This document shows, one piece after another, positions 1 to 64,000 of a stretch of 64,000 nucleotides of DNA. Below the pieces are notes generated by a model. That model made no database searches and had not been told where the DNA came from. It worked only from the letters and a program-made list of their open reading frames with translations. The DNA is from Bradyrhizobium erythrophlei. Lineage in GTDB: Bacteria > Pseudomonadota > Alphaproteobacteria > Rhizobiales > Xanthobacteraceae. A program made the position numbers and the translations under genes. Location of the stretch: NCBI RefSeq assembly GCF_900142985.1, contig NZ_LT670849.1, positions 3,224,001 to 3,288,000 of the forward strand. Direction: 5' to 3'. The number at the start of each line of letters is the position of its first letter. Positions within the stretch are counted from its first letter, which is position 1.

Positions 1-71
1 GCCAGCAGCGCGGTCCCGGCGAGTACGGCGAGCAAAATAAGAAATAGCTGAAAACTGGCTTCCACGGTCAT
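1..71 (-). CDS. Membrane protein N-terminus, possibly a cation:proton antiporter (partial)
   Basis: Only the first 23 codons are in the window; the gene runs off the left edge. From an ATG at 71 it reads MTVEASFQLFLILLAVLAGT, a hydrophobic first segment typical of a polytopic membrane protein. The pattern resembles the start of bacterial Na+/H+ antiporters, but that is a guess from 23 residues. The following 110 bases up to the next gene show no recognisable feature. Confidence 0.4.
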   Translation of the reverse strand, partial: MTVEASFQLFLILLAVLAGTALL

Positions 72-185
72 TTCGATTCACCTCGAGGCAGTTTGCCTGG
101 AAGGTGACCGAGGTCAACGGGGCCGCTCTACGCAGGCTGGCGATCGCGCCCGTTGGCCGGCATTTCGAGCTGAGCGTCGAAGCGC

Positions 186-560
186 TCAGTCCTTCCGATC
201 GTAACGGAATGACTTGGAGACGATTTGCCAGCCGTCGGGCAATTTCATTGCGACGAGATAGTCGGTGAAATAGCGCGGCGGCAGCTGGCAGCGCACCTTG
301 ACGAAGGCGGTATTCTCGTCCGAACGGTCGATGGTGACGATAAAATCCTCGCGCGGCTTGTTTTCGGCTTTCGCCGATGGCCGCTTCCTGACGCCTTCGA
401 GCCAGTTGGGTACCGTCAGGATTTGCAGATCGCCCTTTTCCACCCAGCGCAAATCGGCCGTGGGGTGAAAGATGGCGCCGAGCTTGTCGGCGTCGCCTTC
501 GTACAGCGCGTCGAAATAATGCTGGACGACGGCTTCGACACTGGAACGATCGTAGCTCAT
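186..560 (-). CDS. NTF2-like (SnoaL/lumazine-binding type) protein
   Basis: A 124-residue protein with the cone-shaped NTF2-like fold pattern: an N-terminal helix followed by the typical VVQHYFDALYEGDADKL and FHPTADLRWV motifs, then beta strands ending in the usual DGWQIVSKSFRYD. It is closest in style to the putative lumazine-binding/DUF4440 proteins, which are small single-domain enzymes or ligand binders of unknown substrate. Length is normal for the family. The ATG at 560 fits. It is separated from the DUF1345 gene by a palindromic repeat, so co-transcription is uncertain. No specific function can be given. Confidence 0.75.
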   Translation of the reverse strand: MSYDRSSVEAVVQHYFDALYEGDADKLGAIFHPTADLRWVEKGDLQILTVPNWLEGVRKRPSAKAENKPREDFIVTIDRSDENTAFVKVRCQLPPRYFTDYLVAMKLPDGWQIVSKSFRYDRKD

Positions 561-592
561 GGCGTTTCCTCCCGGCTTGAGTCTGTCACTTG

Positions 593-641
593 GCGCATGA
601 TCTTGTCGGAAAACCGCGGCACACTTTTCCGGATCATGCGC
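593..641. repeat. GCATGATC-type palindromic intergenic repeat, copy 1
   Basis: Ten-base outer arms GCGCATGATC (593-602) and GATCATGCGC (632-641) enclose a second stem, CGGAAAA / TTTTCCG. The last base overlaps the stop codon of the DUF1345 gene. The same design recurs at 38981-39028 and 44781-44825. Repeats of this style are common between genes in Bradyrhizobium and relatives; whether they act on RNA or DNA cannot be told from the sequence. Confidence 0.7.
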
Positions 642-1324
642 TAGATGGCGCTGGCCGCGATATTGACCATCAGCGCAAGCAGCGCAGTGTTGAACACGAA
701 TGAGATGATTCCGTGAACGGTCGCGATGCGGCGGATCGTCTTGCTGGTGATGCCGACATCGGACACCTGCGCGGTCATGCCGATCACGAAGGAAAAATAG
801 ACAAAGTCCCAGTAGTCGGCGTGGTCGTCCTTGTCGCCGCTTGGAAACTGAAGGCCGCCCGGCTTGTGGCCGCGGTAGAATTCGTGCGCGTAATGCAGGG
901 CGAATCCGGTATGCACGGCGGCCCAGGACAGCGCGACGGTGAGGATCGCAAACATCAGTTCGGTGGGCTTGTGCTGGCCCTGTCCGAGCTCCAGCACGAT
1001 CGCGGCCAGGCTCGCGAACGCGCCGAGCGCCGTCAGCAACGGGATCACAAAACGGCCGTCGTCCTGCAGCGCCGCCGTGCGGCGGATGGTGCTCAAGGTG
1101 CTGCGCGCCATCATGACATAGACGAGAACGATATAAAGCGCGACGAACGTATCCCAGCCGGTCAACAGCCGCGTGACAAGCCGGAGCGACGTCGGCAGCA
1201 GGAAGAACGTGACGACGCCAAGTACGATCGAGATGAATGTTCGCGGTCGCGCGTAAATCACGCGGACGACGCGCGGCATCTTGCGGAAGCGACGAAGCCG
1301 TTCTTCGAACTCCTCGCCGCTCAT
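641..1324 (-). CDS. DUF1345 family membrane protein
   Basis: A 227-residue integral membrane protein with about five or six hydrophobic segments. The C-terminal half carries the DUF1345 pattern DYWDFVYFSFVIGMTAQVSD followed by a last transmembrane helix. The family is widespread in proteobacteria and its function is unknown. The gene begins 6 bases after the stop of the upstream prenyl-transferase gene on the same strand, so the two are probably co-transcribed. Length is normal and the ATG is unambiguous. Confidence 0.85.
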   Translation of the reverse strand: MSGEEFEERLRRFRKMPRVVRVIYARPRTFISIVLGVVTFFLLPTSLRLVTRLLTGWDTFVALYIVLVYVMMARSTLSTIRRTAALQDDGRFVIPLLTALGAFASLAAIVLELGQGQHKPTELMFAILTVALSWAAVHTGFALHYAHEFYRGHKPGGLQFPSGDKDDHADYWDFVYFSFVIGMTAQVSDVGITSKTIRRIATVHGIISFVFNTALLALMVNIAASAI

Positions 1325-1330
1325 GCCGCT

Positions 1331-2257
1331 CTAGTTCTTGCGTTCGGCGACAAAGCGCGCGGCCGCGCGCAGGACGTCGCCGCGATTGCCGAAGATCGAG
1401 AGCGCCTGGTCGGCGCGCGCGAGCAGGTCGCGCACGCGCTGCTTGGCGCCGTCAATGCCAAGCTGGGTGACGAAGGTGGTTTTGCCGAGCGCCGCATCCT
1501 GCCCGGTTTGCTTGCCGAGCGCGGCAGCATCGCCCTCGACGTCGAGCAGGTCGTCGGCGATCTGGAACGCTTCGCCGAGCGCGCGGCCGTAGTCGTCGAG
1601 CGCCTGATATTCTTTTGGCGAGGACTGGCCGAGGATCGCGCCGGCGATACAGCCGAAGCGCAACAGCGCGCCGGTCTTCATCTGTTGCAGGCGCGCGACG
1701 TCGACCGGTTCGCGATCGCCGAAACGGCCTTCGCCGGCGAGATCCAGCATCTGGCCGCCGACCATGCCGCCGATGCCTGACGCCCGTGCCAGCGCGCGCG
1801 TGAGCAGAAGGCGCACGGTCGGATCCTTGTGAATCTCGTCGCGGGTGATGATGTCGAAAGCGAGCGTCAACAGGCCGTCGCCGGCCAGAATCGCGGTCGC
1901 ATCGTCGGTTTTCTTGTGCAGGGTGGGGCGGCCGCGCCTGAGATCGCTGTTGTCCATCGCCGGCAGGTCGTCGTGGATCAGCGAATAGCAGTGAATGCAT
2001 TCGAGCGCCGCGCCCGCAAGCAGGGCGGCGTTGCGCGGCACGCCGAAGATCGCCGCGCTCTCGACCACCAGGAACGGCCGCAGGCGCTTGCCGCCGCCAA
2101 GGCTCGAATAGCGCATCGCGTCCATCACCCGCTTCGGCCGCGCGATCTCGTCCGGCAATAGCGTGTCGTCGAGGAGCTTTGCTAGAAGCGTTTCGGTGTC
2201 CTCGGCGGTCTGGTCCAGTCGCTTGGCAAAGTCCTGGGGTAGCGTCGTCGTCGTCAT
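1331..2257 (-). CDS. ispA: Farnesyl-diphosphate synthase (short-chain polyprenyl synthetase)
   Basis: A 308-residue trans-prenyltransferase that would condense DMAPP/GPP with IPP to give farnesyl diphosphate for quinone side chains, hopanoids and undecaprenyl lipid. The first aspartate-rich motif is DDLPAMD (D96, D97, D102), the six-residue version typical of bacterial IspA, with RRGRPTLHKK after it. The second is FQIADDLLDVEGD. GGGKRLRP lies near residue 57. The start at 2257 (MTTTTLPQ) is chosen over an upstream in-frame ATG because a GGAG lies about 12 bases before it and family members start here. A geranylgeranyl product cannot be excluded by eye. Confidence 0.9.
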   Translation of the reverse strand: MTTTTLPQDFAKRLDQTAEDTETLLAKLLDDTLLPDEIARPKRVMDAMRYSSLGGGKRLRPFLVVESAAIFGVPRNAALLAGAALECIHCYSLIHDDLPAMDNSDLRRGRPTLHKKTDDATAILAGDGLLTLAFDIITRDEIHKDPTVRLLLTRALARASGIGGMVGGQMLDLAGEGRFGDREPVDVARLQQMKTGALLRFGCIAGAILGQSSPKEYQALDDYGRALGEAFQIADDLLDVEGDAAALGKQTGQDAALGKTTFVTQLGIDGAKQRVRDLLARADQALSIFGNRGDVLRAAARFVAERKN

Positions 2258-2421
2258 ATTTCGAAAAGCTCCAAATCGATTGGGCCGGACAATCGTTGAT
2301 GATGCCGCCCGCGTCAATTGCGCTCAGGCCGTTGCGGGGTGCCTTAAAACCGTTGAAAAAATAAGGGATTATCAGCCAGATAACGGTCGAGACGGCCTAA
2401 TCGATTGAGAAAATCGTTAAT

Positions 2422-3093
2422 TTGCGCATTGCCCGAAATTTACTTCTGATCATCCTGGCCGTGCTTTTGCTGCCCTATCTCGCGGCGCCGCTTTACCGCG
2501 CCGGCCATCCGGCTTCGGCCCTGATGGCGTGGCGCTATCTGAGGGGCGCCCCGGTATTGCGGCAGTGGGTCGACCTATCGGCGATGGCGGCGTCCTTGCC
2601 GCGTTCGGTGGTCGCCTCCGAGGACGCCAAATTTTGCAGCCACCGCGGCGTCGATTGGGGCGCGCTTCGCGAGGCGATCGACGATGCCGAGGATGGCGAG
2701 CCTTCCCGCGGCGGTTCGACCATCACCCAGCAGGTGGCCAAGAACCTGTTTCTGTGGCCGGGCCGCAGCGTGGTCCGCAAGGCGCTCGAGCTGCCGCTGG
2801 CGATGTGGATCGATTTCGTCCTGCCCAAGCACCGGATTCTCGAGATCTATCTGAATATCGCCGAGTTCGGACCGACCGGTCAGTTCGGCGTGCAGACCGG
2901 CAGCCTGTATGCGTTCGGCCATGGCGCATCGACGCTGACGCCGCGGGAGGCGGCGCTGATGGCGGCGATCCTGCCCAATCCGCATATGCGCAGCGCCCGC
3001 GTGCCCGGTGCGGGTGTGCGCCGTCTCGCCGGAATTTACGTGGCTCGGGCCCAGGCCGCCGAATTGCAGCGTTGCTGGGCCGAAAATCGCTAA
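2422..3093 (+). CDS. mtgA: Monofunctional peptidoglycan glycosyltransferase
   Basis: A 223-residue inner-membrane enzyme that polymerises lipid II into glycan strands (GT51 family) without a transpeptidase domain. An N-terminal transmembrane anchor (residues about 5-25) is followed by the GT51 signatures: [14 protein letters not shown] containing the catalytic Glu, [17 protein letters not shown], and [15 protein letters not shown] with the second Glu. The start appears to be TTG at 2422; no better ATG precedes the anchor. It lies divergent from ispA and upstream of rpmF. Confidence 0.92.
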
Positions 3094-3277
3094 GGTCCCG
3101 ATTCCGAAGTTCGGGTGATTTTTGGGCCTTTTTTACCTATTTTGAACCTAGCCTTCGGCGACATCATCCTCTATAAGCGCGGCCTCATCGGCATTTTCAG
3201 CTTGCGCCCCGGCGCTTGAGCCGCCCGTTTCGGGACGATGCCAGTTTTCGGAATTAAGAGACGAAAAGGACACCGAT

Positions 3278-3463
3278 ATGGCTGTTCCCAGAAGGAAAAC
3301 GTCGCCGTCACGGCGTGGCATGCGCCGCTCGGCGGATGCCCTGAAGAAGCCGACCTATGCCGAGGACAAGGATTCCGGCGAACTGCGCCGTCCGCATCAC
3401 CTCGACCTGAAGACCGGCATGTACAAGGGCCGTCAGGTTCTCAAGGCCAAGAAAGACGCCTGA
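3278..3463 (+). CDS. rpmF: 50S ribosomal protein L32
   Basis: A 61-residue basic protein starting [20 protein letters not shown], the diagnostic N-terminus of L32. The C-terminal half ([18 protein letters not shown]) lacks the paired cysteines of zinc-binding L32, as is usual in alphaproteobacteria. It is a structural protein of the large subunit near the peptidyl-transferase region. It lies between mtgA and an uncharacterised membrane protein on the same strand. Confidence 0.97.
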
Positions 3464-3576
3464 TCCGGACGCCGGTGGTCCGCCAGGACCCCGGTCGACG
3501 CGCGGGGCATGACGGCTGCGTGCGGCGAAGCGTTGGACCGCTTCGCCATTAGGACCAATTGAGAAGGTTCTTGCCG

Positions 3577-4248
3577 ATGTCGATGGTCGGTTTCCCGCTG
3601 CTTCTGATCCCGCTCGCGATCTACAACATCATCGTGTTCCTGATGCCCGGCGTTTCGCTCGCCGAGCCGCTGGTGACGCTGCCATTGCCGTCAGGCGGAC
3701 AGTGGCCGGTGACCTTGAGCGATGCGCTGGTCGTGCTCGGAATCCTGATGCTGTTGTTCGAGGTGATCAAGGGCGCGCGGCCCGGCGCCAAATATCTCAC
3801 CGATCATCTCTTGTCGCTGATCGTCTTTGGCGCTGCGGTTGCCGAATTCCTGCTGTGGCCGCGTTTTGCGACCTCGACCTTTTTCCTGCTGACACTGCTT
3901 TCGCTGGTGGATTTTCTCTCCGGCGTAACACTGCGCGTCAGGCGAGGCGTTCCGGCCACCGCGTCTTCCGGACGCCTGGCGCGGCACGCACCGGCCACCG
4001 AGCTACCTGCGGACATCAGGCAAGAGCCTGTCGTCGCTCATACCGGCACATCGCACACTGGCGCATCACAGACCGGCACATCGCCGCTGGTCGAAGAGGG
4101 CCCAACTGGCCCTTCTCATTCCGAAAGCGTGCATTCCGAAAGTCCTGCGCTGTCTGAACCGAGATTCGGTCACCATGAGACGTCAGCGCCTGCATCGGAA
4201 GCGCCAGCCGAGGCGCCGCACGCCGGCAACGGCTCGCAGCCCCGTTAA
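3577..4248 (+). CDS. Four-helix membrane protein with Ser/Thr-rich tail
   Basis: A 223-residue protein of unknown function. Residues 1-130 contain about four hydrophobic segments (starting MSMVGFPLLLIPLAIYNIIV), ending in a basic stop (TLRVRRG). The remaining 90 residues are low-complexity: a degenerate TGTS/TGAS run, a SESVHSESP run and a His/Ala/Pro-rich end, probably disordered. The ATG at 3577 is preferred to a TTG at 3559 because GAGAAGG lies about 9 bases before it. The membrane part looks conserved and the tail fast-evolving; I do not recognise a named family. Confidence 0.7.
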   Translation: MSMVGFPLLLIPLAIYNIIVFLMPGVSLAEPLVTLPLPSGGQWPVTLSDALVVLGILMLLFEVIKGARPGAKYLTDHLLSLIVFGAAVAEFLLWPRFATSTFFLLTLLSLVDFLSGVTLRVRRGVPATASSGRLARHAPATELPADIRQEPVVAHTGTSHTGASQTGTSPLVEEGPTGPSHSESVHSESPALSEPRFGHHETSAPASEAPAEAPHAGNGSQPR

Positions 4249-4251
4249 AGT

Positions 4252-4563
4252 TTAGATCACTTGCCGCGTGAGCCTGCCGGCGCTTGGCGCCGGCGTGTGA
4301 CCCGTCCGGTACGCCGATTGTGCGTCGGCCGGGCTCGCGCGCCGTAATGTACGCGCTTGCGGAACCTGCTCAGCCGCGGCAATCAGATGCGCCACGAAGA
4401 TCGGGTCCGGCGCGAAGCGGTACCAGCGCCGCCGCGACCGCCGTTCGATCCGGGGCGTGAGCGGCACCAGCGCCGTGCTGGCGGCTTTGGCCGTCGGGAC
4501 CTCGTTCGGGCGACTGTCGTTGACCATCGGTGGCGCTCGCGAAACTGTTGCATTTTGGGACAC
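4252..4563 (-). CDS. Small conserved hypothetical protein
   Basis: A 103-residue protein convergent with, and only 3 bases from, the membrane-protein gene. Residues 40-75 (PRIERRSRRRWYRFAPDPIF) and the following FVAHLIAAAEQVPQARTLRR look like a short conserved helical segment, and the rest is low-complexity. I recall similar short proteins with an FVAHLIA-type motif in Bradyrhizobium, but no function is known to me. Coding character is less certain than for its neighbours because the frame is short. Confidence 0.5.
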   Translation of the reverse strand: MSQNATVSRAPPMVNDSRPNEVPTAKAASTALVPLTPRIERRSRRRWYRFAPDPIFVAHLIAAAEQVPQARTLRRASPADAQSAYRTGHTPAPSAGRLTRQVI

Positions 4564-4776
4564 CCGGTCCCGTGCTACAGTTCGCTTCGCAAGGGCCGTG
4601 CCGGTTGCGCCGCTCGCGTTCCCGATGGGGCGGCGCGGCGGCGGTTTTCGAAAATATTTATGAACTCTCCATAAGGTAGTGCGCGATCAGGTCCAAGAAT
4701 CACGAAGGCAATCACGAAGGCGCCCGCGAGTTCAGGCGCTCACCAAAGTCCAGGCCTGTCCCGAAACGAGGCGACC

Positions 4777-6471
4777 GTGAACCAAGTCCTTCCCCCGGCT
4801 TCAGCCATTCTCGCCTCCCTCGGCCAGGCCGCGTTCGTCTGGGATATCGCCTCGGACCAGCTGGTCTGGAGCGAACACCTCGCACAGGTCTTTCCCGACA
4901 TTCCCCCCGAGCGGCTGGCTAGCGGCGCCGAATTTTCCAACCTGATAGAGCCCCAGCGCTCGGTGCGGTCGGAGGCATTGGTCGCCTCGCCCGCAGCCCA
5001 AAGCGCGGAGGGCGCGCCTTACCGGATCGAATATGGCGTGCGGGCTTCGACCTCGGCGCCGGTACAATGGATCGAGGAAACCGGCTGCTGGTTCGCCGGC
5101 GCCGACGGCAGGCCAGTGCGGGCGCAAGGCATCATCCGGATCAACAACGAGCGTCATGCCCGCGACGAGCAGCTTGTCCGGCTGTCGCAGAACGATCCCC
5201 TGACCGGCGAGCTCAACCGCACCCATCTGATCGCTTCATTGGCCGAGATCATCGAGGAGGCGGTTCGTTTCCGCACCAACTGCGCTTTCCTGCTGATCGG
5301 CATCGATCATCTGGCGCGCATCAACGACGCTTTCGGTTTCGACGTGGCGGACGCCGTGATTTCCGAGGTGGCCGGCCGCATTCGTGCGCGGCTGCGCGGC
5401 GGCGACGTGCTCGGGCGTTTTTCCGGCAACAAGTTCGGCCTGGTGCTGAAGAACTGCACCGTCGACGACATGAACGTTGCGGCTGAGCGGTTTCTCGCCG
5501 CGATCCGCGACGAGGTGGTGCCGACCAAATCAGGACCGGTCTCGGTGACGGCCTCGATCGGCGCCGTCGCGGTGCCGCGCTATGCCCGCAGCGCGGATGA
5601 GGCGATCAACCGCGCACACGAATCCCTCGATGGCTCGAAGAGCCGCCGCGCCGGTTCGTTCTCGGTGTGGCGTCCGAATGTCGAACGCGACGCGCAGCGC
5701 CGGGTGAATATTCGCGTCACCGACGAAATCGTCACCGCGCTCAACGATCGCCGCATCACCATGGCGTTCGAGCCGGTGGTCGATGCCCGCGGGCGCAATG
5801 CGGCTTTTTACGAGTGCCTGGTCCGCATGGAGCAGCACGACGGTCAGGTGCTGCTGGCGCCAGATATCGTCCCGGTGGCGGAGCGCCTCGGGCTGATTCG
5901 TCTGGTCGATCACCGCGTGCTCGAACTCGTGGTGGCTGAACTGACCGCATCGCCCCACGTGCAGCTCAGCCTCAACATCTCGCCGGACACCACCATGGAT
6001 CCGGACTGGTGGACCGGAATCGAGTCGCTGATGCGGGCGCATCCCGGCGCCGGCGAGCGGCTGATCGTCGAGATCACCGAGACGGTGGCGATCCAGGACG
6101 TCGATGACGTCCGCGGCTTCGTCACGCGCTTGAAGAATTTCGGCAGCCGGATCGCCATCGACGATTTTGGCGCCGGCTACACCTCGTTCCGCAACCTGCG
6201 CAAGCTTGGCGTCGATATCGTCAAGATCGACGGTGCTTTCGTGCAGAATATCGCGCGCATCCCCGACGACCGCGCCTTCGTGCAGACGTTGATCGATCTG
6301 GCGCGGCGGCTCAACATCAAGACCGTCGCCGAATGGGTGCAGGACGAAGAAGCCGCCGGCATGCTGCGCGACTGGGGCTGCGACTACATTCAAGGCCGGT
6401 TGATCGGGCTCGCTTCATCGCGGCGCCCCTGGCAGCCGCCAGCCGAGACGGTGTTGCCGGCGGCTAGCTAG
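4777..6471 (+). CDS. PAS-like/GGDEF/EAL cyclic-di-GMP protein, probable phosphodiesterase
   Basis: A 564-residue cytoplasmic signalling protein with no membrane segments. Residues about 15-125 resemble a PAS sensor, about 135-290 form a GGDEF domain and about 310-555 an EAL domain. The GGDEF signature is degenerate (SGNKF at 216-220), so cyclase activity is unlikely. The EAL domain keeps the expected catalytic residues: Glu346 in ECLVR, LSLNIS, IVEITET, IDDFGAGYTS (461-470), VKIDG, TVAEW and IQGRLIG. The inferred role is hydrolysis of c-di-GMP, perhaps with the GGDEF domain as a regulatory module. Its TAG stop is formed by the terminal CTAG of the downstream repeat element. Confidence 0.9.
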   Translation: MNQVLPPASAILASLGQAAFVWDIASDQLVWSEHLAQVFPDIPPERLASGAEFSNLIEPQRSVRSEALVASPAAQSAEGAPYRIEYGVRASTSAPVQWIEETGCWFAGADGRPVRAQGIIRINNERHARDEQLVRLSQNDPLTGELNRTHLIASLAEIIEEAVRFRTNCAFLLIGIDHLARINDAFGFDVADAVISEVAGRIRARLRGGDVLGRFSGNKFGLVLKNCTVDDMNVAAERFLAAIRDEVVPTKSGPVSVTASIGAVAVPRYARSADEAINRAHESLDGSKSRRAGSFSVWRPNVERDAQRRVNIRVTDEIVTALNDRRITMAFEPVVDARGRNAAFYECLVRMEQHDGQVLLAPDIVPVAERLGLIRLVDHRVLELVVAELTASPHVQLSLNISPDTTMDPDWWTGIESLMRAHPGAGERLIVEITETVAIQDVDDVRGFVTRLKNFGSRIAIDDFGAGYTSFRNLRKLGVDIVKIDGAFVQNIARIPDDRAFVQTLIDLARRLNIKTVAEWVQDEEAAGMLRDWGCDYIQGRLIGLASSRRPWQPPAETVLPAAS

Positions 6472-6632
6472 TGTGGCGGTTCAGAAGTTCGCATCATTTC
6501 TGCCGCGCGCTCGTCATGCGAACTTCTGAACCAAAGCCACACTAGATCAATAATTTGCTAGTGCCCCTTCGATTCCGAAGTTCGTAAATCAGGGGCAGCA
6601 ACATGATACGAACTTCGGAATCGGGACACTAG
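6468..6632 (-). repeat. Composite CTAG double-hairpin element, copy 1
   Basis: Two hairpins of 78 bp (6468-6545) and 75 bp (6558-6632), each bounded by CTAG, are joined by the 12-base linker ATCAATAATTTG. The first has an outer arm CTAGTGTGG and a 17-bp inner arm GGTTCAGAAGTTCGCAT, both perfectly matched by their partners. The second has an outer arm CTAGTGCCCC with one mismatch and an inner arm GATTCCGAAGTTCGTA. Both inner arms share GAAGTTCG. By linker polarity the element lies reversed relative to copies 2, 4 and 5. It separates two same-strand genes and supplies the stop codon of the first. Confidence 0.9.
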
Positions 6633-6748
6633 GCCGCGCGCTGTCGAACCTGATGCCGAAACGGCATCGGGTTGTGCGAAATTCTCTGCTTTCTCGCTCG
6701 GACCACGGTTGCTAGCGTCCCTCGTAGCAAGCGGGCGGAGCGATAGAC

Positions 6749-7732
6749 ATGTCTTATACCCTTGATGCAACGCGCGTTTCCGAAGCCATCCTGCCCGTCA
6801 TCGCAGTCGACGGGCTGTCGTCGGCAAAGCTTGCGGATCGCCAACGCGTCGCGGCCGCGTTGCGCAACGCCTGCCTCGACAAGGGTTTTTTTTACGTATC
6901 GAACCACGGCATTCCCGCCGGACTGATCGAGGCGGTGTTCGCGGAGGCGCGGCGTTTTTTCGATCTGTCTGGCGAGGCGAAATCTGCCGTCGACAAATCA
7001 CGCTCATTCTGCAATCGCGGCTATGAACCGTTGCGCGCCCAGACGCTCGAAGCCGGTGCGCCTCCCGACCTGAAGGAAAGCTTCTACATCGGCCCCGAGC
7101 TTTGGCTCGATGATCCGCGTGTCGCCGCGCGCCGCTTCAACCGGGGGCCCAATCTATGGCCGCATGACATGCCTGGTTTCCGTCCGACCATGCAGGCCTA
7201 TTTCGCGGCCATGCTCGATCTCGGCGAACGGCTGATGCGGGGTCTTGCGCTCTCGCTCGATCTTCCCGAAGACCATTTCGGCGCATTCAGCCGCGATCCG
7301 CTGGCGACGTTGCGTCTATTGCACTATCCGCCGCAGCCGGCCGACGCGTCGCCTGGCGAAAAAGGCGCTGGCGCGCATACGGACTTCGGTGGCCTGACCT
7401 TGCTGCTTCAGGATTCCGTCGGCGGACTGCAAGTGCACGATGCTGCATCCGGCCAATGGATCCACGCCGATCCGGTCCCCGGCACATTCGTCGTCAATCT
7501 CGGCGACATGATCGCGCGCTGGACCAACGATCGCTATCGCTCGACCGTGCATCGGGTGGTGAATGCGTCCGGCGGGGAGCGCTACTCCGTCCCGTTCTTT
7601 TTCGTCGGGAATCCGGATCACGAGGTCGCTTGCCTCGCCAATTGCCTTGGGCCCGGCGCGTCGCCGAAATATCCGCCTACCACGGTCGAGGGACATCTCC
7701 AGGAGATGTATCGGCGGACCTATGCGGCATGA
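6749..7732 (+). CDS. Isopenicillin-N-synthase-like 2-oxoglutarate/Fe(II) oxygenase
   Basis: A 327-residue cytosolic non-haem iron dioxygenase. The N-terminal DIOX_N part contains [14 protein letters not shown]. The double-stranded beta-helix carries the iron ligands H210 and D212 (HTDFGG) and H268 (STVHRV), and R278-x-S280 (RYS) for 2-oxoglutarate binding. Such enzymes oxidise small molecules; the substrate cannot be read from sequence. It is translationally coupled to the next gene (ATGA overlap) and sits upstream of an ABC importer, which suggests catabolism of an imported compound. Confidence 0.88.
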
Positions 7733-8490
7733 CCGGCCGCGTTCCTGACCCGGCCATTCTCATTCACGGCGCCTGGCAGGGGTCCTGGGTGTGGGATCGC
7801 GTCATTCCGCTACTTGCCCATTCGGGCGGTATTGCCTCGATCGCGGTCGACTTGCCGGGGAACGGAACCGACCATACGAGTCCCGCCGACGTTTCTCTCG
7901 AGCTCTATGTCGATCATATCGGGGCGGTCCTGCGACAGCTCCCCGATCGCGTCAGCCTGGTGGCCCATTCCGGCGGCGGCGTCGTCGCCTCGGCCGTGGT
8001 AGAGCGCTTTCCGGAACGCATCGGCCGGATCGCCTATGTGGCAGGAATGATGCTCCCCGATGGCATGGCCTTTGCAGAACTCACCGCGGAGTTGCGAGGC
8101 GATTATCCGGCCGTAGCTGGCATCGCCCCGCATCTGATCTGGTCCGACGATCGACTGACAAGCCGGGTACCGATGCAAGCCGCGCTCGCCCACTTCTTTC
8201 AGGACTGTCCGCCGGAGGATGCTGCGGCCGCGGCGCAACGGCTGACGCCTCAACCCGAGCGCGGGCGCGCGGTGAGAGCCCGCCTCACTCCGCAAAGATT
8301 TGGCCGTGTGCCCCGGCTCTATGTTGAAGCGGAAGCGGACCGCTCCGTCATTTTGGCCTGCCAGCGGCGGATGCAAGAGCTGGTGCCGGGTGCGGAAGTC
8401 GCTACGCTGCCGACCGGCCATTGCCCGCATCTGGCGGCCCCAAAACTCTTCGCCGATGTCCTGATCCCATTCCTGAGCAAGGCCGCGTGA
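7729..8490 (+). CDS. Alpha/beta-hydrolase (esterase-like)
   Basis: A 253-residue single-domain hydrolase. [13 protein letters not shown] forms the oxyanion region, SLVAHSGGG holds the nucleophile Ser81, and LPTGHCPHL holds the catalytic His near 231. The overall pattern resembles the plant-type MES/HNL and bacterial salicylate-esterase-like hydrolases. The ATG overlaps the stop of the oxygenase gene, so the products are made together. A substrate related to the oxygenase product is an inference. Confidence 0.88.
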
Positions 8491-8513
8491 GGCCGCCTTT
8501 AAAACGACCGGAG

Positions 8514-8682
8514 CTAGTGCCCAATTTCCGAAGTTCGTGCTCCATCGCAGCACCCACTTTCACGAACTTCGGAAAGTCATGGGCACTAGAAAATCTATTG
8601 ATTCTAGTACCGCTTTGTCGATCTGAAGTCCCTGACCGAATTCGCCGCTTGCACTGCAGGGACTTCAGATCGGCGGTACTAG
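8514..8682 (+). repeat. Composite CTAG double-hairpin element, copy 2
   Basis: Hairpin 1 (8514-8589, 76 bp) has perfect outer arms CTAGTGCCCA/TGGGCACTAG and a 15-bp inner arm TTTCCGAAGTTCGTG. The linker is AAAATCTATTGATT. Hairpin 2 (8604-8682, 79 bp) has perfect outer arms CTAGTACCGC/GCGGTACTAG and inner arm GATCTGAAGTCCCTG. This copy defines the forward orientation used here. It lies between the hydrolase and the ABC solute-receptor gene. Confidence 0.92.
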
Positions 8683-8745
8683 CGCGCGAATTTGCAAATG
8701 AACTCTCCAAAGCCGGCACCATAACCAACGACAGGAGTTATTTTC

Positions 8746-9732
8746 ATGAGACGTTTGCTTCCAATATCCGCTGTCGTCGCACTTGCGATTACGTTTTCCG
8801 AAACCGCACTCGCGGCCGAGACCGTGAGCTTCCTCCTCGACTGGTTGCCCGCCGGCGACAAGGCCGCGGTCTATCTCGGCGCTGAAAAAGGCCTGTTCGA
8901 AGCGGAAGGCATCAAGGTGAACATCCAGTCTGGCCGCGGCTCCAGCGATGTCGTGACCAAGCTCGCGACGGGATCTGCCGACATGGGAACGGGCGGGTTA
9001 GCTGCGCTGTTGCAGGCCAAGGCAACGGACGATGTGCCTGTGAAGGCCGTCATGTCGATCTATACGTTACAGCCGGACGCCATCTTCACCACCAAGGAGA
9101 GCGGCATCAACGACTTGAAGGATTTGCAGGGCAAGACGGTGGCCACCGCCACGTTCTCCTCGTCCAACGTATCCTGGCCGCTGGTGCTCAAGGCCAATGG
9201 CGTCGATGCCGAGAAGATCAAGCTGCTGAAGGTTGATCCAGGCGCGCTGGCGCCGATGTTGGCCTCCGGCAAGGTCGACGCGACCATCAACTGGGTTACC
9301 GTTGCACCGGCCTTCGCAGGTCCGCTTAACGAGGCCGGCAAATCGTTCAAGGAACTCGCCTGGTCGAAGTACGGCTTCGACGGGTACGGCCTGTCGGTTT
9401 TCGTTTCTGACAAGATGATCAAGGAACGCCCCGAGACGGTTCGCAAGTTCCTCAAGGCGTATCAGCGCGCGACCGAAATGGCGATCGCCGATCCGATGGA
9501 GGCGGCCAAGGCATTGAAGGCTCACGTGCCGGAAGTGGATGTCGCAACGGCCGCCGAACAATGGAAGGCCTCCATTCCTCTGATGGTCAATGATATCGCC
9601 AAAAAGGATGGCAGCGGGGCGTTTGAATCGAAATTGCTGGCCACGACGTGGAAGTGGGTAGCCGAGGCGCAAAACCTGCCGATCGACAAGCTCAATCCCG
9701 AGAGCGCCGTCAGCCGCGATTTCCTCAAGTAG
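8746..9732 (+). CDS. ABC transporter solute-binding protein, NMT1/SsuA/TauA type
   Basis: A 328-residue periplasmic receptor. A signal peptide ends at about residue 25 (ALAAE), followed by the NMT1-family start VSFLLDWLPAGDKAAVYLGA. GRGSSDVVTKLATGSADMG and DLQGKTVATATF are typical of the THI5/nitrate-taurine receptor fold. Ligands in this family include thiamine precursors, sulfonates, nitrate and aromatic acids, so specificity is open. AGGAG lies just upstream of the ATG. It is the first gene of the importer. Confidence 0.9.
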   Translation: MRRLLPISAVVALAITFSETALAAETVSFLLDWLPAGDKAAVYLGAEKGLFEAEGIKVNIQSGRGSSDVVTKLATGSADMGTGGLAALLQAKATDDVPVKAVMSIYTLQPDAIFTTKESGINDLKDLQGKTVATATFSSSNVSWPLVLKANGVDAEKIKLLKVDPGALAPMLASGKVDATINWVTVAPAFAGPLNEAGKSFKELAWSKYGFDGYGLSVFVSDKMIKERPETVRKFLKAYQRATEMAIADPMEAAKALKAHVPEVDVATAAEQWKASIPLMVNDIAKKDGSGAFESKLLATTWKWVAEAQNLPIDKLNPESAVSRDFLK

Positions 9733-9814
9733 TTGCTCGTGGTCTAATTCGGAACGTTGCTGCGCTGTCGGTGAACTCCGGGGGCGCAGCAACAATCAAG
9801 TGAGGTATGTGCCG

Positions 9815-10600
9815 ATGGCCGCGCGTCAGTCCGTGATCCGATTCGCCGACGTCGGCCAGACATTCCTCGGTGCCGACGGCAAACGCGTCGATGCTCTCGA
9901 TGGCCTCTCGTTCGAAATCGATCGTCATGAATTCGTAGCGGTGCTGGGACCGTCCGGCTGCGGCAAATCCACGTTGCTCCGGCTGATCGCGGGACTGATC
10001 CATCCGACCTCGGGCAGCGTCGAGATTTTCGGCATGCCGGTTGTGGAGCCGCGCGACGAGATCGGAATCGTGTTTCAAAGACCGACCCTGCTGCCGTGGT
10101 TCGATGTGCTTGGCAACGTCACGTTTCCGATGCGCCACAAATACGGCTTCGTCAGCGATGTCGAGCGCACGCGTGCCCGCGAACTTCTCGAACTGGTCGG
10201 CCTCGGCGGCTTTGACACGCGACGGCCCGAAGAACTTTCGGGCGGCATGCAGCAACGCGTGGCGATCGCGCGTGCGCTGCTGCTCGATCCCGATATCCTG
10301 CTCATGGACGAACCGTTTTCCGCGCTCGATGCCTTGACCCGCGACGAGATGAGCTTCGAATTGCTGCGAATCTGGACCGAGCGGCCCAAGACGGTGCTGT
10401 TCATCACCCACTCGATTCCGGAAGCCTTGCTGCTTGCCGATCGCATCATCGTCATGACCGGCCGCCCGGGGCGCGTTCGCGAGGTTCTTGACGTGCCGCT
10501 GGCGCGGCCGCGGTCCATGAAGACGCTCTCGGAGCCCGCCTTCCATGAACTCGCCAGTCACATCCGTGGCCGCCTCTTCAGTCGCCCGGTCGCGGCATGA
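9815..10600 (+). CDS. ABC transporter ATP-binding protein, SsuB/TauB type
   Basis: A 261-residue ATPase with Walker A GPSGCGKST at 45-53, a Q-loop (VFQRPTLLPW), the signature LSGGMQQRVAIARAL, Walker B ILLMDEPFSALD and a switch His (FITHS). It energises the importer formed with the genes on either side. The ATG at 9815 is favoured over a GTG at 9800 because GTGAGGT lies about 8 bases before it. It overlaps the permease start by 4 bases. Confidence 0.93.
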   Translation: MAARQSVIRFADVGQTFLGADGKRVDALDGLSFEIDRHEFVAVLGPSGCGKSTLLRLIAGLIHPTSGSVEIFGMPVVEPRDEIGIVFQRPTLLPWFDVLGNVTFPMRHKYGFVSDVERTRARELLELVGLGGFDTRRPEELSGGMQQRVAIARALLLDPDILLMDEPFSALDALTRDEMSFELLRIWTERPKTVLFITHSIPEALLLADRIIVMTGRPGRVREVLDVPLARPRSMKTLSEPAFHELASHIRGRLFSRPVAA

Positions 10601-11385
10601 AGCTTCCCGTCGACGGGCGGTTGCTTGTGCTGCTCGACCGGATCGCGCCTGCTGCTGCCTTTGTCGGGCTGCTCCTGCTGTGGGAGGCCACGGTTCGGTT
10701 GCTTGCGATCCCGTCCTTCCTGCTGCCTTCGCCCAGCGTCGTCATGCAGGCGATGCTGGCGACGCCCTTGCCGGTCTGGCTGGGGCATATCTGGGCGACT
10801 TTGCGGGTTGCGTTGATGGGATACGCGCTCGCGATTCTGATCTCGGTGCCGCTCGCAGTGGCGCTGGCGTCGTCGCGCCTGCTGTCGCGAACGCTATATC
10901 CCATTCTCGTCGTGGTGCAGTCGACACCGATCGTCGCTGTCGCTCCGATCATCATCGTCACGCTCGGGGCGTCGGACCTTCCGCGCGTCGTCATCACATT
11001 CCTGATCGCCTTTTTCCCGATCGTCGTTTCGACGGTGACCGGCCTGCTGGCAACGCCCGATGAACTCGTCGAGCTGTCGCGTTCGCTTCGCGCCGGCCGC
11101 GTGCGGGAGATCCTGCATGTGCGGCTTCCCTTTGCGCTGCCGCATCTGTTCTCGGCGCTCAAGATATCATCGACGCTCGCGGTTATCGGCGCTGTTGTCG
11201 CGGAATTCGTGGCGGCGGAACGCGGGCTTGGATTTTTTATCGCATTCTCGACATCGTTCTTCAAAATCCCGAGCGCGTTCGCAGGGCTTGTGATTCTGGT
11301 TGCGATCAGCCTGGCCCTGTTTCGCCTCGTTGGCCTTGCGCAAAAGCTGCTCGCACCATGGTCGCTCCCGAAGTCCGAACGGTGA
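10597..11385 (+). CDS. ABC transporter permease, SsuC/TauC type
   Basis: A 262-residue inner-membrane permease with about six transmembrane segments. The coupling-loop (EAA-type) region is ELSRSLRAGRVREILHVRLP. It pairs with the ATPase through an ATGA start/stop overlap. Together with the receptor at 8746 it makes a complete nitrate/sulfonate/taurine-class importer. Confidence 0.93.
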   Translation: MKLPVDGRLLVLLDRIAPAAAFVGLLLLWEATVRLLAIPSFLLPSPSVVMQAMLATPLPVWLGHIWATLRVALMGYALAILISVPLAVALASSRLLSRTLYPILVVVQSTPIVAVAPIIIVTLGASDLPRVVITFLIAFFPIVVSTVTGLLATPDELVELSRSLRAGRVREILHVRLPFALPHLFSALKISSTLAVIGAVVAEFVAAERGLGFFIAFSTSFFKIPSAFAGLVILVAISLALFRLVGLAQKLLAPWSLPKSER

Positions 11386-11457
11386 GAGGGCGATTCGATC
11401 AGCCCGGTTCTGGCTCCAGAGCTGCGTTTGGAAATGAGAGGTCGCTGCAAATTCACT

Positions 11458-11488
11458 CGTCATGGCCGGGTCAAGCCCGGCCATGACG
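11458..11488. repeat. GTCATGGCCGGG-type palindrome
   Basis: Perfect 13-bp arms, CGTCATGGCCGGG (11458-11470) and CCCGGCCATGACG (11476-11488), around a five-base loop. No T-run follows, so a classical terminator is not indicated, although its position between convergent genes would suit one. Related elements occur at 34105-34136 and 37895-37987. Confidence 0.8.
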
Positions 11489-11534
11489 AAACAACTTATG
11501 GAAGCGAAGGATGGAAGCTAGCGAAGCCGGTTCC

Positions 11535-12113
11535 CTACTCGCTCTTCGGCTCCTTCGACATGCGATCGAGGCGATCCTGCATGTCCTTCATCTGCTGGCG
11601 CAGATCGTCGATATTGTCCGACGCGGGCTCGGCGACTTTCTCGACTTCTCCAGCGCGCAGCGGCACGAACGGCTTGAACATCGAGAACGTCTGCTGAAAC
11701 AGTTCCATGTTACGGCGGACGTGTTCCTCGAGCGGCGCGAACGGCGTCCCGCTGAAGGTATCGGCCATCTGCTTGCGGAACTTTTCCTGCTCGCGCGTCA
11801 GCGTGTCGATGGACTGCTCGAGATATTTCGGCACCACCATCTGCATGCTGTCGCCGTAAAAGCGGATCAGTTGCCGCAGGAACGTCGTCGGCAACAGATT
11901 TTGCCCGGCCTTGTTCTCCTGCTCGAAGATGATCTGCGCGAGCACCGAGCGGGTGATGTCGTCGCCAGTCTTGGCGTCGTAGACGAGGAAGTCCTCGCCC
12001 TCCTTGACCATCGCGGCGAGGTCCTCAAGCGTCACGTAGGTGCTGGTGCCGGTATTATAGAGCCGACGATTTGCGTATTTCTTGATCGTGGTGGGTTGGT
12101 CAGATTTCGCCAT
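11535..12113 (-). CDS. phaR: Polyhydroxyalkanoate synthesis repressor
   Basis: A 192-residue regulator. The N-terminus TIKKYANRRLYNTGTSTYVT is the conserved PHB/PHA-accumulation DNA-binding domain. The middle has the family segment FEQENKAGQNLLPTTFLRQL, and the C-terminus is a predicted coiled coil (DNIDDLRQQMKDMQDRLDRM). PhaR represses phasin and other PHB genes and is released by binding to nascent PHB. It is divergent from phaA, the expected context. No phaC synthase gene is in this window. Confidence 0.95.
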   Translation of the reverse strand: MAKSDQPTTIKKYANRRLYNTGTSTYVTLEDLAAMVKEGEDFLVYDAKTGDDITRSVLAQIIFEQENKAGQNLLPTTFLRQLIRFYGDSMQMVVPKYLEQSIDTLTREQEKFRKQMADTFSGTPFAPLEEHVRRNMELFQQTFSMFKPFVPLRAGEVEKVAEPASDNIDDLRQQMKDMQDRLDRMSKEPKSE

Positions 12114-12417
12114 GGGCTCTCACAGAAAGGCCGGGAAATGGGAACCCTGCGGCGCCGCCGAGGGCCGAAGTCAATGCATTGCAGCAAAGGTAAGCATTTT
12201 CAATGCGGTTCGGCTACCGTTTTGTGCGGCACGGTTAATCCCAAAGCACGGAGACGGCTCAGCAAAGCGTCAGGTCAGCCAATTTGAATGCAACGCCGCG
12301 AGATTCCACCCTCCGGCCAATTGACATGCCTCAACGACGTTAACAGGATGAGGGCTGAGAGTGGCCTGCCAGTCCGGCGCCCGCCCCTTCAAAAAGACCC
12401 ATACCCAGGAGATGTCC
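12114..12417. other. Divergent phaR-phaA intergenic region
   Basis: These 304 bases hold no gene. They must contain the promoters for both phaR and phaA. The only motif that stands out is a TGC-rich patch at 12175-12186. An in-frame GTG at 12361 upstream of phaA is not used as a start. Confidence 0.7.
12175..12186. promoter_or_regulatory. Candidate PhaR operator (TGC-rich)
   Basis: TGCATTGCAGCA contains the near-palindrome TGCATTGCA plus an extra GCA. PhaR proteins of alphaproteobacteria are known to bind TGC/GCA-rich sites. Its place about 60 bases upstream of the phaR start would suit autoregulation. This is inference from motif and position only. Confidence 0.3.
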
Positions 12418-13596
12418 ATGTCAGACGATGTCGTCATCGTCAGCGCCGCCCGCACCCCGGTCGGAAGCTTCAACGGTGCATTCGCTACGCTACCGGCCCA
12501 CGATCTGGGCGCTGTCGCGATCAAGGCCGCGCTGGAGCGCGCCGGCATCGAGCCGGCCCGTGTTTCGGAAGTCATCATGGGCCAGATCCTCACCGCGGCG
12601 CAGGGCCAGAACCCGGCCCGCCAGGCCTCGATCGCCGCCGGCATCCCGGTTGAAAGCCCGGCATGGGGCGTCAACCAGCTCTGCGGCAGCGGACTTCGCA
12701 CCGTGGCGCTCGGCTATCAGGCGCTGCTCAACGGCGACTCGGAAATCGTGGTCGCCGGCGGCCAGGAATCCATGAGCATGGCCCCGCATGCCCAATACCT
12801 GCGCGGCGGCGTCAAGATGGGCAACCTCGAATTCATCGACACCATGATCAAGGACGGGCTGTGGGACGCCTTCAACGGCTACCACATGGGCAACACCGCC
12901 GAGAACGTCGCCAAGCAGTACCAGATCACCCGCGCCCAGCAGGACGAATTCGCGGTCGCCTCGCAGAACAAGGCCGAGGCCGCTCAGAAGGCCGGCAAGT
13001 TCAAGGACGAGATCGTCCCGGTCACGATCAAGACCCGCAAGGGCGATGTCGTCGTCGATACGGACGAATATCCGCGTCACGGCGCAACGCTGGAAGCCAT
13101 GAACAAGCTCCGTGCGGCCTTCGAGAAGGACGGCACGGTCACGGCCGGCAACGCTTCCGGCATCAATGACGGCGCCGCCGCCGTCGTGCTGATGACCGCC
13201 AAGCAGGCCGCCAAGGAAGGCAAGAAGCCGATCGCGCGCATCGTGTCGTGGGCCCACGCCGGCGTCGACCCGAAGATCATGGGCACGGGTCCGATCCCGG
13301 CCTCGCGCGCCGCGCTCAAGAAGGCCGGCTGGAGCATCGGCGATCTCGACCTGATCGAGGCCAACGAAGCCTTTGCCGCGCAGGCCTGCGCCGTGAACAA
13401 GGACCTCGGCTGGGATACCGCCAAGGTCAACGTCAATGGTGGCGCGATCGCGATTGGCCACCCGGTCGGCGCATCCGGCGCGCGCGTGCTGGTGACGCTT
13501 CTCCACGAAATGCAGAAGCGCGATGCCAAGAAGGGCCTCGCCACGCTTTGCATCGGTGGCGGCATGGGCATCGCCATGTGTCTGGCTCGCGATTAA
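12418..13596 (+). CDS. phaA: Acetyl-CoA acetyltransferase (beta-ketothiolase)
   Basis: A 392-residue biosynthetic thiolase condensing two acetyl-CoA to acetoacetyl-CoA, the first step of PHB synthesis. The nucleophile is Cys89 (NQLCGSG), the catalytic His is in IGHPVGASG and the second Cys is at about 378 (CIGGGMG). The ATG at 12418 lies 7 bases after AGGAG and gives the standard start [15 protein letters not shown]. It is followed by a terminator and phaB. Confidence 0.96.
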
Positions 13597-13655
13597 AAAG
13601 GCGGCAGGATTGCGGAAGGATTATTCTTTCGCAACTGCACATCTCTGAATTAAGA

Positions 13656-13690
13656 AAAACGCCCGGAACTCGTTCCGGGCGTTTTGTTCT
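13656..13690 (+). terminator. Rho-independent terminator after phaA
   Basis: A perfect 13-bp stem, AAAACGCCCGGAA (13656-13668) with TTCCGGGCGTTTT (13673-13685), has a CTCG tetraloop and a short T-rich tail. The A/T base of the stem gives a U-run on the plus strand and also allows bidirectional action. It lies about 60 bases after the phaA stop and implies that phaB has its own promoter or depends on read-through. Confidence 0.88.
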
Positions 13691-13777
13691 TGATGTTCGT
13701 TCAACGGCCCGCTTAATTCGTCAGCTACATAAGAAGCGCATTTCAAAAGCCGGCAAAGCCAAGGGAAGGATTCGATC

Positions 13778-14503
13778 ATGGCACGTGTTGCATTGGTGAC
13801 GGGCGGAACGCGAGGCATTGGCGCTGCAATCAGCAAGGCGTTGAAGGCTGCTGGTTACAAGGTCGCCGCCAACTATGCCGGCAATGACGCGGCGGCGGAA
13901 AAGTTCAAGGCCGAAAACGGCATTCCCGTTTACAAATGGGATGTCAGTTCGTTCGAGGCCTGTGCGGCAGGTGTGAAGCAGGTCGAATCCGATCTCGGCC
14001 CGATCGAGGTGCTCGTCAACAATGCCGGCATCACCCGCGACGGCGCATTTCACAAGATGACGATCGAGCAGTGGAATGCGGTGATCAACACCAATCTCGG
14101 TTCGCTCTTCAATGTCACCCGCCAGGTGATCGAGGGCATGCGTGCCCGAAAATTCGGCCGCGTCGTCAACATTTCCTCGATCAATGGCCAGAAGGGCCAG
14201 TTCGGACAGGTCAATTATTCGGCCGCCAAGGCCGGCGATATCGGATTCACCAAGGCACTCGCGCTGGAGAACGCCAAGGGCGGCATCACGGTGAATGCGA
14301 TCTGCCCCGGCTATATCAATACCGAGATGGTGCAGGCCGTGCCGAAAGAGGTTCTGGAAAAAAGCATCCTGCCGCAGATTCCGGTCAACCGGCTTGGCGA
14401 ACCGGAAGAGATCGCGCGCGCCGTGCTGTTTCTCGCAGCCGACGACGCCGGCGCCATCACCGGCTCGACGCTGACGATCAACGGCGGTCAATACATGGTG
14501 TGA
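13778..14503 (+). CDS. phaB: Acetoacetyl-CoA reductase
   Basis: A 241-residue short-chain dehydrogenase that reduces acetoacetyl-CoA to (R)-3-hydroxybutyryl-CoA with NADPH. The cofactor motif TGGTRGIG is at 8-15, NNAG at 81-84, and the catalytic residues are Ser134, Tyr147 and Lys151. The C-terminus GSTLTINGGQYMV is typical of PhbB. GGAAGG lies just upstream of the ATG. It completes the monomer-supply half of PHB synthesis. Confidence 0.95.
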   Translation: MARVALVTGGTRGIGAAISKALKAAGYKVAANYAGNDAAAEKFKAENGIPVYKWDVSSFEACAAGVKQVESDLGPIEVLVNNAGITRDGAFHKMTIEQWNAVINTNLGSLFNVTRQVIEGMRARKFGRVVNISSINGQKGQFGQVNYSAAKAGDIGFTKALALENAKGGITVNAICPGYINTEMVQAVPKEVLEKSILPQIPVNRLGEPEEIARAVLFLAADDAGAITGSTLTINGGQYMV

Positions 14504-14548
14504 TGACTCGAGCCTCGGCGGGGTGACTTGCGCTGAACTTCGATACTT

Positions 14549-14659
14549 GTCATTCCGGGATGCGCCCGCTTAGGCGCAGGCCCGGAATCCACCGCACCAC
14601 GACTATACTGGGAGAGATGGATTCCGGGCTCGCTCGTTTCACTCGCGCCCCGGAATGAC
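14549..14659. repeat. GTCATTCCGGG-type inverted repeat
   Basis: Outer arms GTCATTCCGGG (14549-14559) and CCCGGAATGAC (14649-14659) enclose inner sequences related to them (CCCGGAATCCACC and GGATTCCGGGC), forming an arm-like structure of about 110 bp. Its right end abuts the start codon of the DMT pseudogene; an in-frame ATG at 14655 is inside the repeat. Confidence 0.7.
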
Positions 14660-14660
14660 G

Positions 14661-15522
14661 ATGAACCCCCGCACCGCGACCCTGATCGGACTGACCGCAA
14701 TTCTGATGTGGTCACTGCTCGCCGTGCTGACGGTGGCGAGCGGGAAAATTCCGGCCTTTCAGCTCGCCGCAATAACGTTTGCGATCGGCGGGCTGGTTGG
14801 ACTGTCCACCTTTATCGGACGGCCCGAGGCGCTGTCGTCGCTGCGACAGCCGCCAAAGGTATGGGCCGTCGGCGTTGGCGGATTGTTCGGCTATCACGCG
14901 CTGTATTTCCTCGCGCTGCGCTTCGCGCCGCCGGCGGAAGCCGGGCTTCTGAATTATCTCTGGCCGTTGCTGATCGTTGTGTTCTCGTCGTTCCTGCCCG
15001 GCGAGCGGCTCGCGCTGCATCACGTCATCGGCGCGCTGGCGGGCCTTGCCGGTGCTTCTGATCGGCGGCGGCCTGTCGGGCTTCGCGCCCGGTCAACTGC
15101 CGGGATTGTTCGCAGCCTTTGTCGCGGCGTTCGTCTGGGCGAGCTATTCGGTGATGTCGCGGCGGCTCAAGGCGGTGCCGACGGATGCGGTGGCCGGCTT
15201 TTGCCTCGTCACTGCGCTGCTCGCCGCACTCATGCATATGCTGCTAGAGAATACGATATGGCCCGAGACGGCGGCGCAATGGCTTGCGATCGCAGCGCTT
15301 GGCGTCGGACCGGTGGGCGCTGCATTCTACACCTGGGACGTCGGCATGAAGCGCGGCGACATCCGCGTGCTGGGCGCCGCCTCTTACGCGACGCCCTTGC
15401 TGTCGACGGCGTTTCTGATTCTGGCGGGTTTTGCCAAGGCCAGCGCCAACATCGCGCTCGCGGCCGTGCTGATTGCGGGCGGTGGATTGATCGCGGCGAA
15501 AGATCTTTTTCGCAGGCGCTGA
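14661..15522 (+). pseudogene. DMT/EamA-family transporter, frameshifted
   Basis: Two overlapping frames together encode a normal ten-helix drug/metabolite transporter of about 290 residues. The first frame runs from 14661 (MNPRTATLIGLTAILMWSLL) to about 15050 (HHVIGALAGLAG). The second continues from about 15053 (VLLIGGGLSGFAPGQL) to the stop at 15522, with good membrane segments throughout. The junction at GCCGGTGCTTCTG fits loss of two bases (expected GCC GGC GTG CTT) or gain of one. Without correction the first frame reads into nonsense up to 15842. Either a recent pseudogene or a sequencing error. Confidence 0.85.
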
Positions 15523-15527
15523 GAGGG

Positions 15528-15959
15528 CTATTTGGGCGCCCAGCCTTGTGGCGCCAGCTCGAAGCCCGCAAACTCGAATCCCGGCGCGACGGTGCAGCCG
15601 ACCAGCGTCCAGTCGCCGGTCGATTCCGCGGCCTGCCAGGCATGTGCCGGCACGGTCGCCTGCGGCGCTTCGCCGGCTGCGAAATCAGTTCCGAGCCTGA
15701 GGTCGCGCGCGCCGTCATCGTCAGCGATCTGCAAGGTCAGCGCATCGCCGGCATAATAGTGCCAGACCTCCACGGCATCGACGCGATGCCAGTGCGAGCG
15801 CTCGCCACGCGCCAGCAGGAAGTAGATCGCCGTCGAGCGTGAGCGCCCATTGGCGTCAAGATTCGAATCGCGAAACGTCTCGCGATAATGACCGCCTTCC
15901 GGATGCGGCTTCAGATCAAGCCGTGCGATGATCTCGGCAGCCGAAGGTCGCGTCCCCAT
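15528..15959 (-). CDS. DUF985 cupin-domain protein
   Basis: A 143-residue single-domain cupin. LKPHPEGGHYRETFRD, the metal-site region SHWHRVDAVEVWHYYAGDAL and the final VAPGFEFAGFELA are characteristic of DUF985. The family binds a metal or a small ligand; its role is unknown. The ATG at 15959 is chosen because sequence upstream in frame does not belong to the domain. It follows gloB by 14 bases, so the two are likely co-transcribed. Confidence 0.88.
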   Translation of the reverse strand: MGTRPSAAEIIARLDLKPHPEGGHYRETFRDSNLDANGRSRSTAIYFLLARGERSHWHRVDAVEVWHYYAGDALTLQIADDDGARDLRLGTDFAAGEAPQATVPAHAWQAAESTGDWTLVGCTVAPGFEFAGFELAPQGWAPK

Positions 15960-15973
15960 CGGGATAGCTCTTA

Positions 15974-16741
15974 TCAGGATTTGTTCTTGCGTTCGCGCAG
16001 TTCGCCGAAGATTTCGGCGGCGCTGCGGTCCTTCATCCGCACGCTGGCGGCGACTGACGGCTCGTCCGCGCGCAGGAACACGTTGGCTTTCTTTTCCTCG
16101 CCGAGCAGGGTCGGGATCGTCGGCCTGTTCGCCTCCCGCAGGCGTCTCACTTCCTCCGCGCGGGCTTTCAGCACGGGATTGTCCGGCTCGATCGTCAGCG
16201 CGAACTTGATGTTCGAGGCGGTGTATTCGTGACCGCAATAAAGCTTGAAGTCGTCGGGCAGCGCGCGCAGCTTGAGCAGCGAATCCCACATCATCGGATA
16301 GGTACCTTCGAACACCCTTCCGCAGCCGATCGAGAACAGCGTGTCGGCGGCGAACACTGTTTTTTCGTTATCGAAGACGTAGCTGACGTGATCGAGTGTG
16401 TGGCCCGGCGTTTCCAGCACCCGCGCCAGCAGGCTTCCGATTTTCAGGACGTCGCCCTGCTTGGTGCGGAGATCGGCATTGGCGATCTTGGTAGACTTGT
16501 CGTGCGGCGCGATGACGCGGCATTTGTACTTCTGTTTCAACTCGGCAACCCCACCGACGTGATCGTGGTGGTGATGGGTGATGAGAATGTCGGTCAAGGT
16601 CCAGCCCTCGCGCTCGAGTGCTGCGACGATAGGCGCGGCCTCCGGCGCATCGATCGAGGCGGTTGCCTTGGTTGCGGGGTCGTGAATCAGATAGCCGAAA
16701 TTATCGGACAGGCAGGGGAACAGGCGAATTTCGGCGGCCAT
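15974..16741 (-). CDS. gloB: Hydroxyacylglutathione hydrolase (glyoxalase II)
   Basis: A 255-residue metallo-beta-lactamase-fold enzyme hydrolysing S-lactoylglutathione, the second step of methylglyoxal detoxification. The binuclear metal motif THHHHDH is at 55-61, with TPGHTLDHVSY and the C-terminal substrate region YCGHEYTASNIKFA. Length is normal. It is divergent from the downstream methyltransferase with a double-hairpin repeat in the shared upstream region. Confidence 0.94.
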   Translation of the reverse strand: MAAEIRLFPCLSDNFGYLIHDPATKATASIDAPEAAPIVAALEREGWTLTDILITHHHHDHVGGVAELKQKYKCRVIAPHDKSTKIANADLRTKQGDVLKIGSLLARVLETPGHTLDHVSYVFDNEKTVFAADTLFSIGCGRVFEGTYPMMWDSLLKLRALPDDFKLYCGHEYTASNIKFALTIEPDNPVLKARAEEVRRLREANRPTIPTLLGEEKKANVFLRADEPSVAASVRMKDRSAAEIFGELRERKNKS

Positions 16742-16768
16742 GATATCTCCGTGTCGGTCTAACGGGCT

Positions 16769-16937
16769 CTAGTACCGCCGATCTGAAGTCCCTGTGCCAC
16801 AAGCGGCGAGTTTGATCAGGGACTTCAGATCGACAAAGCGGTACTAGATTCAATAAGTCTTCTAGTGCCCATGACTTTCCGAAGTTCGTGACGGTGGGTG
16901 CTGCAATGGAGCACGAACTTCGGAAAGTGGGCACTAG
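16769..16937 (-). repeat. Composite CTAG double-hairpin element, copy 3 (inverted)
   Basis: This is the same arrangement as copy 2 on the opposite strand: the ACCGC-type hairpin (16769-16847, inner arm GATCTGAAGTCCCTG), linker ATTCAATAAGTCTT, then the GCCCA-type hairpin (16862-16937, inner arm TTTCCGAAGTTCGTG read on the minus strand). Arms are perfect and loops differ from copy 2. It occupies most of the divergent upstream region between gloB and the methyltransferase gene. Confidence 0.92.
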
Positions 16938-17019
16938 CCATGAAATAAGGCGTTAACGGCGATTGAGCAATGCGCGATTGGCCGCTCAATTAGACCCATG
17001 GCCGTGATAGATTGAGACC

Positions 17020-17763
17020 ATGACTATCGATGTGATCGACCTGAGGGATTTCTACTCCCAGCGCCTGGGTATCGTGGCGCGGCGGTTGATCAATCGCGGC
17101 ATCCATGCGCGCTGGCCGGAAGCCGAAGGCCAACGCGTCTTGGGCATCGGCTATCCGACGCCGTATCTCGGCCTGTTTCGCGATTCTTCCGAACGCTGCA
17201 TCGCCCTCATGCCGGCGGCGCAGGGCGTGCTGAAATGGCCGACGGCGCGGCCGACCCTGGCGTCGCTGGTCGATGAGTTGTCGTTGCCGCTGCCAGACGC
17301 GGCCGTCGACCGCATTCTGCTGGTTCACGCGCTCGAAATGTCCGACGATCCGGAGGCGCTGTTGCGCGAGGTGTGGCGGGTGCTGGCGCCGTCAGGCCGC
17401 ATGATGGCGGTGATTCCAAACCGGCGCAGCGTGTGGACCCGCACGGACAGCACGCCGTTCGGCCACGGCCGGCCGTATTCGCGCTCGCAGATCACGCAAC
17501 TGTTGCGGCAGACGTGGTTCACGCCGATCGGGTGGGGCGAGGCTCTGTTCGTGCCGCCGGTCGCGGCCGGCTGGTTTTTGCGCTCGGCGATGGCGTGGGA
17601 GCGCCTCGGCGCTTCGATCTCGATGCCCTTTGCGGGCGTTCACATCGTAGAAGCCACCAAGCAGGTTTACCGCGCTATCCCCGCACACCGCGAACGCACC
17701 CGCCTGATACCGGCGTTGCCGCCGGTACTGGTGCCATCGTCATTTCAACGTGACGAGAAATAG
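17020..17763 (+). CDS. Class I SAM-dependent methyltransferase
   Basis: A 247-residue protein. RVLGIGYPTPYLGLF is a modified motif I, VDRILLVHALEMSDDPEALL contains post-I/motif II, and LREVWRVLAPSGRMMAVIPN is the conserved motif III of the Methyltransf_11 type. The glycine-rich loop is atypical, so activity on a small molecule is likely but unproven. It is often found next to gloB in this group of bacteria as I recall; the substrate is unknown. Confidence 0.8.
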   Translation: MTIDVIDLRDFYSQRLGIVARRLINRGIHARWPEAEGQRVLGIGYPTPYLGLFRDSSERCIALMPAAQGVLKWPTARPTLASLVDELSLPLPDAAVDRILLVHALEMSDDPEALLREVWRVLAPSGRMMAVIPNRRSVWTRTDSTPFGHGRPYSRSQITQLLRQTWFTPIGWGEALFVPPVAAGWFLRSAMAWERLGASISMPFAGVHIVEATKQVYRAIPAHRERTRLIPALPPVLVPSSFQRDEK

Positions 17764-17789
17764 CCCGCGCCAGGTCGCGCGAAAGCTAA

Positions 17790-18542
17790 CTATTCATTTC
17801 CCGGATTGAAATCGTCGCCGGGTGCTGCAGGCGCCGCGGCCATTCCTTCCGGGCGTGGCCCTTGCGGACGACGGCGACGGCGCGGAAAACGTTCGCGTTC
17901 GCCACCATTGCCCTCGAAGCCGGAGTGGCCGCCGTTGATCTGCGGCTGCGGTCCGGTGATGAAGGAGGGCAGGCGATCGACGCCGCCATTATCCGGCATC
18001 GGAGGTTGTGGCTGTTGCTGGAATGACGGCTGATTGCGCGGCTCGCGATGCTCACGCGGCTGTTGCTGCTCGCGCGATTGATACGACTGCTGATGATCGC
18101 GATCCCGCTGACCACTGTCCCGCTGACCGTTGTCGCGCTGAAAAGGCTGCTGTTGCTGGACGGGGACGAAGCCCGGCTCCTGGCCGAAGCTGCTCGAAAA
18201 ACCATCCTCTTCCTCGCCCTCTTCGGCAGACACATCGGCATCGGCGCGGGGCTGCGGCTGATTCTGTCGGAATTGCTCATGAGCCGCCGCAATCAGGCGG
18301 AAGTAGTGCTCGGCGTGCTGATAGTAGTTTTCCGCCGCGACCGGATCGCCGGAGGAGCGCGCATCGCGCGCAAGCTGCACGTATTTTTCGGCGACGTGAG
18401 AGGCCGTGCCGCGAATCTTGATGTCGGGTCCGTTGGATTCGAACACCCGGGTCATCGGGTTCTGGCCACGCCGGTTATTGTTGTTGTTGTTATTATTGTT
18501 GTTCCGGTTACGCATCCGCTTGTTGTTTTGACCGTTTCTCAT
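17790..18542 (-). CDS. DUF4167 domain protein (probable RNA-associated)
   Basis: A 250-residue protein with a basic, Asn/Arg-rich start containing a run of ten asparagines, then the conserved DUF4167 segment (SNGPDIKIRGTASHVAEKYV to AENYYQHAEHYFRLIAA), then about 160 residues of Gln/Arg/Pro-rich low complexity ending RFPRRRRRPQGPR. The composition suggests nucleic-acid binding; this is inference. The ATG at 18542 gives the family start MRNGQNNKRMR. It closes the alphaproteobacterial lysC-ptsP-prfA-prmC block. Confidence 0.87.
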   Translation of the reverse strand: MRNGQNNKRMRNRNNNNNNNNNNRRGQNPMTRVFESNGPDIKIRGTASHVAEKYVQLARDARSSGDPVAAENYYQHAEHYFRLIAAAHEQFRQNQPQPRADADVSAEEGEEEDGFSSSFGQEPGFVPVQQQQPFQRDNGQRDSGQRDRDHQQSYQSREQQQPREHREPRNQPSFQQQPQPPMPDNGGVDRLPSFITGPQPQINGGHSGFEGNGGERERFPRRRRRPQGPRPEGMAAAPAAPGDDFNPGNE

Positions 18543-19088
18543 ATCGTGCCTTTGATCCAGCCCTGAAATTACCTTGCCGAACTCCTCAAGCCTCAAACGT
18601 CGACTGGCTTTTGGAATGTCGTCTTTTGATCCGTTTACCGTTTCGTTTCGTCCAATGCCGCGCGTCCTGATCCGGCCCGCGCGATCGTCTCGCGCGTGCG
18701 GGTTAAAAACGGCCGCTCAATTCCACACAGATTTGCCGTACGTCGCAGTCAACAAGGACGCGTTCCCCACCAGCCCGGCGCACGTCGCCGGCCGCAGCAA
18801 GTCAATCCGCTTGCCAAAACTAGCACAGGTCCCGAGCGTGATTCATCAAGCGCAATATCAGGCTTTCGTTCGCTTTGCGGTCGATAGCTGCGCAGCTTTT
18901 TTTCCAAGCCATCGCGCTCAAAAGGACCTGCGTTTTGGAACCTTTTCACCCGGGGCAGGCTCTCGTTTGAGAACTCCGGCCTCGATCCGTATCTGCCTAC
19001 GGGGCCAGCAACCCTGGACTGATGTTGGCCGGAACGTAGTCGCTCCGGGGAAATATTCCAAGTGCTTTTTTTGCATTCCAATAGGGCT
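18543..19088. other. Intergenic region upstream of DUF4167 gene
   Basis: These 546 bases separate prmC from the DUF4167 gene. Open frames exist on both strands but none reads like a protein: they lack recognisable domains and a convincing ribosome-binding site. The region must hold the DUF4167 promoter. No convincing terminator or repeat was found. Confidence 0.6.
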
Positions 19089-19979
19089 TTATCGGGGCAG
19101 TTTCCGCCCCGAGACAGCCCGCGGGATGCCTGCCAGATCGGCCTTGGGCGGCAGGTCGGGCGTTAACCCGGAGGTCACCATCAAATCGGTTATAGGGCCG
19201 CTTTGGCCATATCCTGCCTCGACGATCAGCACGCCACCGGGTGCCAGAAGGCGGGCGGCTTCAGGTGCAATCGCGCGGTAGGCATCAAGGCCATCCGAAC
19301 CGCCGTCCAGGGCGCGGGCTGGGTCATATTCGCGCACCTCCCGCTCAAGGCCGGCGATGTCGGCCGAGCGAATGTAAGGCGGGTTCGACACGATCAGGTC
19401 GAACGTCCCCGACAGGGCCGCCGCGTAGTTGCACACGACAAATGACGCGCGTGGAGCAAGGCCGACGCGTGCTGCGTTGTCACGCGCCGTACGCAAGGCC
19501 TCGAGGCTGATATCGGTGCCGACGCCGGTTGCTTTCGGAAGCTCGGATAGCAACGCAAGAAGGATGGCACCCGAGCCGGTACCGATGTCGGCGATGCGTC
19601 GCCTGCCATCTATGTGAGGTTGGTCGCGACAGGTTTCAAGCGCGAGCTCGACGACGGTTTCCGTGTCCGGCCTCGGCACCAATGTGGCCGGCGACAATTG
19701 CAAGTTCAGACCCCAAAACTCCTTGGTGCCAAGAATCCGCGCGACCGGCTCGCCGGCAGTGCGCCGGTGCAGAAAATCTTCAAGACGCATCGCTTCGTCC
19801 GGTGTCACGATTCGCGTCGTGGCTGCGATCATTCCGGTGAGATCGAGGCCGAATACAGCACCCGCCAGCAGACGCGCATCGAGGTCAGCCGAGTCGATGC
19901 CGTGCTGTCTGAGCCTTGCTGCCAACGCGCGCCGTGCGGCCTCGACGCTCTCGCCCGCGAAAGCGGCAGATGCCGTCAC
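19089..19979 (-). CDS. prmC: Release-factor glutamine methyltransferase
   Basis: A 296-residue HemK-family enzyme that N5-methylates the GGQ glutamine of release factors. The helical N-terminal domain (to about 85) precedes the SAM motif [15 protein letters not shown] and the catalytic/substrate motif NPPY ([15 protein letters not shown]). Its start overlaps the prfA stop by 4 bases, so the enzyme is translated with its substrate RF1. Confidence 0.95.
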
Positions 19980-21061
19980 GCCGCCGCACCTTGCGCCGCC
20001 AGTTGCGCGGCCTGATGCTCGGTCGTCAGCGCATCGATCAGTTCGCTCAAGCTTTCGCCGGCAATCACCTGCGGCAGTTTGTAGAGCGTCAGGTTGATGC
20101 GGTGATCGGTGACGCGGCCTTGCGGAAAGTTGTAGGTGCGGATGCGCTCAGAGCGATCGCCGGAGCCGACCTTCTCCTTGCGATCGGCCGAGCGCACCGC
20201 ATCGATGCGCTGGCGCTCGGCGTCGTAAATGCGCGAACGCAGGATGTTCATCGCCGATGCGCGGTTTTTGTGCTGCGACCGGCTGTCCTGCATCATCACG
20301 ACGATGCCGGTTGGAATATGGGTGATGCGGATCGCGGATTCGGTCTTGTTGACATGCTGACCGCCGGCGCCTTGCGCGCGCATGGTCTCGATTCGCAAAT
20401 CCTCGTTCTTGATGTCGACGTCGACGTCCTCGACCTCCGGCAGCACCGCAACCGTTGCCGCAGAAGTGTGGATGCGTCCTTGCGTTTCGGTGTCGGGCAC
20501 CCGCTGTACCCGATGCACGCCGGATTCGAATTTCAGTTTGGCGAAAGCGCCGCGGCCCTGTACCTCGGCGATGATTTCCTTGTAGCCGCCGACCGTGCCT
20601 TCGCTCGCCGAAATCACGTCGACCTTCCAGCCCTGCAAACCGGCGAAGCGCTCGTACATGCGGAACAGGTCGCCGGCGAACAGCGACGCTTCGTCGCCGC
20701 CGGTGCCGGCGCGGATTTCCAGCACCACGTTGCGATCGTCCATCGCGTCCTTCGGCAACAAAGCGACGCGGATCTTCTGCTCCAGTTCGCCGATATGCGC
20801 CTGCAAGGTCTCGCGCTCGGCTCCGGCCATGCTGCGCATTTCCGGATCGATCGCTGCATCCGCAATCAGGCTTTCGGTGTCAGCGAGCTCGCCGCGCGCG
20901 GCGCGATAGAGTTTGACGGCATCGATCAGCGGATTGAGCTCGGCAAGCTCGCGCGTGATCCGCACATAGTCTTCCGAGCTCACCTGGCCCAGCAATTGTG
21001 CTTCGAGGGAGGCGTGGTGCGCCAGCAGAACGTCCAGTTTGGCTTCGGGTAACGTCGACAT
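19976..21061 (-). CDS. prfA: Peptide chain release factor 1
   Basis: A 361-residue class I release factor reading UAA/UAG. The peptidyl-hydrolysis motif is [15 protein letters not shown] and the tripeptide anticodon region lies in [18 protein letters not shown] (PxT type as PDT/PET variants). ATG codons at 21064 and 21061 are adjacent; the second matches the usual [10 protein letters not shown] start. It lies 62 bases downstream of ptsP on the same strand and overlaps prmC. Confidence 0.95.
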
Positions 21062-21123
21062 CATGGTCTCGAATATAGGTGCTTTTCGCGGGGGGATGAG
21101 TAGCGGAACGGAAAACAGGCCCG

Positions 21124-23391
21124 CTACAACGCCAGCCCTTCGGCCTCGGCAAATTCAGTCAGCTTCTGACGAATCGAAACGCTGCCGGATGGCGCATCGA
21201 GCATCGCGCTCATGGCGGCTTCGGCCTTTTTGGCGTCGAGGTCCAGGATCATCGCCTTGACCGGGCCGTGCGCGGTTGCCGACAGCGACAGCGAGCGATA
21301 GCCAAGCGCAATCAGCGCCAGCGCGCCGATCGGCTTTGACGCCATTTCGCCGCAGAGGGAGGAAGACTTCTTGGCGAGCTTTGCCTTTTGCACGATCTCG
21401 CGCAGCACCCGCAGGATCGGCGCCGACAAGGTGTCGAATCGCTCGGAAACCTTGGCGTTGCCGCGGTCGACCGCGAACAGAAATTGAAACAGGTCGTTCG
21501 ACCCCACCGAGATGAAGTCGACCTTCTTCAGGAGCTCGTCGAGCTGATAGAGCAAGGCAGGCACTTCCAGCATGGTGCCGATATCGATCCGTTCGGGCAG
21601 CGAGTGCCCGTGCTGGCGCAGATACGTCAATTCGCGCTCGACGATGCTCTTGGCGGCATCGAATTCGGCAACTTCCGAGATCATCGGAAACATGATGCGC
21701 AGGCTTCTGCCGCCGCCGGCGCGCAGCAGCGCGCGAATCTGTCCACGCAGCAGGCCGGGCCGGTCGAGACCGAGCCGGATTGCGCGCCAGCCGAGCGCCG
21801 GATTTTCCTCGATCACGCTCTCCATATAAGGCAGCGCCTTGTCGCCGCCGATGTCCAGTGTACGGAATGTCACCGGCTTGGAGCCTGCGGCATCGAGCAC
21901 GGTGCGGTACAGTGCGAGCTGGTCACTGGTGCGGGGCAGGCTCTGGCCAACCATGAACTGCAACTCGGTGCGGAACAGGCCGATGCCGGCCGAACCGGTG
22001 TCGTCGATATGTGGCAGGTCGATCGCCAGCCCGGCATTGATCAGGAGTTCGACCGGCTGGCCGTCCTTGGTGACGCAGGGCTTGTCGCGCAGCGCCGAGT
22101 ATTGCGCCTGCCGGCGGGCACGAAACCGTACCCGCTCGGCATAGGCCGCTTCGATCTCCGCCGAAGGGCGGACATAGATCGAGCCTGATGTGCCATCGAC
22201 GATGATGGCGTCGCCAGGATCGGCAATGCCGGGTGCATTCGGCACTTCGCCGACCGCCGGAATGCCGAGCGCGCGGGCCACGATCGAAACGTGCGAGTTG
22301 GCGGTGCCTTCCTCCAGCACCAGGCCGCGCAGGCGCTTGCGATCGTAATCGAGTAGTGCTGCCGGCCCCATCGCGCGCGCGATCAGGATGGCATTATCGG
22401 GTAATTGCTCGCGCGACGGCGCGTGATCCTGTCCGACCAGTTGCCGCATCAGGCGGTGACCAAGGTCCTCGAGGTCGTGCAGCCGGTCGCGCAAGTAGGG
22501 ATCGGTCGAACGCAGCATGCGCGCGCGGGTATCCGACTGCACGCGCTCGACCGCGGCTTCGGCCGTGAGGCCGGTGGCGACGGCCTCATGCAGCTTGTGC
22601 GACCAGCCGTGATCGTTGGCGAACATCCGGTAGGCTTCGAGCACGTCGCGGTGCTCGCCGCCGTCGGCGACGTCGCCGCGTTCCAGCATGCGGTCGAGGT
22701 CGGCGCGCAGCTTGGCCAGTGCCGCATCGAGCCGCTTGACTTCCTTCGGCAGGTCCTCGGCAATGTAATTGGTGATGACGACGCGCGGCTCGTGCAGCAC
22801 GACATGGCCGAGCGCAATGCCGTCGGACAGGATCGCGCCCACCTTGTGCAGCGAGTGCCGTGCGGCGGGCTCGGCGCCAGGCTGGGCCAGCGATGACAAT
22901 TCGCCGGAGGCGATCATCTCCGCCAGCACCATCGCCGTGGTCTGGAGGGCCTCGACCTCTTCCTCGACATAAGTGCGCTTGGCGCGGTTCTGCACCACCA
23001 GGACGCCGAGCGTGTTGCCGGCGCGCAGGATCGGCACGCCGAGGAAGGAGTGATAGATTTCTTCGCCGGTTTCCGGGCGGAACGAGAAGGCCGGATGGCT
23101 CTGGGCGTCGTTGAGGTTGAGCGGCGTGGCTTCGCTGGCGACGAGGCCAACCAGGCCTTCATGCGCGCTCAGCACGGTGCGGTGCACGGCGTCACGGTTG
23201 AGACCTTCGGTGGCGTAGAGTTCGAGCGTATTGTCGACGCGCAGGACGTAGACCGAGCACACCTCCGCCACCATGTTGGCAGCGATCAGCACCACGATCT
23301 TGTCCAGACGCTCCTGCGCGCTGACCTGCTCCGCCATGGTTTCGCGAAGCCGTCTCAACAGGACGCGGGGGCCTCCCGACGCGCTTCGCAT
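21124..23391 (-). CDS. ptsP: Nitrogen-PTS enzyme I (phosphoenolpyruvate-protein phosphotransferase)
   Basis: A 755-residue two-part protein. An N-terminal GAF domain (about 15-160) is followed by a complete PTS enzyme I: the phospho-histidine segment [19 protein letters not shown], then the PEP-binding barrel ([30 protein letters not shown]). It passes phosphate from PEP to NPr and on to PtsN, controlling nitrogen, potassium and PHB-related physiology. The GAF domain is known to sense glutamine in related proteins. Lies between lysC and prfA. Confidence 0.95.
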
Positions 23392-23676
23392 AGGCTCAAA
23401 TCCTCTCCCGCCTGGCCAGGCTACCGGGCGGCCGGGAGCTGGCGTCGAACTCTGGACGCAACAATTTTATTCATTCGGCGGTGCCGCGAATCCAGTCTAT
23501 CGGCCGAATCACCCCGCCAAAACAGTGGCACAGATCACAATCGGGCTCATTCAGGCCGTATACCGAATCGAGCCTTGTTTTGCCAAGCAAAAGCCCTGCC
23601 AGTGTGACGGTTCAAAAATCCGTACACGGCATCTGGCTGCACACATCTATGTTGCAGCCGCTAACAGAATTTATTT
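23392..23676. other. Intergenic region lysC-ptsP
   Basis: 285 bases between the lysC stop and the ptsP start. No gene, repeat or strong terminator is visible. It presumably contains a ptsP promoter. Confidence 0.5.
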
Positions 23677-24933
23677 CTAAACTTGATCGAGGCCGTAGAG
23701 CGTGTGCAGCGTGCGCACGGCGAGTTCGGTATAGGCGGTGTCGATCAGCACCGAAAACTTGATTTCCGAGGTGGTGATGGCGCGAATGTTGATGTTGCGC
23801 GCGGCAAGCGCCGCGAACGCCGTGGCGGCGACTCCGGCGTGGCTGCGCATGCCGCTGCCGATCACCGAGACCTTGGCGACGTCGGTGGCGCTGTCGAGCC
23901 GGGCATAGCCGATCTTGGCCTTGGCAGCCGTGATGGTGTCACGGGCGCGCGTATAGTCGGAAGCCGGCACCGTGAAGGTGAGGTCGGTGGTCTTGCCGTC
24001 CTCGGAGACGTTCTGCACGATCATGTCGACATTGATGTTGGCGCCCGCCAGCGGACCGAAGATCGAGGCCGCAACGCCCGGCTTGTCCTCGATTTGGCGG
24101 ATGGAAATCTGGGCCTCGTCCTTGGAAAAGGCGATACCGGTGACGACGTGGCTTTCCATGATTTGTTCCTCGCTGCAGATCAGCGTGCCCGGCGGCTGGT
24201 TGGCGTGGGGGTCGATATCTTCCGGCTTGTCGAAACTGGAGCGAACGAAGATCGGCATGTTGTGCACCATGCCGAGTTCCACCGAACGGACTTGAAGCAC
24301 CTTGGCGCCCAGCGAAGCCAGTTCGAGCATGTCCTCGAAAGCGATCCGGTCGAGCCGGCGGGCTTTCGGAACCACCCGCGGATCGGTCGTGTAGACGCCA
24401 TCGACGTCCGTATAGATGTCGCAGCGGTCGGCCCGAATGGCAGCCGCAACGGCTACCGCCGACGTGTCGGAGCCGCCGCGCCCGAGCGTCGTGATCCGGT
24501 TGGTCTGCGGGTTGATGCCCTGGAAGCCGGCGATGACGGCGACCTCCTTGCGCTCCTTAAAACGATGGAGCAGCTCGCTGCCGTCGATGTCGAGAATTCG
24601 CGCCGAGGCGTGGGCGTCGCTGGTCTTGATCGGGAGCTGCCAGCCCTGCCAAGAACGTGCCTGGATGCCGATCGCCTGCAATGCAATCGCCAGCAGCCCC
24701 GCGGTCACCTGTTCGCCGGAGGCCACCACCGCGTCATATTCGCGCGCATCGTGCATGGGCGACGCTTCGCGGCACCAATCCACCAGCTCATTGGTCTTGC
24801 CGGACATCGCCGAGACGACGACGGCAACGTCATGACCGGCGTCGACCTCGCGCTTGACGTGACGTGCGACGTTGCGGATGCGTTCGATGTTGGCGACCGA
24901 TGTGCCGCCGAATTTCATCACGAGGCGACCCAT
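23677..24933 (-). CDS. lysC: Aspartate kinase
   Basis: A 418-residue enzyme phosphorylating aspartate, the entry step to lysine, threonine, methionine and diaminopimelate. The kinase start is MGRLVMKFGGTSVAN, followed by TLGRGGSDTSAVAVAAAI and TDVDGVYTTDPRVV. Two C-terminal ACT domains (GVAASIFGPLAGANINVDMI; GVAATAFAALAARNINIRAI) imply feedback inhibition by lysine and/or threonine. Its start lies 6 bases from a double-hairpin repeat placed in the promoter region. Confidence 0.95.
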   Translation of the reverse strand: MGRLVMKFGGTSVANIERIRNVARHVKREVDAGHDVAVVVSAMSGKTNELVDWCREASPMHDAREYDAVVASGEQVTAGLLAIALQAIGIQARSWQGWQLPIKTSDAHASARILDIDGSELLHRFKERKEVAVIAGFQGINPQTNRITTLGRGGSDTSAVAVAAAIRADRCDIYTDVDGVYTTDPRVVPKARRLDRIAFEDMLELASLGAKVLQVRSVELGMVHNMPIFVRSSFDKPEDIDPHANQPPGTLICSEEQIMESHVVTGIAFSKDEAQISIRQIEDKPGVAASIFGPLAGANINVDMIVQNVSEDGKTTDLTFTVPASDYTRARDTITAAKAKIGYARLDSATDVAKVSVIGSGMRSHAGVAATAFAALAARNINIRAITTSEIKFSVLIDTAYTELAVRTLHTLYGLDQV

Positions 24934-24939
24934 GACGAA

Positions 24940-25106
24940 CTAGAGCTCCGATACCGAAGTTCGCAAAACTGTAACGGCTACCTCCGATGCGAACTTCGGT
25001 ATCAAAGGAGCTCTAGCAAGATATTGATTCCAGTGCGGCATTGAATTTGACGCTCCTGTCACGGACTGGCCGCGACACCGTAGGAGCTTCAAATTCGCCG
25101 CACTGG
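24940..25106 (+). repeat. Composite CTAG double-hairpin element, copy 4 (divergent stems)
   Basis: Hairpin 1 (24940-25016) has perfect outer arms CTAGAGCTCC/GGAGCTCTAG and a 16-bp inner arm GATACCGAAGTTCGCA. The linker is CAAGATATTGATT. Hairpin 2 (25030-25106) has outer arms CCAGTGCGGC/GCCGCACTGG and inner arm GAATTTGACGCTCCT with one mismatch. The arm sequences differ from other copies yet remain paired, and the terminal CTAG is CCAG/CTGG in hairpin 2. Located between divergent lysC and the PH-domain gene. Confidence 0.88.
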
Positions 25107-25258
25107 TACATTCCCCTGCGGACTATTAATGTAACCGGCGCAAAGCTTCACGCGCCTGGCTCGAAAGGCGCGTATACATAGCGGCGCGGTCGGGGGCAAG
25201 CCCGGTTCCGGCTATCGGGGGAAACCCGCCACCTGTTTGAGTTAATGAGGCTGTTTGT

Positions 25259-25723
25259 ATGGGGCGTTACATCGACGAGATCCTGCAGCCGGGCGAAAAA
25301 GTGCTGTATTCGACCAATGCGCACTGGATCTTCTACCTGCCGGCAATCTTGGCTTGGGTCGTGGTGCTGGCGCTTGCCGCCGCCTCTGTCGCTGTCCCGC
25401 CGATGGCCGTGCTGGGCCTGCCCGCGGCCGCGGTGATCGCCGTTGTGGCGCTCTATTTCACGATCAAAGGCTGGTTCCACCGGTTCACCACCGAGACCGA
25501 TGTCACCGATCGGCGGGTGGTTCACAAGACCGGCTTCATCAATCGCCACACCTTCGAGATCGCGCTCGACAAGATCGCAAGCGTCGAAGTGGACCAGAGT
25601 ATTCCGGGCCGTCTGCTCAACTACGGCAATGTCTCCATCGTGGGGATGGGAGAAGTGCCGCCGCAGGTAATCAAAACGATCGCCTCGCCCCTGGCGTTTC
25701 GCAGCGCCATCACCGCGCACTAG
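25259..25723 (+). CDS. Membrane PH-domain (bPH2/DUF304) protein
   Basis: A 154-residue protein. Two transmembrane segments (about 26-70) sit between ILQPGEKVLYSTNAHWIFYL and a bacterial PH-like domain with TDRRVVHKTGFINRHTFEIA and ASVEVDQSIPGRLLNYGNV. This is the usual layout of short DUF304/YdbS-like proteins, whose role is unknown. It is immediately upstream of ubiG (14 bases). Confidence 0.87.
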   Translation: MGRYIDEILQPGEKVLYSTNAHWIFYLPAILAWVVVLALAAASVAVPPMAVLGLPAAAVIAVVALYFTIKGWFHRFTTETDVTDRRVVHKTGFINRHTFEIALDKIASVEVDQSIPGRLLNYGNVSIVGMGEVPPQVIKTIASPLAFRSAITAH

Positions 25724-25737
25724 GAACGACGGGCGCC

Positions 25738-26502
25738 ATGGCCATGCAATCCACCCCCCCTGCCTCCGCCGCCGCATCGACCGTCGATCCGGCCGAGATT
25801 GCAAAATTCTCGAAATTGTCCGAGCAGTGGTGGGATCCCAAGGGCAAGATGGCCCCGCTGCACAAGATCAATCCGTTGCGCCTGACCTATATTCGCGACG
25901 CTGCGTGCCGCAAGTTCGACCGCAACATCAGAAGCCTGAATTGTCTTTCGGGCCTGCGCGTCCTCGACATCGGATGCGGTGCGGGGCTGTTGTGCGAGCC
26001 GCTGACGCGATTAGGGGCGCAAGTGATCGGTGTCGATCCGTCGGCCAGCAATATCGCGGCCGCCAGGCTGCATGCCGATCGCGGCCATCTGTCGATCGAT
26101 TATCGCTGCACGACGGTCGAAGAGATGGACGTGCGGGAGCGCTTTGACATCGTGCTGGCGATGGAAGTGGTCGAGCATGTCAGCGACGTCGGCATGTTCA
26201 TTGGCCGTTGTGCGGCGATGCTCAAGCCCGGCGGGCTGATGGTGGTCTCCACGCTCAACCGCAACTGGAAGAGCTTTGCACTCGCCATCGTCGGCGCGGA
26301 ATATGTCCTGCGCTGGCTGCCGCGCGGCACCCATCAATGGGAAAAATTCGTCACCCCCGACGAACTTGCACGTCACCTTCTCGATAACCGGCTAACCATC
26401 GCCGAGCAGACTGGCGTAGTCTACAGCCCCTTCGCCGATCGCTGGGGTTTGTCGTCCGACATGGACGTGAACTACATGGTGATTGCGGAAGGCATGATTT
26501 GA
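25738..26502 (+). CDS. ubiG: Ubiquinone biosynthesis O-methyltransferase
   Basis: A 254-residue SAM enzyme catalysing both O-methylations of ubiquinone synthesis. FSKLSEQWWDPKGKMAPLHK and NPLRLTYIRD are the UbiG-specific N-terminus, VLDIGCGAGLLCEPLTRLG is motif I, and VSTLNRNWKSFALAIVGAEY is characteristic near the end. The ATG at 25738 is selected because the same frame upstream is non-coding shadow. UbiG beside lysC is a standard alphaproteobacterial arrangement. Confidence 0.94.
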   Translation: MAMQSTPPASAAASTVDPAEIAKFSKLSEQWWDPKGKMAPLHKINPLRLTYIRDAACRKFDRNIRSLNCLSGLRVLDIGCGAGLLCEPLTRLGAQVIGVDPSASNIAAARLHADRGHLSIDYRCTTVEEMDVRERFDIVLAMEVVEHVSDVGMFIGRCAAMLKPGGLMVVSTLNRNWKSFALAIVGAEYVLRWLPRGTHQWEKFVTPDELARHLLDNRLTIAEQTGVVYSPFADRWGLSSDMDVNYMVIAEGMI

Positions 26503-26535
26503 TTTCTGCCTGATTCCTCCTTCCCGCATTCCTTG

Positions 26536-27435
26536 ATGTTCACCGCAGCTTCGCTCTGGATTCCCTTTACCGTTGTCGCCGCGGCCGGTCAGGTCGCGCG
26601 CAACGCCATGCAGCGGCAATTGACCGGGCCGCTCGGCACTTGGGGCGCCACCAATATCCGCTTTCTGTTCGGCTTTCCGTTCGCCGTCCTGTTCTTTGCC
26701 GGCGTGCTGGCTTTCACGGGCGATGCCATGCCGTCGCCAACGCCGGCGTTCTGGCCGTGGCTTCTGCTCGGTGCACTCTGCCAGATCGTCGCGACCGGGC
26801 TGATGCTGGTTGCGATGAACGATCGCTCGTTCGTGGTGACAACGGCCTATCTCAAGACCGAGGCGATCCAGACCGCGATCTTCGGCTTTGTTTTTCTCGG
26901 CGATCATCTGACCACCCTGAAGGTGATTGCGATCCTGATCGCCACGATCGGCGTCGTCGTCACGGCGCTGCGGCCAGGCGGTGAAAAGGGATTTGCGGAC
27001 TGGCGGCCGACCGTGATCGGTCTGGTGTCGGCGGCTGCTTTCGCACTTTCGGCCAACGGATATCGCGGCGCCATCATCACGATCGGGGGCGCCTCGTTCG
27101 TGACGGCGGCGACTTATACGCTGGTGTTCGGCCTGTTCGTGCAGACACTGATCCTGACGATCTATCTGTTGGCGCGCGCCCCGAAGGTGCTCAGCGATAT
27201 TCTCCGGCTGTGGAAACCCTCGCTGCTCGCGGGCTTCATGGGCGCATTCGCCTCGCAATTCTGGTTCCTGGCGTTCGCGCTGACCGCGGCCGCCAATGTG
27301 CGCACGCTGGCGCTGGTCGAGGTGCTGTTTGCGCAGGCCGTGGCGTATTATTCGTTCAAGCAGCCGCTTTCGCCGCGCGAACTGTTTGGCATCGCGCTGA
27401 TCGTGGTCGGGGTCGGGCTGCTCGTGGCCGCCTAA
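26536..27435 (+). CDS. EamA/DMT-family transporter
   Basis: A 299-residue inner-membrane protein with about ten hydrophobic segments arranged as two EamA repeats (residues about 5-140 and 155-299). TTAYLKTEAIQTAIFGFVFL and the terminal QPLSPRELFGIALIVVGVGL are typical. Export or import of small metabolites is the family role. The ATG at 26536 follows an in-frame TTG by 3 bases. Converges with the half-size EamA gene at 27521. Confidence 0.87.
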   Translation: MFTAASLWIPFTVVAAAGQVARNAMQRQLTGPLGTWGATNIRFLFGFPFAVLFFAGVLAFTGDAMPSPTPAFWPWLLLGALCQIVATGLMLVAMNDRSFVVTTAYLKTEAIQTAIFGFVFLGDHLTTLKVIAILIATIGVVVTALRPGGEKGFADWRPTVIGLVSAAAFALSANGYRGAIITIGGASFVTAATYTLVFGLFVQTLILTIYLLARAPKVLSDILRLWKPSLLAGFMGAFASQFWFLAFALTAAANVRTLALVEVLFAQAVAYYSFKQPLSPRELFGIALIVVGVGLLVAA

Positions 27436-27445
27436 CATTAGTTTG

Positions 27446-27517
27446 GCGCGTTTTCTTAACGCGAACCGGAGGCCACCCCCGGATCAAGTCCGAGGGCAGG
27501 CTTCGCTCGAAAACGCT
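27446..27517. repeat. GCGTTTTC-type palindromic repeat between convergent genes
   Basis: GCGCGTTTTCTTAACGCGAA at the left and GCTCGAAAACGCT at the right form imperfect inverted ends around a GC-rich core. A similar repeat style is common in Bradyrhizobium intergenic DNA. It sits exactly between the 3' ends of two convergent transporter genes and may serve as a terminator for both. Confidence 0.55.
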
Positions 27518-27520
27518 ATG

Positions 27521-27961
27521 TTAGCCCTTGAAGGCAATCAGCACGGCGCCGCCGGCAATCAGTGCAATCCCGATCCACCCCTGAGGCGAGGGGCGCTCGC
27601 CGAGAAACACCACGCCGAACAGTGCGACCAGCACGACGCTGAGCTTGTCGATCGGCGCAACCAGCGTGGCGGGGCCGAGTTTCAACGCTCGAAAGTAACA
27701 AAGCCACGAGGCGCCGGTGCCGAGCGCGGACAGCACCAGAAAGAGCCAGCTTTTCGGCGAGACCTGGCCAGGGCTCGTGAGTTGCCCGGTCGCAAACAGA
27801 ATGAGCGACAGGGTGATCAGAACGATGGCGGTGCGGATCAGGGTGGCGAGATCGGAGTTGATGCCCTCGACGCCGACCTTGGCGAAAATCGCTGTCAGTG
27901 CCGCAAATACCGCCGACAGCACAGCCCAGATTTGCCAGGATGAAAAGGCTTCCGGATTCAT
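27521..27961 (-). CDS. Half-size EamA transporter
   Basis: A 146-residue protein with five hydrophobic segments: one complete EamA repeat. It begins MNPEAFSSWQIWAVLSAVFA and ends in the typical ERPSPQGWIGIALIAGGAVL. Half-size EamA proteins of about 140 residues are a known group that presumably dimerise to give the ten-helix transporter. The end is a genuine stop rather than a truncation. Function is unassigned. Confidence 0.83.
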   Translation of the reverse strand: MNPEAFSSWQIWAVLSAVFAALTAIFAKVGVEGINSDLATLIRTAIVLITLSLILFATGQLTSPGQVSPKSWLFLVLSALGTGASWLCYFRALKLGPATLVAPIDKLSVVLVALFGVVFLGERPSPQGWIGIALIAGGAVLIAFKG

Positions 27962-28005
27962 GGGCGCCTCAGCGGTTGACTATTCGTCGCTTCCCGGCGC
28001 GGAAT

Positions 28006-28497
28006 CTAGTTCCGGTCGTCCGGTAGCGTCGGAAGCGGCATGACCTCGACGCCCTCGTCGATCAGCGCGCGCGCTTCATCCGGCGACGCCTCACCGTAGA
28101 TCGGGCGATGCTCGATATCGCCATAATGCATCTTGCGGGCTTCGTTCGGAAATCGCTCGCCGACATTGTCGGCATTGCTGACGATGTGGTCGCGCAATTC
28201 CTTGAGCTTGGCGCGCAGCTCGCGCTCCTGCGTCATCAACAGCGGCGTCGACGGGGAAGGCGGGATCACCTCAGTGGCCGGTGCCGGCGACGCCGCGGGT
28301 ACTGACTCGGCAGGTGCCGTGTCGCGGCCCTTCTTGCTCACGATTTGCGGGGCCATGATGGCCCGTTCGACGTCGCTCGAACCGCACACCGGGCAATTCA
28401 CCAGCTTGCGCCGCTCCTGCTGTTCGTAAGCAGACGAACTTTGGAACCAGCTTTCGAAAGCATGGCCCTTCTTGCAGCGCAAATTGTAATGGATCAT
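28006..28497 (-). CDS. DUF1178 family protein
   Basis: A 163-residue protein with a rubredoxin-like, probably zinc-binding, start: MIHYNLRCKKGHAFESWFQS and LVNCPVCGSSDVERAIMAPQ. The middle is a flexible Ala/Pro linker and the C-terminal part (VGERFPNEARKMHYGDIEHR) is conserved in DUF1178. Function unknown. Its ATG overlaps the stop of the nitrilase-like gene by 4 bases. Confidence 0.9.
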   Translation of the reverse strand: MIHYNLRCKKGHAFESWFQSSSAYEQQERRKLVNCPVCGSSDVERAIMAPQIVSKKGRDTAPAESVPAASPAPATEVIPPSPSTPLLMTQERELRAKLKELRDHIVSNADNVGERFPNEARKMHYGDIEHRPIYGEASPDEARALIDEGVEVMPLPTLPDDRN

Positions 28498-29372
28498 GCC
28501 GATCCCCGAACCACATGCAGGTAGTCAGGACCGGATTTCGGATCGGCGACGGAAAAGCGCCGTCCATGCTGCAACGACGGCACCGTCTTGCGCGCGGTCT
28601 CGACCAGCGCGGGATCGATTTTCGTCATGAAGACGCCAGGCTCGATGCCGCCTTCGGCCAGCACCTCGCCCCAGGGGGCGACGATCAGCGAATGCCCGAA
28701 GGTCTCGCGCTTGTTCTCGTGCAGCCCGGCCTGGGCCGCGGCGAATACGAAGCAGCCGTTTTCGATGGCGCGGGCGCGCAGCAGCGTATGCCAATGGGCC
28801 TCGCCGGTCTTTCGGGTAAAGGCGGAAGGCACGGTCAGGAACGATGCGCCGCTTTCGGCAAGCGCGCGATAGAGCGCCGGGAAGCGAACGTCGTAGCAGA
28901 TCGTCAGCCCGATGCGCCCCCAGGGCAGGTCGGCAATGACGGCGGTCTCGCCGGGCTGATAGTTGGCGGATTCGCGATAGCTCTCGCCGCCCGGCAGATC
29001 GATATCGAACATATGGATCTTGTCGTAGCTTGCGATCACGCCGCCGTCGGGGCCGATCAGGAACGAGCGGTTGACCGCGCGTTCGCTCGTGGCGCGCAAC
29101 GCCAGCGAGCCGATGTGCAGATGGATTTTCAGTTCGGCCGCGAGCGCGCGATAGGCTTTCAGCGAAAGATCGTCGGCCTCGTCGGCGAGATGCTCGAACA
29201 GCGCCTTGCGGTTCAGCTGCATCATGTTGCTGACTTCAGGGGTCTGCACATAGTCCGCGCCCTGGGCCGCGGCCTGACGGATCAGCTTGATGCCTTGCTC
29301 GAGGCTCTGCTCCGGCAACAGGCCGGTGCGCATCTGCACCATGGCGGCGGTAAAGGAATGATCGGCGCTCAT
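28494..29372 (-). CDS. Carbon-nitrogen hydrolase (Nit1/Nit2-like)
   Basis: A 292-residue nitrilase-superfamily amidase. The catalytic triad is visible as Glu in QTPEVSN, Lys in YDKIHMFDIDLPGG and Cys in GLTICYDVRFPALYRAL. This layout matches the Nit1/Nit2 branch, which deaminates dGSH (deaminated glutathione) or omega-amidates; a glutathione-repair role would suit its operon position with glutaredoxin. Overlaps both neighbours by 4 bases. Confidence 0.9.
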   Translation of the reverse strand: MSADHSFTAAMVQMRTGLLPEQSLEQGIKLIRQAAAQGADYVQTPEVSNMMQLNRKALFEHLADEADDLSLKAYRALAAELKIHLHIGSLALRATSERAVNRSFLIGPDGGVIASYDKIHMFDIDLPGGESYRESANYQPGETAVIADLPWGRIGLTICYDVRFPALYRALAESGASFLTVPSAFTRKTGEAHWHTLLRARAIENGCFVFAAAQAGLHENKRETFGHSLIVAPWGEVLAEGGIEPGVFMTKIDPALVETARKTVPSLQHGRRFSVADPKSGPDYLHVVRGSA

Positions 29373-29644
29373 GAGGTGGCCTCTTCGCCAGCGAGCAAGG
29401 CGTCAAGCCTGCCGGCGCGGTCGAGCGCGTAGAGCTCGTTGCAGCCGCCGACATGGGTCTGGCCGATGAAAATCTGCGGAAAGGTAGTGCCGGCGCCAGC
29501 GCGGTCGTACATCTGTTCGCGGAAAGCGGGATCGTTCGAGATGCTGAGCTCGGTGAACGCGGCCTTCTTGCGCGTCAGCAGCTGTTTGGCCGCGGTACAG
29601 TAACCGCAGCCGGGGCGGGTGTAGATTTCAATTGCAGCAGCCAT
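29369..29644 (-). CDS. grxC: Glutaredoxin 3
   Basis: A 91-residue dithiol glutaredoxin with active site CGYC (residues 13-16), TTFPQIFIGQTHVGGCNELY with the cis-proline, and a GG glutathione-binding motif. It reduces disulfides using glutathione. The ATG at 29644 gives the standard family length; the in-frame extension upstream is not protein-like. It is coupled by ATGA overlap to the nitrilase-like gene. Confidence 0.94.
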   Translation of the reverse strand: MAAAIEIYTRPGCGYCTAAKQLLTRKKAAFTELSISNDPAFREQMYDRAGAGTTFPQIFIGQTHVGGCNELYALDRAGRLDALLAGEEATS

Positions 29645-29690
29645 CGCGCGCTCAGTCCGGTAAGACGACCAAATGAGATAATATCCGCGA

Positions 29691-30503
29691 TTATATGGGA
29701 GTTCGGTGGCCGTCCACAACCCGGGCAAAGACCAGCACGTCAACGGCTTTGGCTTTGGCGCGCAAAAGTGCTCGTGCGCAGGCATCTACCGTCGCGCCTG
29801 ACGTCAGCACGTCGTCGATCAGGACCACGCGGCGGCCCGCGACGAGATGTTGCCGATCAGGCGCGACCTTGAACGCCCCCTGGACGTTGCTGGCCCGTTG
29901 CGGCCGCGACAGGCCGATTTGCTGCTCGGTCGGACGGATCCGGCGCAGCGCCTCGGCCGCGACGGTAACGCCGGTGTGACGCTCGATGATGCGTGCAAGT
30001 GCGCCTGACTGGTTATAGCGGCGGCTCCATCCGCGCCGCCAATGCAACGGCACGGGAACGAGAACATCCGCCTCGCCGAGCAATTCACGGCCGGCCCGCG
30101 CCATCCAGCCGCCCATCGCCGGCGCCAGATCCGTGCGGTCCTGGTACTTCAAGGCATGCACGAGCGTTCGCGCCACGTCGTCATAGCGCACGGCCGCGCG
30201 GGCCCGCGCATAGGCCGGCGGATTGGCGATTGCCTCCATCGAGAGCATGTCGGGTCCGGGGTCGTACACAAAGGGAATGCCGAGGCGCGGGCAGAACGGC
30301 GGCGCGATAAACGAGAGCTTGGCCCAGCAATCGGCACAGACGCCTTCGCCCTCGACCGGCTCGCGACAGGCCACGCATAAGGACGGCAGCGCGACGTCGA
30401 GCGCCAGTTTTGAGGCATGCGACCATGCGTCCCGACACGCAGAAAGCACGCCGGCAAGGCGCGCCGGGATGGAGCGGGATGATGAGGTTGGCTCGGCGTC
30501 CAT
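29691..30503 (-). CDS. ComF family phosphoribosyltransferase-like protein
   Basis: A 270-residue protein. An N-terminal zinc-finger-like segment (CVACREPVEGEGVCADCW) is followed by the ComF domain with RARAAVRYDDVARTLVHALK and the PRPP-binding loop VVLIDDVLTSGATVDACARA. ComF proteins act in DNA uptake in naturally competent bacteria; in others the role is unclear. It is upstream of grxC with a 46-base gap on the same strand. Confidence 0.9.
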   Translation of the reverse strand: MDAEPTSSSRSIPARLAGVLSACRDAWSHASKLALDVALPSLCVACREPVEGEGVCADCWAKLSFIAPPFCPRLGIPFVYDPGPDMLSMEAIANPPAYARARAAVRYDDVARTLVHALKYQDRTDLAPAMGGWMARAGRELLGEADVLVPVPLHWRRGWSRRYNQSGALARIIERHTGVTVAAEALRRIRPTEQQIGLSRPQRASNVQGAFKVAPDRQHLVAGRRVVLIDDVLTSGATVDACARALLRAKAKAVDVLVFARVVDGHRTPI

Positions 30504-30643
30504 GGCTAGTGGTCAAGGTAACGTCGGGCGTGTCTGTGCTCAAGCGGCAACAGCATCATGCTGAGTAGCAGTGCCGATCTTGCCAAATCGCAAGCGCGCG
30601 CCAGCTAGATGTGACCGTCGTCTGACCGTGAAGCCGCATCACC

Positions 30644-30898
30644 ATGCTTCAAGTTCTTTTCCCTCAGCCCTATCAAATCGAAGTTTCCAGACTTCGCCAG
30701 CAACTCGACGAGGCGCATCTCGCCTGGGTCAAGGCGTGGAAACAAAGACAGGCCGAGTTCAAGTTGGAGAATATCCGCTTCCGCCACGATCCGCTTTGGA
30801 AGAAGCGGATTTTCAGCATTCAGGCGGCCCACGACGGCGATATCTGGTTCTGGCGGGCCACCCGCGTCATCTTGGGCTGGGGCGTGGCATCGATTTAG
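30644..30898 (+). CDS. Possible small protein of unknown function
   Basis: An 84-residue frame with a helical, charged middle (LRQQLDEAHLAWVKAWKQRQ) and an aromatic C-terminus (DGDIWFWRATRVILGWGVAS). It lies alone between the divergent comF gene and the convergent gcrA gene, and ends 4 bases before the gcrA stop. Amino-acid composition is plausible but no family is recognised and no strong ribosome-binding site is seen. If it is not a gene, the whole 399-base stretch 30504-30902 is non-coding. Confidence 0.35.
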   Translation: MLQVLFPQPYQIEVSRLRQQLDEAHLAWVKAWKQRQAEFKLENIRFRHDPLWKKRIFSIQAAHDGDIWFWRATRVILGWGVASI

Positions 30899-30902
30899 CT
30901 GA

Positions 30903-31367
30903 TTACCCTCGCGCCGCGCGCTGGCGAGAGCCTGGCTGATAGGCAAGCCGGCTGTGGCCGGCGCAATAGGGCAGGCCGCCCAGCGGCGGGTTGCCGCAAA
31001 AACAGAAGCCCTCTTCGCCGGGGTGATTGATCGGCCAGCGGCACCTTTCCTCGCTCAGCTCGAACAGGGAACAGTGCTGTTCGCTGCGGATCGTATCGTC
31101 GCTCTCTTCCGCCGGCGTTGCCTCGGCGAACAGCTTTCGCAAAATCCGGTACTGCAACCTGGGTACCGATCGTGAGCGGCCCGGCTTCGCGTTCTCCCGG
31201 CGGCACATCGGCTTCTTTTCGCGGGTCAGACTGAGGCGCGAAAGCTTGCCGATGACGGCGTTACGGCTCACCCCGATTTCGTTGGCGATTTCGCGGCATG
31301 AGAGACCTGCGGCGAAATGCTGTTTGAGAAGCTCGATGCGCTCGGTGGTCCAGGTGTTGTCGGGCAT
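30903..31367 (-). CDS. gcrA: GcrA cell-cycle regulator
   Basis: A 154-residue protein with the diagnostic N-terminal helix-turn-helix WTTERIELLKQHFAAGLSCR and EIGVSRNAVIGKLSRLSL, and the C-terminal sigma-factor-binding segment CRWPINHPGEEGFCFCGNPP. GcrA works with sigma-70 at promoters methylated by CcrM (GANTC), driving S-phase and division genes. The start at 31367 (MPDNTWTTER) is the family start; an upstream in-frame ATG adds non-conserved residues. Confidence 0.93.
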   Translation of the reverse strand: MPDNTWTTERIELLKQHFAAGLSCREIANEIGVSRNAVIGKLSRLSLTREKKPMCRRENAKPGRSRSVPRLQYRILRKLFAEATPAEESDDTIRSEQHCSLFELSEERCRWPINHPGEEGFCFCGNPPLGGLPYCAGHSRLAYQPGSRQRAARG

Positions 31368-31446
31368 TTGAAAAGTCCAAAAAGTATGAGCCGTCACGCC
31401 GGCTCCCCCAAGGCCTCCCAGTTGCCGATCCGTCCCGAGTGCCGCG

Positions 31447-31647
31447 TTACGTGCTCTTGCCGTTGTCGCGGATCGAAAGCAGCCCGTCCTTGATGGCGAG
31501 ACGAATACCCTCCTCGATCAGGGTCCTCGCTACGCCCGGTACGCTAGTCCCGTGGGTTCCCTGTCTGACCAGTTTTTCGAGATAGGTGATGGTCGAAAGG
31601 GCCAAGGTGACTGGAACCCGGTCGGTTTCGGCTTTTTCTGTGGCCAT
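31447..31647 (-). CDS. Small ribbon-helix-helix-like protein
   Basis: A 66-residue protein with a strand followed by two helices (RVPVTLALSTITYLEKLVRQ, then SVPGVARTLIEEGIRLAIKD), the pattern of Arc/CopG-type DNA-binding domains. No toxin partner lies beside it, so it is more likely a stand-alone regulator than an antitoxin. It is upstream of gcrA on the same strand with an 80-base gap. Confidence 0.65.
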   Translation of the reverse strand: MATEKAETDRVPVTLALSTITYLEKLVRQGTHGTSVPGVARTLIEEGIRLAIKDGLLSIRDNGKST

Positions 31648-31755
31648 GAAAAACGCTAGCCCTTAACTGGGGTACATAAAAGTATCTATTAAGAGTCTAT
31701 TAAGCCCCAAAATGGCTCGGATTGCGAGTCGAAAAGCAAGCGCGTACCAACCCGC

Positions 31756-32610
31756 ATGGCTTCGAAACCGGCTGCTGCGCCCCGTCTGTTTGACCGCGAC
31801 TTGCTGCGCGCCCGCCTCCAGCGGGCACAAAGGCTGGGGACCGCGACCTTTCTGCTGGATCGCGCCGCGGAAGACATGGCCGATCGCCTCAATGCCGTGT
31901 TGCGCGATTTCAAAAGCGTGGCCGAAGTCGGCACGCCGGGTGACCAGGTCGCCAAAACCCTCTCGAAGCGCTTCGATCGCTATGTGCGAGCCGATCTGCC
32001 GGCGCAGGAATCCGAGCCACTTGCGCTTGAAGCGCTATCGCTCGATCTCGTCGTTTCCGCGCTCGCCTTGCAATTCGTCAATGACTTGCCTGGCGTGCTG
32101 GCGCAGATCCGCCGCGCCCTGCGTCCCGACGGATTGTTGATGGCCGCGATGATCGGCGGCGACACGCTCACCGAATTGCGGCAGTCGTTCGCGGCGGCGG
32201 AAGCCGAGTTGGAAGGCGGGATATCGCCGCGCGTGGCGCCATTTGCCGATCTGCGCGAGGTCGGCGCGCTGTTGCAGCGTGCGGGCCTTGCGCTTCCGGT
32301 CACCGATGTCGACCGCATCGTCGTGCGCTACGACAATGCGTTCGCGTTGATGCACGATTTGCGGCGAATGGCGGCGACCAATATCCTCGTTGAGAGGCGG
32401 CGGATGCCGACCCGCCGCGCCACCATGTTGCGGACGGCGGAAATCTACCGCGAACGTTTCGCCGATCCTGATGGCCGCATCCGCGCCACCTTCGACATCA
32501 TCTGGCTGTCGGGCTGGGCGCCGCACGAGAGCCAGCCCAAACCGCTCAAGCCGGGATCGGCGAAGATAAGTCTCGCTGAAGCGGTGAAGCGAAGCTCTTC
32601 GAGCGACTAA
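31756..32610 (+). CDS. SAM-dependent methyltransferase, BioC/NDUFAF5-like
   Basis: A 284-residue protein. LFDRDLLRARLQRAQRLGTA and FLLDRAAEDMADRL at the N-terminus, LDLVVSALALQFVNDLPGVL and QIRRALRPDGLLMAAMIGGD in the core, and AVEERR-type LMHDLRRMAATNILVERRRM near the end match the NDUFAF5/BioC-like group. In mitochondria the homologue hydroxylates an arginine of complex I. The SAM-binding glycine loop is weak here (VAEVGTPGD). The bacterial role is not established. Confidence 0.85.
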   Translation: MASKPAAAPRLFDRDLLRARLQRAQRLGTATFLLDRAAEDMADRLNAVLRDFKSVAEVGTPGDQVAKTLSKRFDRYVRADLPAQESEPLALEALSLDLVVSALALQFVNDLPGVLAQIRRALRPDGLLMAAMIGGDTLTELRQSFAAAEAELEGGISPRVAPFADLREVGALLQRAGLALPVTDVDRIVVRYDNAFALMHDLRRMAATNILVERRRMPTRRATMLRTAEIYRERFADPDGRIRATFDIIWLSGWAPHESQPKPLKPGSAKISLAEAVKRSSSSD

Positions 32611-32615
32611 AAGGC

Positions 32616-32735
32616 CTACGTCAACAGATCGATCGGATGCGGGGTCGGCGGAATACCGGCCGGCGGCATCTCGTAGTCGCGCAGCTTGGTGACTCGGACT
32701 TAGCCCGGATTCTGGTCCTCCCGCGCCGCCACATT
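32616..32735 (-). pseudogene. Decayed 3' fragment of a mutT-like gene
   Basis: Read on the minus strand, this stretch gives AREDQNPG-stop-VRVTKLR followed by DYEMPPAGIPPTPHPIDLLT and a stop, aligned without gaps to the C-terminus of the intact MutT at 34268 (AREGQNLAWVRANKLRDYPM, then PPADIPLIPYLTDLLM). An internal stop replaces Trp. By eye about 70% of roughly 100 bases are identical. The rest of the gene is missing: pilus genes begin about 110 bases away. Confidence 0.85.
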
Positions 32736-32847
32736 AACGCGCGGTTAACGAGACCGGCGCCCCTGCGCCGTCGCCTAAAACATTTCGACAATAACTTTTC
32801 ACTATTGTCCGACGACCGGTCAATTGCCACCCGTGCGAGTCGTCTCG

Positions 32848-33411
32848 ATGCCACCGTCCGCTGCGCCAAACGCCAAAGCAAATATCTTCCGCCGCTTCGG
32901 CCGCAATAGCCGGGCATCGGCGGCGGTCGAATTCGCGCTGGTTGCGCCGGTCTTCTTCGCCCTGCTGTTTGCGGTCATCGAAACCGCGATCATGTTCTTT
33001 GCGAGCCAGGTCCTCGAAAGCGTCGCGCAGGACGCGGCGCGCCAGATCCTGACCGGGCAATCCCAGTCCGCGGGCTATACCTCGGCGCAATTCACGACCC
33101 AGGTCATCTGCAAGCAGTCCCAGCCCCTGTTTAACTGCAACACCATCGGCGTCGATGTTGAGAGCGATCCGGCGCAATTCTCGAATCTAGCCATCACAAA
33201 TCCCGTGACGAACGGAAGTTACGACCCCACCAAGCTCAAATTCAACCCCGGCACGTCGTGCAGCGTCGTCACCGTCACGCTCTATTATCCGTGGCAGATG
33301 TTCGTCACCGGGCTCGGCTACAACATCTCAAATCTGAGCGGCGGTATCCGCTTGCTCAGTGCAACCGCGGCCTTCCGCAACGAGCCTTACACCGGGGTTT
33401 GCGCGACATGA
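32848..33411 (+). CDS. TadE-type pilus assembly / pseudopilin protein
   Basis: A 187-residue membrane protein. The TadE signature RASAAVEFALVAPVFFALLF, with a Glu five residues into the hydrophobic segment, is at about residue 23-43, followed by a secreted C-terminal domain with two cysteine pairs. TadE-like proteins are processed by a prepilin peptidase and join the tight-adherence pilus. The ATG at 32848 is preferred over a TTG upstream. The gene overlaps the next by ATGA. Confidence 0.87.
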   Translation: MPPSAAPNAKANIFRRFGRNSRASAAVEFALVAPVFFALLFAVIETAIMFFASQVLESVAQDAARQILTGQSQSAGYTSAQFTTQVICKQSQPLFNCNTIGVDVESDPAQFSNLAITNPVTNGSYDPTKLKFNPGTSCSVVTVTLYYPWQMFVTGLGYNISNLSGGIRLLSATAAFRNEPYTGVCAT

Positions 33412-34073
33412 GCTTTGCGAGGGGAGCCACGAAGACCTGCATGCGCAGATGCATTGCGGTCGCGACCTTTTTCAGGGATTGTCGCGGCATTGCCGCCGTC
33501 GAATTCGCGATGATCGTCCCGCTGATGCTGGTACTGCTATTCGCGACGGTCGAATTTGCCTCTGGCCTGGCCATTGACCGCAAGGTTTCGCTGGTGGCGC
33601 GCACCATTGCGAACCTGACGTCGCAGGGGGCGACGGCCTCCGTTGCCGATCTGACCAACTACATCGGTGCGGCCAACTTGATCATGGTGCCCTATGTGCA
33701 ACCCACCTATCCAGCGCCGAATATGACGATTTCGGAGTTGTACATCAATCCAACAACGGGCAACGCCTATGTCCAGTGGAGCTGGGGATCTGCGCCACGC
33801 GGCCTCCAGTCGCAGTTTACCGCTCTTCCGCCGAGCATGATCGCTACGGATCCGACGACGCATGCGATCCTTCAGAACCAGTATATCATTGTCAGCGAGG
33901 TCAACACCCTCTACACGCCGACGTTTGGCTTCTTCGGAGTGATGGGGAATTCAGGCATCTCGCTGAGTGATATCGCCTATGCGTTGCCGCGACAGTCGAC
34001 CTGCGTGTTCTATCCCTCGGTACCGGCTATCGTTCCGCCCGCCACGGCACCGGCCTGCCCGACGGGTCCCTGA
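33408..34073 (+). CDS. TadE/TadF-type pilus assembly protein
   Basis: A 221-residue protein with the same architecture as its upstream partner: a basic cytoplasmic head, then RGIAAVEFAMIVPLMLVLLF and a periplasmic domain rich in Thr/Pro/Asn. The C-terminal CVFYPSVPAIVPPATAPACP has two Cys. It is translationally coupled to the preceding gene (ATGA). These two plus the TadG-like gene at 34830 form an orphan set without Tad ATPase, secretin or Flp pilin genes in the window. Confidence 0.85.
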   Translation: MSFARGATKTCMRRCIAVATFFRDCRGIAAVEFAMIVPLMLVLLFATVEFASGLAIDRKVSLVARTIANLTSQGATASVADLTNYIGAANLIMVPYVQPTYPAPNMTISELYINPTTGNAYVQWSWGSAPRGLQSQFTALPPSMIATDPTTHAILQNQYIIVSEVNTLYTPTFGFFGVMGNSGISLSDIAYALPRQSTCVFYPSVPAIVPPATAPACPTGP

Positions 34074-34104
34074 AATCAAATCCATCAATCTGGGTCATCC
34101 GAGC

Positions 34105-34136
34105 CGTCATTGCCGGGCTTGAACCGGCAATTCATC
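34105..34136. repeat. Degenerate GTCATGGCCGGG-type repeat
   Basis: CGTCATTGCCGGGCTTGAAC followed by CGGCAATTCATC is an imperfect version of the palindrome at 11458. The 194-base gap 34074-34267 between the convergent pilus and mutT genes contains nothing else recognisable. Confidence 0.5.
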
Positions 34137-34267
34137 CGACTCGCGAGAATCTTTTGGAAATTTGATGGATGCGCGGCCTCGTCTCTGCCAACGCTTCGCC
34201 CAGGCCACTGGCTCGCTCGGCCGCCGACGTTTCGGGGCTGCAAACCAGCGTATGACGAGAACTTAAC

Positions 34268-34678
34268 TCACATCAATAAGTCGGTCAGATACGGGATCAG
34301 CGGGATGTCGGCGGGCGGCATCGGGTAGTCGCGCAGTTTATTGGCGCGCACCCAAGCGAGATTTTGGCCCTCGCGCGCAATCACCTGGCCTTCCCAGCGG
34401 CGGCAAATATAAAGCGGCATCAAGAGATGGAAGTCATCATAGGCGTGGCTCGCAAAGGTAAGCGGCGCAAGACACGCTTCCTTCACGGTGATGCCGATCT
34501 CCTCATGGAGTTCGCGAATGAGCGTGGCTTCCGGCCGCTCGCCGGGCTCAAGCTTGCCACCCGGAAATTCCCATAAGCCGGCCATCGCCTTGCCTGCCGG
34601 CCGCTGCGCGATGAGCACGCGCCTGTCGGCATCGATCAGGGCGCAGGCCACGACCAGAGTCAATTTGATGTCAGACAT
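34268..34678 (-). CDS. mutT: 8-oxo-dGTP diphosphatase (Nudix)
   Basis: A 136-residue Nudix hydrolase that removes oxidised dGTP. The Nudix box is complete: GKLEPGERPEATLIRELHEE followed by IGI. LWEFPGGK precedes it as in MutT. The start at 34678 (MSDIKLTLVV) fits the family; an upstream ATG adds unrelated residues. It sits in reverse orientation between pilus genes, and a decayed copy of its 3' end lies 1.5 kb away at 32616. Confidence 0.92.
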   Translation of the reverse strand: MSDIKLTLVVACALIDADRRVLIAQRPAGKAMAGLWEFPGGKLEPGERPEATLIRELHEEIGITVKEACLAPLTFASHAYDDFHLLMPLYICRRWEGQVIAREGQNLAWVRANKLRDYPMPPADIPLIPYLTDLLM

Positions 34679-34829
34679 CTCTTGCCGGCTTTCGGGAAAG
34701 TGCACGTCTCGCAGGATGTGGAAAGGATTTGTTAACCCTATTAGGCCCGCGATTTTTCCATCGCAATAAGCTGAATTTAATTCCCAGCCAATAGACCAGT
34801 AGGGGAGTTAATCCAGACAGGCGAGCCCC

Positions 34830-36593
34830 ATGCACATTTTTTCCGGCTTGATGAAGCGTTTCCGCACCGATCAGCGCGGCAACATTGCCGTGATCTTCGG
34901 TATCGCCGTTATACCCATCATCTCCGCGGTCGGAGTCGCGGTCGACTATTCGGAAGCGTCGCGGATGAAGGCCAAACTGCAATCGGCGGCGGATGCCGCG
35001 GCAGTCGCTTCGATCTCGCAGAACTCCCAGGGCTGGCTGGCCGCGTCGCAGATGACCGGTAACGGCGCGGTCACGACCGCCCAGACCGACGCCATGAATA
35101 TTTTCTACGGCAACGTCTACACGGTCTACAAGCAGGCCGCTTCCAATAATCTGTTCAGCTTGAATACCTCGCTGACCAACGCCACCGTTACAAAGACGGG
35201 TGCGGGCCTCACCTCGACCGTCAAGTTCAATGCCACTGTGCCAACCACCTTCATGAACGTGGTTGGCTTTAACTCGCTGGTGGTGCAAGGAAGCTCGAGC
35301 GCATCTGCGTCACTGCCGCTTTATCTCGATTTCTATGTGGCGCTGGACGTCTCGGGATCGATGGGCTTGCCGTCGACGACGACCCCCAACGGGGGCGATG
35401 CAAAGCGCATGCAAACGATCAACCCGGACAACTGGGTCCAGTATCGCACGGGTTGCACCCTGGCCTGCCATTTCGCGCCCCAAAAGAGCGCGTGCGTCGA
35501 TCCACCCGTGACTGCCCCGGCCGCGCCACCGCCCAATCCGGCGACCACCGTCACGTCGTATACCCAGCAATACAACACGAATAACTATTGCATGGGCTAC
35601 ATCTACTCCCGCGTGAGCCAGAGCGCGCTTTCGACGCTTCTCAATGCGACGCCATCACAGCTGGGAGGGAGCGGGCCGCCAGTGCCGAAGCAAGTTCCGG
35701 GCTTACCAGTCGCCATGCTCCCCACCCTCAATAATTCGATGACCGGCCCGAATTCGTTTATTACCGGTAATTCCGCGAGCACCACGTGGAGCCTGCCTGC
35801 GGTCACGTCCTGCCCGACCGCGGGAACGGATGCGTGCATCCAGCTGCGGCTCGACGCGGTCGGCGTCGCCTTGAACGCCACGCAAGCCGTGAACGGTATC
35901 GACGGTCTGTTCGCGACGGCCGTCAATCCTCAGTACATGCAGGTGCCCCAACAATTCCGGATCGGGCTTTATCCCTTCATCACGAAGATGGATACGAGCT
36001 ATGCACCGTTGACCTCCACCATCAACGCCAATCCCAACACCCCGGGCACGATCAACTACCAGGCCCAAAACCTCGCCCAAGAGCTCGACACTAACATGAA
36101 TACAGCCCTCGGCTCCGGAGGCACGCATATTGACGTGGGGCTTAACTCGCTGAACACCCTGATCACGAGCGTGGGTACTGGCAGCAATTCGAATAACACG
36201 CTGCCCTACATATTCCTCATCACGGATGGTGCGCAGGATCCGCAAAGCAAAGGCGTTCCAAATGGAAACTGGTCCGGCAGCAATCACGCGGTCACGCTTG
36301 GCGATATCAGCAATCAGTTTCCGAACATCTGCACGACCATCAAGGGCCGGGGCATCGTGATTTCGGTGCTCTATATTCCCTACCAGACGATCAATCCGGT
36401 GAACGCGTCTTTCGCCAATGACGAGGACGATTTCGCCAACAACAACATCAACGGTCCTCCGGGCATCAGTACCGCCCTGACGAACTGCGCATCGCCAGGC
36501 TTCATGTATACGGCCAATACGCCGGGAGACATCACGACTTCGCTTCAAGCCATGTTCAAGCACGCGCTGATGACAGCCCACCTCACCAACTAA
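34830..36593 (+). CDS. TadG-like pilus protein with von Willebrand A domain
   Basis: A 587-residue protein. Residues 13-50 contain the TadG/Flp-like segment DQRGNIAVIFGIAVIPIISA followed by VDYSEASRMKAKLQSAADAA. From about 165 (FYVALDVSGSMG) a VWA domain begins with the MIDAS motif DxSxS; LITDGAQDPQ lies late in it. A large insertion (about 185-320) is Pro/Asn/Thr-rich with several Cys. Expected role: envelope-anchored adhesion or pilus biogenesis. The gene is unusually Asn/Thr-rich compared with its neighbours. Confidence 0.88.
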   Translation: MHIFSGLMKRFRTDQRGNIAVIFGIAVIPIISAVGVAVDYSEASRMKAKLQSAADAAAVASISQNSQGWLAASQMTGNGAVTTAQTDAMNIFYGNVYTVYKQAASNNLFSLNTSLTNATVTKTGAGLTSTVKFNATVPTTFMNVVGFNSLVVQGSSSASASLPLYLDFYVALDVSGSMGLPSTTTPNGGDAKRMQTINPDNWVQYRTGCTLACHFAPQKSACVDPPVTAPAAPPPNPATTVTSYTQQYNTNNYCMGYIYSRVSQSALSTLLNATPSQLGGSGPPVPKQVPGLPVAMLPTLNNSMTGPNSFITGNSASTTWSLPAVTSCPTAGTDACIQLRLDAVGVALNATQAVNGIDGLFATAVNPQYMQVPQQFRIGLYPFITKMDTSYAPLTSTINANPNTPGTINYQAQNLAQELDTNMNTALGSGGTHIDVGLNSLNTLITSVGTGSNSNNTLPYIFLITDGAQDPQSKGVPNGNWSGSNHAVTLGDISNQFPNICTTIKGRGIVISVLYIPYQTINPVNASFANDEDDFANNNINGPPGISTALTNCASPGFMYTANTPGDITTSLQAMFKHALMTAHLTN

Positions 36594-36621
36594 GCGCCGC
36601 GACGCATACCGGTCGTGATCA

Positions 36622-37863
36622 TCACGACCGGTAGTCGCCGTTGATCGCGACATATTCCTTGGTGAGATCGCAGGTCAGCACGCGGTCACGGCCCTTGCCG
36701 AGGCCGAGCGCAACCTTGATGGCGATCTTCGGCTGCTTCATTGCGTTCGAGACTTCCGCTTCGTCATAAGACGGATCGCGCGCGCCGCGCTGCGCGACGC
36801 GGATGCCGTTGAACGCGATCGAGAGCTTGTCGCGATTGGCCGGCTCGCCGGCCTTGCCGACCGCCATCACCACGCGCCCCCAATTGGCGTCCTCGCCCGC
36901 GATCGCCGTCTTCACCAGCGGCGAGTTGGCGATCGACATCGCGATCCTGCGGGCCGATGCTTTCGACACTGCGCCCTCGACCGAGATCTCAACCAGCTTG
37001 CGGGCGCCTTCGCCATCGCGCGCCACCTGCTCGGCAAGGTTCGCAAGCACGGCGTGAAAGGCCTTCACGAAAGCCTTCAGGCGCGGATCGCTGGCGCGGC
37101 TGATCTTCGGCGCGCCGTGGGCCGCGGCCGCGCCGGTCGCAAAGGCGAGCAGCGTATCGGAGGTCGAGGTATCGCCGTCGATGGTGACGGCGTTGAAACT
37201 GTCTTCGACGCCCGCCTTCAGAAGCGATTGCAATGCGCCGGCTGAAATTGGCGCGTCGGTGAAAACGAAGGAAAGCATGGTCGCCATGTCGGGCGCGATC
37301 ATGCCGGCGCCCTTGGCCATGCCGTTGATCGTCACCTTGGCCTTGCCGAGCTTGACCGTTGCGGTCGCGACCTTCGGGAAGGTGTCGGTCGTCATGATCG
37401 CGCGTGCGGCGTCCATCCAGCCTTCGGGCGCGGTCTTCGCCGCAAGATCGTCCAGCACGCCGTCGAACTTCGTGGCGTCGAGCGGTTCGCCGATCACCCC
37501 GGTCGACGCCAGATAAATGTCGCCGGGCTGGCAGCCGACCGCTTTTGCCGCAATCGAAGCCGTCAGCGCCGTCGACTGACGGCCGGTCTTGCCGGTAAAG
37601 GCGTTGGCGTTGCCAGAATTGACCACCAGCGCGCGGGCCTGGCCACGGCCAAGCTTGGCGCGGCACCACTCGACCGGCGCGGAGGGACATTTGGAGCGCG
37701 TGAAGACGCCGGCGACCGTCGTCCCTTTTTCCATGATCGCGAGCAGCACGTCGGTGCGGCCCTTGTAACGGATGCCGGCCGCCGCGGTCGCGAGCTTTAC
37801 GCCGGCAATCGCGGGCATCTCGGGGACGTCGGTCGGGGCGAGGGGAGAGACGGTCGAGGACAT
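36622..37863 (-). CDS. argJ: Bifunctional ornithine acetyltransferase / N-acetylglutamate synthase
   Basis: A 413-residue precursor that self-cleaves at the Ala-Thr bond in [15 protein letters not shown], making the Thr the N-terminal nucleophile of the beta chain. [14 protein letters not shown] segment [17 protein letters not shown] and [15 protein letters not shown] are family hallmarks. It recycles the acetyl group in arginine synthesis and may also make N-acetylglutamate. Convergent with the TadG-like gene. Confidence 0.95.
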
Positions 37864-37894
37864 GGGACGCCTTATCCTGAAACGGAAGTTGGAT

Positions 37895-37987
37895 CGTCAT
37901 GGCCGGATTTATTCCGGCCATCCACGTCTTCAGTGCCGTGAACAAGGTCCTAAGACGTGGATGCCCGGCACGAGGCCGGGCATGACG
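37895..37987. repeat. GTCATGGCCGG double palindrome
   Basis: Outer arms CGTCATGGCCGG (from 37895) and CCGGGCATGACG (to 37987) enclose an inner arm pair CCACGTCTT / AAGACGTGG. It is a two-storey version of the palindrome at 11458. It lies between two minus-strand genes, just upstream of argJ. Confidence 0.75.
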
Positions 37988-38018
37988 TCAAATACTGAAA
38001 TTTCGCCGTGAAGTCGAT

Positions 38019-38924
38019 TTACTTCTTCGCCGGCGCCATCTTCGAGTCGACCGGCTTGGCCGCGTCCGGAGCGGGCGTGTTGGAGGCCTGGTCCATGCGC
38101 TCGACCTTTGCGGCTTCGCGGAGCTTGGCGACGTATTCGGCCTGCGCCTTGCGGGTCACGTAGGTTTCGATCTGGGGCTTGACCTGGGCGAAGTCAGGCG
38201 CCTGGCGGTTGCGCTTTTCCTCGACCTTGATGATGTGCCAGCCGAATTGCGACTTCACGGGGTCGGAAATCTTGCCCGGCTCGAGCGCAAACGCGACGGC
38301 GGAGAATTCCGGCACCATCTGGTCCTTGGTGAAGAAGCCGAGGTCGCCGCCATCGGCCGCGCCCGGGTCCTTCGATTTCTTCTTGGCGAGCTCGGCGAAG
38401 TCGGCGCCCTTGGTCAGCTCCGCCTTGATCGCCTTGGCCTCGTCTTCGCTCTCGACCAGGATGTGCCGTGCATGCACTTCCTGCTCGCCCGAGATCTGCT
38501 TGGCGGCCTCGTCATAGACCTTCTTCATGGCATCATCGGTGGTCGCCGCCTTGCCTTCCGCTGCGAGCAGATTGTCCATCAGCAGGCGGTTGCGGGCGAA
38601 AGACAGACGCGCCTTGAAGTCCGGGCGATCCTCGATCTTCTTGTCTTCCGCGGCCTTGGCGACGATCTTCATGTCGATCAGGAAGGCCAGCACGTTTTCC
38701 TTCTTGGTCGCAGGATCCATCTGCGCGAGGCTCGGCCCGAGCTCTTCCTCGGCGAGCGCGACATCGCTCTGGCGGATTTCGGCGCCGTTCACCTTGGCAA
38801 GCACCGGGTTGGCATCTTCAGCGCGGAGCGGCAGGCTCGCGAACAGGGAAATCGCAAGTACGCAGGTGGCGGCGGCAAAGCGGACGTGCGCACCACGTTT
38901 CGCGTCTGATGACGAAGTAGTCAT
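38019..38924 (-). CDS. Parvulin-type peptidyl-prolyl isomerase (PpiC/PrsA-like)
   Basis: A 301-residue exported foldase. The signal peptide ends near residue 36 (LPLRAED). The SurA-like N-terminal helices are followed by a parvulin domain from about 145 to 245 (VHARHILVESEDEAKAIKAE, GGDLGFFTKDQMVPEFSAVA, SQFGWHIIKVEEKR). The C-terminus is Ala/Pro/Lys-rich. It probably assists folding of proteins exported by the divergently placed secA product. Confidence 0.92.
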   Translation of the reverse strand: MTTSSSDAKRGAHVRFAAATCVLAISLFASLPLRAEDANPVLAKVNGAEIRQSDVALAEEELGPSLAQMDPATKKENVLAFLIDMKIVAKAAEDKKIEDRPDFKARLSFARNRLLMDNLLAAEGKAATTDDAMKKVYDEAAKQISGEQEVHARHILVESEDEAKAIKAELTKGADFAELAKKKSKDPGAADGGDLGFFTKDQMVPEFSAVAFALEPGKISDPVKSQFGWHIIKVEEKRNRQAPDFAQVKPQIETYVTRKAQAEYVAKLREAAKVERMDQASNTPAPDAAKPVDSKMAPAKK

Positions 38925-39503
38925 GGAAAATCCTTATCTCGAAAGCCGTATGGCTGTTGCGGCGGGGGCCATTTTCCTGGGTCATGATCTCGTTGGAAAA
39001 CCGGTTTCCACTCTTCCGGACCATGCCCTAAAGCCGCGCGACACTCGCCCAATCACGCCGCCTTGGCAACGCGAAAAGTCTGTCAAAATGATGAAATTGC
39101 GGAAATGCGGGGGGCCTTGGTGGCCGGTGTCATGATGAGACTTTCCGTGGCCGCGGAAGCCCCGACAGGTCCGGATAGTGAACACCCTTCCGCCCCGCGA
39201 TATGACAGTCCGACAACCCCGGGATGAGGGGCTGTTGCCCCTCCGTGGGGGCGCGGGATCGCGCACCTTTGGCGGCGTTGACAAGCCTTTGGGCCAGCCA
39301 TATCTCTGCCCAACCTGAGTCAATGGCTATAACGCTAATTTTCCAGCGTTTTGGCCGTTGAACCCCGGACTGCCGAACTCCCACTTATTCGACGACGAAC
39401 CCGGTCAGGGCCGGACCTTCGCGCGTCACGATGAGTTGATAGGCAGTCCCATCCGGCGGACCACATCACGGCAGCTCTGCCGAAGCTAAAACAGGAAGTT
39501 GGC
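38925..39503. other. Divergent region between PPIase gene and secA
   Basis: A 579-base non-coding stretch that must contain promoters for both genes. It holds the repeat at 38981-39028. Open frames within it are short and not protein-like. An AGGAAG about 10 bases before the secA ATG is a good ribosome-binding site. No SecM-like leader peptide is evident. Confidence 0.6.
38981..39028. repeat. GCATGATC-type palindromic repeat, copy 2 (degenerate)
   Basis: GTCATGATCTCGTTGGAAAA at the left and TTCCGGACCATGCCC at the right form a decayed version of the repeat at 593. The core GGAAAACCGGTTTCC is itself palindromic. Confidence 0.6.
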
Positions 39504-42338
<2,835 letters not shown>

Positions 42339-42382
42339 GGGTTAAGGCCCTCACGCCACCATCCCTCCGAGACTTTACGCGC

Positions 42383-42745
42383 CTAACGCGCCACCTTGAG
42401 CAGCGGAATGCTGTTGGGGTCCGGCGGGGCCGGCATTTGCCGCAAGTAGGCGTAGATGTCGGCCGCATCCTGGTCGGAGATCACGGCCGCCTCATAGGGC
42501 GGCATCTGGTTGGCGGGATGACGGAGCTGATTGACGAACCCGTCGAACGGAAATTCGGTGCGCGACACGCGCGGCCCCGTCATAGGGGCGCCCTGGCCGG
42601 CCAGACCGTGGCACTGATAGCATCCGGTCTCTTGATAGAGCGCCTTGCCGTGTTCGATGTTGCCGAAAGGGGCGCCCGCTTGCTGGGCCGCCGCAGCGCC
42701 AACCGTGAGCGTCAGGGTCACAAGCGTGAGGCTGAAGTTCTTCAT
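42383..42745 (-). CDS. Periplasmic c-type cytochrome
   Basis: A 120-residue class I cytochrome c. The signal peptide (MKNFSLTLVTLTLTVGAAAA) ends near residue 20. The haem motif is CYQCH, and the axial Met is probably in ANQMPPYEAAVISDQD. One haem is expected. It starts 11 bases after the stop of the upstream ThDP-enzyme gene, so the two are almost certainly one transcript and may exchange electrons. Confidence 0.93.
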   Translation of the reverse strand: MKNFSLTLVTLTLTVGAAAAQQAGAPFGNIEHGKALYQETGCYQCHGLAGQGAPMTGPRVSRTEFPFDGFVNQLRHPANQMPPYEAAVISDQDAADIYAYLRQMPAPPDPNSIPLLKVAR

Positions 42746-42756
42746 CGTTTGCACCC

Positions 42757-44709
42757 TCAACGTGGCTGCGTGATGACGTCGATCAGCACGGGCTGACCGG
42801 CTTTCACGGCAGCGATGCCCTTGCGGAACGCGTCGGCCAGATCGTTGGGGTCTTCGATCGGCCCGATGCCGAGCGCGCCATAGCCAAGCGCGATCTTCGC
42901 GTAATCGATGTTCGGATTGTCGATGGTGGTGCCGATCGGCGTGTTGCGTATGCCGCGATTGTGCCGGTTCGCCATGCGCTGCACGTGCATGATCTCCTGA
43001 TGATAGGCGCGGTTGTTCTGGATGATCGTCAGGTAGGGGATGTTGTGATGTGCGGCGGTCCACATTGTATGCGGCGCCATGTTGAACTCGCCGTCGCCGC
43101 AGACATTGATCACGACGCGGCCGCCGCCGGCGTCACGATGGGCCAGCGCCGCGCCTAACGCTGCGACCGGCTGATAGCCAACACCATAGGCGCCCGAGCC
43201 GCCGATGAAGCGGTAATGTTTTTCCAGCGGCCACAGCCGATGCGGCCAGCGGGACGAAAAGTCGCCGTCGGCAACCAGCGCCCAGTCTTCCTTCTGCACT
43301 TGCGCCCACAGCTCCATGTAGAGGCGCGCGGTCGAGATCGGCTTGGCGTCCCATGCGAAGGTCGCCTCGGTGCGCGCGCGTTCCAGTGTGCTGTGGTAGG
43401 CCTGACGCAGCTTTTCGCCGCGCATCTCGCTGGCGTTCTTGCCGCTCGAGGATGTCTCGCGCTGCACGGCCTCGATCAGGAAAGGCAGCGTGGTTTGCGC
43501 GTCCGCCGTGATGCTGAGATCAGTCGCGGTATAGCGCTGGAAATCCTGATAGTTCGCGCGCACCAGCAGATCGTGCGTCGAGATACTGATGACCTTTACC
43601 CCCGGCTTGGTCCGCGGCGAGTCGGTGCGCCAGAGCTGATCGCGCATGGTGTTGAGCTGGCCGAAAAGGTCGACCGGCTCGAGCGAGAGGATGCAGTCGG
43701 CCTGCGCGATCAACGAGCCCGCGCGCTCCGACTGGCAGAGGTAATGCGTGTTCGGCATGTTCATGCGCGCACGGTTGTCGATCACCGGCGCCTGCAACAG
43801 CTCGGCCAGCCGCACCAGATTCTCCATCGCGCTTTGCGAACGCGCATAGCGATCGGCAATGATGACCGGCGCTTCGGCGGCCACCAGCATCTTGGCGGCC
43901 TCGCGCAGTGCGTTCGGATCGCCTGCGGTCTGCGCAGGTATCGTCAAGCGTGGGATCTTGAGTCTGCGCGCTTCATGCTCTTCGAGCGGATCTTCCTGAA
44001 GCTTGCCGTCGGCGACGATAAAGACGGGTCCGGGCGGTTGAGCGCAGGAAAGCGCATAACCGCGCACCGTCGACTCGGCGAAATGCTGCAACGACATCGG
44101 GTAATCGTCCCACTTGACGAAGTCGCGCACGGTGGCCGCGCCATCCTGCACGCTGTGGAACCACTCGACCCCCGGCCGCCGCTCTTCGACAGGGCCGGCA
44201 TTGCCGGTGAAGAGCAGCATCGGAACACGATCGCAATAGGCGTTGTAGATCGCCATCGAGGCATGCTGCGTGCCGACGGTGCCATGCATGATCGCCGCCA
44301 TAGGCTTGCCGGCCACCTTGGCGTAGCCATGCGCCATTCCGACCGATACTTCCTCGTGCAGGCAGGTCAGCCATTCCGGCTTTTTGTTTGCGCCGTAGTT
44401 GATGAAGCTTTCCTGTAAGGCGCGGAAGGTCGAGCCGGGGCAGGACGCCATGTAGTCGATATTTAGTGTCTTGCAGACGTCGACCATGAAGTCGGAGCCG
44501 GTTTTCTCCGTCGTCAGTTGCTCAAGATCCGGCGGCCGCCCTCGTTCTTTGGCTTGATCCGCCGCCGTGGGCATCGTCGCATTCGCTTTGGCGGGTGGCG
44601 CGGTCTGCGCCCGGGATGCGGTCGGCGCGGCCATCGTGGCTCCGCCGGCTGCGACCACCCCTTTGAGAAATCGGCGGCGGTGCAGGCCGGGTGTTTCCGC
44701 TTTGGCCAT
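42757..44709 (-). CDS. Tat-exported thiamine-diphosphate-dependent enzyme
   Basis: A 650-residue acetolactate-synthase-like protein with an export signal. A twin-arginine motif HRRRFLKGVVAAGG is followed by a hydrophobic stretch and ASRAQ cleavage site (about residue 40). The ThDP fold is complete: the activating Glu in LTCLHEEVSVGMAHGYAKVA, a central domain, and the GDGEFN cofactor motif ending in NN. The start at 44709 lies 6 bases after GGGAG. Substrate is unknown. Periplasmic location with a cytochrome c partner suggests an oxidase-type reaction; this is inference. Confidence 0.88.
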   Translation of the reverse strand: MAKAETPGLHRRRFLKGVVAAGGATMAAPTASRAQTAPPAKANATMPTAADQAKERGRPPDLEQLTTEKTGSDFMVDVCKTLNIDYMASCPGSTFRALQESFINYGANKKPEWLTCLHEEVSVGMAHGYAKVAGKPMAAIMHGTVGTQHASMAIYNAYCDRVPMLLFTGNAGPVEERRPGVEWFHSVQDGAATVRDFVKWDDYPMSLQHFAESTVRGYALSCAQPPGPVFIVADGKLQEDPLEEHEARRLKIPRLTIPAQTAGDPNALREAAKMLVAAEAPVIIADRYARSQSAMENLVRLAELLQAPVIDNRARMNMPNTHYLCQSERAGSLIAQADCILSLEPVDLFGQLNTMRDQLWRTDSPRTKPGVKVISISTHDLLVRANYQDFQRYTATDLSITADAQTTLPFLIEAVQRETSSSGKNASEMRGEKLRQAYHSTLERARTEATFAWDAKPISTARLYMELWAQVQKEDWALVADGDFSSRWPHRLWPLEKHYRFIGGSGAYGVGYQPVAALGAALAHRDAGGGRVVINVCGDGEFNMAPHTMWTAAHHNIPYLTIIQNNRAYHQEIMHVQRMANRHNRGIRNTPIGTTIDNPNIDYAKIALGYGALGIGPIEDPNDLADAFRKGIAAVKAGQPVLIDVITQPR

Positions 44710-44780
44710 TGCCATCTCCCGTTTTTGACCGGCCATCGGCGAGGACGATCCGGTGTTGTTGTTTGTCCGGGAAGACTAAC

Positions 44781-44825
44781 GCATGATCCGGAAAAGTGGG
44801 AACCGGTTTTCCGAAAACATCATGC
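44781..44825. repeat. GCATGATC-type palindromic repeat, copy 3
   Basis: GCATGAT (44781-44787) pairs with ATCATGC (44819-44825), and CGGAAAA with TTTTCCG inside. It lies about 70 bases upstream of the ThDP-enzyme start and is the cleanest copy of this family here. Confidence 0.75.
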
Positions 44826-44900
44826 GGGAATGACAACCCTCAAGCGCGATCGCGTGGGATCGCGCATCGAAGATGTGCAGAGGAAGCGTGAGACGCGAAG

Positions 44901-46358
44901 TTACTTCGTCGCCGAGAAGCGGCTGTCGAACGAGCTCGTCGATACGATCGGCTGGGCGCCAGCCACGAGACTCGGAGCAGGTTGCGCGGGCGCTGGCGTG
45001 GCAGCCGGAGCAGGGGCCGCGGCGGCGGTTTCAGTCACCGCCGGCTTGAGCGGTGGCTTGGCGGAAGCCTGTTTGGTTTCCGTCTTGGCCGATTTCGACG
45101 GCTTGACGTCGGCGACCTTCGGCTTGGCCGGGATCGGCGGCGGTGTCGGGTCGGCGGCGGTCGCATCCGCCGACGCGGTGCCACCGAACTTGCGGGCGAG
45201 GCTGGAAAAGAAGCCTTCCGATTCGCCACTTGGTGCTGACGCGACCCGCGTCGAAGACGACGAGAGCGAAGCCGTCAGCGGCTCATCCGGCGAAGTCACG
45301 GACCCGCGCGGCGGATTGACGTGGTCTAGCGGGATGGTGCCGGGCGCGCGTTCCGGCGGATTGAAGACCGACGGAGTTGGGCCCGCTTCCGAAAGGCCGG
45401 TGTTACCGTTCGGAACCCTGGCCGCGAACACCCGATGCATGCCGCCATCGATGCCGGTGTTGAGCTGCGCCACCGGCGTGCCCTTGGAAACCAGCTTGGC
45501 GAATTCGGCGTCGTCGGCCTGCTGCTTCTCGCGCACGGCCTGCGCGACCTCATCCGGGATCACATAGGCCGGGCATTTGGACGAGGCTTCAAACACCGGG
45601 TCGCGCTTGGCGTCCGGCGGCTTGACGCCGTCGAAGACGTATTTCTTCTCGCAGAAATCGACCTTCGGCTCCTGCCGCGTCACTTCGAAATGATCATTGC
45701 CTTCCTTGATCATTTTCCAGAAGGCCATGTGCGGGCTGTTGCGATGGCGCGCCATGTTGAGCGCGGTCATGTGGAACGGATAGGCCTGGAACTGGAACGA
45801 CTTCTGGCCGCCGAAAAAGGACTCGCGGCCGAGCGAGTAGATTTCCGCGATCTGTTCGTCGGTCATCGCGTAACAGCCGCGCGACGAGCAGTCGCCATGG
45901 ACCATCAGCTCCGAGCCGGTACGGCCGAGCGAGCGGTCATAGGCATTCGGATAGCCGGTGTTGAAGGAGAGATAATAGGCCGACGTCGGATTCATCTGCC
46001 CCGGCGTGATCGCATAGAAACCCTCCGGGGCCTGGCGGTCGCCTTCGCGGACCTTCGGTCCGAGATCGCCCGACCAGCGGCAGATCGGATAGGTCTTCAA
46101 CAGCGCGAAGCGGCCGGTGCGGTCCTGCTTCCAGACCTCGAGCTCGGCTTCCTGTTTGAAGAGCCGGACCAGGATCGGCGATTGCAGATCCATGTTCTTT
46201 TCGACCATCGCCGCGAGCAGTTTGGGCGGGACGGGCTGGTTGGCCTTGGCGTTGGTGGCGAGCGAACCAATCTCGTCGCTATTGCAGCCGGCAAGAAGCG
46301 CACCTGCCGACAGCGCGACAGATGTCATGAGCGCGCGAACCAACGAGCCACGAATCAA
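44901..46358 (-). CDS. L,D-transpeptidase (YkuD) lipoprotein
   Basis: A 485-residue murein-active protein. With a TTG start at 46358, 7 bases after GGAG, it has a lipoprotein signal (MIRGSLVRALMTS then LLAGC). The YkuD domain spans about 60-210 and has the catalytic motif MVHGDCSSRGCYAMTDEQ (His, Ser, Cys). The C-terminal 150 residues are Ala/Pro/Lys-rich and probably disordered. It would form 3-3 cross-links or anchor proteins to peptidoglycan. An ATG at 46328 would remove the charged start of the signal. Confidence 0.85.
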   Translation of the reverse strand: MIRGSLVRALMTSVALSAGALLAGCNSDEIGSLATNAKANQPVPPKLLAAMVEKNMDLQSPILVRLFKQEAELEVWKQDRTGRFALLKTYPICRWSGDLGPKVREGDRQAPEGFYAITPGQMNPTSAYYLSFNTGYPNAYDRSLGRTGSELMVHGDCSSRGCYAMTDEQIAEIYSLGRESFFGGQKSFQFQAYPFHMTALNMARHRNSPHMAFWKMIKEGNDHFEVTRQEPKVDFCEKKYVFDGVKPPDAKRDPVFEASSKCPAYVIPDEVAQAVREKQQADDAEFAKLVSKGTPVAQLNTGIDGGMHRVFAARVPNGNTGLSEAGPTPSVFNPPERAPGTIPLDHVNPPRGSVTSPDEPLTASLSSSSTRVASAPSGESEGFFSSLARKFGGTASADATAADPTPPPIPAKPKVADVKPSKSAKTETKQASAKPPLKPAVTETAAAAPAPAATPAPAQPAPSLVAGAQPIVSTSSFDSRFSATK

Positions 46359-46610
46359 TGCAAAGCTCCACACCCAACAGGCAAATCTCGCACCCCAAAC
46401 CAGCGTCGATGCCCTGAAGCCATTGAATAAAAGTTTATCCTTAAAGGCCCCGCCGTCGCAAGCCGGGGATGCCTGCGCGACCCATGCGCCGATGCGCATA
46501 GTGAACCGAATCTAAACAAGCCGCCAAAGGCCAAATTGCGGCCAAAAGGGCGGAAATTTGGAGAGAATGCGGCAGCGGAGCTTGGTATGAATCGCCAAAA
46601 AAGCGCCGCC

Positions 46611-47573
46611 TCAGAACGGCTTCCGGCCGATATCGAGGAATTTCTGCCGCCGTTGCCTGCGGATCGCGTCGGCGTCCATCTGCTTGAGCTCGCCCAGCGC
46701 CTGGGAGATCGCATCGCCCGTGTTGGCGATCATAATAGCCGGGTCGCGATGAGCGCCCCCGACCGGCTCTTTGAGGATCTGGTCGATCACGCCGAATCGC
46801 AGCATGTCCTGGGCGGTAATCTTCATGTTGGTAGCGGCCTCCTGGGCCTTGGTCCCGTCGCGCCACAGGATCGAGGAGGCGGCCTCCGGCGAGATCACGC
46901 TGTAGATCGCGTGCTCGTACATCAGGACACGATTGGCGGTGGTGATGGCGATCGCGCCGCCGGACATGCCCTCGCCGGTGATGATCGCGACATTCGGCAC
47001 GCCCAGCGAAAGGCAGGCATCGGTCGAGCGTGCAATCGCCTCGGCCTGTCCGCGTTCCTCGGCGCCGATGCCGGGATAGGCGCCGGCGGAATCGACGATC
47101 GACAGCACGGGAATGCCGAAGCGATCCGCCATCTCCATCAGCCGCACCGCCTTGCGATACCCTTCCGGGCGCGCCATGCCGAAATTGTGCTTGATGCGGG
47201 AGTCGGTGCTGGCGCCTTTTTCCTGGCCCATCACGCAAATGCTCTCGCCACGGAAACGGCCAAAGCCGCCGACCAGCGCCTCATCCTCGGCGAACTTGCG
47301 ATCGCCGGCGAGCGGGGTGAATTCCGTGATCAATCCGGCGATGAAATCGGTGAAATGCGGTCGCTGCGGATGGCGCGCGACCAGCGTCTTCTGCCACGGC
47401 GTCAGGTTGGCGTAGAGGTCGGCCAGCGCCTGCGCGGCCTTGTCCTCGATCCGCGAAATCTCCTCGCCGATGTCGCTGCCGGACGCTGCAAGCACGCGCA
47501 ATTCATCGATCTTGGAATCGAGTTCGGCGACCGGCTTTTCGAAATCGAGGTAGCTGCGCATGTGATCCGGCAT
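46611..47573 (-). CDS. accA: Acetyl-CoA carboxylase carboxyltransferase subunit alpha
   Basis: A 320-residue subunit that, with AccD, transfers carboxyl from biotin to acetyl-CoA to make malonyl-CoA for fatty-acid synthesis. MRSYLDFEKPVAELDSKIDE is the standard N-terminus, with FGMARPEGYRKAVRLM, VDSAGAYPGIGAEERGQAEA and GEGMSGGAIAI in the crotonase-like core. The start at 47573 fits homologues. No accD in the window, as usual for this phylum. Confidence 0.96.
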   Translation of the reverse strand: MPDHMRSYLDFEKPVAELDSKIDELRVLAASGSDIGEEISRIEDKAAQALADLYANLTPWQKTLVARHPQRPHFTDFIAGLITEFTPLAGDRKFAEDEALVGGFGRFRGESICVMGQEKGASTDSRIKHNFGMARPEGYRKAVRLMEMADRFGIPVLSIVDSAGAYPGIGAEERGQAEAIARSTDACLSLGVPNVAIITGEGMSGGAIAITTANRVLMYEHAIYSVISPEAASSILWRDGTKAQEAATNMKITAQDMLRFGVIDQILKEPVGGAHRDPAIMIANTGDAISQALGELKQMDADAIRRQRRQKFLDIGRKPF

Positions 47574-47803
47574 CAAGACAATATAGGGAGAAAGCCACCC
47601 TGGAGCGAAGTGACTCCCGGGTTGCGCGAAGAAAGCGCGCGCTATCAAATAGTTAGCGTACGCTCCAGCGTCAGCGATGATTCCCTTCGGCGAAGCAGGC
47701 GGAGGGAAGCGAGCGGAAAAGTTCTTTCGGGGGAGACGCGACCGAAGTCAAGAAGTTCGCCCGGGGGGTGTGTGGATCGGGCCGCTGGGGGCAAGCGCAT
47801 GCG

Positions 47804-48766
47804 CTATCCCTCGGATAGCGGATGCAGATCGCGCACCAGGCTCTTCAGCCGCTCCTCGACCACGTGGGTATAGATCTGGGTCGTCGAAATATCGGTGTGA
47901 CCAAGCAGCGTTTGCACCACGCGCAAATCGGCGCCGTTGTGCAAAAGATGACTGGCGAATGCGTGGCGCAGCACGTGCGGCGACACCAGCCGCGGCGCGA
48001 GGCCCGCGGCGGCGGCGAGCTCCTTCAGGTCGCGTGCGAAATGCTGCCGCGTCAGATGCCCGCTTTCGCCGAAGGAAGGAAACAGCCATTTCGAAACGAC
48101 AGCATTTTTCGCCCTTGAACCTTTAAGCGCCTCCATCGCCGCAAGGTAGTCGGCCATCGCGTGGCGCGATGCCTCGTTGAGCGGCACCAGCCGCTCCTTG
48201 TTGCCCTTGCCGCGCACGACGATCATGCGGGCGTCGCTGCGTGAGGCCGACACCGGCAGTGCCACCAGTTCGGAGACACGTAGGCCCGTGGCGTAAAGCA
48301 CCTCGAGCAGGCAATAAAGCCGCATCGCGCGAAGCCGCTCCTGAGACGAAGTGCCGGCTTCCTCCGCCAAAGCCTTGGCGCGCGTCAACAGGCGATCGAC
48401 GTCGGATATCGAGAGCACCTTGGGCAGGCCGCGGCCGCGCTTGGGTCCCGACAAGATCGCCGCCGGATCGTCGGCGCGAATCCGCTCGTTGAGCAGGAAA
48501 CGAAACAGATGCCGCATCGCCGACAGCCGACGCGCTACGCTGGACGACTTGAATCCTCTGGTGTCGAGGTCGGCGAGATAATCGCGCAAGGATTGGGTCT
48601 CGGCGCCGGCAAAGCTCTCGCTTTCGCCGGCGAGGAAAGCTGAAAGATCGGTCAGGTCGCGGCGATAGGCATCGAGCGTGTTGGCGCCCGCGCCTTGCTC
48701 GGCGGCGAGCATGTCGAGGAACAGGTCGATCAGCCTGGCGTCGGAAGGTTTGGCGCGCATTGGCAA
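47804..48766 (-). CDS. xerD: Tyrosine recombinase XerD
   Basis: A 320-residue site-specific recombinase resolving chromosome dimers at dif. The SAM-like N-terminal domain (EQGAGANTLDAYRRDL) precedes the catalytic domain with Arg in LYATGLRVSEL, HxxR in HVLRHAFASHLL, and the Tyr nucleophile in LGHTDISTTQIYTHV. Its genomic neighbours (accA, aroK) are the conserved chromosomal setting of XerD, not of a mobile-element integrase. Confidence 0.95.
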   Translation of the reverse strand: MPMRAKPSDARLIDLFLDMLAAEQGAGANTLDAYRRDLTDLSAFLAGESESFAGAETQSLRDYLADLDTRGFKSSSVARRLSAMRHLFRFLLNERIRADDPAAILSGPKRGRGLPKVLSISDVDRLLTRAKALAEEAGTSSQERLRAMRLYCLLEVLYATGLRVSELVALPVSASRSDARMIVVRGKGNKERLVPLNEASRHAMADYLAAMEALKGSRAKNAVVSKWLFPSFGESGHLTRQHFARDLKELAAAAGLAPRLVSPHVLRHAFASHLLHNGADLRVVQTLLGHTDISTTQIYTHVVEERLKSLVRDLHPLSEG

Positions 48767-48831
48767 ACCCTAACTCGCAAATCCTTGACGAACCCTCTCC
48801 CGCCACACCAAGCGGCCGCCGCCAGCCGCAC

Positions 48832-48978
48832 TTACTTCTTGAGGAACTTGTCCGGCGGCACGTTGATGGTCATTTCGCGAGGCTTCGGATTGACGAAGTT
48901 CGCCAGCGCAAAGATTGTCCCGTAGACGACCCCCACGATGATCGCGACCACGGTCAAAAAGCGGAACAGGCTCGGCAT
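48832..48978 (-). CDS. Small single-pass membrane protein
   Basis: A 48-residue protein not previously obvious because of its length. It reads MPSLFRFLTVVAIIVGVVYG, then a second hydrophobic stretch and a polar tail with FVNPKPREMTINVPPDKFLK. One transmembrane helix (about 5-30) and a short basic periplasmic or cytoplasmic tail. It lies between xerD and divergent aroK; I recall equivalent short proteins beside xerD in Bradyrhizobium, but no function. Confidence 0.75.
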   Translation of the reverse strand: MPSLFRFLTVVAIIVGVVYGTIFALANFVNPKPREMTINVPPDKFLKK

Positions 48979-49230
48979 GTGACAGGGGTCTGATTCAGTC
49001 GCCTCGACTGGTGGCGTGGATCTGACATTCGCTACCCATCTGGCCGTTGCGAGGGGACGCGGACGCTAGAATCGGACCACCAGGCAAATTAACCTTGAAT
49101 TCATCGGAACTGGCCTGACTTGACTACCACCATGTTCGACATTTCGTTGCAAGGGTTTATCGCTATCCCTAGCAACGGTATGAGCGGCGGTAGTATGGTC
49201 GCTCGCTAGCCAACTCTGCCGATTGAAGAA

Positions 49231-49857
49231 ATGCCCGATATTGCCTTGCCCAGTGCCGTCAGTACCACCCAGGAAGCCGAGATCGCGGCCGCGCTGGGCG
49301 CGCGTTCGATCGTGCTGGTCGGAATGATGGGGGCCGGCAAATCGACCATCGGACGCAGGCTGTCGGCCCGGCTCGGGTTGCCGTTCCTCGATGCCGACGC
49401 CGAAATCGAGCAGGCCCACCGCCTGCCGATCCCCGACATTTTCGAAAAGTACGGCGAGCCCTATTTCCGCGACGGCGAGGTCCGCGTGATCGCGCGGCTG
49501 CTCGACAACGGACCGGCGGTGATAGCGACCGGTGGCGGCGCCGTCATGCGGGACGAGACGCGCGAGCGGATTCGCACGAAGGCGGTTTCGATCTGGCTCA
49601 AGGTCGATACCGACGTGATCATGCGGCGAGTGAAGCGGCGCTCCGATCGCCCTTTGCTCCAGACCGCAGACCCCGAGGCCACCGTCGAGCGTCTGGTGAA
49701 GGAGCGCGAGCCGCTCTATGGCCAGGCCGACGTGACGATCTGGTCACGCGATGTTCCGCACGACAAGATCGTCGACGAGTGCCTCGAAGCACTGTACGAA
49801 AAGCTTCGCGACGGCCGCGCCACGCAAGGCGATGATAGTTTGGGTGCTGCGCCATGA
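49231..49857 (+). CDS. aroK: Shikimate kinase
   Basis: A 208-residue P-loop kinase phosphorylating shikimate in aromatic amino-acid synthesis. Walker A GMMGAGKSTIG is at 31-41, with FLDADAEIE and IATGGGAVMRDETR (shikimate-binding), and RPLLQ in the lid. The N-terminus has a 25-residue extension usual in this order. Overlaps aroB by ATGA. Confidence 0.96.
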   Translation: MPDIALPSAVSTTQEAEIAAALGARSIVLVGMMGAGKSTIGRRLSARLGLPFLDADAEIEQAHRLPIPDIFEKYGEPYFRDGEVRVIARLLDNGPAVIATGGGAVMRDETRERIRTKAVSIWLKVDTDVIMRRVKRRSDRPLLQTADPEATVERLVKEREPLYGQADVTIWSRDVPHDKIVDECLEALYEKLRDGRATQGDDSLGAAP

Positions 49858-51002
49858 CCGCGCCGCTGAAACACACCGACCTCATCAATGTCGACGTCGC
49901 GCTCGGCGATCGTGCCTATGACATCGTGATCGGCCGCGACGTTCTGGCCACGCTTGGCAGGCGAGTAGCGGCGTTGCGGCCGGGGGTGCGCACCGCCATC
50001 GTCACCGATCGCACCGTTGCGGGCCATTGGCTCAAAAAGACCGAAGCCTCGCTGACCGAGGCCGGAATTGCGACGTCTCACGTCATCGTCGAGGAAGGCG
50101 AGGGCTCCAAGAGCTACGCCGTCCTCGAAAAGGTGAGCGAGGCTTTGATCGCGGCCAGGATCGAGCGTAACGATCTCGTCGTCGCGCTCGGTGGCGGCGT
50201 GGTCGGCGACCTCGCCGGCTTTGCGGCCGCGATTCTTCGCCGCGGCGTCGATTTCGTGCAGGTGCCGACCTCGCTGCTGGCGCAGGTCGATTCTTCCGTC
50301 GGCGGCAAGACCGGCATCAACTCACCGCAGGGAAAAAATCTCATCGGTGCGTTCCACCAGCCGGTGCTGGTGGTCGCCGATACCGCCGTGCTCGATACGT
50401 TGTCACCGCGCCAGTTCCGCGCCGGCTATGCCGAGGTCGCCAAGTATGGATTGCTCGGTGACGAAGCGTTCTTCGCCTGGCTGGAAACGAATCATGCCGA
50501 TATCTTTTCGGGCAATGCTGCGCGCGAGCATGCGATCGCGACCTCCTGCCGCGCCAAGGCCGCGATCGTGGCGCGCGACGAGCGCGAGAATGGCGAGCGC
50601 GCGCTTCTCAATCTCGGACATACCTTCGGACACGCGCTCGAAGCCGCGACCGGCTTCTCCGACCGGCTGTTTCATGGCGAAGGCGTTGCCGTCGGCATGG
50701 TGCTGGCGGCGGAGTTGTCGGCGCAGCTCGGGATGATTGCGGACGGCGACGCCATCCGTATCAAGCACCATCTGGCCGACGTCGGCTTGCCGACGGCGTT
50801 GCAGGATATTGCAGGCTTTACCCAGGAAGGTTTGGCCGATGCGGATGCGCTGATGGCGCTGATGGCGCAGGACAAGAAGGTCAAGCGCGGCCGCCTCACC
50901 TTCATCCTGCTTGAGGCGATCGGCCGCGCCGTCATCGCACCTGACGTCGAGCCGTCACTGGTTCGTGATTTTCTCAAGGTGAAGCTGGAACGCCGGCGCT
51001 AG
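49854..51002 (+). CDS. aroB: 3-Dehydroquinate synthase
   Basis: A 382-residue NAD- and metal-dependent enzyme converting DAHP to 3-dehydroquinate. VVALGGGVVGDLAGFAAAIL, PTSLLAQVDSSVGGKTGINS and the metal ligand His region LNLGHTFGHALEAATGFSDR and HGEGVAVGM are typical. Starts inside the aroK stop (ATGA). Its TAG stop is the first CTAG of the downstream repeat element. Confidence 0.96.
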   Translation: MTAPLKHTDLINVDVALGDRAYDIVIGRDVLATLGRRVAALRPGVRTAIVTDRTVAGHWLKKTEASLTEAGIATSHVIVEEGEGSKSYAVLEKVSEALIAARIERNDLVVALGGGVVGDLAGFAAAILRRGVDFVQVPTSLLAQVDSSVGGKTGINSPQGKNLIGAFHQPVLVVADTAVLDTLSPRQFRAGYAEVAKYGLLGDEAFFAWLETNHADIFSGNAAREHAIATSCRAKAAIVARDERENGERALLNLGHTFGHALEAATGFSDRLFHGEGVAVGMVLAAELSAQLGMIADGDAIRIKHHLADVGLPTALQDIAGFTQEGLADADALMALMAQDKKVKRGRLTFILLEAIGRAVIAPDVEPSLVRDFLKVKLERRR

Positions 51003-51168
51003 TGCCCACTTTCCGAAGTTCGTGTTACACCTCAGCACACACCGTTCACGAACTTCGGAAAGTCATGGGCACTAGCAAACTCATTAATTCTAGTACCGCA
51101 TTATCGATCTGAGGTCCCTGATCGAACTCGCCGCTTGTGGTGCAGGGACTTCAGATCGGCGGTACTAG
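50999..51168 (+). repeat. Composite CTAG double-hairpin element, copy 5
   Basis: Same type as copies 2 and 3: hairpin 1 (50999-51075; arms CTAGTGCCCA, inner TTTCCGAAGTTCGTG), linker CAAACTCATTAATT, hairpin 2 (51090-51168; outer CTAGTACCGC, inner GATCTGAGGTCCCTG against CAGGGACTTCAGATC, one G-T-type wobble position). The first CTAG provides the aroB stop; the last CTAG is shared with copy 6. Confidence 0.92.
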
Positions 51169-51330
51169 TGTGGCGACACTGACGTTCCTTCAGTTTTGCA
51201 GCGAGTTCTTCGAAGGAACGTCAGGGTCAAAGCCACACTAGATCCATATATTTACGAGTGTCCCTTTGGTTCTGACATTCGCAAGAGTGCCCGCTGCGAT
51301 ATAATACGAATGTCAGAACCGGGACACTGG
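51165..51330 (-). repeat. Composite CTAG double-hairpin element, copy 6 (fused to copy 5)
   Basis: Same type as copy 1: hairpin 51165-51241 (outer CTAGTGTGGC/GCCACACTAG, inner CTGACGTTCCTTC), linker ATCCATATATTTA, hairpin 51255-51330 (outer CGAGTGTCCC/GGGACACTGG, inner GGTTCTGACATTCG). It begins in the CTAG that ends copy 5, so the two are joined tail to tail. With copy 5 it fills the aroB to CorC-gene gap almost completely. Confidence 0.9.
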
Positions 51331-51353
51331 CCCGGCCAAACAAGTAGACGCGC

Positions 51354-52661
51354 ATGGATTGGATCACGTTTTCCATCGTCCTGTTCTGCCTGCTGGTGTC
51401 GGCGTTTTTCGCCGGCAGCGAAACCGCCCTGACCGGCGCGTCGCGCGCCAGCATGTTGCGGCTGTCGAAGCAGGGCAATCAAGACGCCGCGATCGTATCG
51501 AGCCTGTCGGCGATGCGCGAGCGCCTGATCGGGGCGCTCCTGCTCGGCAACAACATCGCCAACATCGGCGCCTCGGCGCTGGCAACCGGCATCTTCACGG
51601 CGTGGTTCGGCGAAGTCGGTGTGCTCTATGCCACCGCCGTGATGACGGTGCTCGTTGTGATCTTCGCCGAGGTGTTGCCGAAGACCATCGCCATCAATGC
51701 GCCAGATCGCGTCGCACTGGCCGTGGCGCGGCCCATGAGGGCCATGATGTTCCTGCTCGGGCCGCTGGTCACGGTCGTCGAAGCTGTCGTGCGGCTATTG
51801 TTGCGGTTGTTCGGCGTTGCGGCGCACCACAATCAGCCAATCCTGTCGCCATTCGAGCGGCTGCGCGGCGCCGTCGATCTGCTTCATCATGAAGGCAAGG
51901 TCGAGAAGCAGGACCGCGATATGCTCGGTGGATTGCTGGATCTGCGCGAGCTTCAGGTTTCCGATGTGATGGTTCACCGCACCGAAATGGTGATGATCAA
52001 TGCCGACCTTCCGGCGGAAGAACTCGTGCGCGAGGTGCTCGCGACCGAGTTCACGCGCATTCCGCTGTGGCGCGAAAAGCCGGAAAACATCATCGGCGTC
52101 CTGCACGCCAAGGACCTCCTGCGCGCCATCCGCGCCGCCGACGGCGACACGTCCAAGATCGATGTCTCCACCATCATGCTGCCGCCCTGGTTCGTGCCGG
52201 AGATGCGTCCCGTTTCCGAACAGCTCAAGGCATTCCGCCGCCGCAAGACTCACTTCGCGCTCGTTGTCGACGAGTACGGCGAGGTCGAGGGCATGGTGAC
52301 GCTGGAAGATATTCTGGAAGAGATCGTGGGCGATATTTCCGACGAGCACGATGTCGTCGTCGCCGGCGTCCGTGCCCAGCCCGACGGTTCGGTGGTCGTC
52401 GACGGCTCGGTGCCGATCCGCGATCTCAACCGGGCCATGGACTGGCATCTGCCGGACGAAGAGGCGACGACGGTCGCAGGTCTCGTGATCCACGAGGCGC
52501 GCTCGATCCCCGACCGGGGCCAGAGCTTCACCTTCCACGGCTTCCGTTTCCGTGTGTTGCGACGTGAGCGCAACCGCATTACGGCGCTTCGAATCGTCGC
52601 GGTGCCGCGTGAGGCCGAGGTCGCCGAAAAGATGCCCAGGCGTGCCGGCAAGGCGTTTTGA
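51354..52661 (+). CDS. CNNM/CorC/HlyC-type membrane protein
   Basis: A 435-residue protein: a DUF21 (CNNM) domain with about four transmembrane segments (FAGSETALTGASRASMLRLS onward), two CBS domains (VHRTEMVMINADLPAEELVR; HFALVVDEYGEVEGMVTLED) and a CorC_HlyC C-terminal domain (FTFHGFRFRVLRRERNRITA). Related proteins take part in Mg2+/Co2+ efflux; haemolysin naming is historical. Only 23 bases separate its start from the repeat element. Confidence 0.93.
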   Translation: MDWITFSIVLFCLLVSAFFAGSETALTGASRASMLRLSKQGNQDAAIVSSLSAMRERLIGALLLGNNIANIGASALATGIFTAWFGEVGVLYATAVMTVLVVIFAEVLPKTIAINAPDRVALAVARPMRAMMFLLGPLVTVVEAVVRLLLRLFGVAAHHNQPILSPFERLRGAVDLLHHEGKVEKQDRDMLGGLLDLRELQVSDVMVHRTEMVMINADLPAEELVREVLATEFTRIPLWREKPENIIGVLHAKDLLRAIRAADGDTSKIDVSTIMLPPWFVPEMRPVSEQLKAFRRRKTHFALVVDEYGEVEGMVTLEDILEEIVGDISDEHDVVVAGVRAQPDGSVVVDGSVPIRDLNRAMDWHLPDEEATTVAGLVIHEARSIPDRGQSFTFHGFRFRVLRRERNRITALRIVAVPREAEVAEKMPRRAGKAF

Positions 52662-52741
52662 TCAAGAAGGCTTTTTAATCAAATTTGCTTGTCTGCCCAG
52701 CCTCCGGTTTGCGAGGGAGTCGGGAGCCGCTTACCGTACAA

Positions 52742-53017
52742 CTACGAGGTGGTTTCTCCGGGAGCCTGCGCCTTGATCGCCAACGCGTGCACGCCGCCGG
52801 CCAGTTCCGGCGCCAGCGCTGAATTAATCATGCGGTGGCGCTCGATCCGGCTCTTTCCTTTGAAGGCATCGGACACAATATACACTCTGAAATGTGTCTC
52901 GCCGCCGGGCCTGTGGCCGGCATGGCCTTCATGAAGATGCGATTCATCGGACACGTCGAGGCTTTCTGGCGAGAAAGCTTCGCGCAACTTGTTTGTGATA
53001 ATGGCTTTGGTGTTCAT
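52742..53017 (-). CDS. BolA family protein
   Basis: A 91-residue KH-like protein. TNKLREAFSPESLDVSDESH and GHRPGGETHFRVYIVSDAFK followed by RIERHRMINSAL and VHALAIKAQAPGE match BolA. Such proteins bind [2Fe-2S] with monothiol glutaredoxins and influence envelope and iron regulation. The start at 53017 (MNTKAIITNKL) is the family start. Divergent from the J-domain gene. Confidence 0.92.
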   Translation of the reverse strand: MNTKAIITNKLREAFSPESLDVSDESHLHEGHAGHRPGGETHFRVYIVSDAFKGKSRIERHRMINSALAPELAGGVHALAIKAQAPGETTS

Positions 53018-53125
53018 GGTGGCGGCAATACGTCTGCCATCGATTTTCGTCAATGGCGTCCCGGGAGTGAGCGGTTTCGCAATGTCAAGACTTGAAGCCC
53101 GAAGCGTTGCGTAGTCAAAGACAGC

Positions 53126-53764
53126 ATGCCAATTGATTCATCCAAATTCTTCGACTCCATTCGCATCAAGCCGACCAAGGTGAGTGCGAAGCGCCAGGCG
53201 CAGACGGGTGCCGAAGCGATGGCCTGTGAATGGGCGGGATGCCAGAACAAGGGCGCCCACCGCGCGCCGAAGGGGCGCGAGAATTCGCGCGAGTACTGGC
53301 ATTTCTGCCTCGACCATGTCCGCGAGTACAACCAGTCCTACAATTTCTTCCAGGGCATGAATCCGGATGACGTCGCGCGTTACCAGAAGGACGCGCTGAC
53401 CGGCCATCGCCCGACCTGGAAGATGGGCGCCAATGGCGCCAAGAAAGGCGAGGGCGATATCGCCGGCGCCTCCGATCCGTTCCATATGTTCAGCGAACTC
53501 AACGGCCGCGGCCGCTGGCGGCCGGGCCCCGGCGGCGCGCAAGAGGCCAAGCCGGAAACGCGCAAGGTCATGAACGCCGAGCGCAAGGCGCTCCAGGTGA
53601 TGGGACTTGGCGCCGCGGCGACGCTCGATGACGTCAAGGCCAAGTACAAGGCGCTGGTCAAGCAGCATCACCCCGACGCCAATGGCGGCGACCGCTCCAC
53701 GGAAGATCGCCTGATCGAGATCATCAAGGCGTATAACTACTTGAAGACGGTGGTGCGCGCGTAA
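53126..53764 (+). CDS. J-domain co-chaperone-like protein
   Basis: A 212-residue protein. The N-terminal half (ACEWAGCQNKGAHRAPKGRE, WHFCLDHVREYNQSYNFFQG) has a Cys/His cluster that may bind zinc. The C-terminal 60 residues are a J domain (ALQVMGLGAAATLDDVKAKY, KALVKQHHPDANGGD) with the HPD motif that stimulates DnaK. This layout is conserved in alphaproteobacteria beside bolA. Client unknown. Confidence 0.9.
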   Translation: MPIDSSKFFDSIRIKPTKVSAKRQAQTGAEAMACEWAGCQNKGAHRAPKGRENSREYWHFCLDHVREYNQSYNFFQGMNPDDVARYQKDALTGHRPTWKMGANGAKKGEGDIAGASDPFHMFSELNGRGRWRPGPGGAQEAKPETRKVMNAERKALQVMGLGAAATLDDVKAKYKALVKQHHPDANGGDRSTEDRLIEIIKAYNYLKTVVRA

Positions 53765-53770
53765 AGCCGG

Positions 53771-54445
53771 TCAGAGCTTTGCACGGTCGGATTGGACCGC
53801 CGGCTCGATGATCCCGCCGCCGCGCCTGCGGCGGATCACCCAGGTCACCAGCGCAACGATCAGAGCGCCAACGACCACCGTCGCGATCCAGTAGTGCTTG
53901 GCGATCCCCCCATGCGGCGTAAAGCCGCCGTACCGATGCAGCGCCGTCACGGCGAGCACCCCGGGCAGGACATGGGCCGGGGCCCACAGCAACACGGCCG
54001 GAATGTTGACGCCGTAGAACGCCGCCGGCGACATCCCGAGTGCGCCCGCCGTGAGCGGGACGAAGGCGCGGATCGGTGGCACGAAGCGCGCAAAGAACAC
54101 CGCCAGCGCCCCCCAGCGGTGGAAGAACGCCTCGCTCTGGGCAACGACCTTCGGATGGTTCGATAGCGGCCAGACATTGAGAATTTCGCGCTGTTCGCGA
54201 TGGCCGAGCAGAAAGGCCGACCCGTCGCCGAGTAGAGCACCGGCGATGGCCACAAGCAGGACCCAGCCGAGTTGCAGCTCGCCGCCGGGTACCAGCGCAC
54301 TTAGCGCAAAAATGATGGTCGAGCCAGGAATCACCGCGCCGACGATCGGAACCGCCTCCAGAAGCGCCGCCAGAAACAGTGTCAGATAGGCCAGCCACAC
54401 GTGGGCCGAGACAAAGGCGATCAATGGGTCGATCAGTGAGGCCAC
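53771..54445 (-). CDS. DedA family membrane protein
   Basis: A 224-residue inner-membrane protein with about five hydrophobic segments. LEAVPIVGAVIPGSTIIFAL, GDGSAFLLGHR and FHRWGALAVFFARFVPPIRA, then VPLTAGALGMSPAAFYGVNI are the DedA/SNARE-associated hallmarks. DedA proteins are linked to undecaprenyl-phosphate recycling and membrane homeostasis. Convergent with the J-domain gene. Confidence 0.93.
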   Translation of the reverse strand: MASLIDPLIAFVSAHVWLAYLTLFLAALLEAVPIVGAVIPGSTIIFALSALVPGGELQLGWVLLVAIAGALLGDGSAFLLGHREQREILNVWPLSNHPKVVAQSEAFFHRWGALAVFFARFVPPIRAFVPLTAGALGMSPAAFYGVNIPAVLLWAPAHVLPGVLAVTALHRYGGFTPHGGIAKHYWIATVVVGALIVALVTWVIRRRRGGGIIEPAVQSDRAKL

Positions 54446-54757
54446 GAAAATCCCTATATGTTGGGGGATGGTTGCTTGGCAGGCACGCCTAGCACAACTC
54501 GCCAGATGGCTGGAAAGTGCCCGTTCCTTGCCTGTATTGCATTGGTCGCACGAGAGTGCGGCCTGGACTTGACGGGATTCGCAGGGCTGCCTTCCAAAAC
54601 TGCGTCTGGCTACTATCTTTATGATTATTCAACGGAACTTTGATTACCACTTGGGCTTCTTCCTATCGCCGCTCTCTGATAGGTTTCACTGAGCTACCCA
54701 TCCGCAGCCTTATCCATACATCTGGTTTCGGGAGCCCCCTGAGACCTCGGAGGATTG
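54446..54757. other. Intergenic region upstream of cobS
   Basis: 312 bases between the divergent dedA-type gene and cobS, lower in GC than its surroundings toward the right. No gene or repeat is recognised. I looked for a cobalamin riboswitch and did not see its conserved box. A strong GGAGGA lies 4 bases before the cobS ATG. Confidence 0.55.
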
Positions 54758-55756
54758 ATGACGACCGCCGCCACGACCACAGCGCCAGAGCCCACAGGCT
54801 TGCCCGATATGAAGGTGTCGGTGCGGCAGGTGTTCGGAATCGACAGCGACCTCGAAGTGCCCGCTTATTCGCAAGTCGACCCGCACGTGCCGGACGTCGA
54901 TTCGGATTACCGTTTTGATCGCGCCACGACGCTCGCGATCCTGGCCGGCTTTGCGAAGAATCGCCGCGTTATGGTGACCGGCTACCACGGCACCGGCAAA
55001 TCGACTCACATCGAGCAGGTCGCAGCCAGGCTCAACTGGCCTTGTGTGCGCGTCAACCTCGACAGCCATATCAGCCGTATCGACCTCGTCGGCAAGGACG
55101 CCATCGTCGTCAAGGACGGCAAGCAGGTCACCGAATTCCGCGACGGCATCCTGCCCTGGGCCTTGCAGCACAATATCGCGCTGGTGTTCGACGAATATGA
55201 CGCCGGCCGCCCCGATGTGATGTTCGTGATCCAGCGCGTGCTGGAAGTCTCTGGCCGCCTGACGCTGCTCGACCAGAACAAGGTGATCAAGCCGCACCCG
55301 GCCTTCCGTCTGTTCTCCACCGCCAATACGGTCGGTCTCGGCGATACGTCGGGCCTCTATCACGGCACCCAACAGATCAACCAGGGCCAGATGGACCGCT
55401 GGTCGATCGTCACCACGCTGAATTATCTCGCCCATGACGAGGAAGTGGAGATCGTGCTGGCGAAGGCCCATCACTATCGCACTACCCAGGGCCGCGACAT
55501 CGTCAACAAGATGGTGCGGCTTGCCGATCTTACCCGCAACGCGTTCGCCAACGGCGATTTGTCGACGGTGATGAGCCCGCGTACCGTGATCACCTGGGCG
55601 GAGAACTCGGAGATCTTCGGCGATATCGGTTTTGCCTTCCGCGTCACCTTCCTCAACAAGTGTGACGAACTGGAACGGCCGCTGGTGGCCGAGTTCTATC
55701 AGCGCTGCTTCAACGCCGAGCTTGCCGAATCCGCGGTCAACGTGGCGCTGAGCTGA
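54758..55756 (+). CDS. cobS: Aerobic cobaltochelatase subunit CobS
   Basis: A 332-residue AAA+ ATPase that with CobN and CobT inserts Co2+ into hydrogenobyrinate a,c-diamide. Walker A is GYHGTGKST, the sensor/Walker B region is [20 protein letters not shown], and [20 protein letters not shown] is characteristic. The ATG at 54758 is better placed against GGAGGA than the TTG at 54755. First gene of the cobS-GNAT-cobT unit. Confidence 0.96.
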
Positions 55757-55760
55757 AACC

Positions 55761-56171
55761 ATGCCGGCGATCGCCGTCGAGCGTACGATCGGCGAGACCA
55801 AGCGCGCGGTGATCGGTGGCCTCATCGGCTATAATGAACAGAAGATGGGGAAGCAGCGATACCGCCGCTTCGCCGTCTCGCTCCGCGAGAAGAAAAAGAT
55901 CGTCGGCGGGGTAGTCGGCGAAGTCTGGATGACGGTGCTGTTCATTCAGCTGTTCTGGATCGACGAGCGGTTTCGCGGCAAGGGTCGCGGAGCGGCGTTG
56001 ATCAAGAAGATCGAGGATGAAGCGCGCCGGTTCGGGGCAATTCGCTCCTACGTCGATACGATGAGTGTTCAGGCGCCGGGCTTCTACCGTAGGTGCGGCT
56101 ACAAGGCGTTCGGTTCGATCAAGGGCTATCCTGGCGGCGTGACGCGCCACTGGCTTACGAAGGCACTATGA
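55761..56171 (+). CDS. GNAT-family N-acetyltransferase
   Basis: A 136-residue single-domain acetyltransferase. [20 protein letters not shown] is the acetyl-CoA-binding motif A, followed by [20 protein letters not shown] (motif B). It is inserted between cobS and cobT with a 4-base gap and an ATGA overlap, so it is made with the chelatase. The substrate is unknown; a link to cobalamin synthesis is only positional. Confidence 0.9.
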
Positions 56172-58072
56172 GCACATCATCCAACAGCAAGTTCCGCACC
56201 GGGCCCAAGGAAGCGCCGACCGAGCCGTTCAAGCGCTCCGTCACCGCGTGCCTGCGTGCGATTGCGAAGAAGCCGGAACTTGAAGTGTCGTTTGCGGCCG
56301 AGCGGCCGGGTTTGTCGCCGGGCAAGGCGCGGTTGCCGGAGCCGCCGCGCAAGATGACCAAGCGCGATGCCGCGATCGTCCGCGGGCACGCCGATTCGAT
56401 TGCGCTGAAACTCGCCTGCCACGATCCGAAAGTGCATCGCAAGCTGATGCCCGGCAATCCGCAGGCCCGCGGCGTGTTCGAAGCCGTCGAACAGGCCCGC
56501 GTCGAGGCGCTCGGGTCGCGGCGGATGTCGGGCGTTGCCAAGAATCTCACCGCGATGCTCGACGATCATTTCCACCGCGGCAAATTCGACGAGATCACCG
56601 ACCGTGCCGATGCGCCGTTGTCGGATGCGCTCGCGATGCTGGTACGCGAGCGGCTGACCGGGATGGCGCCGCCGGCCGCGGCACGCAAGATGGTCGACCT
56701 CTGGCGTCCCATTCTCGAAGACAAGATCGGCTCGCGGCTCGACCAGCTCGATCGCTTTGCGGAGGATCAGGCCAGGTTCGGCGATGCGGTCCACGATCTG
56801 TTGTCGGCGCTTGAACTCGGCGACGACCGCAACGCGGAAGCCGACGAGGACGAGAACCAGGACGACAGCCGCGATGGTGAAAACGACCAGTCCGGCGCCG
56901 ACGGCTCGCCGGAGTCTGACGCCGCCCAGGAGATGAGCGCCGACCAGGCGCAGGCGACGACCGAAGAAATGTCGGACAGCGCGATGGAAAGCGCGCAAGC
57001 CTCGACGTCCGACACGTTCGACGATGGCGAACTGGGCGACGACGAAACGCCGGGCGAGGCGACGCGGCCGAACGCGCGCGGGCAGAACGAGCCGCGGGGC
57101 CCGGAGTACCACGCCTTTGCGCCCAAGTTCGACGAGGTGATTGCGGCGGAGGATCTCTGCGATCATGACGAGCTTGAGCGGCTGCGCAGCTATCTCGACA
57201 AGCAGCTCGCGCATCTGCAAGGCATCGTGGCGCGGCTTGCCAACCGCCTGCAACGCCGGCTGATGGCCCAGCAGAATCGCGCCTGGGAGTTCGATCTCGA
57301 GGAAGGCATTCTTGATCCGGCCCGTCTGTCGCGGGTCGTGACCGATCCCTATCATCCGCTCTCGTTCATGCACGAGAAGGAGGCGACCTTCCGCGACACG
57401 GTGGTGACGCTGCTGCTCGACAATTCCGGCTCGATGCGCGGCCGCCCGATCACGGTTGCCGCAACGTGTGCCGATATTTTGGCGCGCACGCTGGAGCGTT
57501 GCGGCGTCAAGGTGGAAATCCTTGGCTTCACCACCCGCGCCTGGAAGGGCGGGCAGTCGCGCGAGGCGTGGCTTGCTGCCGGCAAGCCGGCCAACCCCGG
57601 CCGTCTGAACGACCTCCGGCACATCATCTATAAATCGGCCGACGCGCCCTGGCGGCGCGCGCGCAAGAATCTCGGGCTGATGATGCGCGAAGGTCTCCTG
57701 AAGGAAAATATCGATGGCGAGGCGCTCGATTGGGCGCACAAGCGCCTGCTCGGCCGCCCCGAGCAACGCAAGATCCTGATGATGATTTCCGACGGTGCGC
57801 CAGTCGACGATTCCACGCTGTCGGTCAATCCCGGCAACTATCTGGAGCGGCATCTGCGTCATATCATCGAGGAAATCGAGACGCGTTCGCCGGTCGAGTT
57901 GATCGCCATCGGCATCGGCCACGACGTCACGCGCTACTATCGCCGCGCGGTCACCATTGTGGACGCCGAAGAACTCGGCGGCGCCATCACCGAGAAACTG
58001 GCCGAATTGTTCAGCGAGACCCACGGGCCCGCGCCGGCCTCAACAGGATCGCGGCGCCGGCTGCACTCCTGA
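56168..58072 (+). CDS. cobT: Aerobic cobaltochelatase subunit CobT
   Basis: A 634-residue partner of CobS. The N-terminal region ([20 protein letters not shown]) and helical part are followed by a strongly acidic linker (about 225-320; rich in Asp, Glu, Ser) and a C-terminal VWA domain with MIDAS motif [13 protein letters not shown] and later [20 protein letters not shown]. This matches the MgChlD-like CobT architecture. The ATG at 56168 overlaps the GNAT stop. Confidence 0.95.
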
Positions 58073-58079
58073 TTTCCGC

Positions 58080-59168
58080 GTGATCCTGCGCAGTAAAACG
58101 CTGCCAGACCTGCGCGGTTCACGCCGCGCTTTCATGCAACTCGCGGCAGCCGGCCTGTCGACGGCGGCCGCGTCCCGCGTCGCAAGCGCCCAGTTCGTTC
58201 CGCCGCCGGTCTCGCCCGGCCAGTCCGACGACAATTCGAGCCCAGCTCCGGTATCGATCGAGGTCAAGGCCAGCCCCATTCCCTGGTTTGACCGGCATGA
58301 CCACAATCGCGTGCGATTCGGCGCGCTCGAATTTCGCAGTGGGCTGGTGCTGACGTCATCTTTCCGGCGGTTCGGCGGACTATCCGGATTGCGGCTCGAC
58401 GCGAAAGGCGAACGCTTCATATCATTCAGCGACAAGGGACACTGGTTCACCGGGCGCATCGTGTATGAGGGGCGTGCGATGGCAGGGCTTGCCGATGTCG
58501 AGTCGGCGCCGATGCGGGGGCCTGACGGAAAACCCATCCCCGCCTATGGCTGGTATGATTCGGAGTCGATCGCAATCGACGGTTCGTTCGTCTATATCGG
58601 GCTTGAGCGGGCCAACAAGGTGTTGCGCTTCGATTTCAGCAAGGGATTTACCCGCTCGAGGGGCGAAGTCGTGCCACTGCCGACAGCGGCAAGCCGGCTG
58701 CCCAACAACAAGGGGCTTGAAGCCCTGGTGTTCGTGCCGAAGGGCCAGCCGCTGGCCGGGACGCTGATCGCCATCTCCGAGCGCGGTCTCGATCCAAACG
58801 GCAATCTCGTCGCATTTTTGGTCGGAGGCCCGACGCCGGGCCAGTTCAGCGTTCGCCGTACCGAAGAGTTCGATGTCAGCGACGCGGTGTTGCTGACTGG
58901 CGATCTCTTGATCCTGGAACGGAAATTTTCCTGGACGTCCGGGGTTGGCATTCGTATCCGGCGCATTCCGCTTCAATCGGTCGCGCCCGGCGCCGTGGTC
59001 GATGGCCCCTCGATTTTCGAGGCCGACCTCGGTAACGAGGTCGACAACATGGAAGGCATCGACGCCCACGTCACCGCGGAGGGCGAGACCGTGCTGACCA
59101 TGGTGTCCGATGATAACTTCTCGATGATCCAGCGCACCTTGCTGCTGCAATTCACGCTTGCAGGGTGA
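58080..59168 (+). CDS. Esterase-like-of-phytase protein, exported
   Basis: A 362-residue protein with a Tat-like signal (RGSRRAFMQLAAAGLSTAAA, cleavage near VASAQ). The mature part is a beta-propeller-type 'esterase-like activity of phytase' domain: GGLSGLRLDAKGERFISFSD, ESIAIDGSFVYIGLERANKV, VDNMEGIDAH and VSDDNFSMIQRTLLLQFTL. The start is probably the GTG at 58080, 8 bases after the cobT stop. Substrate unknown; the domain occurs in predicted phosphoesterases. Confidence 0.85.
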   Translation: MILRSKTLPDLRGSRRAFMQLAAAGLSTAAASRVASAQFVPPPVSPGQSDDNSSPAPVSIEVKASPIPWFDRHDHNRVRFGALEFRSGLVLTSSFRRFGGLSGLRLDAKGERFISFSDKGHWFTGRIVYEGRAMAGLADVESAPMRGPDGKPIPAYGWYDSESIAIDGSFVYIGLERANKVLRFDFSKGFTRSRGEVVPLPTAASRLPNNKGLEALVFVPKGQPLAGTLIAISERGLDPNGNLVAFLVGGPTPGQFSVRRTEEFDVSDAVLLTGDLLILERKFSWTSGVGIRIRRIPLQSVAPGAVVDGPSIFEADLGNEVDNMEGIDAHVTAEGETVLTMVSDDNFSMIQRTLLLQFTLAG

Positions 59169-59218
59169 TATGTCCTGCCGGATTTCGACTGGACTTAATG
59201 GTGGAGAGCGGAGTGCCA

Positions 59219-60181
59219 ATGCGTAGATTATCGGGGTGGGTGTTCGTTGCGGCCGGCGTGTTGCTGGCAACCGCTGCGCAGGCCGAGAACTGGCCATCGC
59301 ATCTGATCAAGGCGACAATCCCCTTTGGCGCGGGAAGCGCTGCCGATGTCGTGCCGCGCGTCTTCTTCGACCGGCTCTCGGCGCAACTTGGCCAGGCCAT
59401 CGTCGTCGAAAATCGTCCTGGCGCCGGCGGCACCATCGGTACGGCGGTCGTCGTGAAGGCGGAGGCTGACGGTTACAGCATCCTCGCCCAATCCTCGGCG
59501 TTGTCGATTTCGCCCGCGATCTATCCGAAACTACCCTTCGACATTTCCAGGGACCTGTCGTCGGTCCTGATGATCGGGGTTAGCGCCAACGTGATGATCG
59601 TTCCGGTGTCGCGGCCCTGGAAAACCGTGCAGGACTTCATCGCCGACGCCAAGGCTAAGCCCGGCTCGATCTCGTTCGGCTCGGTCGGTGTCGGTAGTGC
59701 GACCCATATCAGCGCGGAGAAGTTTCGCCTCGCGGCCGGGGTCGAAACCACCCATGTGCCTTATCGCGGCGGCGCCGAGGTGATCGCCGATATTCTCGGC
59801 GGCCGGCTCGATTTCTACTTTTGCCCGCTCGCAACCGCGCTGCCGCTGATCAAAGAGGGTCGCGTACACGCGCTCGTGATCTCAACGCCAAAGCGCGCCG
59901 CCGATTTGCCCGACGTGCCGACTCCGGCCGAGGCGGGCCTGAAGAACGCCGAAAGCCTGTTCTGGCTCGGCGTGTTCATGCCTGCAAAAACGCCACGCGA
60001 CGTCATTCAGAAGTTTTATGATGCGGGAACCAGGCTTCTGGCCGATTCCTCGATGCAGGAAAGCCTGACCAAACTCGGCGTTGAACCGTCCCCGATGAAG
60101 CCTGCGGAGATGGATGCGTTCGTGGCGCACGAGATCGCCGAGAATCTAGAGGTAATCAAAGCCGCCGGGATTAAGCCTTAA
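59219..60181 (+). CDS. Bug-family (TctC) solute-binding protein
   Basis: A 320-residue periplasmic receptor. After the signal peptide (ending AAQAEN) come the Bug hallmarks WPSHLIKATIPFGAGSAADV, GQAIVVENRPGAGGTIG and TTHVPYRGGAEVIADILGGR. These bind carboxylates and usually serve TctAB transporters, none of which is in the window. A ribosome-binding GGAG precedes the ATG at 59219. The 3' end lies within a 21-bp tandem duplication. Confidence 0.92.
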   Translation: MRRLSGWVFVAAGVLLATAAQAENWPSHLIKATIPFGAGSAADVVPRVFFDRLSAQLGQAIVVENRPGAGGTIGTAVVVKAEADGYSILAQSSALSISPAIYPKLPFDISRDLSSVLMIGVSANVMIVPVSRPWKTVQDFIADAKAKPGSISFGSVGVGSATHISAEKFRLAAGVETTHVPYRGGAEVIADILGGRLDFYFCPLATALPLIKEGRVHALVISTPKRAADLPDVPTPAEAGLKNAESLFWLGVFMPAKTPRDVIQKFYDAGTRLLADSSMQESLTKLGVEPSPMKPAEMDAFVAHEIAENLEVIKAAGIKP

Positions 60182-60207
60182 GGCTACGGGATTAAGCCTT
60201 AAGGCTG
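60166..60207. repeat. 21-bp tandem duplication across a stop codon
   Basis: Two adjacent copies (60166-60186 and 60187-60207) of a 21-base unit differing only at the last base. Each contains the 12-bp palindrome AGCCTTAAGGCT. The first copy includes the last codons and the TAA stop of the Bug gene. Confidence 0.9.
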
Positions 60208-60319
60208 AGACCGTTGCGTTTCAGGAAGCCCGTTCTACCCATTCGACATTCGACGACCGTCATCAGAGTGAATTATAGATCGGTGTAGACGATCTGTCCT
60301 TGGTGTCGGATACCGCTTT

Positions 60320-61432
60320 ATGAGCGCCCTGTTTTCTCCAATCCGTCTGCGCGACCTTGCGTTGCCCAACCGGATCATGGTCGCGCCGATGTGTCAGTAC
60401 TCGGCGGAAGGCGGCAAGGCGAACGACTGGCATTTCACGCACATCAATAGCCTGGCGCTGTCGGGCGCGGCGATGTTCTGCCTGGAGGCGACGCATGTCG
60501 AGGCGATCGGCCGCATCACGCCGGGTTGCCTTGGGTTGTGGAACGACGCCACAGAATCGGCGCTGCGGCCGATTCTGGCGTCGGTGCGCCGGCACTCGAC
60601 CATCGCGATCGCCATTCAGCTTGCCCATGCAGGCCGCAAGGGATCGAGTCACAAACCCTGGGATGGGGGTCAGCAAATACCGCTCACCGAGGGGGGATGG
60701 CAGACGGTTGGGCCGTCGCCTGTCGCGCACAAGGACGGCGAATTGAAACCGCTCGAACTCGATGCCGTCGGCCTGAAGCGCGTTCGCGACGCCTTCGTCG
60801 AATCGGCGCGGCGTGCCGACCGGCTCGGCATCGATGCCATCGAACTGCATGGCGCGCACGGCTATTTGCTGCACCAGTTCCTTTCACCGATCTCCAACAG
60901 GCGCGAGGACAAGTATGGCGGGTCCTTGCAGAACCGGATGCGGTATCCGCTCGAAGTGTTCGACGCGGTGCGCGCGGTGTTTCCTTCGAAAAAGCCGGTC
61001 GGCATCAAGATCTCCGCAACCGACTGGGTCGACGGCGGGTGGGATCTCGACCAGTCCATTGCCTTCGCCAAGGAATTGAAGAAGCGTAACGTCGACTGGA
61101 TCGACGTCTCGTCCGGCGGGGTGTCGCCGCAGCAGAAGATCCCGCTGTCGCCCGGTTATCAAGTGTCGTTCGCGCAAGCGATCAAGGAAGCGACCGGCGT
61201 GACCACGATGGCGGTCGGCCTGATCACGGAAGCAAACCACGCCGAGGAAATCGTCGCTTCCGGCAAGGCCGATATGGTCGCACTCGCCCGCGGCATGCTT
61301 TACGATCCGCGCTGGGCCTGGCACGCCGCAGCCGAGCTCGGCGGCGAGGTGTTCGCCCCGCCGCAATATTGGCGCTCGCAGCCGTCATCGCACAAGACGC
61401 TGTTCGGCGAAACGACCTTCGGCGTCCGGTAA
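60320..61432 (+). CDS. Old Yellow Enzyme-type NADH:flavin oxidoreductase
   Basis: A 370-residue FMN enzyme of the YqjM/XenA branch. APMCQYSAEGGKANDWHFTH has the thiol-type Cys of this subclass, with LAHAGRKGSSH, ELHGAHGYLLHQFLSPISNR and RYGGS-like KYGGSLQNRMRYPLEV, then VTTMAVGLITEANHAEEIVA and DMVALARGMLYDPRW. It reduces activated C=C bonds with NAD(P)H. Followed 5 bases later by the phosphodiesterase gene. Confidence 0.94.
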   Translation: MSALFSPIRLRDLALPNRIMVAPMCQYSAEGGKANDWHFTHINSLALSGAAMFCLEATHVEAIGRITPGCLGLWNDATESALRPILASVRRHSTIAIAIQLAHAGRKGSSHKPWDGGQQIPLTEGGWQTVGPSPVAHKDGELKPLELDAVGLKRVRDAFVESARRADRLGIDAIELHGAHGYLLHQFLSPISNRREDKYGGSLQNRMRYPLEVFDAVRAVFPSKKPVGIKISATDWVDGGWDLDQSIAFAKELKKRNVDWIDVSSGGVSPQQKIPLSPGYQVSFAQAIKEATGVTTMAVGLITEANHAEEIVASGKADMVALARGMLYDPRWAWHAAAELGGEVFAPPQYWRSQPSSHKTLFGETTFGVR

Positions 61433-61437
61433 AGATC

Positions 61438-62478
61438 GTGCGGGGGCGAAATCGACGATCGATCCTCGGCTGCTTCGCGGCTCTGGCCGTTGCGGGCCTG
61501 ATCGCTGGGCAGGCGAGCGGCGCCGAACAGGCCAGCGGGAGAGAGATGAAGATGCCGGCGTTCGACATCGAAGCCCATCGCGGTGGCCGCGCGCTGTTTC
61601 CGGAAAACACGCTGGTGTCTTTTGCCGGGGCGCTCTCGATGGGCGTCAACACGCTCGAGCTCGATATCGGCGTGACGCGCGACGGCGCGATCGTGGTCTC
61701 CCACGAGCGCGGCCTCAATCCGGACCTCGCCCTCAGCCCCGACGGCAAATACGTTACTGCGCCCGGCACGCCCCTGGTCCAGCTCTCGCTGGCGGAAGTG
61801 AAGCAGTACGACATCGGACAAATCCGTCCCGGCAGCATCTATGCCGCGCAATTTCCCGACCAGCGTGCGGCGCCCGGAACGAAGATGCCGACGTTGAAGG
61901 AGCTGATCGATCTGGTTCGCCGATCCGGCGACGAGAAGGTACGGCTGAACATCGAGACCAAGATCGATCCAAACCACCCCGACGAGTCGCTGCCGCCGGA
62001 TCGCTTTGTTGCGGTGCTGCTCGATCTGTTGCGGGTCGAGAAATTCGAAAGCCGCGTCATGGTGCAGTCGTTCGATTGGCGGACGCTGCAACTGGTGCAG
62101 AAACTCGCGCCGGAAATCCCGACCGTGTATCTGACGGTGCAAGGCGGAAGAGATCCGACGGTTTTCTCCGACAAGGCATCGGAATGGACCGCCGGCTTCA
62201 ATCCGGCCGAGCACGGAAAATCGATTCCGCGCACCATCAAGGCGGCGGGCGGCGTGATCTGGTCGCCCTATCTTCGCGACCTCACGCCGGAAGCGGTCAC
62301 GGAGTGCCATACGCTCGGTCTCAAGGTCGTGGTGTGGACCGCCAACCAGCCTGCCGATATCGCGCGGCTGATCGATATGGGTGTGGACGGAATCATCTCC
62401 GACCGGCCGGATTTGCTGCGCCAGACGGCCGCCGAGAAGGGCATTGCGCTGCCGGCCGCTCACCCTGTGACGCCATAA
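61438..62478 (+). CDS. Glycerophosphodiester phosphodiesterase, exported
   Basis: A 346-residue GDPD-family TIM-barrel enzyme. A GTG at 61438 gives a normal signal peptide (RRSILGCFAALAVAGLIAGQ, cleavage near ASGAEQ). The catalytic His and Glu/Asp lie in FDIEAHRGGRALFPENTLVS and VNTLELDIGVTRDGAIVVSH, and VWTANQPADIARLIDMGVDG closes the barrel. It hydrolyses glycerophosphodiesters to glycerol-3-phosphate and an alcohol. Coupled to the upstream oxidoreductase by spacing only. Confidence 0.9.
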   Translation: MRGRNRRSILGCFAALAVAGLIAGQASGAEQASGREMKMPAFDIEAHRGGRALFPENTLVSFAGALSMGVNTLELDIGVTRDGAIVVSHERGLNPDLALSPDGKYVTAPGTPLVQLSLAEVKQYDIGQIRPGSIYAAQFPDQRAAPGTKMPTLKELIDLVRRSGDEKVRLNIETKIDPNHPDESLPPDRFVAVLLDLLRVEKFESRVMVQSFDWRTLQLVQKLAPEIPTVYLTVQGGRDPTVFSDKASEWTAGFNPAEHGKSIPRTIKAAGGVIWSPYLRDLTPEAVTECHTLGLKVVVWTANQPADIARLIDMGVDGIISDRPDLLRQTAAEKGIALPAAHPVTP

Positions 62479-62495
62479 GGTTTGAGACATCTCGG

Positions 62496-62596
62496 CCTCG
62501 CCCTTCGAGACGACGCTTCGCGTCTCCTCAGGACGAGGTGAAATAGCGTTCCTCATGGTGAGGAGCGCGGCTTCGCGCGTCTCGAACCATCAGGCC
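62496..62596. repeat. CCTCATGGTGAGG-type intergenic repeat
   Basis: Two palindromic blocks: CCTCGCCCTTCGAGACGACG with a matching CGTCTCCTCAGGACGAGG (62496-62538), and CCTCATGGTGAGGAGCGCGG with CGCGTCTCGAACCATCAGGC (62551-62596). The style, with CTCATxxTGAGGAG and CGTCTCGAA, is a very common Bradyrhizobium intergenic repeat as I recall. It separates convergent genes. Confidence 0.7.
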
Positions 62597-62609
62597 ATAG
62601 GTCTGAACC

Positions 62610-63296
62610 TTACATCCCGAACACGGCGACCGCGCGGATCGGCGATGCCGTGCCGCCGCGCCACTTCATCGGCAGGCCGATGAAAGTGAAGGGACCGGCG
62701 CCGAGCAGGGTCTCGAGATGGCACAGGCTTTCGATATGGGTAATGCCGAGTTCGAAACAGGCCTTGTGCACGAGCAGGTTCTCCGGACCTTCCGGTCCCG
62801 GCCGCATCGAATCGATGCCGAAATGCACCACGCCTTTTTGCGCGAGCCACTCGGTCGCCTTCACGTTGACGCCGGAATTCTCCGTCGCATATTCCTTGCG
62901 CGGAAACGTCCGCTCGTGATGGCCGGTACAAAGCAGCACCGTGCCGCCTTTCGGCACCGGATGGCCTGATTTCTCGACCGCCGCTTCGAGATCGGCCGGC
63001 GTGATCTCGGCGCGGGGTGCGATGTGGCGCAGGTCGATGCAGATACCCGGCACGATGCAGTTCTCGAGCGGATATTGATCGATCCCCTCGCCGCGCTTGT
63101 CGAAATGCAGGGGCGCGTCGATATGGGTGCCGCCATGGTCGGGCATGGCGAAGTACATCGATGCAAGCCCGTGCACCTTGCCGCCGTCGGCAAAGGATTC
63201 TTCGTGAGTCTTCCACATGCCGTGAATGATGGCGGAATGGCCGGGATAGTTCGGGGTGCGATGGTAAAGCTCGCGGCTGAGATCGACGATCTTCAC
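62610..63296 (-). CDS. Cyclase-family metal hydrolase (kynurenine-formamidase-like)
   Basis: A 228-residue protein with the Cyclase-family metal motif PDHGGTHIDAPLHF (HxGTHxDxP), ending ITHIESLCHLETLLGAGPFT and FIGLPMKWRGGTASPIRAVA. Members include kynurenine formamidases, isatin hydrolases and related enzymes. Together with the partial Bug receptor upstream it probably forms a catabolic operon. Confidence 0.9.
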   Translation of the reverse strand: MKIVDLSRELYHRTPNYPGHSAIIHGMWKTHEESFADGGKVHGLASMYFAMPDHGGTHIDAPLHFDKRGEGIDQYPLENCIVPGICIDLRHIAPRAEITPADLEAAVEKSGHPVPKGGTVLLCTGHHERTFPRKEYATENSGVNVKATEWLAQKGVVHFGIDSMRPGPEGPENLLVHKACFELGITHIESLCHLETLLGAGPFTFIGLPMKWRGGTASPIRAVAVFGM

Positions 63297-63321
63297 GAAG
63301 GGTCCTTTCTTGCTCTTGTTG

Positions 63322-64000
63322 TCACACCGGCTTGATGCCGGCTTTGGCGATGACGTCGTGCCATTTCGGCACCTCCGTCACGATGCGCTGGCGCAAGCCG
63401 TCCGAGCCGTTGGCGATGACTTCGAAACCGTTGATGCGCAACTGCTCGACAATTTCCGGCTTCTTCATGACCTCGACCGACTTCGCCGACAATCGCGCAA
63501 CGATATCCGGCGGCGTCTTGGCCGGCGCCAGGAAGGCCTGAAACGTGTCGGCAATGAAATCCGTGTAGCCGAGTTCGATCATGGTCGGGACGTCAGGCAG
63601 ATCGACCCAGCGCCGGGCGCCTGTGACCGCAAGCGCCTTGATCGAACCGTTTTCGATATAGGGAATGGCGGGCGGCAGCGCGGTCACCGCAAGCTGGGTC
63701 GTGCCGCCGAGCAGCGCCTGGATCGCGGGGCCCGCGGCGGAAAACGGCACATGGGTGATCTCGATGCCGCCGACAATCTTGAGCAGTTCGCCGGAGAGAT
63801 GCGGCGTGGTGCCGGCACCCGGGCTCGCATAGTTGAACGCATCGGGCTTTGCCTTGACGCGCGCGATCAGCTCCGCAATCGAATTGATGCCGAGCTTGGG
63901 ATCGATCATGATCGCGTTGGGTGAGGTGCCGAGTTCGGCGATCGGCGCGAAATCCTTGAAGGGATCGTACGGGACCGTGGCGTAGAGGCTGGGATTGACG
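63322..64000 (-). CDS. Bug-family (TctC) solute-binding protein (partial)
   Basis: The C-terminal 225 residues of a second Bug receptor; the N-terminus lies beyond the right edge. The frame is open to base 64000 (VNPSLYATVPYDPFKDFAPI), and then shows SPGAGTTPHLSGELLKIVGG, THVPFSAAGPAIQALLGGTT and the C-terminal LRQRIVTEVPKWHDVIAKAG. It lies 25 bases upstream of the cyclase gene, so the operon would couple uptake and hydrolysis of one compound. Confidence 0.92.
   Translation of the reverse strand, partial: VNPSLYATVPYDPFKDFAPIAELGTSPNAIMIDPKLGINSIAELIARVKAKPDAFNYASPGAGTTPHLSGELLKIVGGIEITHVPFSAAGPAIQALLGGTTQLAVTALPPAIPYIENGSIKALAVTGARRWVDLPDVPTMIELGYTDFIADTFQAFLAPAKTPPDIVARLSAKSVEVMKKPEIVEQLRINGFEVIANGSDGLRQRIVTEVPKWHDVIAKAGIKPV

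Follow-up and report, generated by a model that had tools for sequence, protein, structure and literature searches.

The paired, CTAG-bounded hairpins that recur in the window (the whole 64-kb stretch of DNA analysed here) form a single family of composites that is intergenic, present in many copies, mobile as a unit, and subject to correlated change on both arms of its stems in orthologous copies. We consider it probable that the composites are non-autonomous mobile DNA elements that are moved in trans as a unit, and whose hairpin arms are copied onto each other after insertion. The original prediction had offered a non-autonomous element mobilised like REP/RAYT pairs as one reading. The paired, many-copy, non-autonomous and mobile character is supported, and the composites resemble REPs in anatomy and in the apparent CT at the insertion position, but a linked RAYT gene is not supported and membership in the REP/RAYT class is doubtful.

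Structure of the composites in the window

All six composites that had been predicted from the sequence were located, and folding of each yields two separate hairpins of 75-79 nt joined by a linker of 12-14 nt. On the plus strand, hairpin 1, linker and hairpin 2 occupy positions 8514..8589, 8590..8603 and 8604..8682 in composite c8514, positions 24940..25016, 25017..25029 and 25030..25106 in c24940, and positions 50999..51075, 51076..51089 and 51090..51168 in c50999. The three minus-strand composites present these parts in the reverse order, with hairpin 2, linker and hairpin 1 at 6468..6545 (78 nt), 6546..6557 (12 nt) and 6558..6632 (75 nt) in c6468, at 16769..16847, 16848..16861 and 16862..16937 in c16769, and at 51165..51241, 51242..51254 and 51255..51330 in c51165. 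The last of these lies tail to tail with c50999, and the final CTAG of c50999 hairpin 2 (51165-51168) is common to both. Several composites abut genes very closely. The outer CTAG of c6468 hairpin 2 includes the TAG stop codon of the upstream GGDEF-EAL gene (ORF 4777-6471), an aroB-like gene (ORF 49854-51002) likewise takes its TAG stop from the CTAG of c50999 hairpin 1, and c24940 hairpin 1 is located 6 bases from the start codon of a minus-strand aspartate-kinase-like gene.

From foot to tip, each hairpin has about 10 bp of outer stem, a bulge of 3-5 nt in the arm next to the linker, some 15-17 bp of inner stem, which in certain hairpins contains mismatches, and a loop of roughly 20 nt. Hairpin 1 of c51165, with CCAG/CTCG at its foot, has a shorter outer stem. 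Comparison of the 12 hairpins reveals that hairpin 1 is homologous to the reverse complement of hairpin 2, and therefore all belong to one hairpin family and the composite is an inverted pair, a point that goes beyond the original prediction. The scarcity of CTAG elsewhere was also correctly anticipated: the window contains 43 occurrences, of which 19 fall within the composites (1,002 bp in total) and 24 outside them. The corresponding expectation is 55 when based on trinucleotide frequencies and 220 when based on base composition.

Copy number and genomic placement

The hairpins are mostly linked in pairs in a 1.27-Mb sample of the 7.5-Mb genome from which the window derives (G000), where full composites account for 133 of 159 places and the other 26 are partial or solo. 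Because this sample consists of regions around known copies, its density is biased, and the figure of about 240 copies genome-wide is an extrapolation from it. The genome contains 40 matches to the pattern CTAGTGNNNC(N6)GAAGTTC and none to its reversed control. Composite length ranges from 154 to 173 bp, with a median of 167. The composites are intergenic, with midpoints inside ORFs for 7 of 133 composites versus 1557 of 2000 random positions as judged with a simple ORF caller. No preference is evident for orientation relative to neighbouring genes (++34, +-31, -+28, --28; n=121) or for strand (66 versus 67), and no replication-strand bias was found. A near-symmetric element need not display strand bias.

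Beyond this genome, model searches indicate that the family has a patchy distribution in Alphaproteobacteria. At most 150 candidates were scored per genome (16 in one survey), and the resulting counts are lower bounds; in genome G010, for example, there are at least 31 hairpin matches. A search of plasmids with one query gave no match to the composite.

Movement as a unit and the insertion junction

Genome G010 has experienced a recent burst of composites. Seven of its composites, picked because of their similar scores, are 97.7-99.4% identical to each other over 165-177 bp, and in a comparison over the same range they are 96.4-98.2% identical to one composite from G004. Similarity among the seven stops at the composite ends, and the flanks are unrelated. 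In another case, a composite (B) is nested in a second composite (D) at the tetranucleotide that joins hairpin 1 of D to its linker. Ten pairs of neighbouring hits lie less than 60 bp apart, and six of these have exactly one CTAG in common; the other four comprise two that correspond to the nested B/D case, one internal duplication, and one pair with a 40-bp gap.

Comparison with related genomes reveals sites that lack the element. At the c24940 site, an orthologous copy is present in G243 and no copy is found in G244, G198, G199 or G060, with a single CTGG remaining between conserved flanks in G244 and G198. Similarly, the locus at 4448213 is represented by an empty CTGA in G199, and the 51-kb locus (c51165) by an empty CTGA in G244, while G243 is filled at this position by a different single composite. 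No composite is present at the c16769 site in G243, G244, G199, G060 or G198. Further empty sites with a single tetranucleotide are among the 169 rows of a broader survey, which contain nested copies and loci entered twice and from which clean examples were chosen by eye among the rows listed. The tetranucleotide retained is often CTAG-like, although some clean sites are far from this sequence (CGCT, TCAA and TCGA). Near-identical G010 copies that end at the composite ends, the nested copy and the empty sites together establish that the composite is mobile as a unit.

Insertion after CT without target duplication is the simplest fit to the junctions. Those of three clean empty sites are consistent with joining at CT^, although duplication of 4 bp (CTAG) or 2 bp (TA), with later correction of the arms, could produce junctions of the same appearance. 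The positional asymmetry of variants in the outer arms was considered as proof of a cut after CT and is not decisive, since the inner arms are nearly as asymmetric (72 versus 42 for inner arms and 87 versus 43 for outer arms; Fisher p 0.59). For this reason, a split without duplication is only the most economical reading.

Covariation and change of both arms

According to the original prediction, the arms differ between copies and yet remain base-paired. This pattern is evident in the 12 window hairpins, where standard pairs occupy 98.3% of pair cells and 19 of 25 pairs exhibit two-sided changes. In covariation score, percentage of paired cells and counts of two-sided changes, none of 500 shuffles equalled the observed values, and sliding the partners by 1-3 columns reduced pairing to 30-39%. 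Covariation thus exceeds the controls. The number of further pair types was reached by 107 of the 500 shuffles.

At least some of this covariation has arisen in place. Among five orthologous pairs of filled sites, 7 two-sided changes were observed compared to 0.58 expected, or 4 compared to 0.35 when a second pair definition is used, and one of the five pairs is without any such change. For example, hairpin 1 of c24940 exhibits a two-sided A-T to T-A difference relative to the G243 copy. In hairpin 2 of the same composite, the outer target-derived CTGG faces an inner TGAG in G243 and an inner CCAG in G000, and this CCAG matches the CTGG. Judging from related copies, TGAG is presumably the earlier state. 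In the composite at genome position 6395831, two extra bases are present on both arms in G000 relative to its orthologue. Mirrored changes extend into flanking target bases. A total of 36 hairpins carry an outer variant that is mirrored on the inner arm, and the nearest relative has the same variant only in the orthologous loci L083/L084; for 19 of the 36, the nearest relative has CTAG on both arms. Because mirrored variants are not common to nearest relatives, inheritance of guide variants is not supported.

Unpaired sites change 4-6 times as fast as stems, and the same is true of orthologous copies (0.21-0.23 versus 0.041-0.050). Selection or a copying mechanism had been proposed to preserve the structure. 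A copying process seems to contribute, and selection for pairing could also give rise to two-sided changes.

A possible mechanism and its alternatives

In the model that we favour, an element made of two long hairpins of the same family, inverted around an AT-rich linker, would be moved as a unit by an enzyme acting in trans, possibly on single-stranded hairpin DNA, into intergenic and often CTAG-like tetranucleotides. Joining would occur after CT and the body of the element would be AGTG...CACT, such that CT^GG becomes CT|AG...CT|GG without target duplication. The target bases would then end at the outer foot of the hairpins, where they could pair with the inner-arm CTAG. After insertion, one arm of a hairpin would serve as template for the other, probably because replication switches template there, whereby both arms change together and the inner arm and the target bases that flank the element are brought into agreement. 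An extension of this model, in which the inner CTAG picks its target by base pairing and arm copying rewrites the guide or the target flank, strikes us as unlikely. If true, such programmable ends would permit the element to drift to new targets with the enzyme unchanged.

The composites might instead be BIMEs of the REP/RAYT kind, in which a REPtron-type Y1 (HUH) transposase cuts single-stranded hairpin DNA at CT with the inner CTAG as guide. In REPs, GTAG has been proposed as the guide. The bulged hairpins in an inverted pair, the conserved tetranucleotide at the foot, the junctions that fit insertion after CT, and the outer CC opposite an inner GG in five hairpin-1 copies are all in keeping with this possibility. 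REPtron enzymes are described as cleaving at CT, and in one of these systems cleavage at CC was obtained when GTAG was changed to GTGG (PMC8266576). However, the composites carry CTAG on both arms rather than GTAG on one, their mirrored variants are not common to nearest relatives, and the hairpins are longer than the 20-40 bp given for REPs in the text of PMC3733652. Moreover, the linked transposase that had been anticipated did not emerge. PF01797 (Y1_Tnp) gave no match at E 0.001 in G000 and none in the burst genome G010, although 167 of 265 genomes in the genus do have a match. In a second search, with 27 Y1 proteins as queries, the 1.27-Mb sample of G000 gave no hit, and of 118 composite loci only one (L399) gave hits. 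The protein at L399 is identical to that of locus L205 in G243, where a Y1 gene resides about 110-150 bp from a composite, the only such case among 30 Y1 loci fetched. By eye, we read the L205 gene as a later IS200-like insertion in the end of hairpin 2. We hold this explanation to be possible yet doubtful.

Neither a mobilising enzyme, for which Y1_Tnp was the family searched, nor an autonomous copy came to light. We also considered whether the hairpins are ends of a longer transposon. In G018, two composites 782 bp apart flank a fliR-like ORF, and in G000 close partial copies flank ordinary-looking ORFs or are internal deletions. Seven outward-facing end pairs exist in four of the 118 loci, and no transposase could be recognised by eye inside them; the enclosed ORFs resemble a substrate-binding protein, an oxygenase or DnaK, or there is no long ORF. 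On this inspection by eye, the longer transposon was rejected.

A different class of enzyme would be involved if the composite is a MITE that depends on an IS630- or IS427-type DDE transposase and duplicates the TA inside CTAG. Targets of the CTAG type, with TA at the core, are favoured by these families, and the double CTAG ends fit such a process. A review describes TA at the ends of the known MITEs RUP and ERIC as well (PMC2229807). This proposal seems rather unlikely because three clean empty sites (CTGG, CTGA and CTGA) are without TA, and because the terminal inverted repeat is weak, with each hairpin forming its own inverted repeat. We consider it improbable that the composite acts as a structured RNA or a regulatory hairpin, with selection on the transcript maintaining the pairing and some other mechanism spreading the copies. 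Slow stem change, also in orthologues, and the excess of two-sided changes would be expected of such an RNA, but the composites show no preferred orientation with respect to adjacent genes, a comparison with Rfam gave no match at the gathering threshold, and mirrored changes extend to flanking target bases. Wobble pairs make up 154 of 502 non-Watson-Crick cells, a share that appears close to the expectation from transition-biased mutation alone. Given this ordinary wobble share and the both-arm changes in single orthologous copies, a structured RNA is not needed to account for the covariation.

Covariation is commonly taken as evidence for selected RNA structure. Here, it arises in place in orthologous mobile DNA hairpins, including bases derived from the target site, which suggests that a mutational copying process may produce a covariation signal. 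With an estimated hundreds of copies per genome and known empty sites, the family provides a natural experiment on hairpin template switching.

Comparison with known systems

Two-sided changes have previously been attributed to copying of one arm from the other, as in passages of PMC8794818 that concern RNA genes and call the evidence for short-stem maintenance circumstantial. The composites resemble that case in how two-sided changes are explained, but they are bacterial mobile repeats whose change includes target-derived flanking bases. No CTAG-bounded paired hairpin was found in the literature searched, which covered papers outside subscription. The palindromic repeats described from Bradyrhizobium (PMC3733652, PMC5082802) are likewise intergenic and from the same genus, but the Br-REP consensus sequences are unlike the composites. 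CTAG does not occur in the main text of PMC3733652, to which the check for this motif was confined, the consensus sequences of that paper being given in figures.

The closest known kinds are REP/BIME pairs and CIR repeats. With REP/BIME pairs associated with RAYT (REPtron) the composites share an inverted pair of bulged hairpins, a conserved foot tetranucleotide and, on the simplest reading, CT at the junction. In contrast, most copies carry CTAG on both arms rather than GTAG at the 5' foot, and the composites have stems of about 25 bp, move as a pair, and reside in a host in which no Y1 gene was found. RIME and Bru-RS are alphaproteobacterial repeats with CIR-like two-arm features. The CIR (Caulobacter CcrM-associated intergenic repeats) are described in a review as two inverted-repeat arms with a linker and TA at the ends, and more information on their movement is called for (PMC2229807). 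Compared by description only, the composites share with CIR, RIME and Bru-RS two long inverted-repeat arms, a linker, intergenic location, many copies, occurrence in Alphaproteobacteria and TA at the ends. They differ from CIR in length (154-173 bp versus about 110 bp) and in usually lacking the GANTC that CIR carry in or near the terminal loop. Within approximate loop windows, GANTC is present in 2 of 133 hairpin-1 loops and 16 of 133 hairpin-2 loops, compared to 105 of 133 composites that contain it anywhere. They differ further in having demonstrated empty sites and in-place arm change, and the family also makes the movement of CIR-like two-arm repeats directly testable.

Architecture and copy number of the composite

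All six composites of the original prediction are present in the window at their predicted positions, and each has the paired hairpins and the AT-rich linker of 12-14 nt that had been described. The order in these copies is hairpin 1, linker, hairpin 2, with c8514, c24940 and c50999 on the plus strand and c6468, c16769 and c51165 on the minus strand. Each hairpin includes an outer stem of ~10 bp that starts with CTAGTG or a variant, a bulge of 3-5 nt on the linker-adjacent arm, an inner stem of ~15-17 bp and a loop of ~20 nt. Hairpin 1 aligns with reverse-complemented hairpin 2, which makes each composite a pair of same-type hairpins in inverted orientation. Two of the composites, c50999 and c51165, lie tail to tail with one CTAG common to both.

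A covariance model of the 12 window hairpins has at least 150 matches in the source genome, and a pattern of 14 fixed bases occurs 40 times in its 7,525,117 bases (reversed control, 0). A search of 1.27 Mb fetched around copies with an iterated composite profile located 159 distinct places. Of these, 133 are full composites and the other 26 are solo or partial hairpins, which bears out the proposed linkage of the hairpins in pairs. Extrapolation from this sample, taken around copies, gives ~240 composites genome-wide. Full composites are 154-173 bp long (median 167), and at least five end types exist in this genome: TGCCCACT/GGCGGTAC, TGTCCCGA/CCGCCACA, TGTCCCGG/TCGCCACA, AGCTCCGA/TCGCCGCA and TGGTCCGA/CCACTCCA.

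The composites are predominantly intergenic, with midpoints inside ORFs for 7 of 133 versus 1557 of 2000 random positions, as judged by a simple ORF caller. No preferred arrangement of neighbouring genes is evident (++34, +-31, -+28, --28, n=121), nor is there a replication bias in the hairpin 1 to hairpin 2 strand, which is leading in 66 composites and lagging in 67. In 25 cases a stop codon lies inside the terminal CTAG; in the window, a GGDEF-EAL gene and an aroB-like gene both take their stop from it. Six bases lie between c24940 and the start of an aspartate-kinase-like gene.

Insertion sites and movement

The composite moves as a unit. Seven composites from genome G010, fetched for their alike scores, share 97.7-99.4% identity over 165-177 bp within unrelated flanks, and match one composite of genome G004 at 96.4-98.2%. 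In the source genome (1069810-1070136), a B-type composite is nested in a D-type composite at the tetranucleotide between hairpin 1 and the linker, and the uninterrupted sequence is present in D-type copies of genome G243. Among ten neighbouring matches less than 60 bp apart, exactly one CTAG is common in six; two represent the nested case (CTGG in common, and an overlap ending CTAG), and the others are an internal duplication (AAAC) and a 40-bp gap. In genome G018, two composites (L068, 3522-3688 and 4471-4636) lie on either side of one ORF, presumably fliR-like. The first has non-CTAG ends (GTCG/CGAC, CGAA/TTCG), yet both arms match.

Comparison of empty and filled sites indicates that an insertion brings in the body together with one additional tetranucleotide, at targets that are often, but not always, CTAG-like. 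At the c50999 locus, a composite is present only in G243 among 28 readable loci from other genomes, and G244 carries CTGA. The stop of the upstream gene there (window 51000-51002) is TGA at the target in G244 and TAG of the inserted CTAG in the source genome and G243, so the stop stays in place. The c24940 site is empty in G244 and G198 (CTGG) and filled in G243 and the source genome (CTAG...CTGG); the element is also absent from G199 and G060, where the sequence is more diverged. At site 4448213, CTGA in G199 corresponds to CTAG...CTGA in the source genome. Further empty sites were counted where exactly four bases separate the flanks. These include CCAG in six relatives versus CTAG...CTGG in G220, CTGA in G244 versus CTAG...CTAG in G243, and CTAG, CGCT, TCAG, GTAG and TCAA elsewhere. 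Site 2383249 has CCAA, CCCA and CCCG in three relatives versus CCAG...CCAG when filled, and site 7315716 has TCGA or GCAG. Sites 955274, 3378041, 7303142, 7305295 and 4449293 are too diverged to read.

Joining after CT with no duplication would explain three sites with no further change. Junctions would look identical if a 4-bp or TA duplication were followed by correction of one end. Outer-arm variants are in excess at target-side positions (87 vs 43), an imbalance that does not decide the duplication question because inner arms show 72 vs 42.

Covariation of the hairpin arms

The predicted stem covariation holds for the 12 window hairpins, with two-sided changes in 19 of 25 pairs and 98.3% of pair cells paired. 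Four of five covariation measures exceed all 500 shuffles, and sliding the partners lowers pairing to only 30-39%. The number of further pair types is not beyond chance, as 107 of the 500 shuffles reach the observed value.

Among 42 disjoint pairs of close copies, the difference rate is 0.043 at stem sites and 0.176 at unpaired sites, and there are 25 two-sided changes (21 complementary) versus 3.4 expected. Changes that preceded insertion and changes that followed it are pooled in these counts; comparing orthologous copies singles out the latter. Five orthologous pairs exhibit 7 two-sided changes versus 0.58 expected (228 base pairs). When pairs are instead taken from each sequence's own fold, with hairpin 1 only for site 2384466, there are 4 versus 0.35 expected (205 base pairs, P 0.0005). 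The first count leaves out some mismatched pairs and the second leaves out pairs with conflicting columns; the changes at c24940 and 2384466 stay under the second, and those at 6395831 and L083/L084 are lost. Between the source genome and G243, hairpin 1 of c24940 shows an A-T to T-A difference and hairpin 2 a C-G to T-A difference; the inner tetranucleotide is CCAG in the source genome and TGAG in G243, with CTGG opposite in both. At 6395831 the source genome has two extra bases on both arms, at 2384466 both sides have changed in two pairs, and the L082/L382 orthologous pair has zero two-sided changes.

If one arm were copied from the other, both in-place two-sided changes and mirrored outer variants would result, and template switching at hairpins is a mechanism described in PMC8794818. 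The outer variant is mirrored on the inner arm for 16 of 46 deviating hairpin-2 target dinucleotides, versus 1.8 by permutation. A variant is fully mirrored in 36 hairpins; among these, the nearest relative has the same variant only in the orthologous pair L083/L084, and has CTAG on both arms in 19. Selection for pairing is possible for single pairs, although it is less likely to account for the two-base replacement and the two-base difference on both arms. Orthologous copies differ at 0.041-0.050 of stem sites and 0.21-0.23 of unpaired sites. Because symmetric copying alone would presumably not slow stem change, the stems appear to be constrained, or homogenised by other copies.

Distribution in other genomes

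The family is patchy, and is either old or horizontally spread. The hairpin model matches 9 of 31 genomes, every one in the genus of the window, and a class-wide draw with stricter filters yielded matches in 13 of 289 genomes and 11 of 224 genera. A named-genome scan with a pattern of 19 fixed bases returned at least 118 stretches; the profile matches 112 of 118 pattern loci, 114 matches are full length among the matches listed, and 10 of 12 loci inspected have the paired form. Hosts among the matches listed include Caulobacter ginsengisoli, Phenylobacterium, Hyphomicrobium sp. CS1BSMeth3, Rhodoplanes, Pseudolabrys, Xanthobacteraceae and Bradyrhizobium sp. LMTR 3.

Records titled Conexibacter and Gemmatimonadetes contain a CTAGTG half-hairpin (L344, 1232; L307, 7880, minus strand), followed in L344 by a similar inverted end; misbinned contigs are a possible source. 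In the shortened copies L303, L333, L349, L362 and L293 (167-250), the hairpin-1 5ˊ arm is joined in the loop to an apparent hairpin-2 3ˊ arm, a structure suggestive of internal deletion.

Comparison with known mobile elements and repeats

A Y1_Tnp (HUH transposase) gene is found in 167 of 265 genomes of the genus, including G243 (5 matches), G244 (1) and G015 (1), but none was detected in the source genome or in G010 (0 candidates). In L205 (1185-1917, G243) and L364 (near 7683, minus strand), sequences that we take by eye to be IS200-like abut or lie within the hairpin-2 end of a composite, and therefore IS200 elements may use the hairpins as targets.

According to PMC8266576, REPtron (REP/RAYT) enzymes cut at CT beside a hairpin, and altering GTAG in one such system shifted the cut predictably. 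The similarity of the composite junctions to this cutting, with no supporting gene, is suggestive. Judging from the published text examined, the composite differs from the REPs that have been described in Bradyrhizobium. Caulobacter CIR repeats are described in PMC2229807 as intergenic elements of two arms plus a linker whose mobility is unresolved. Although composite size and the GANTC-in-loop feature of CIR do not match, the composite shares the two-arm-plus-linker architecture of that description.
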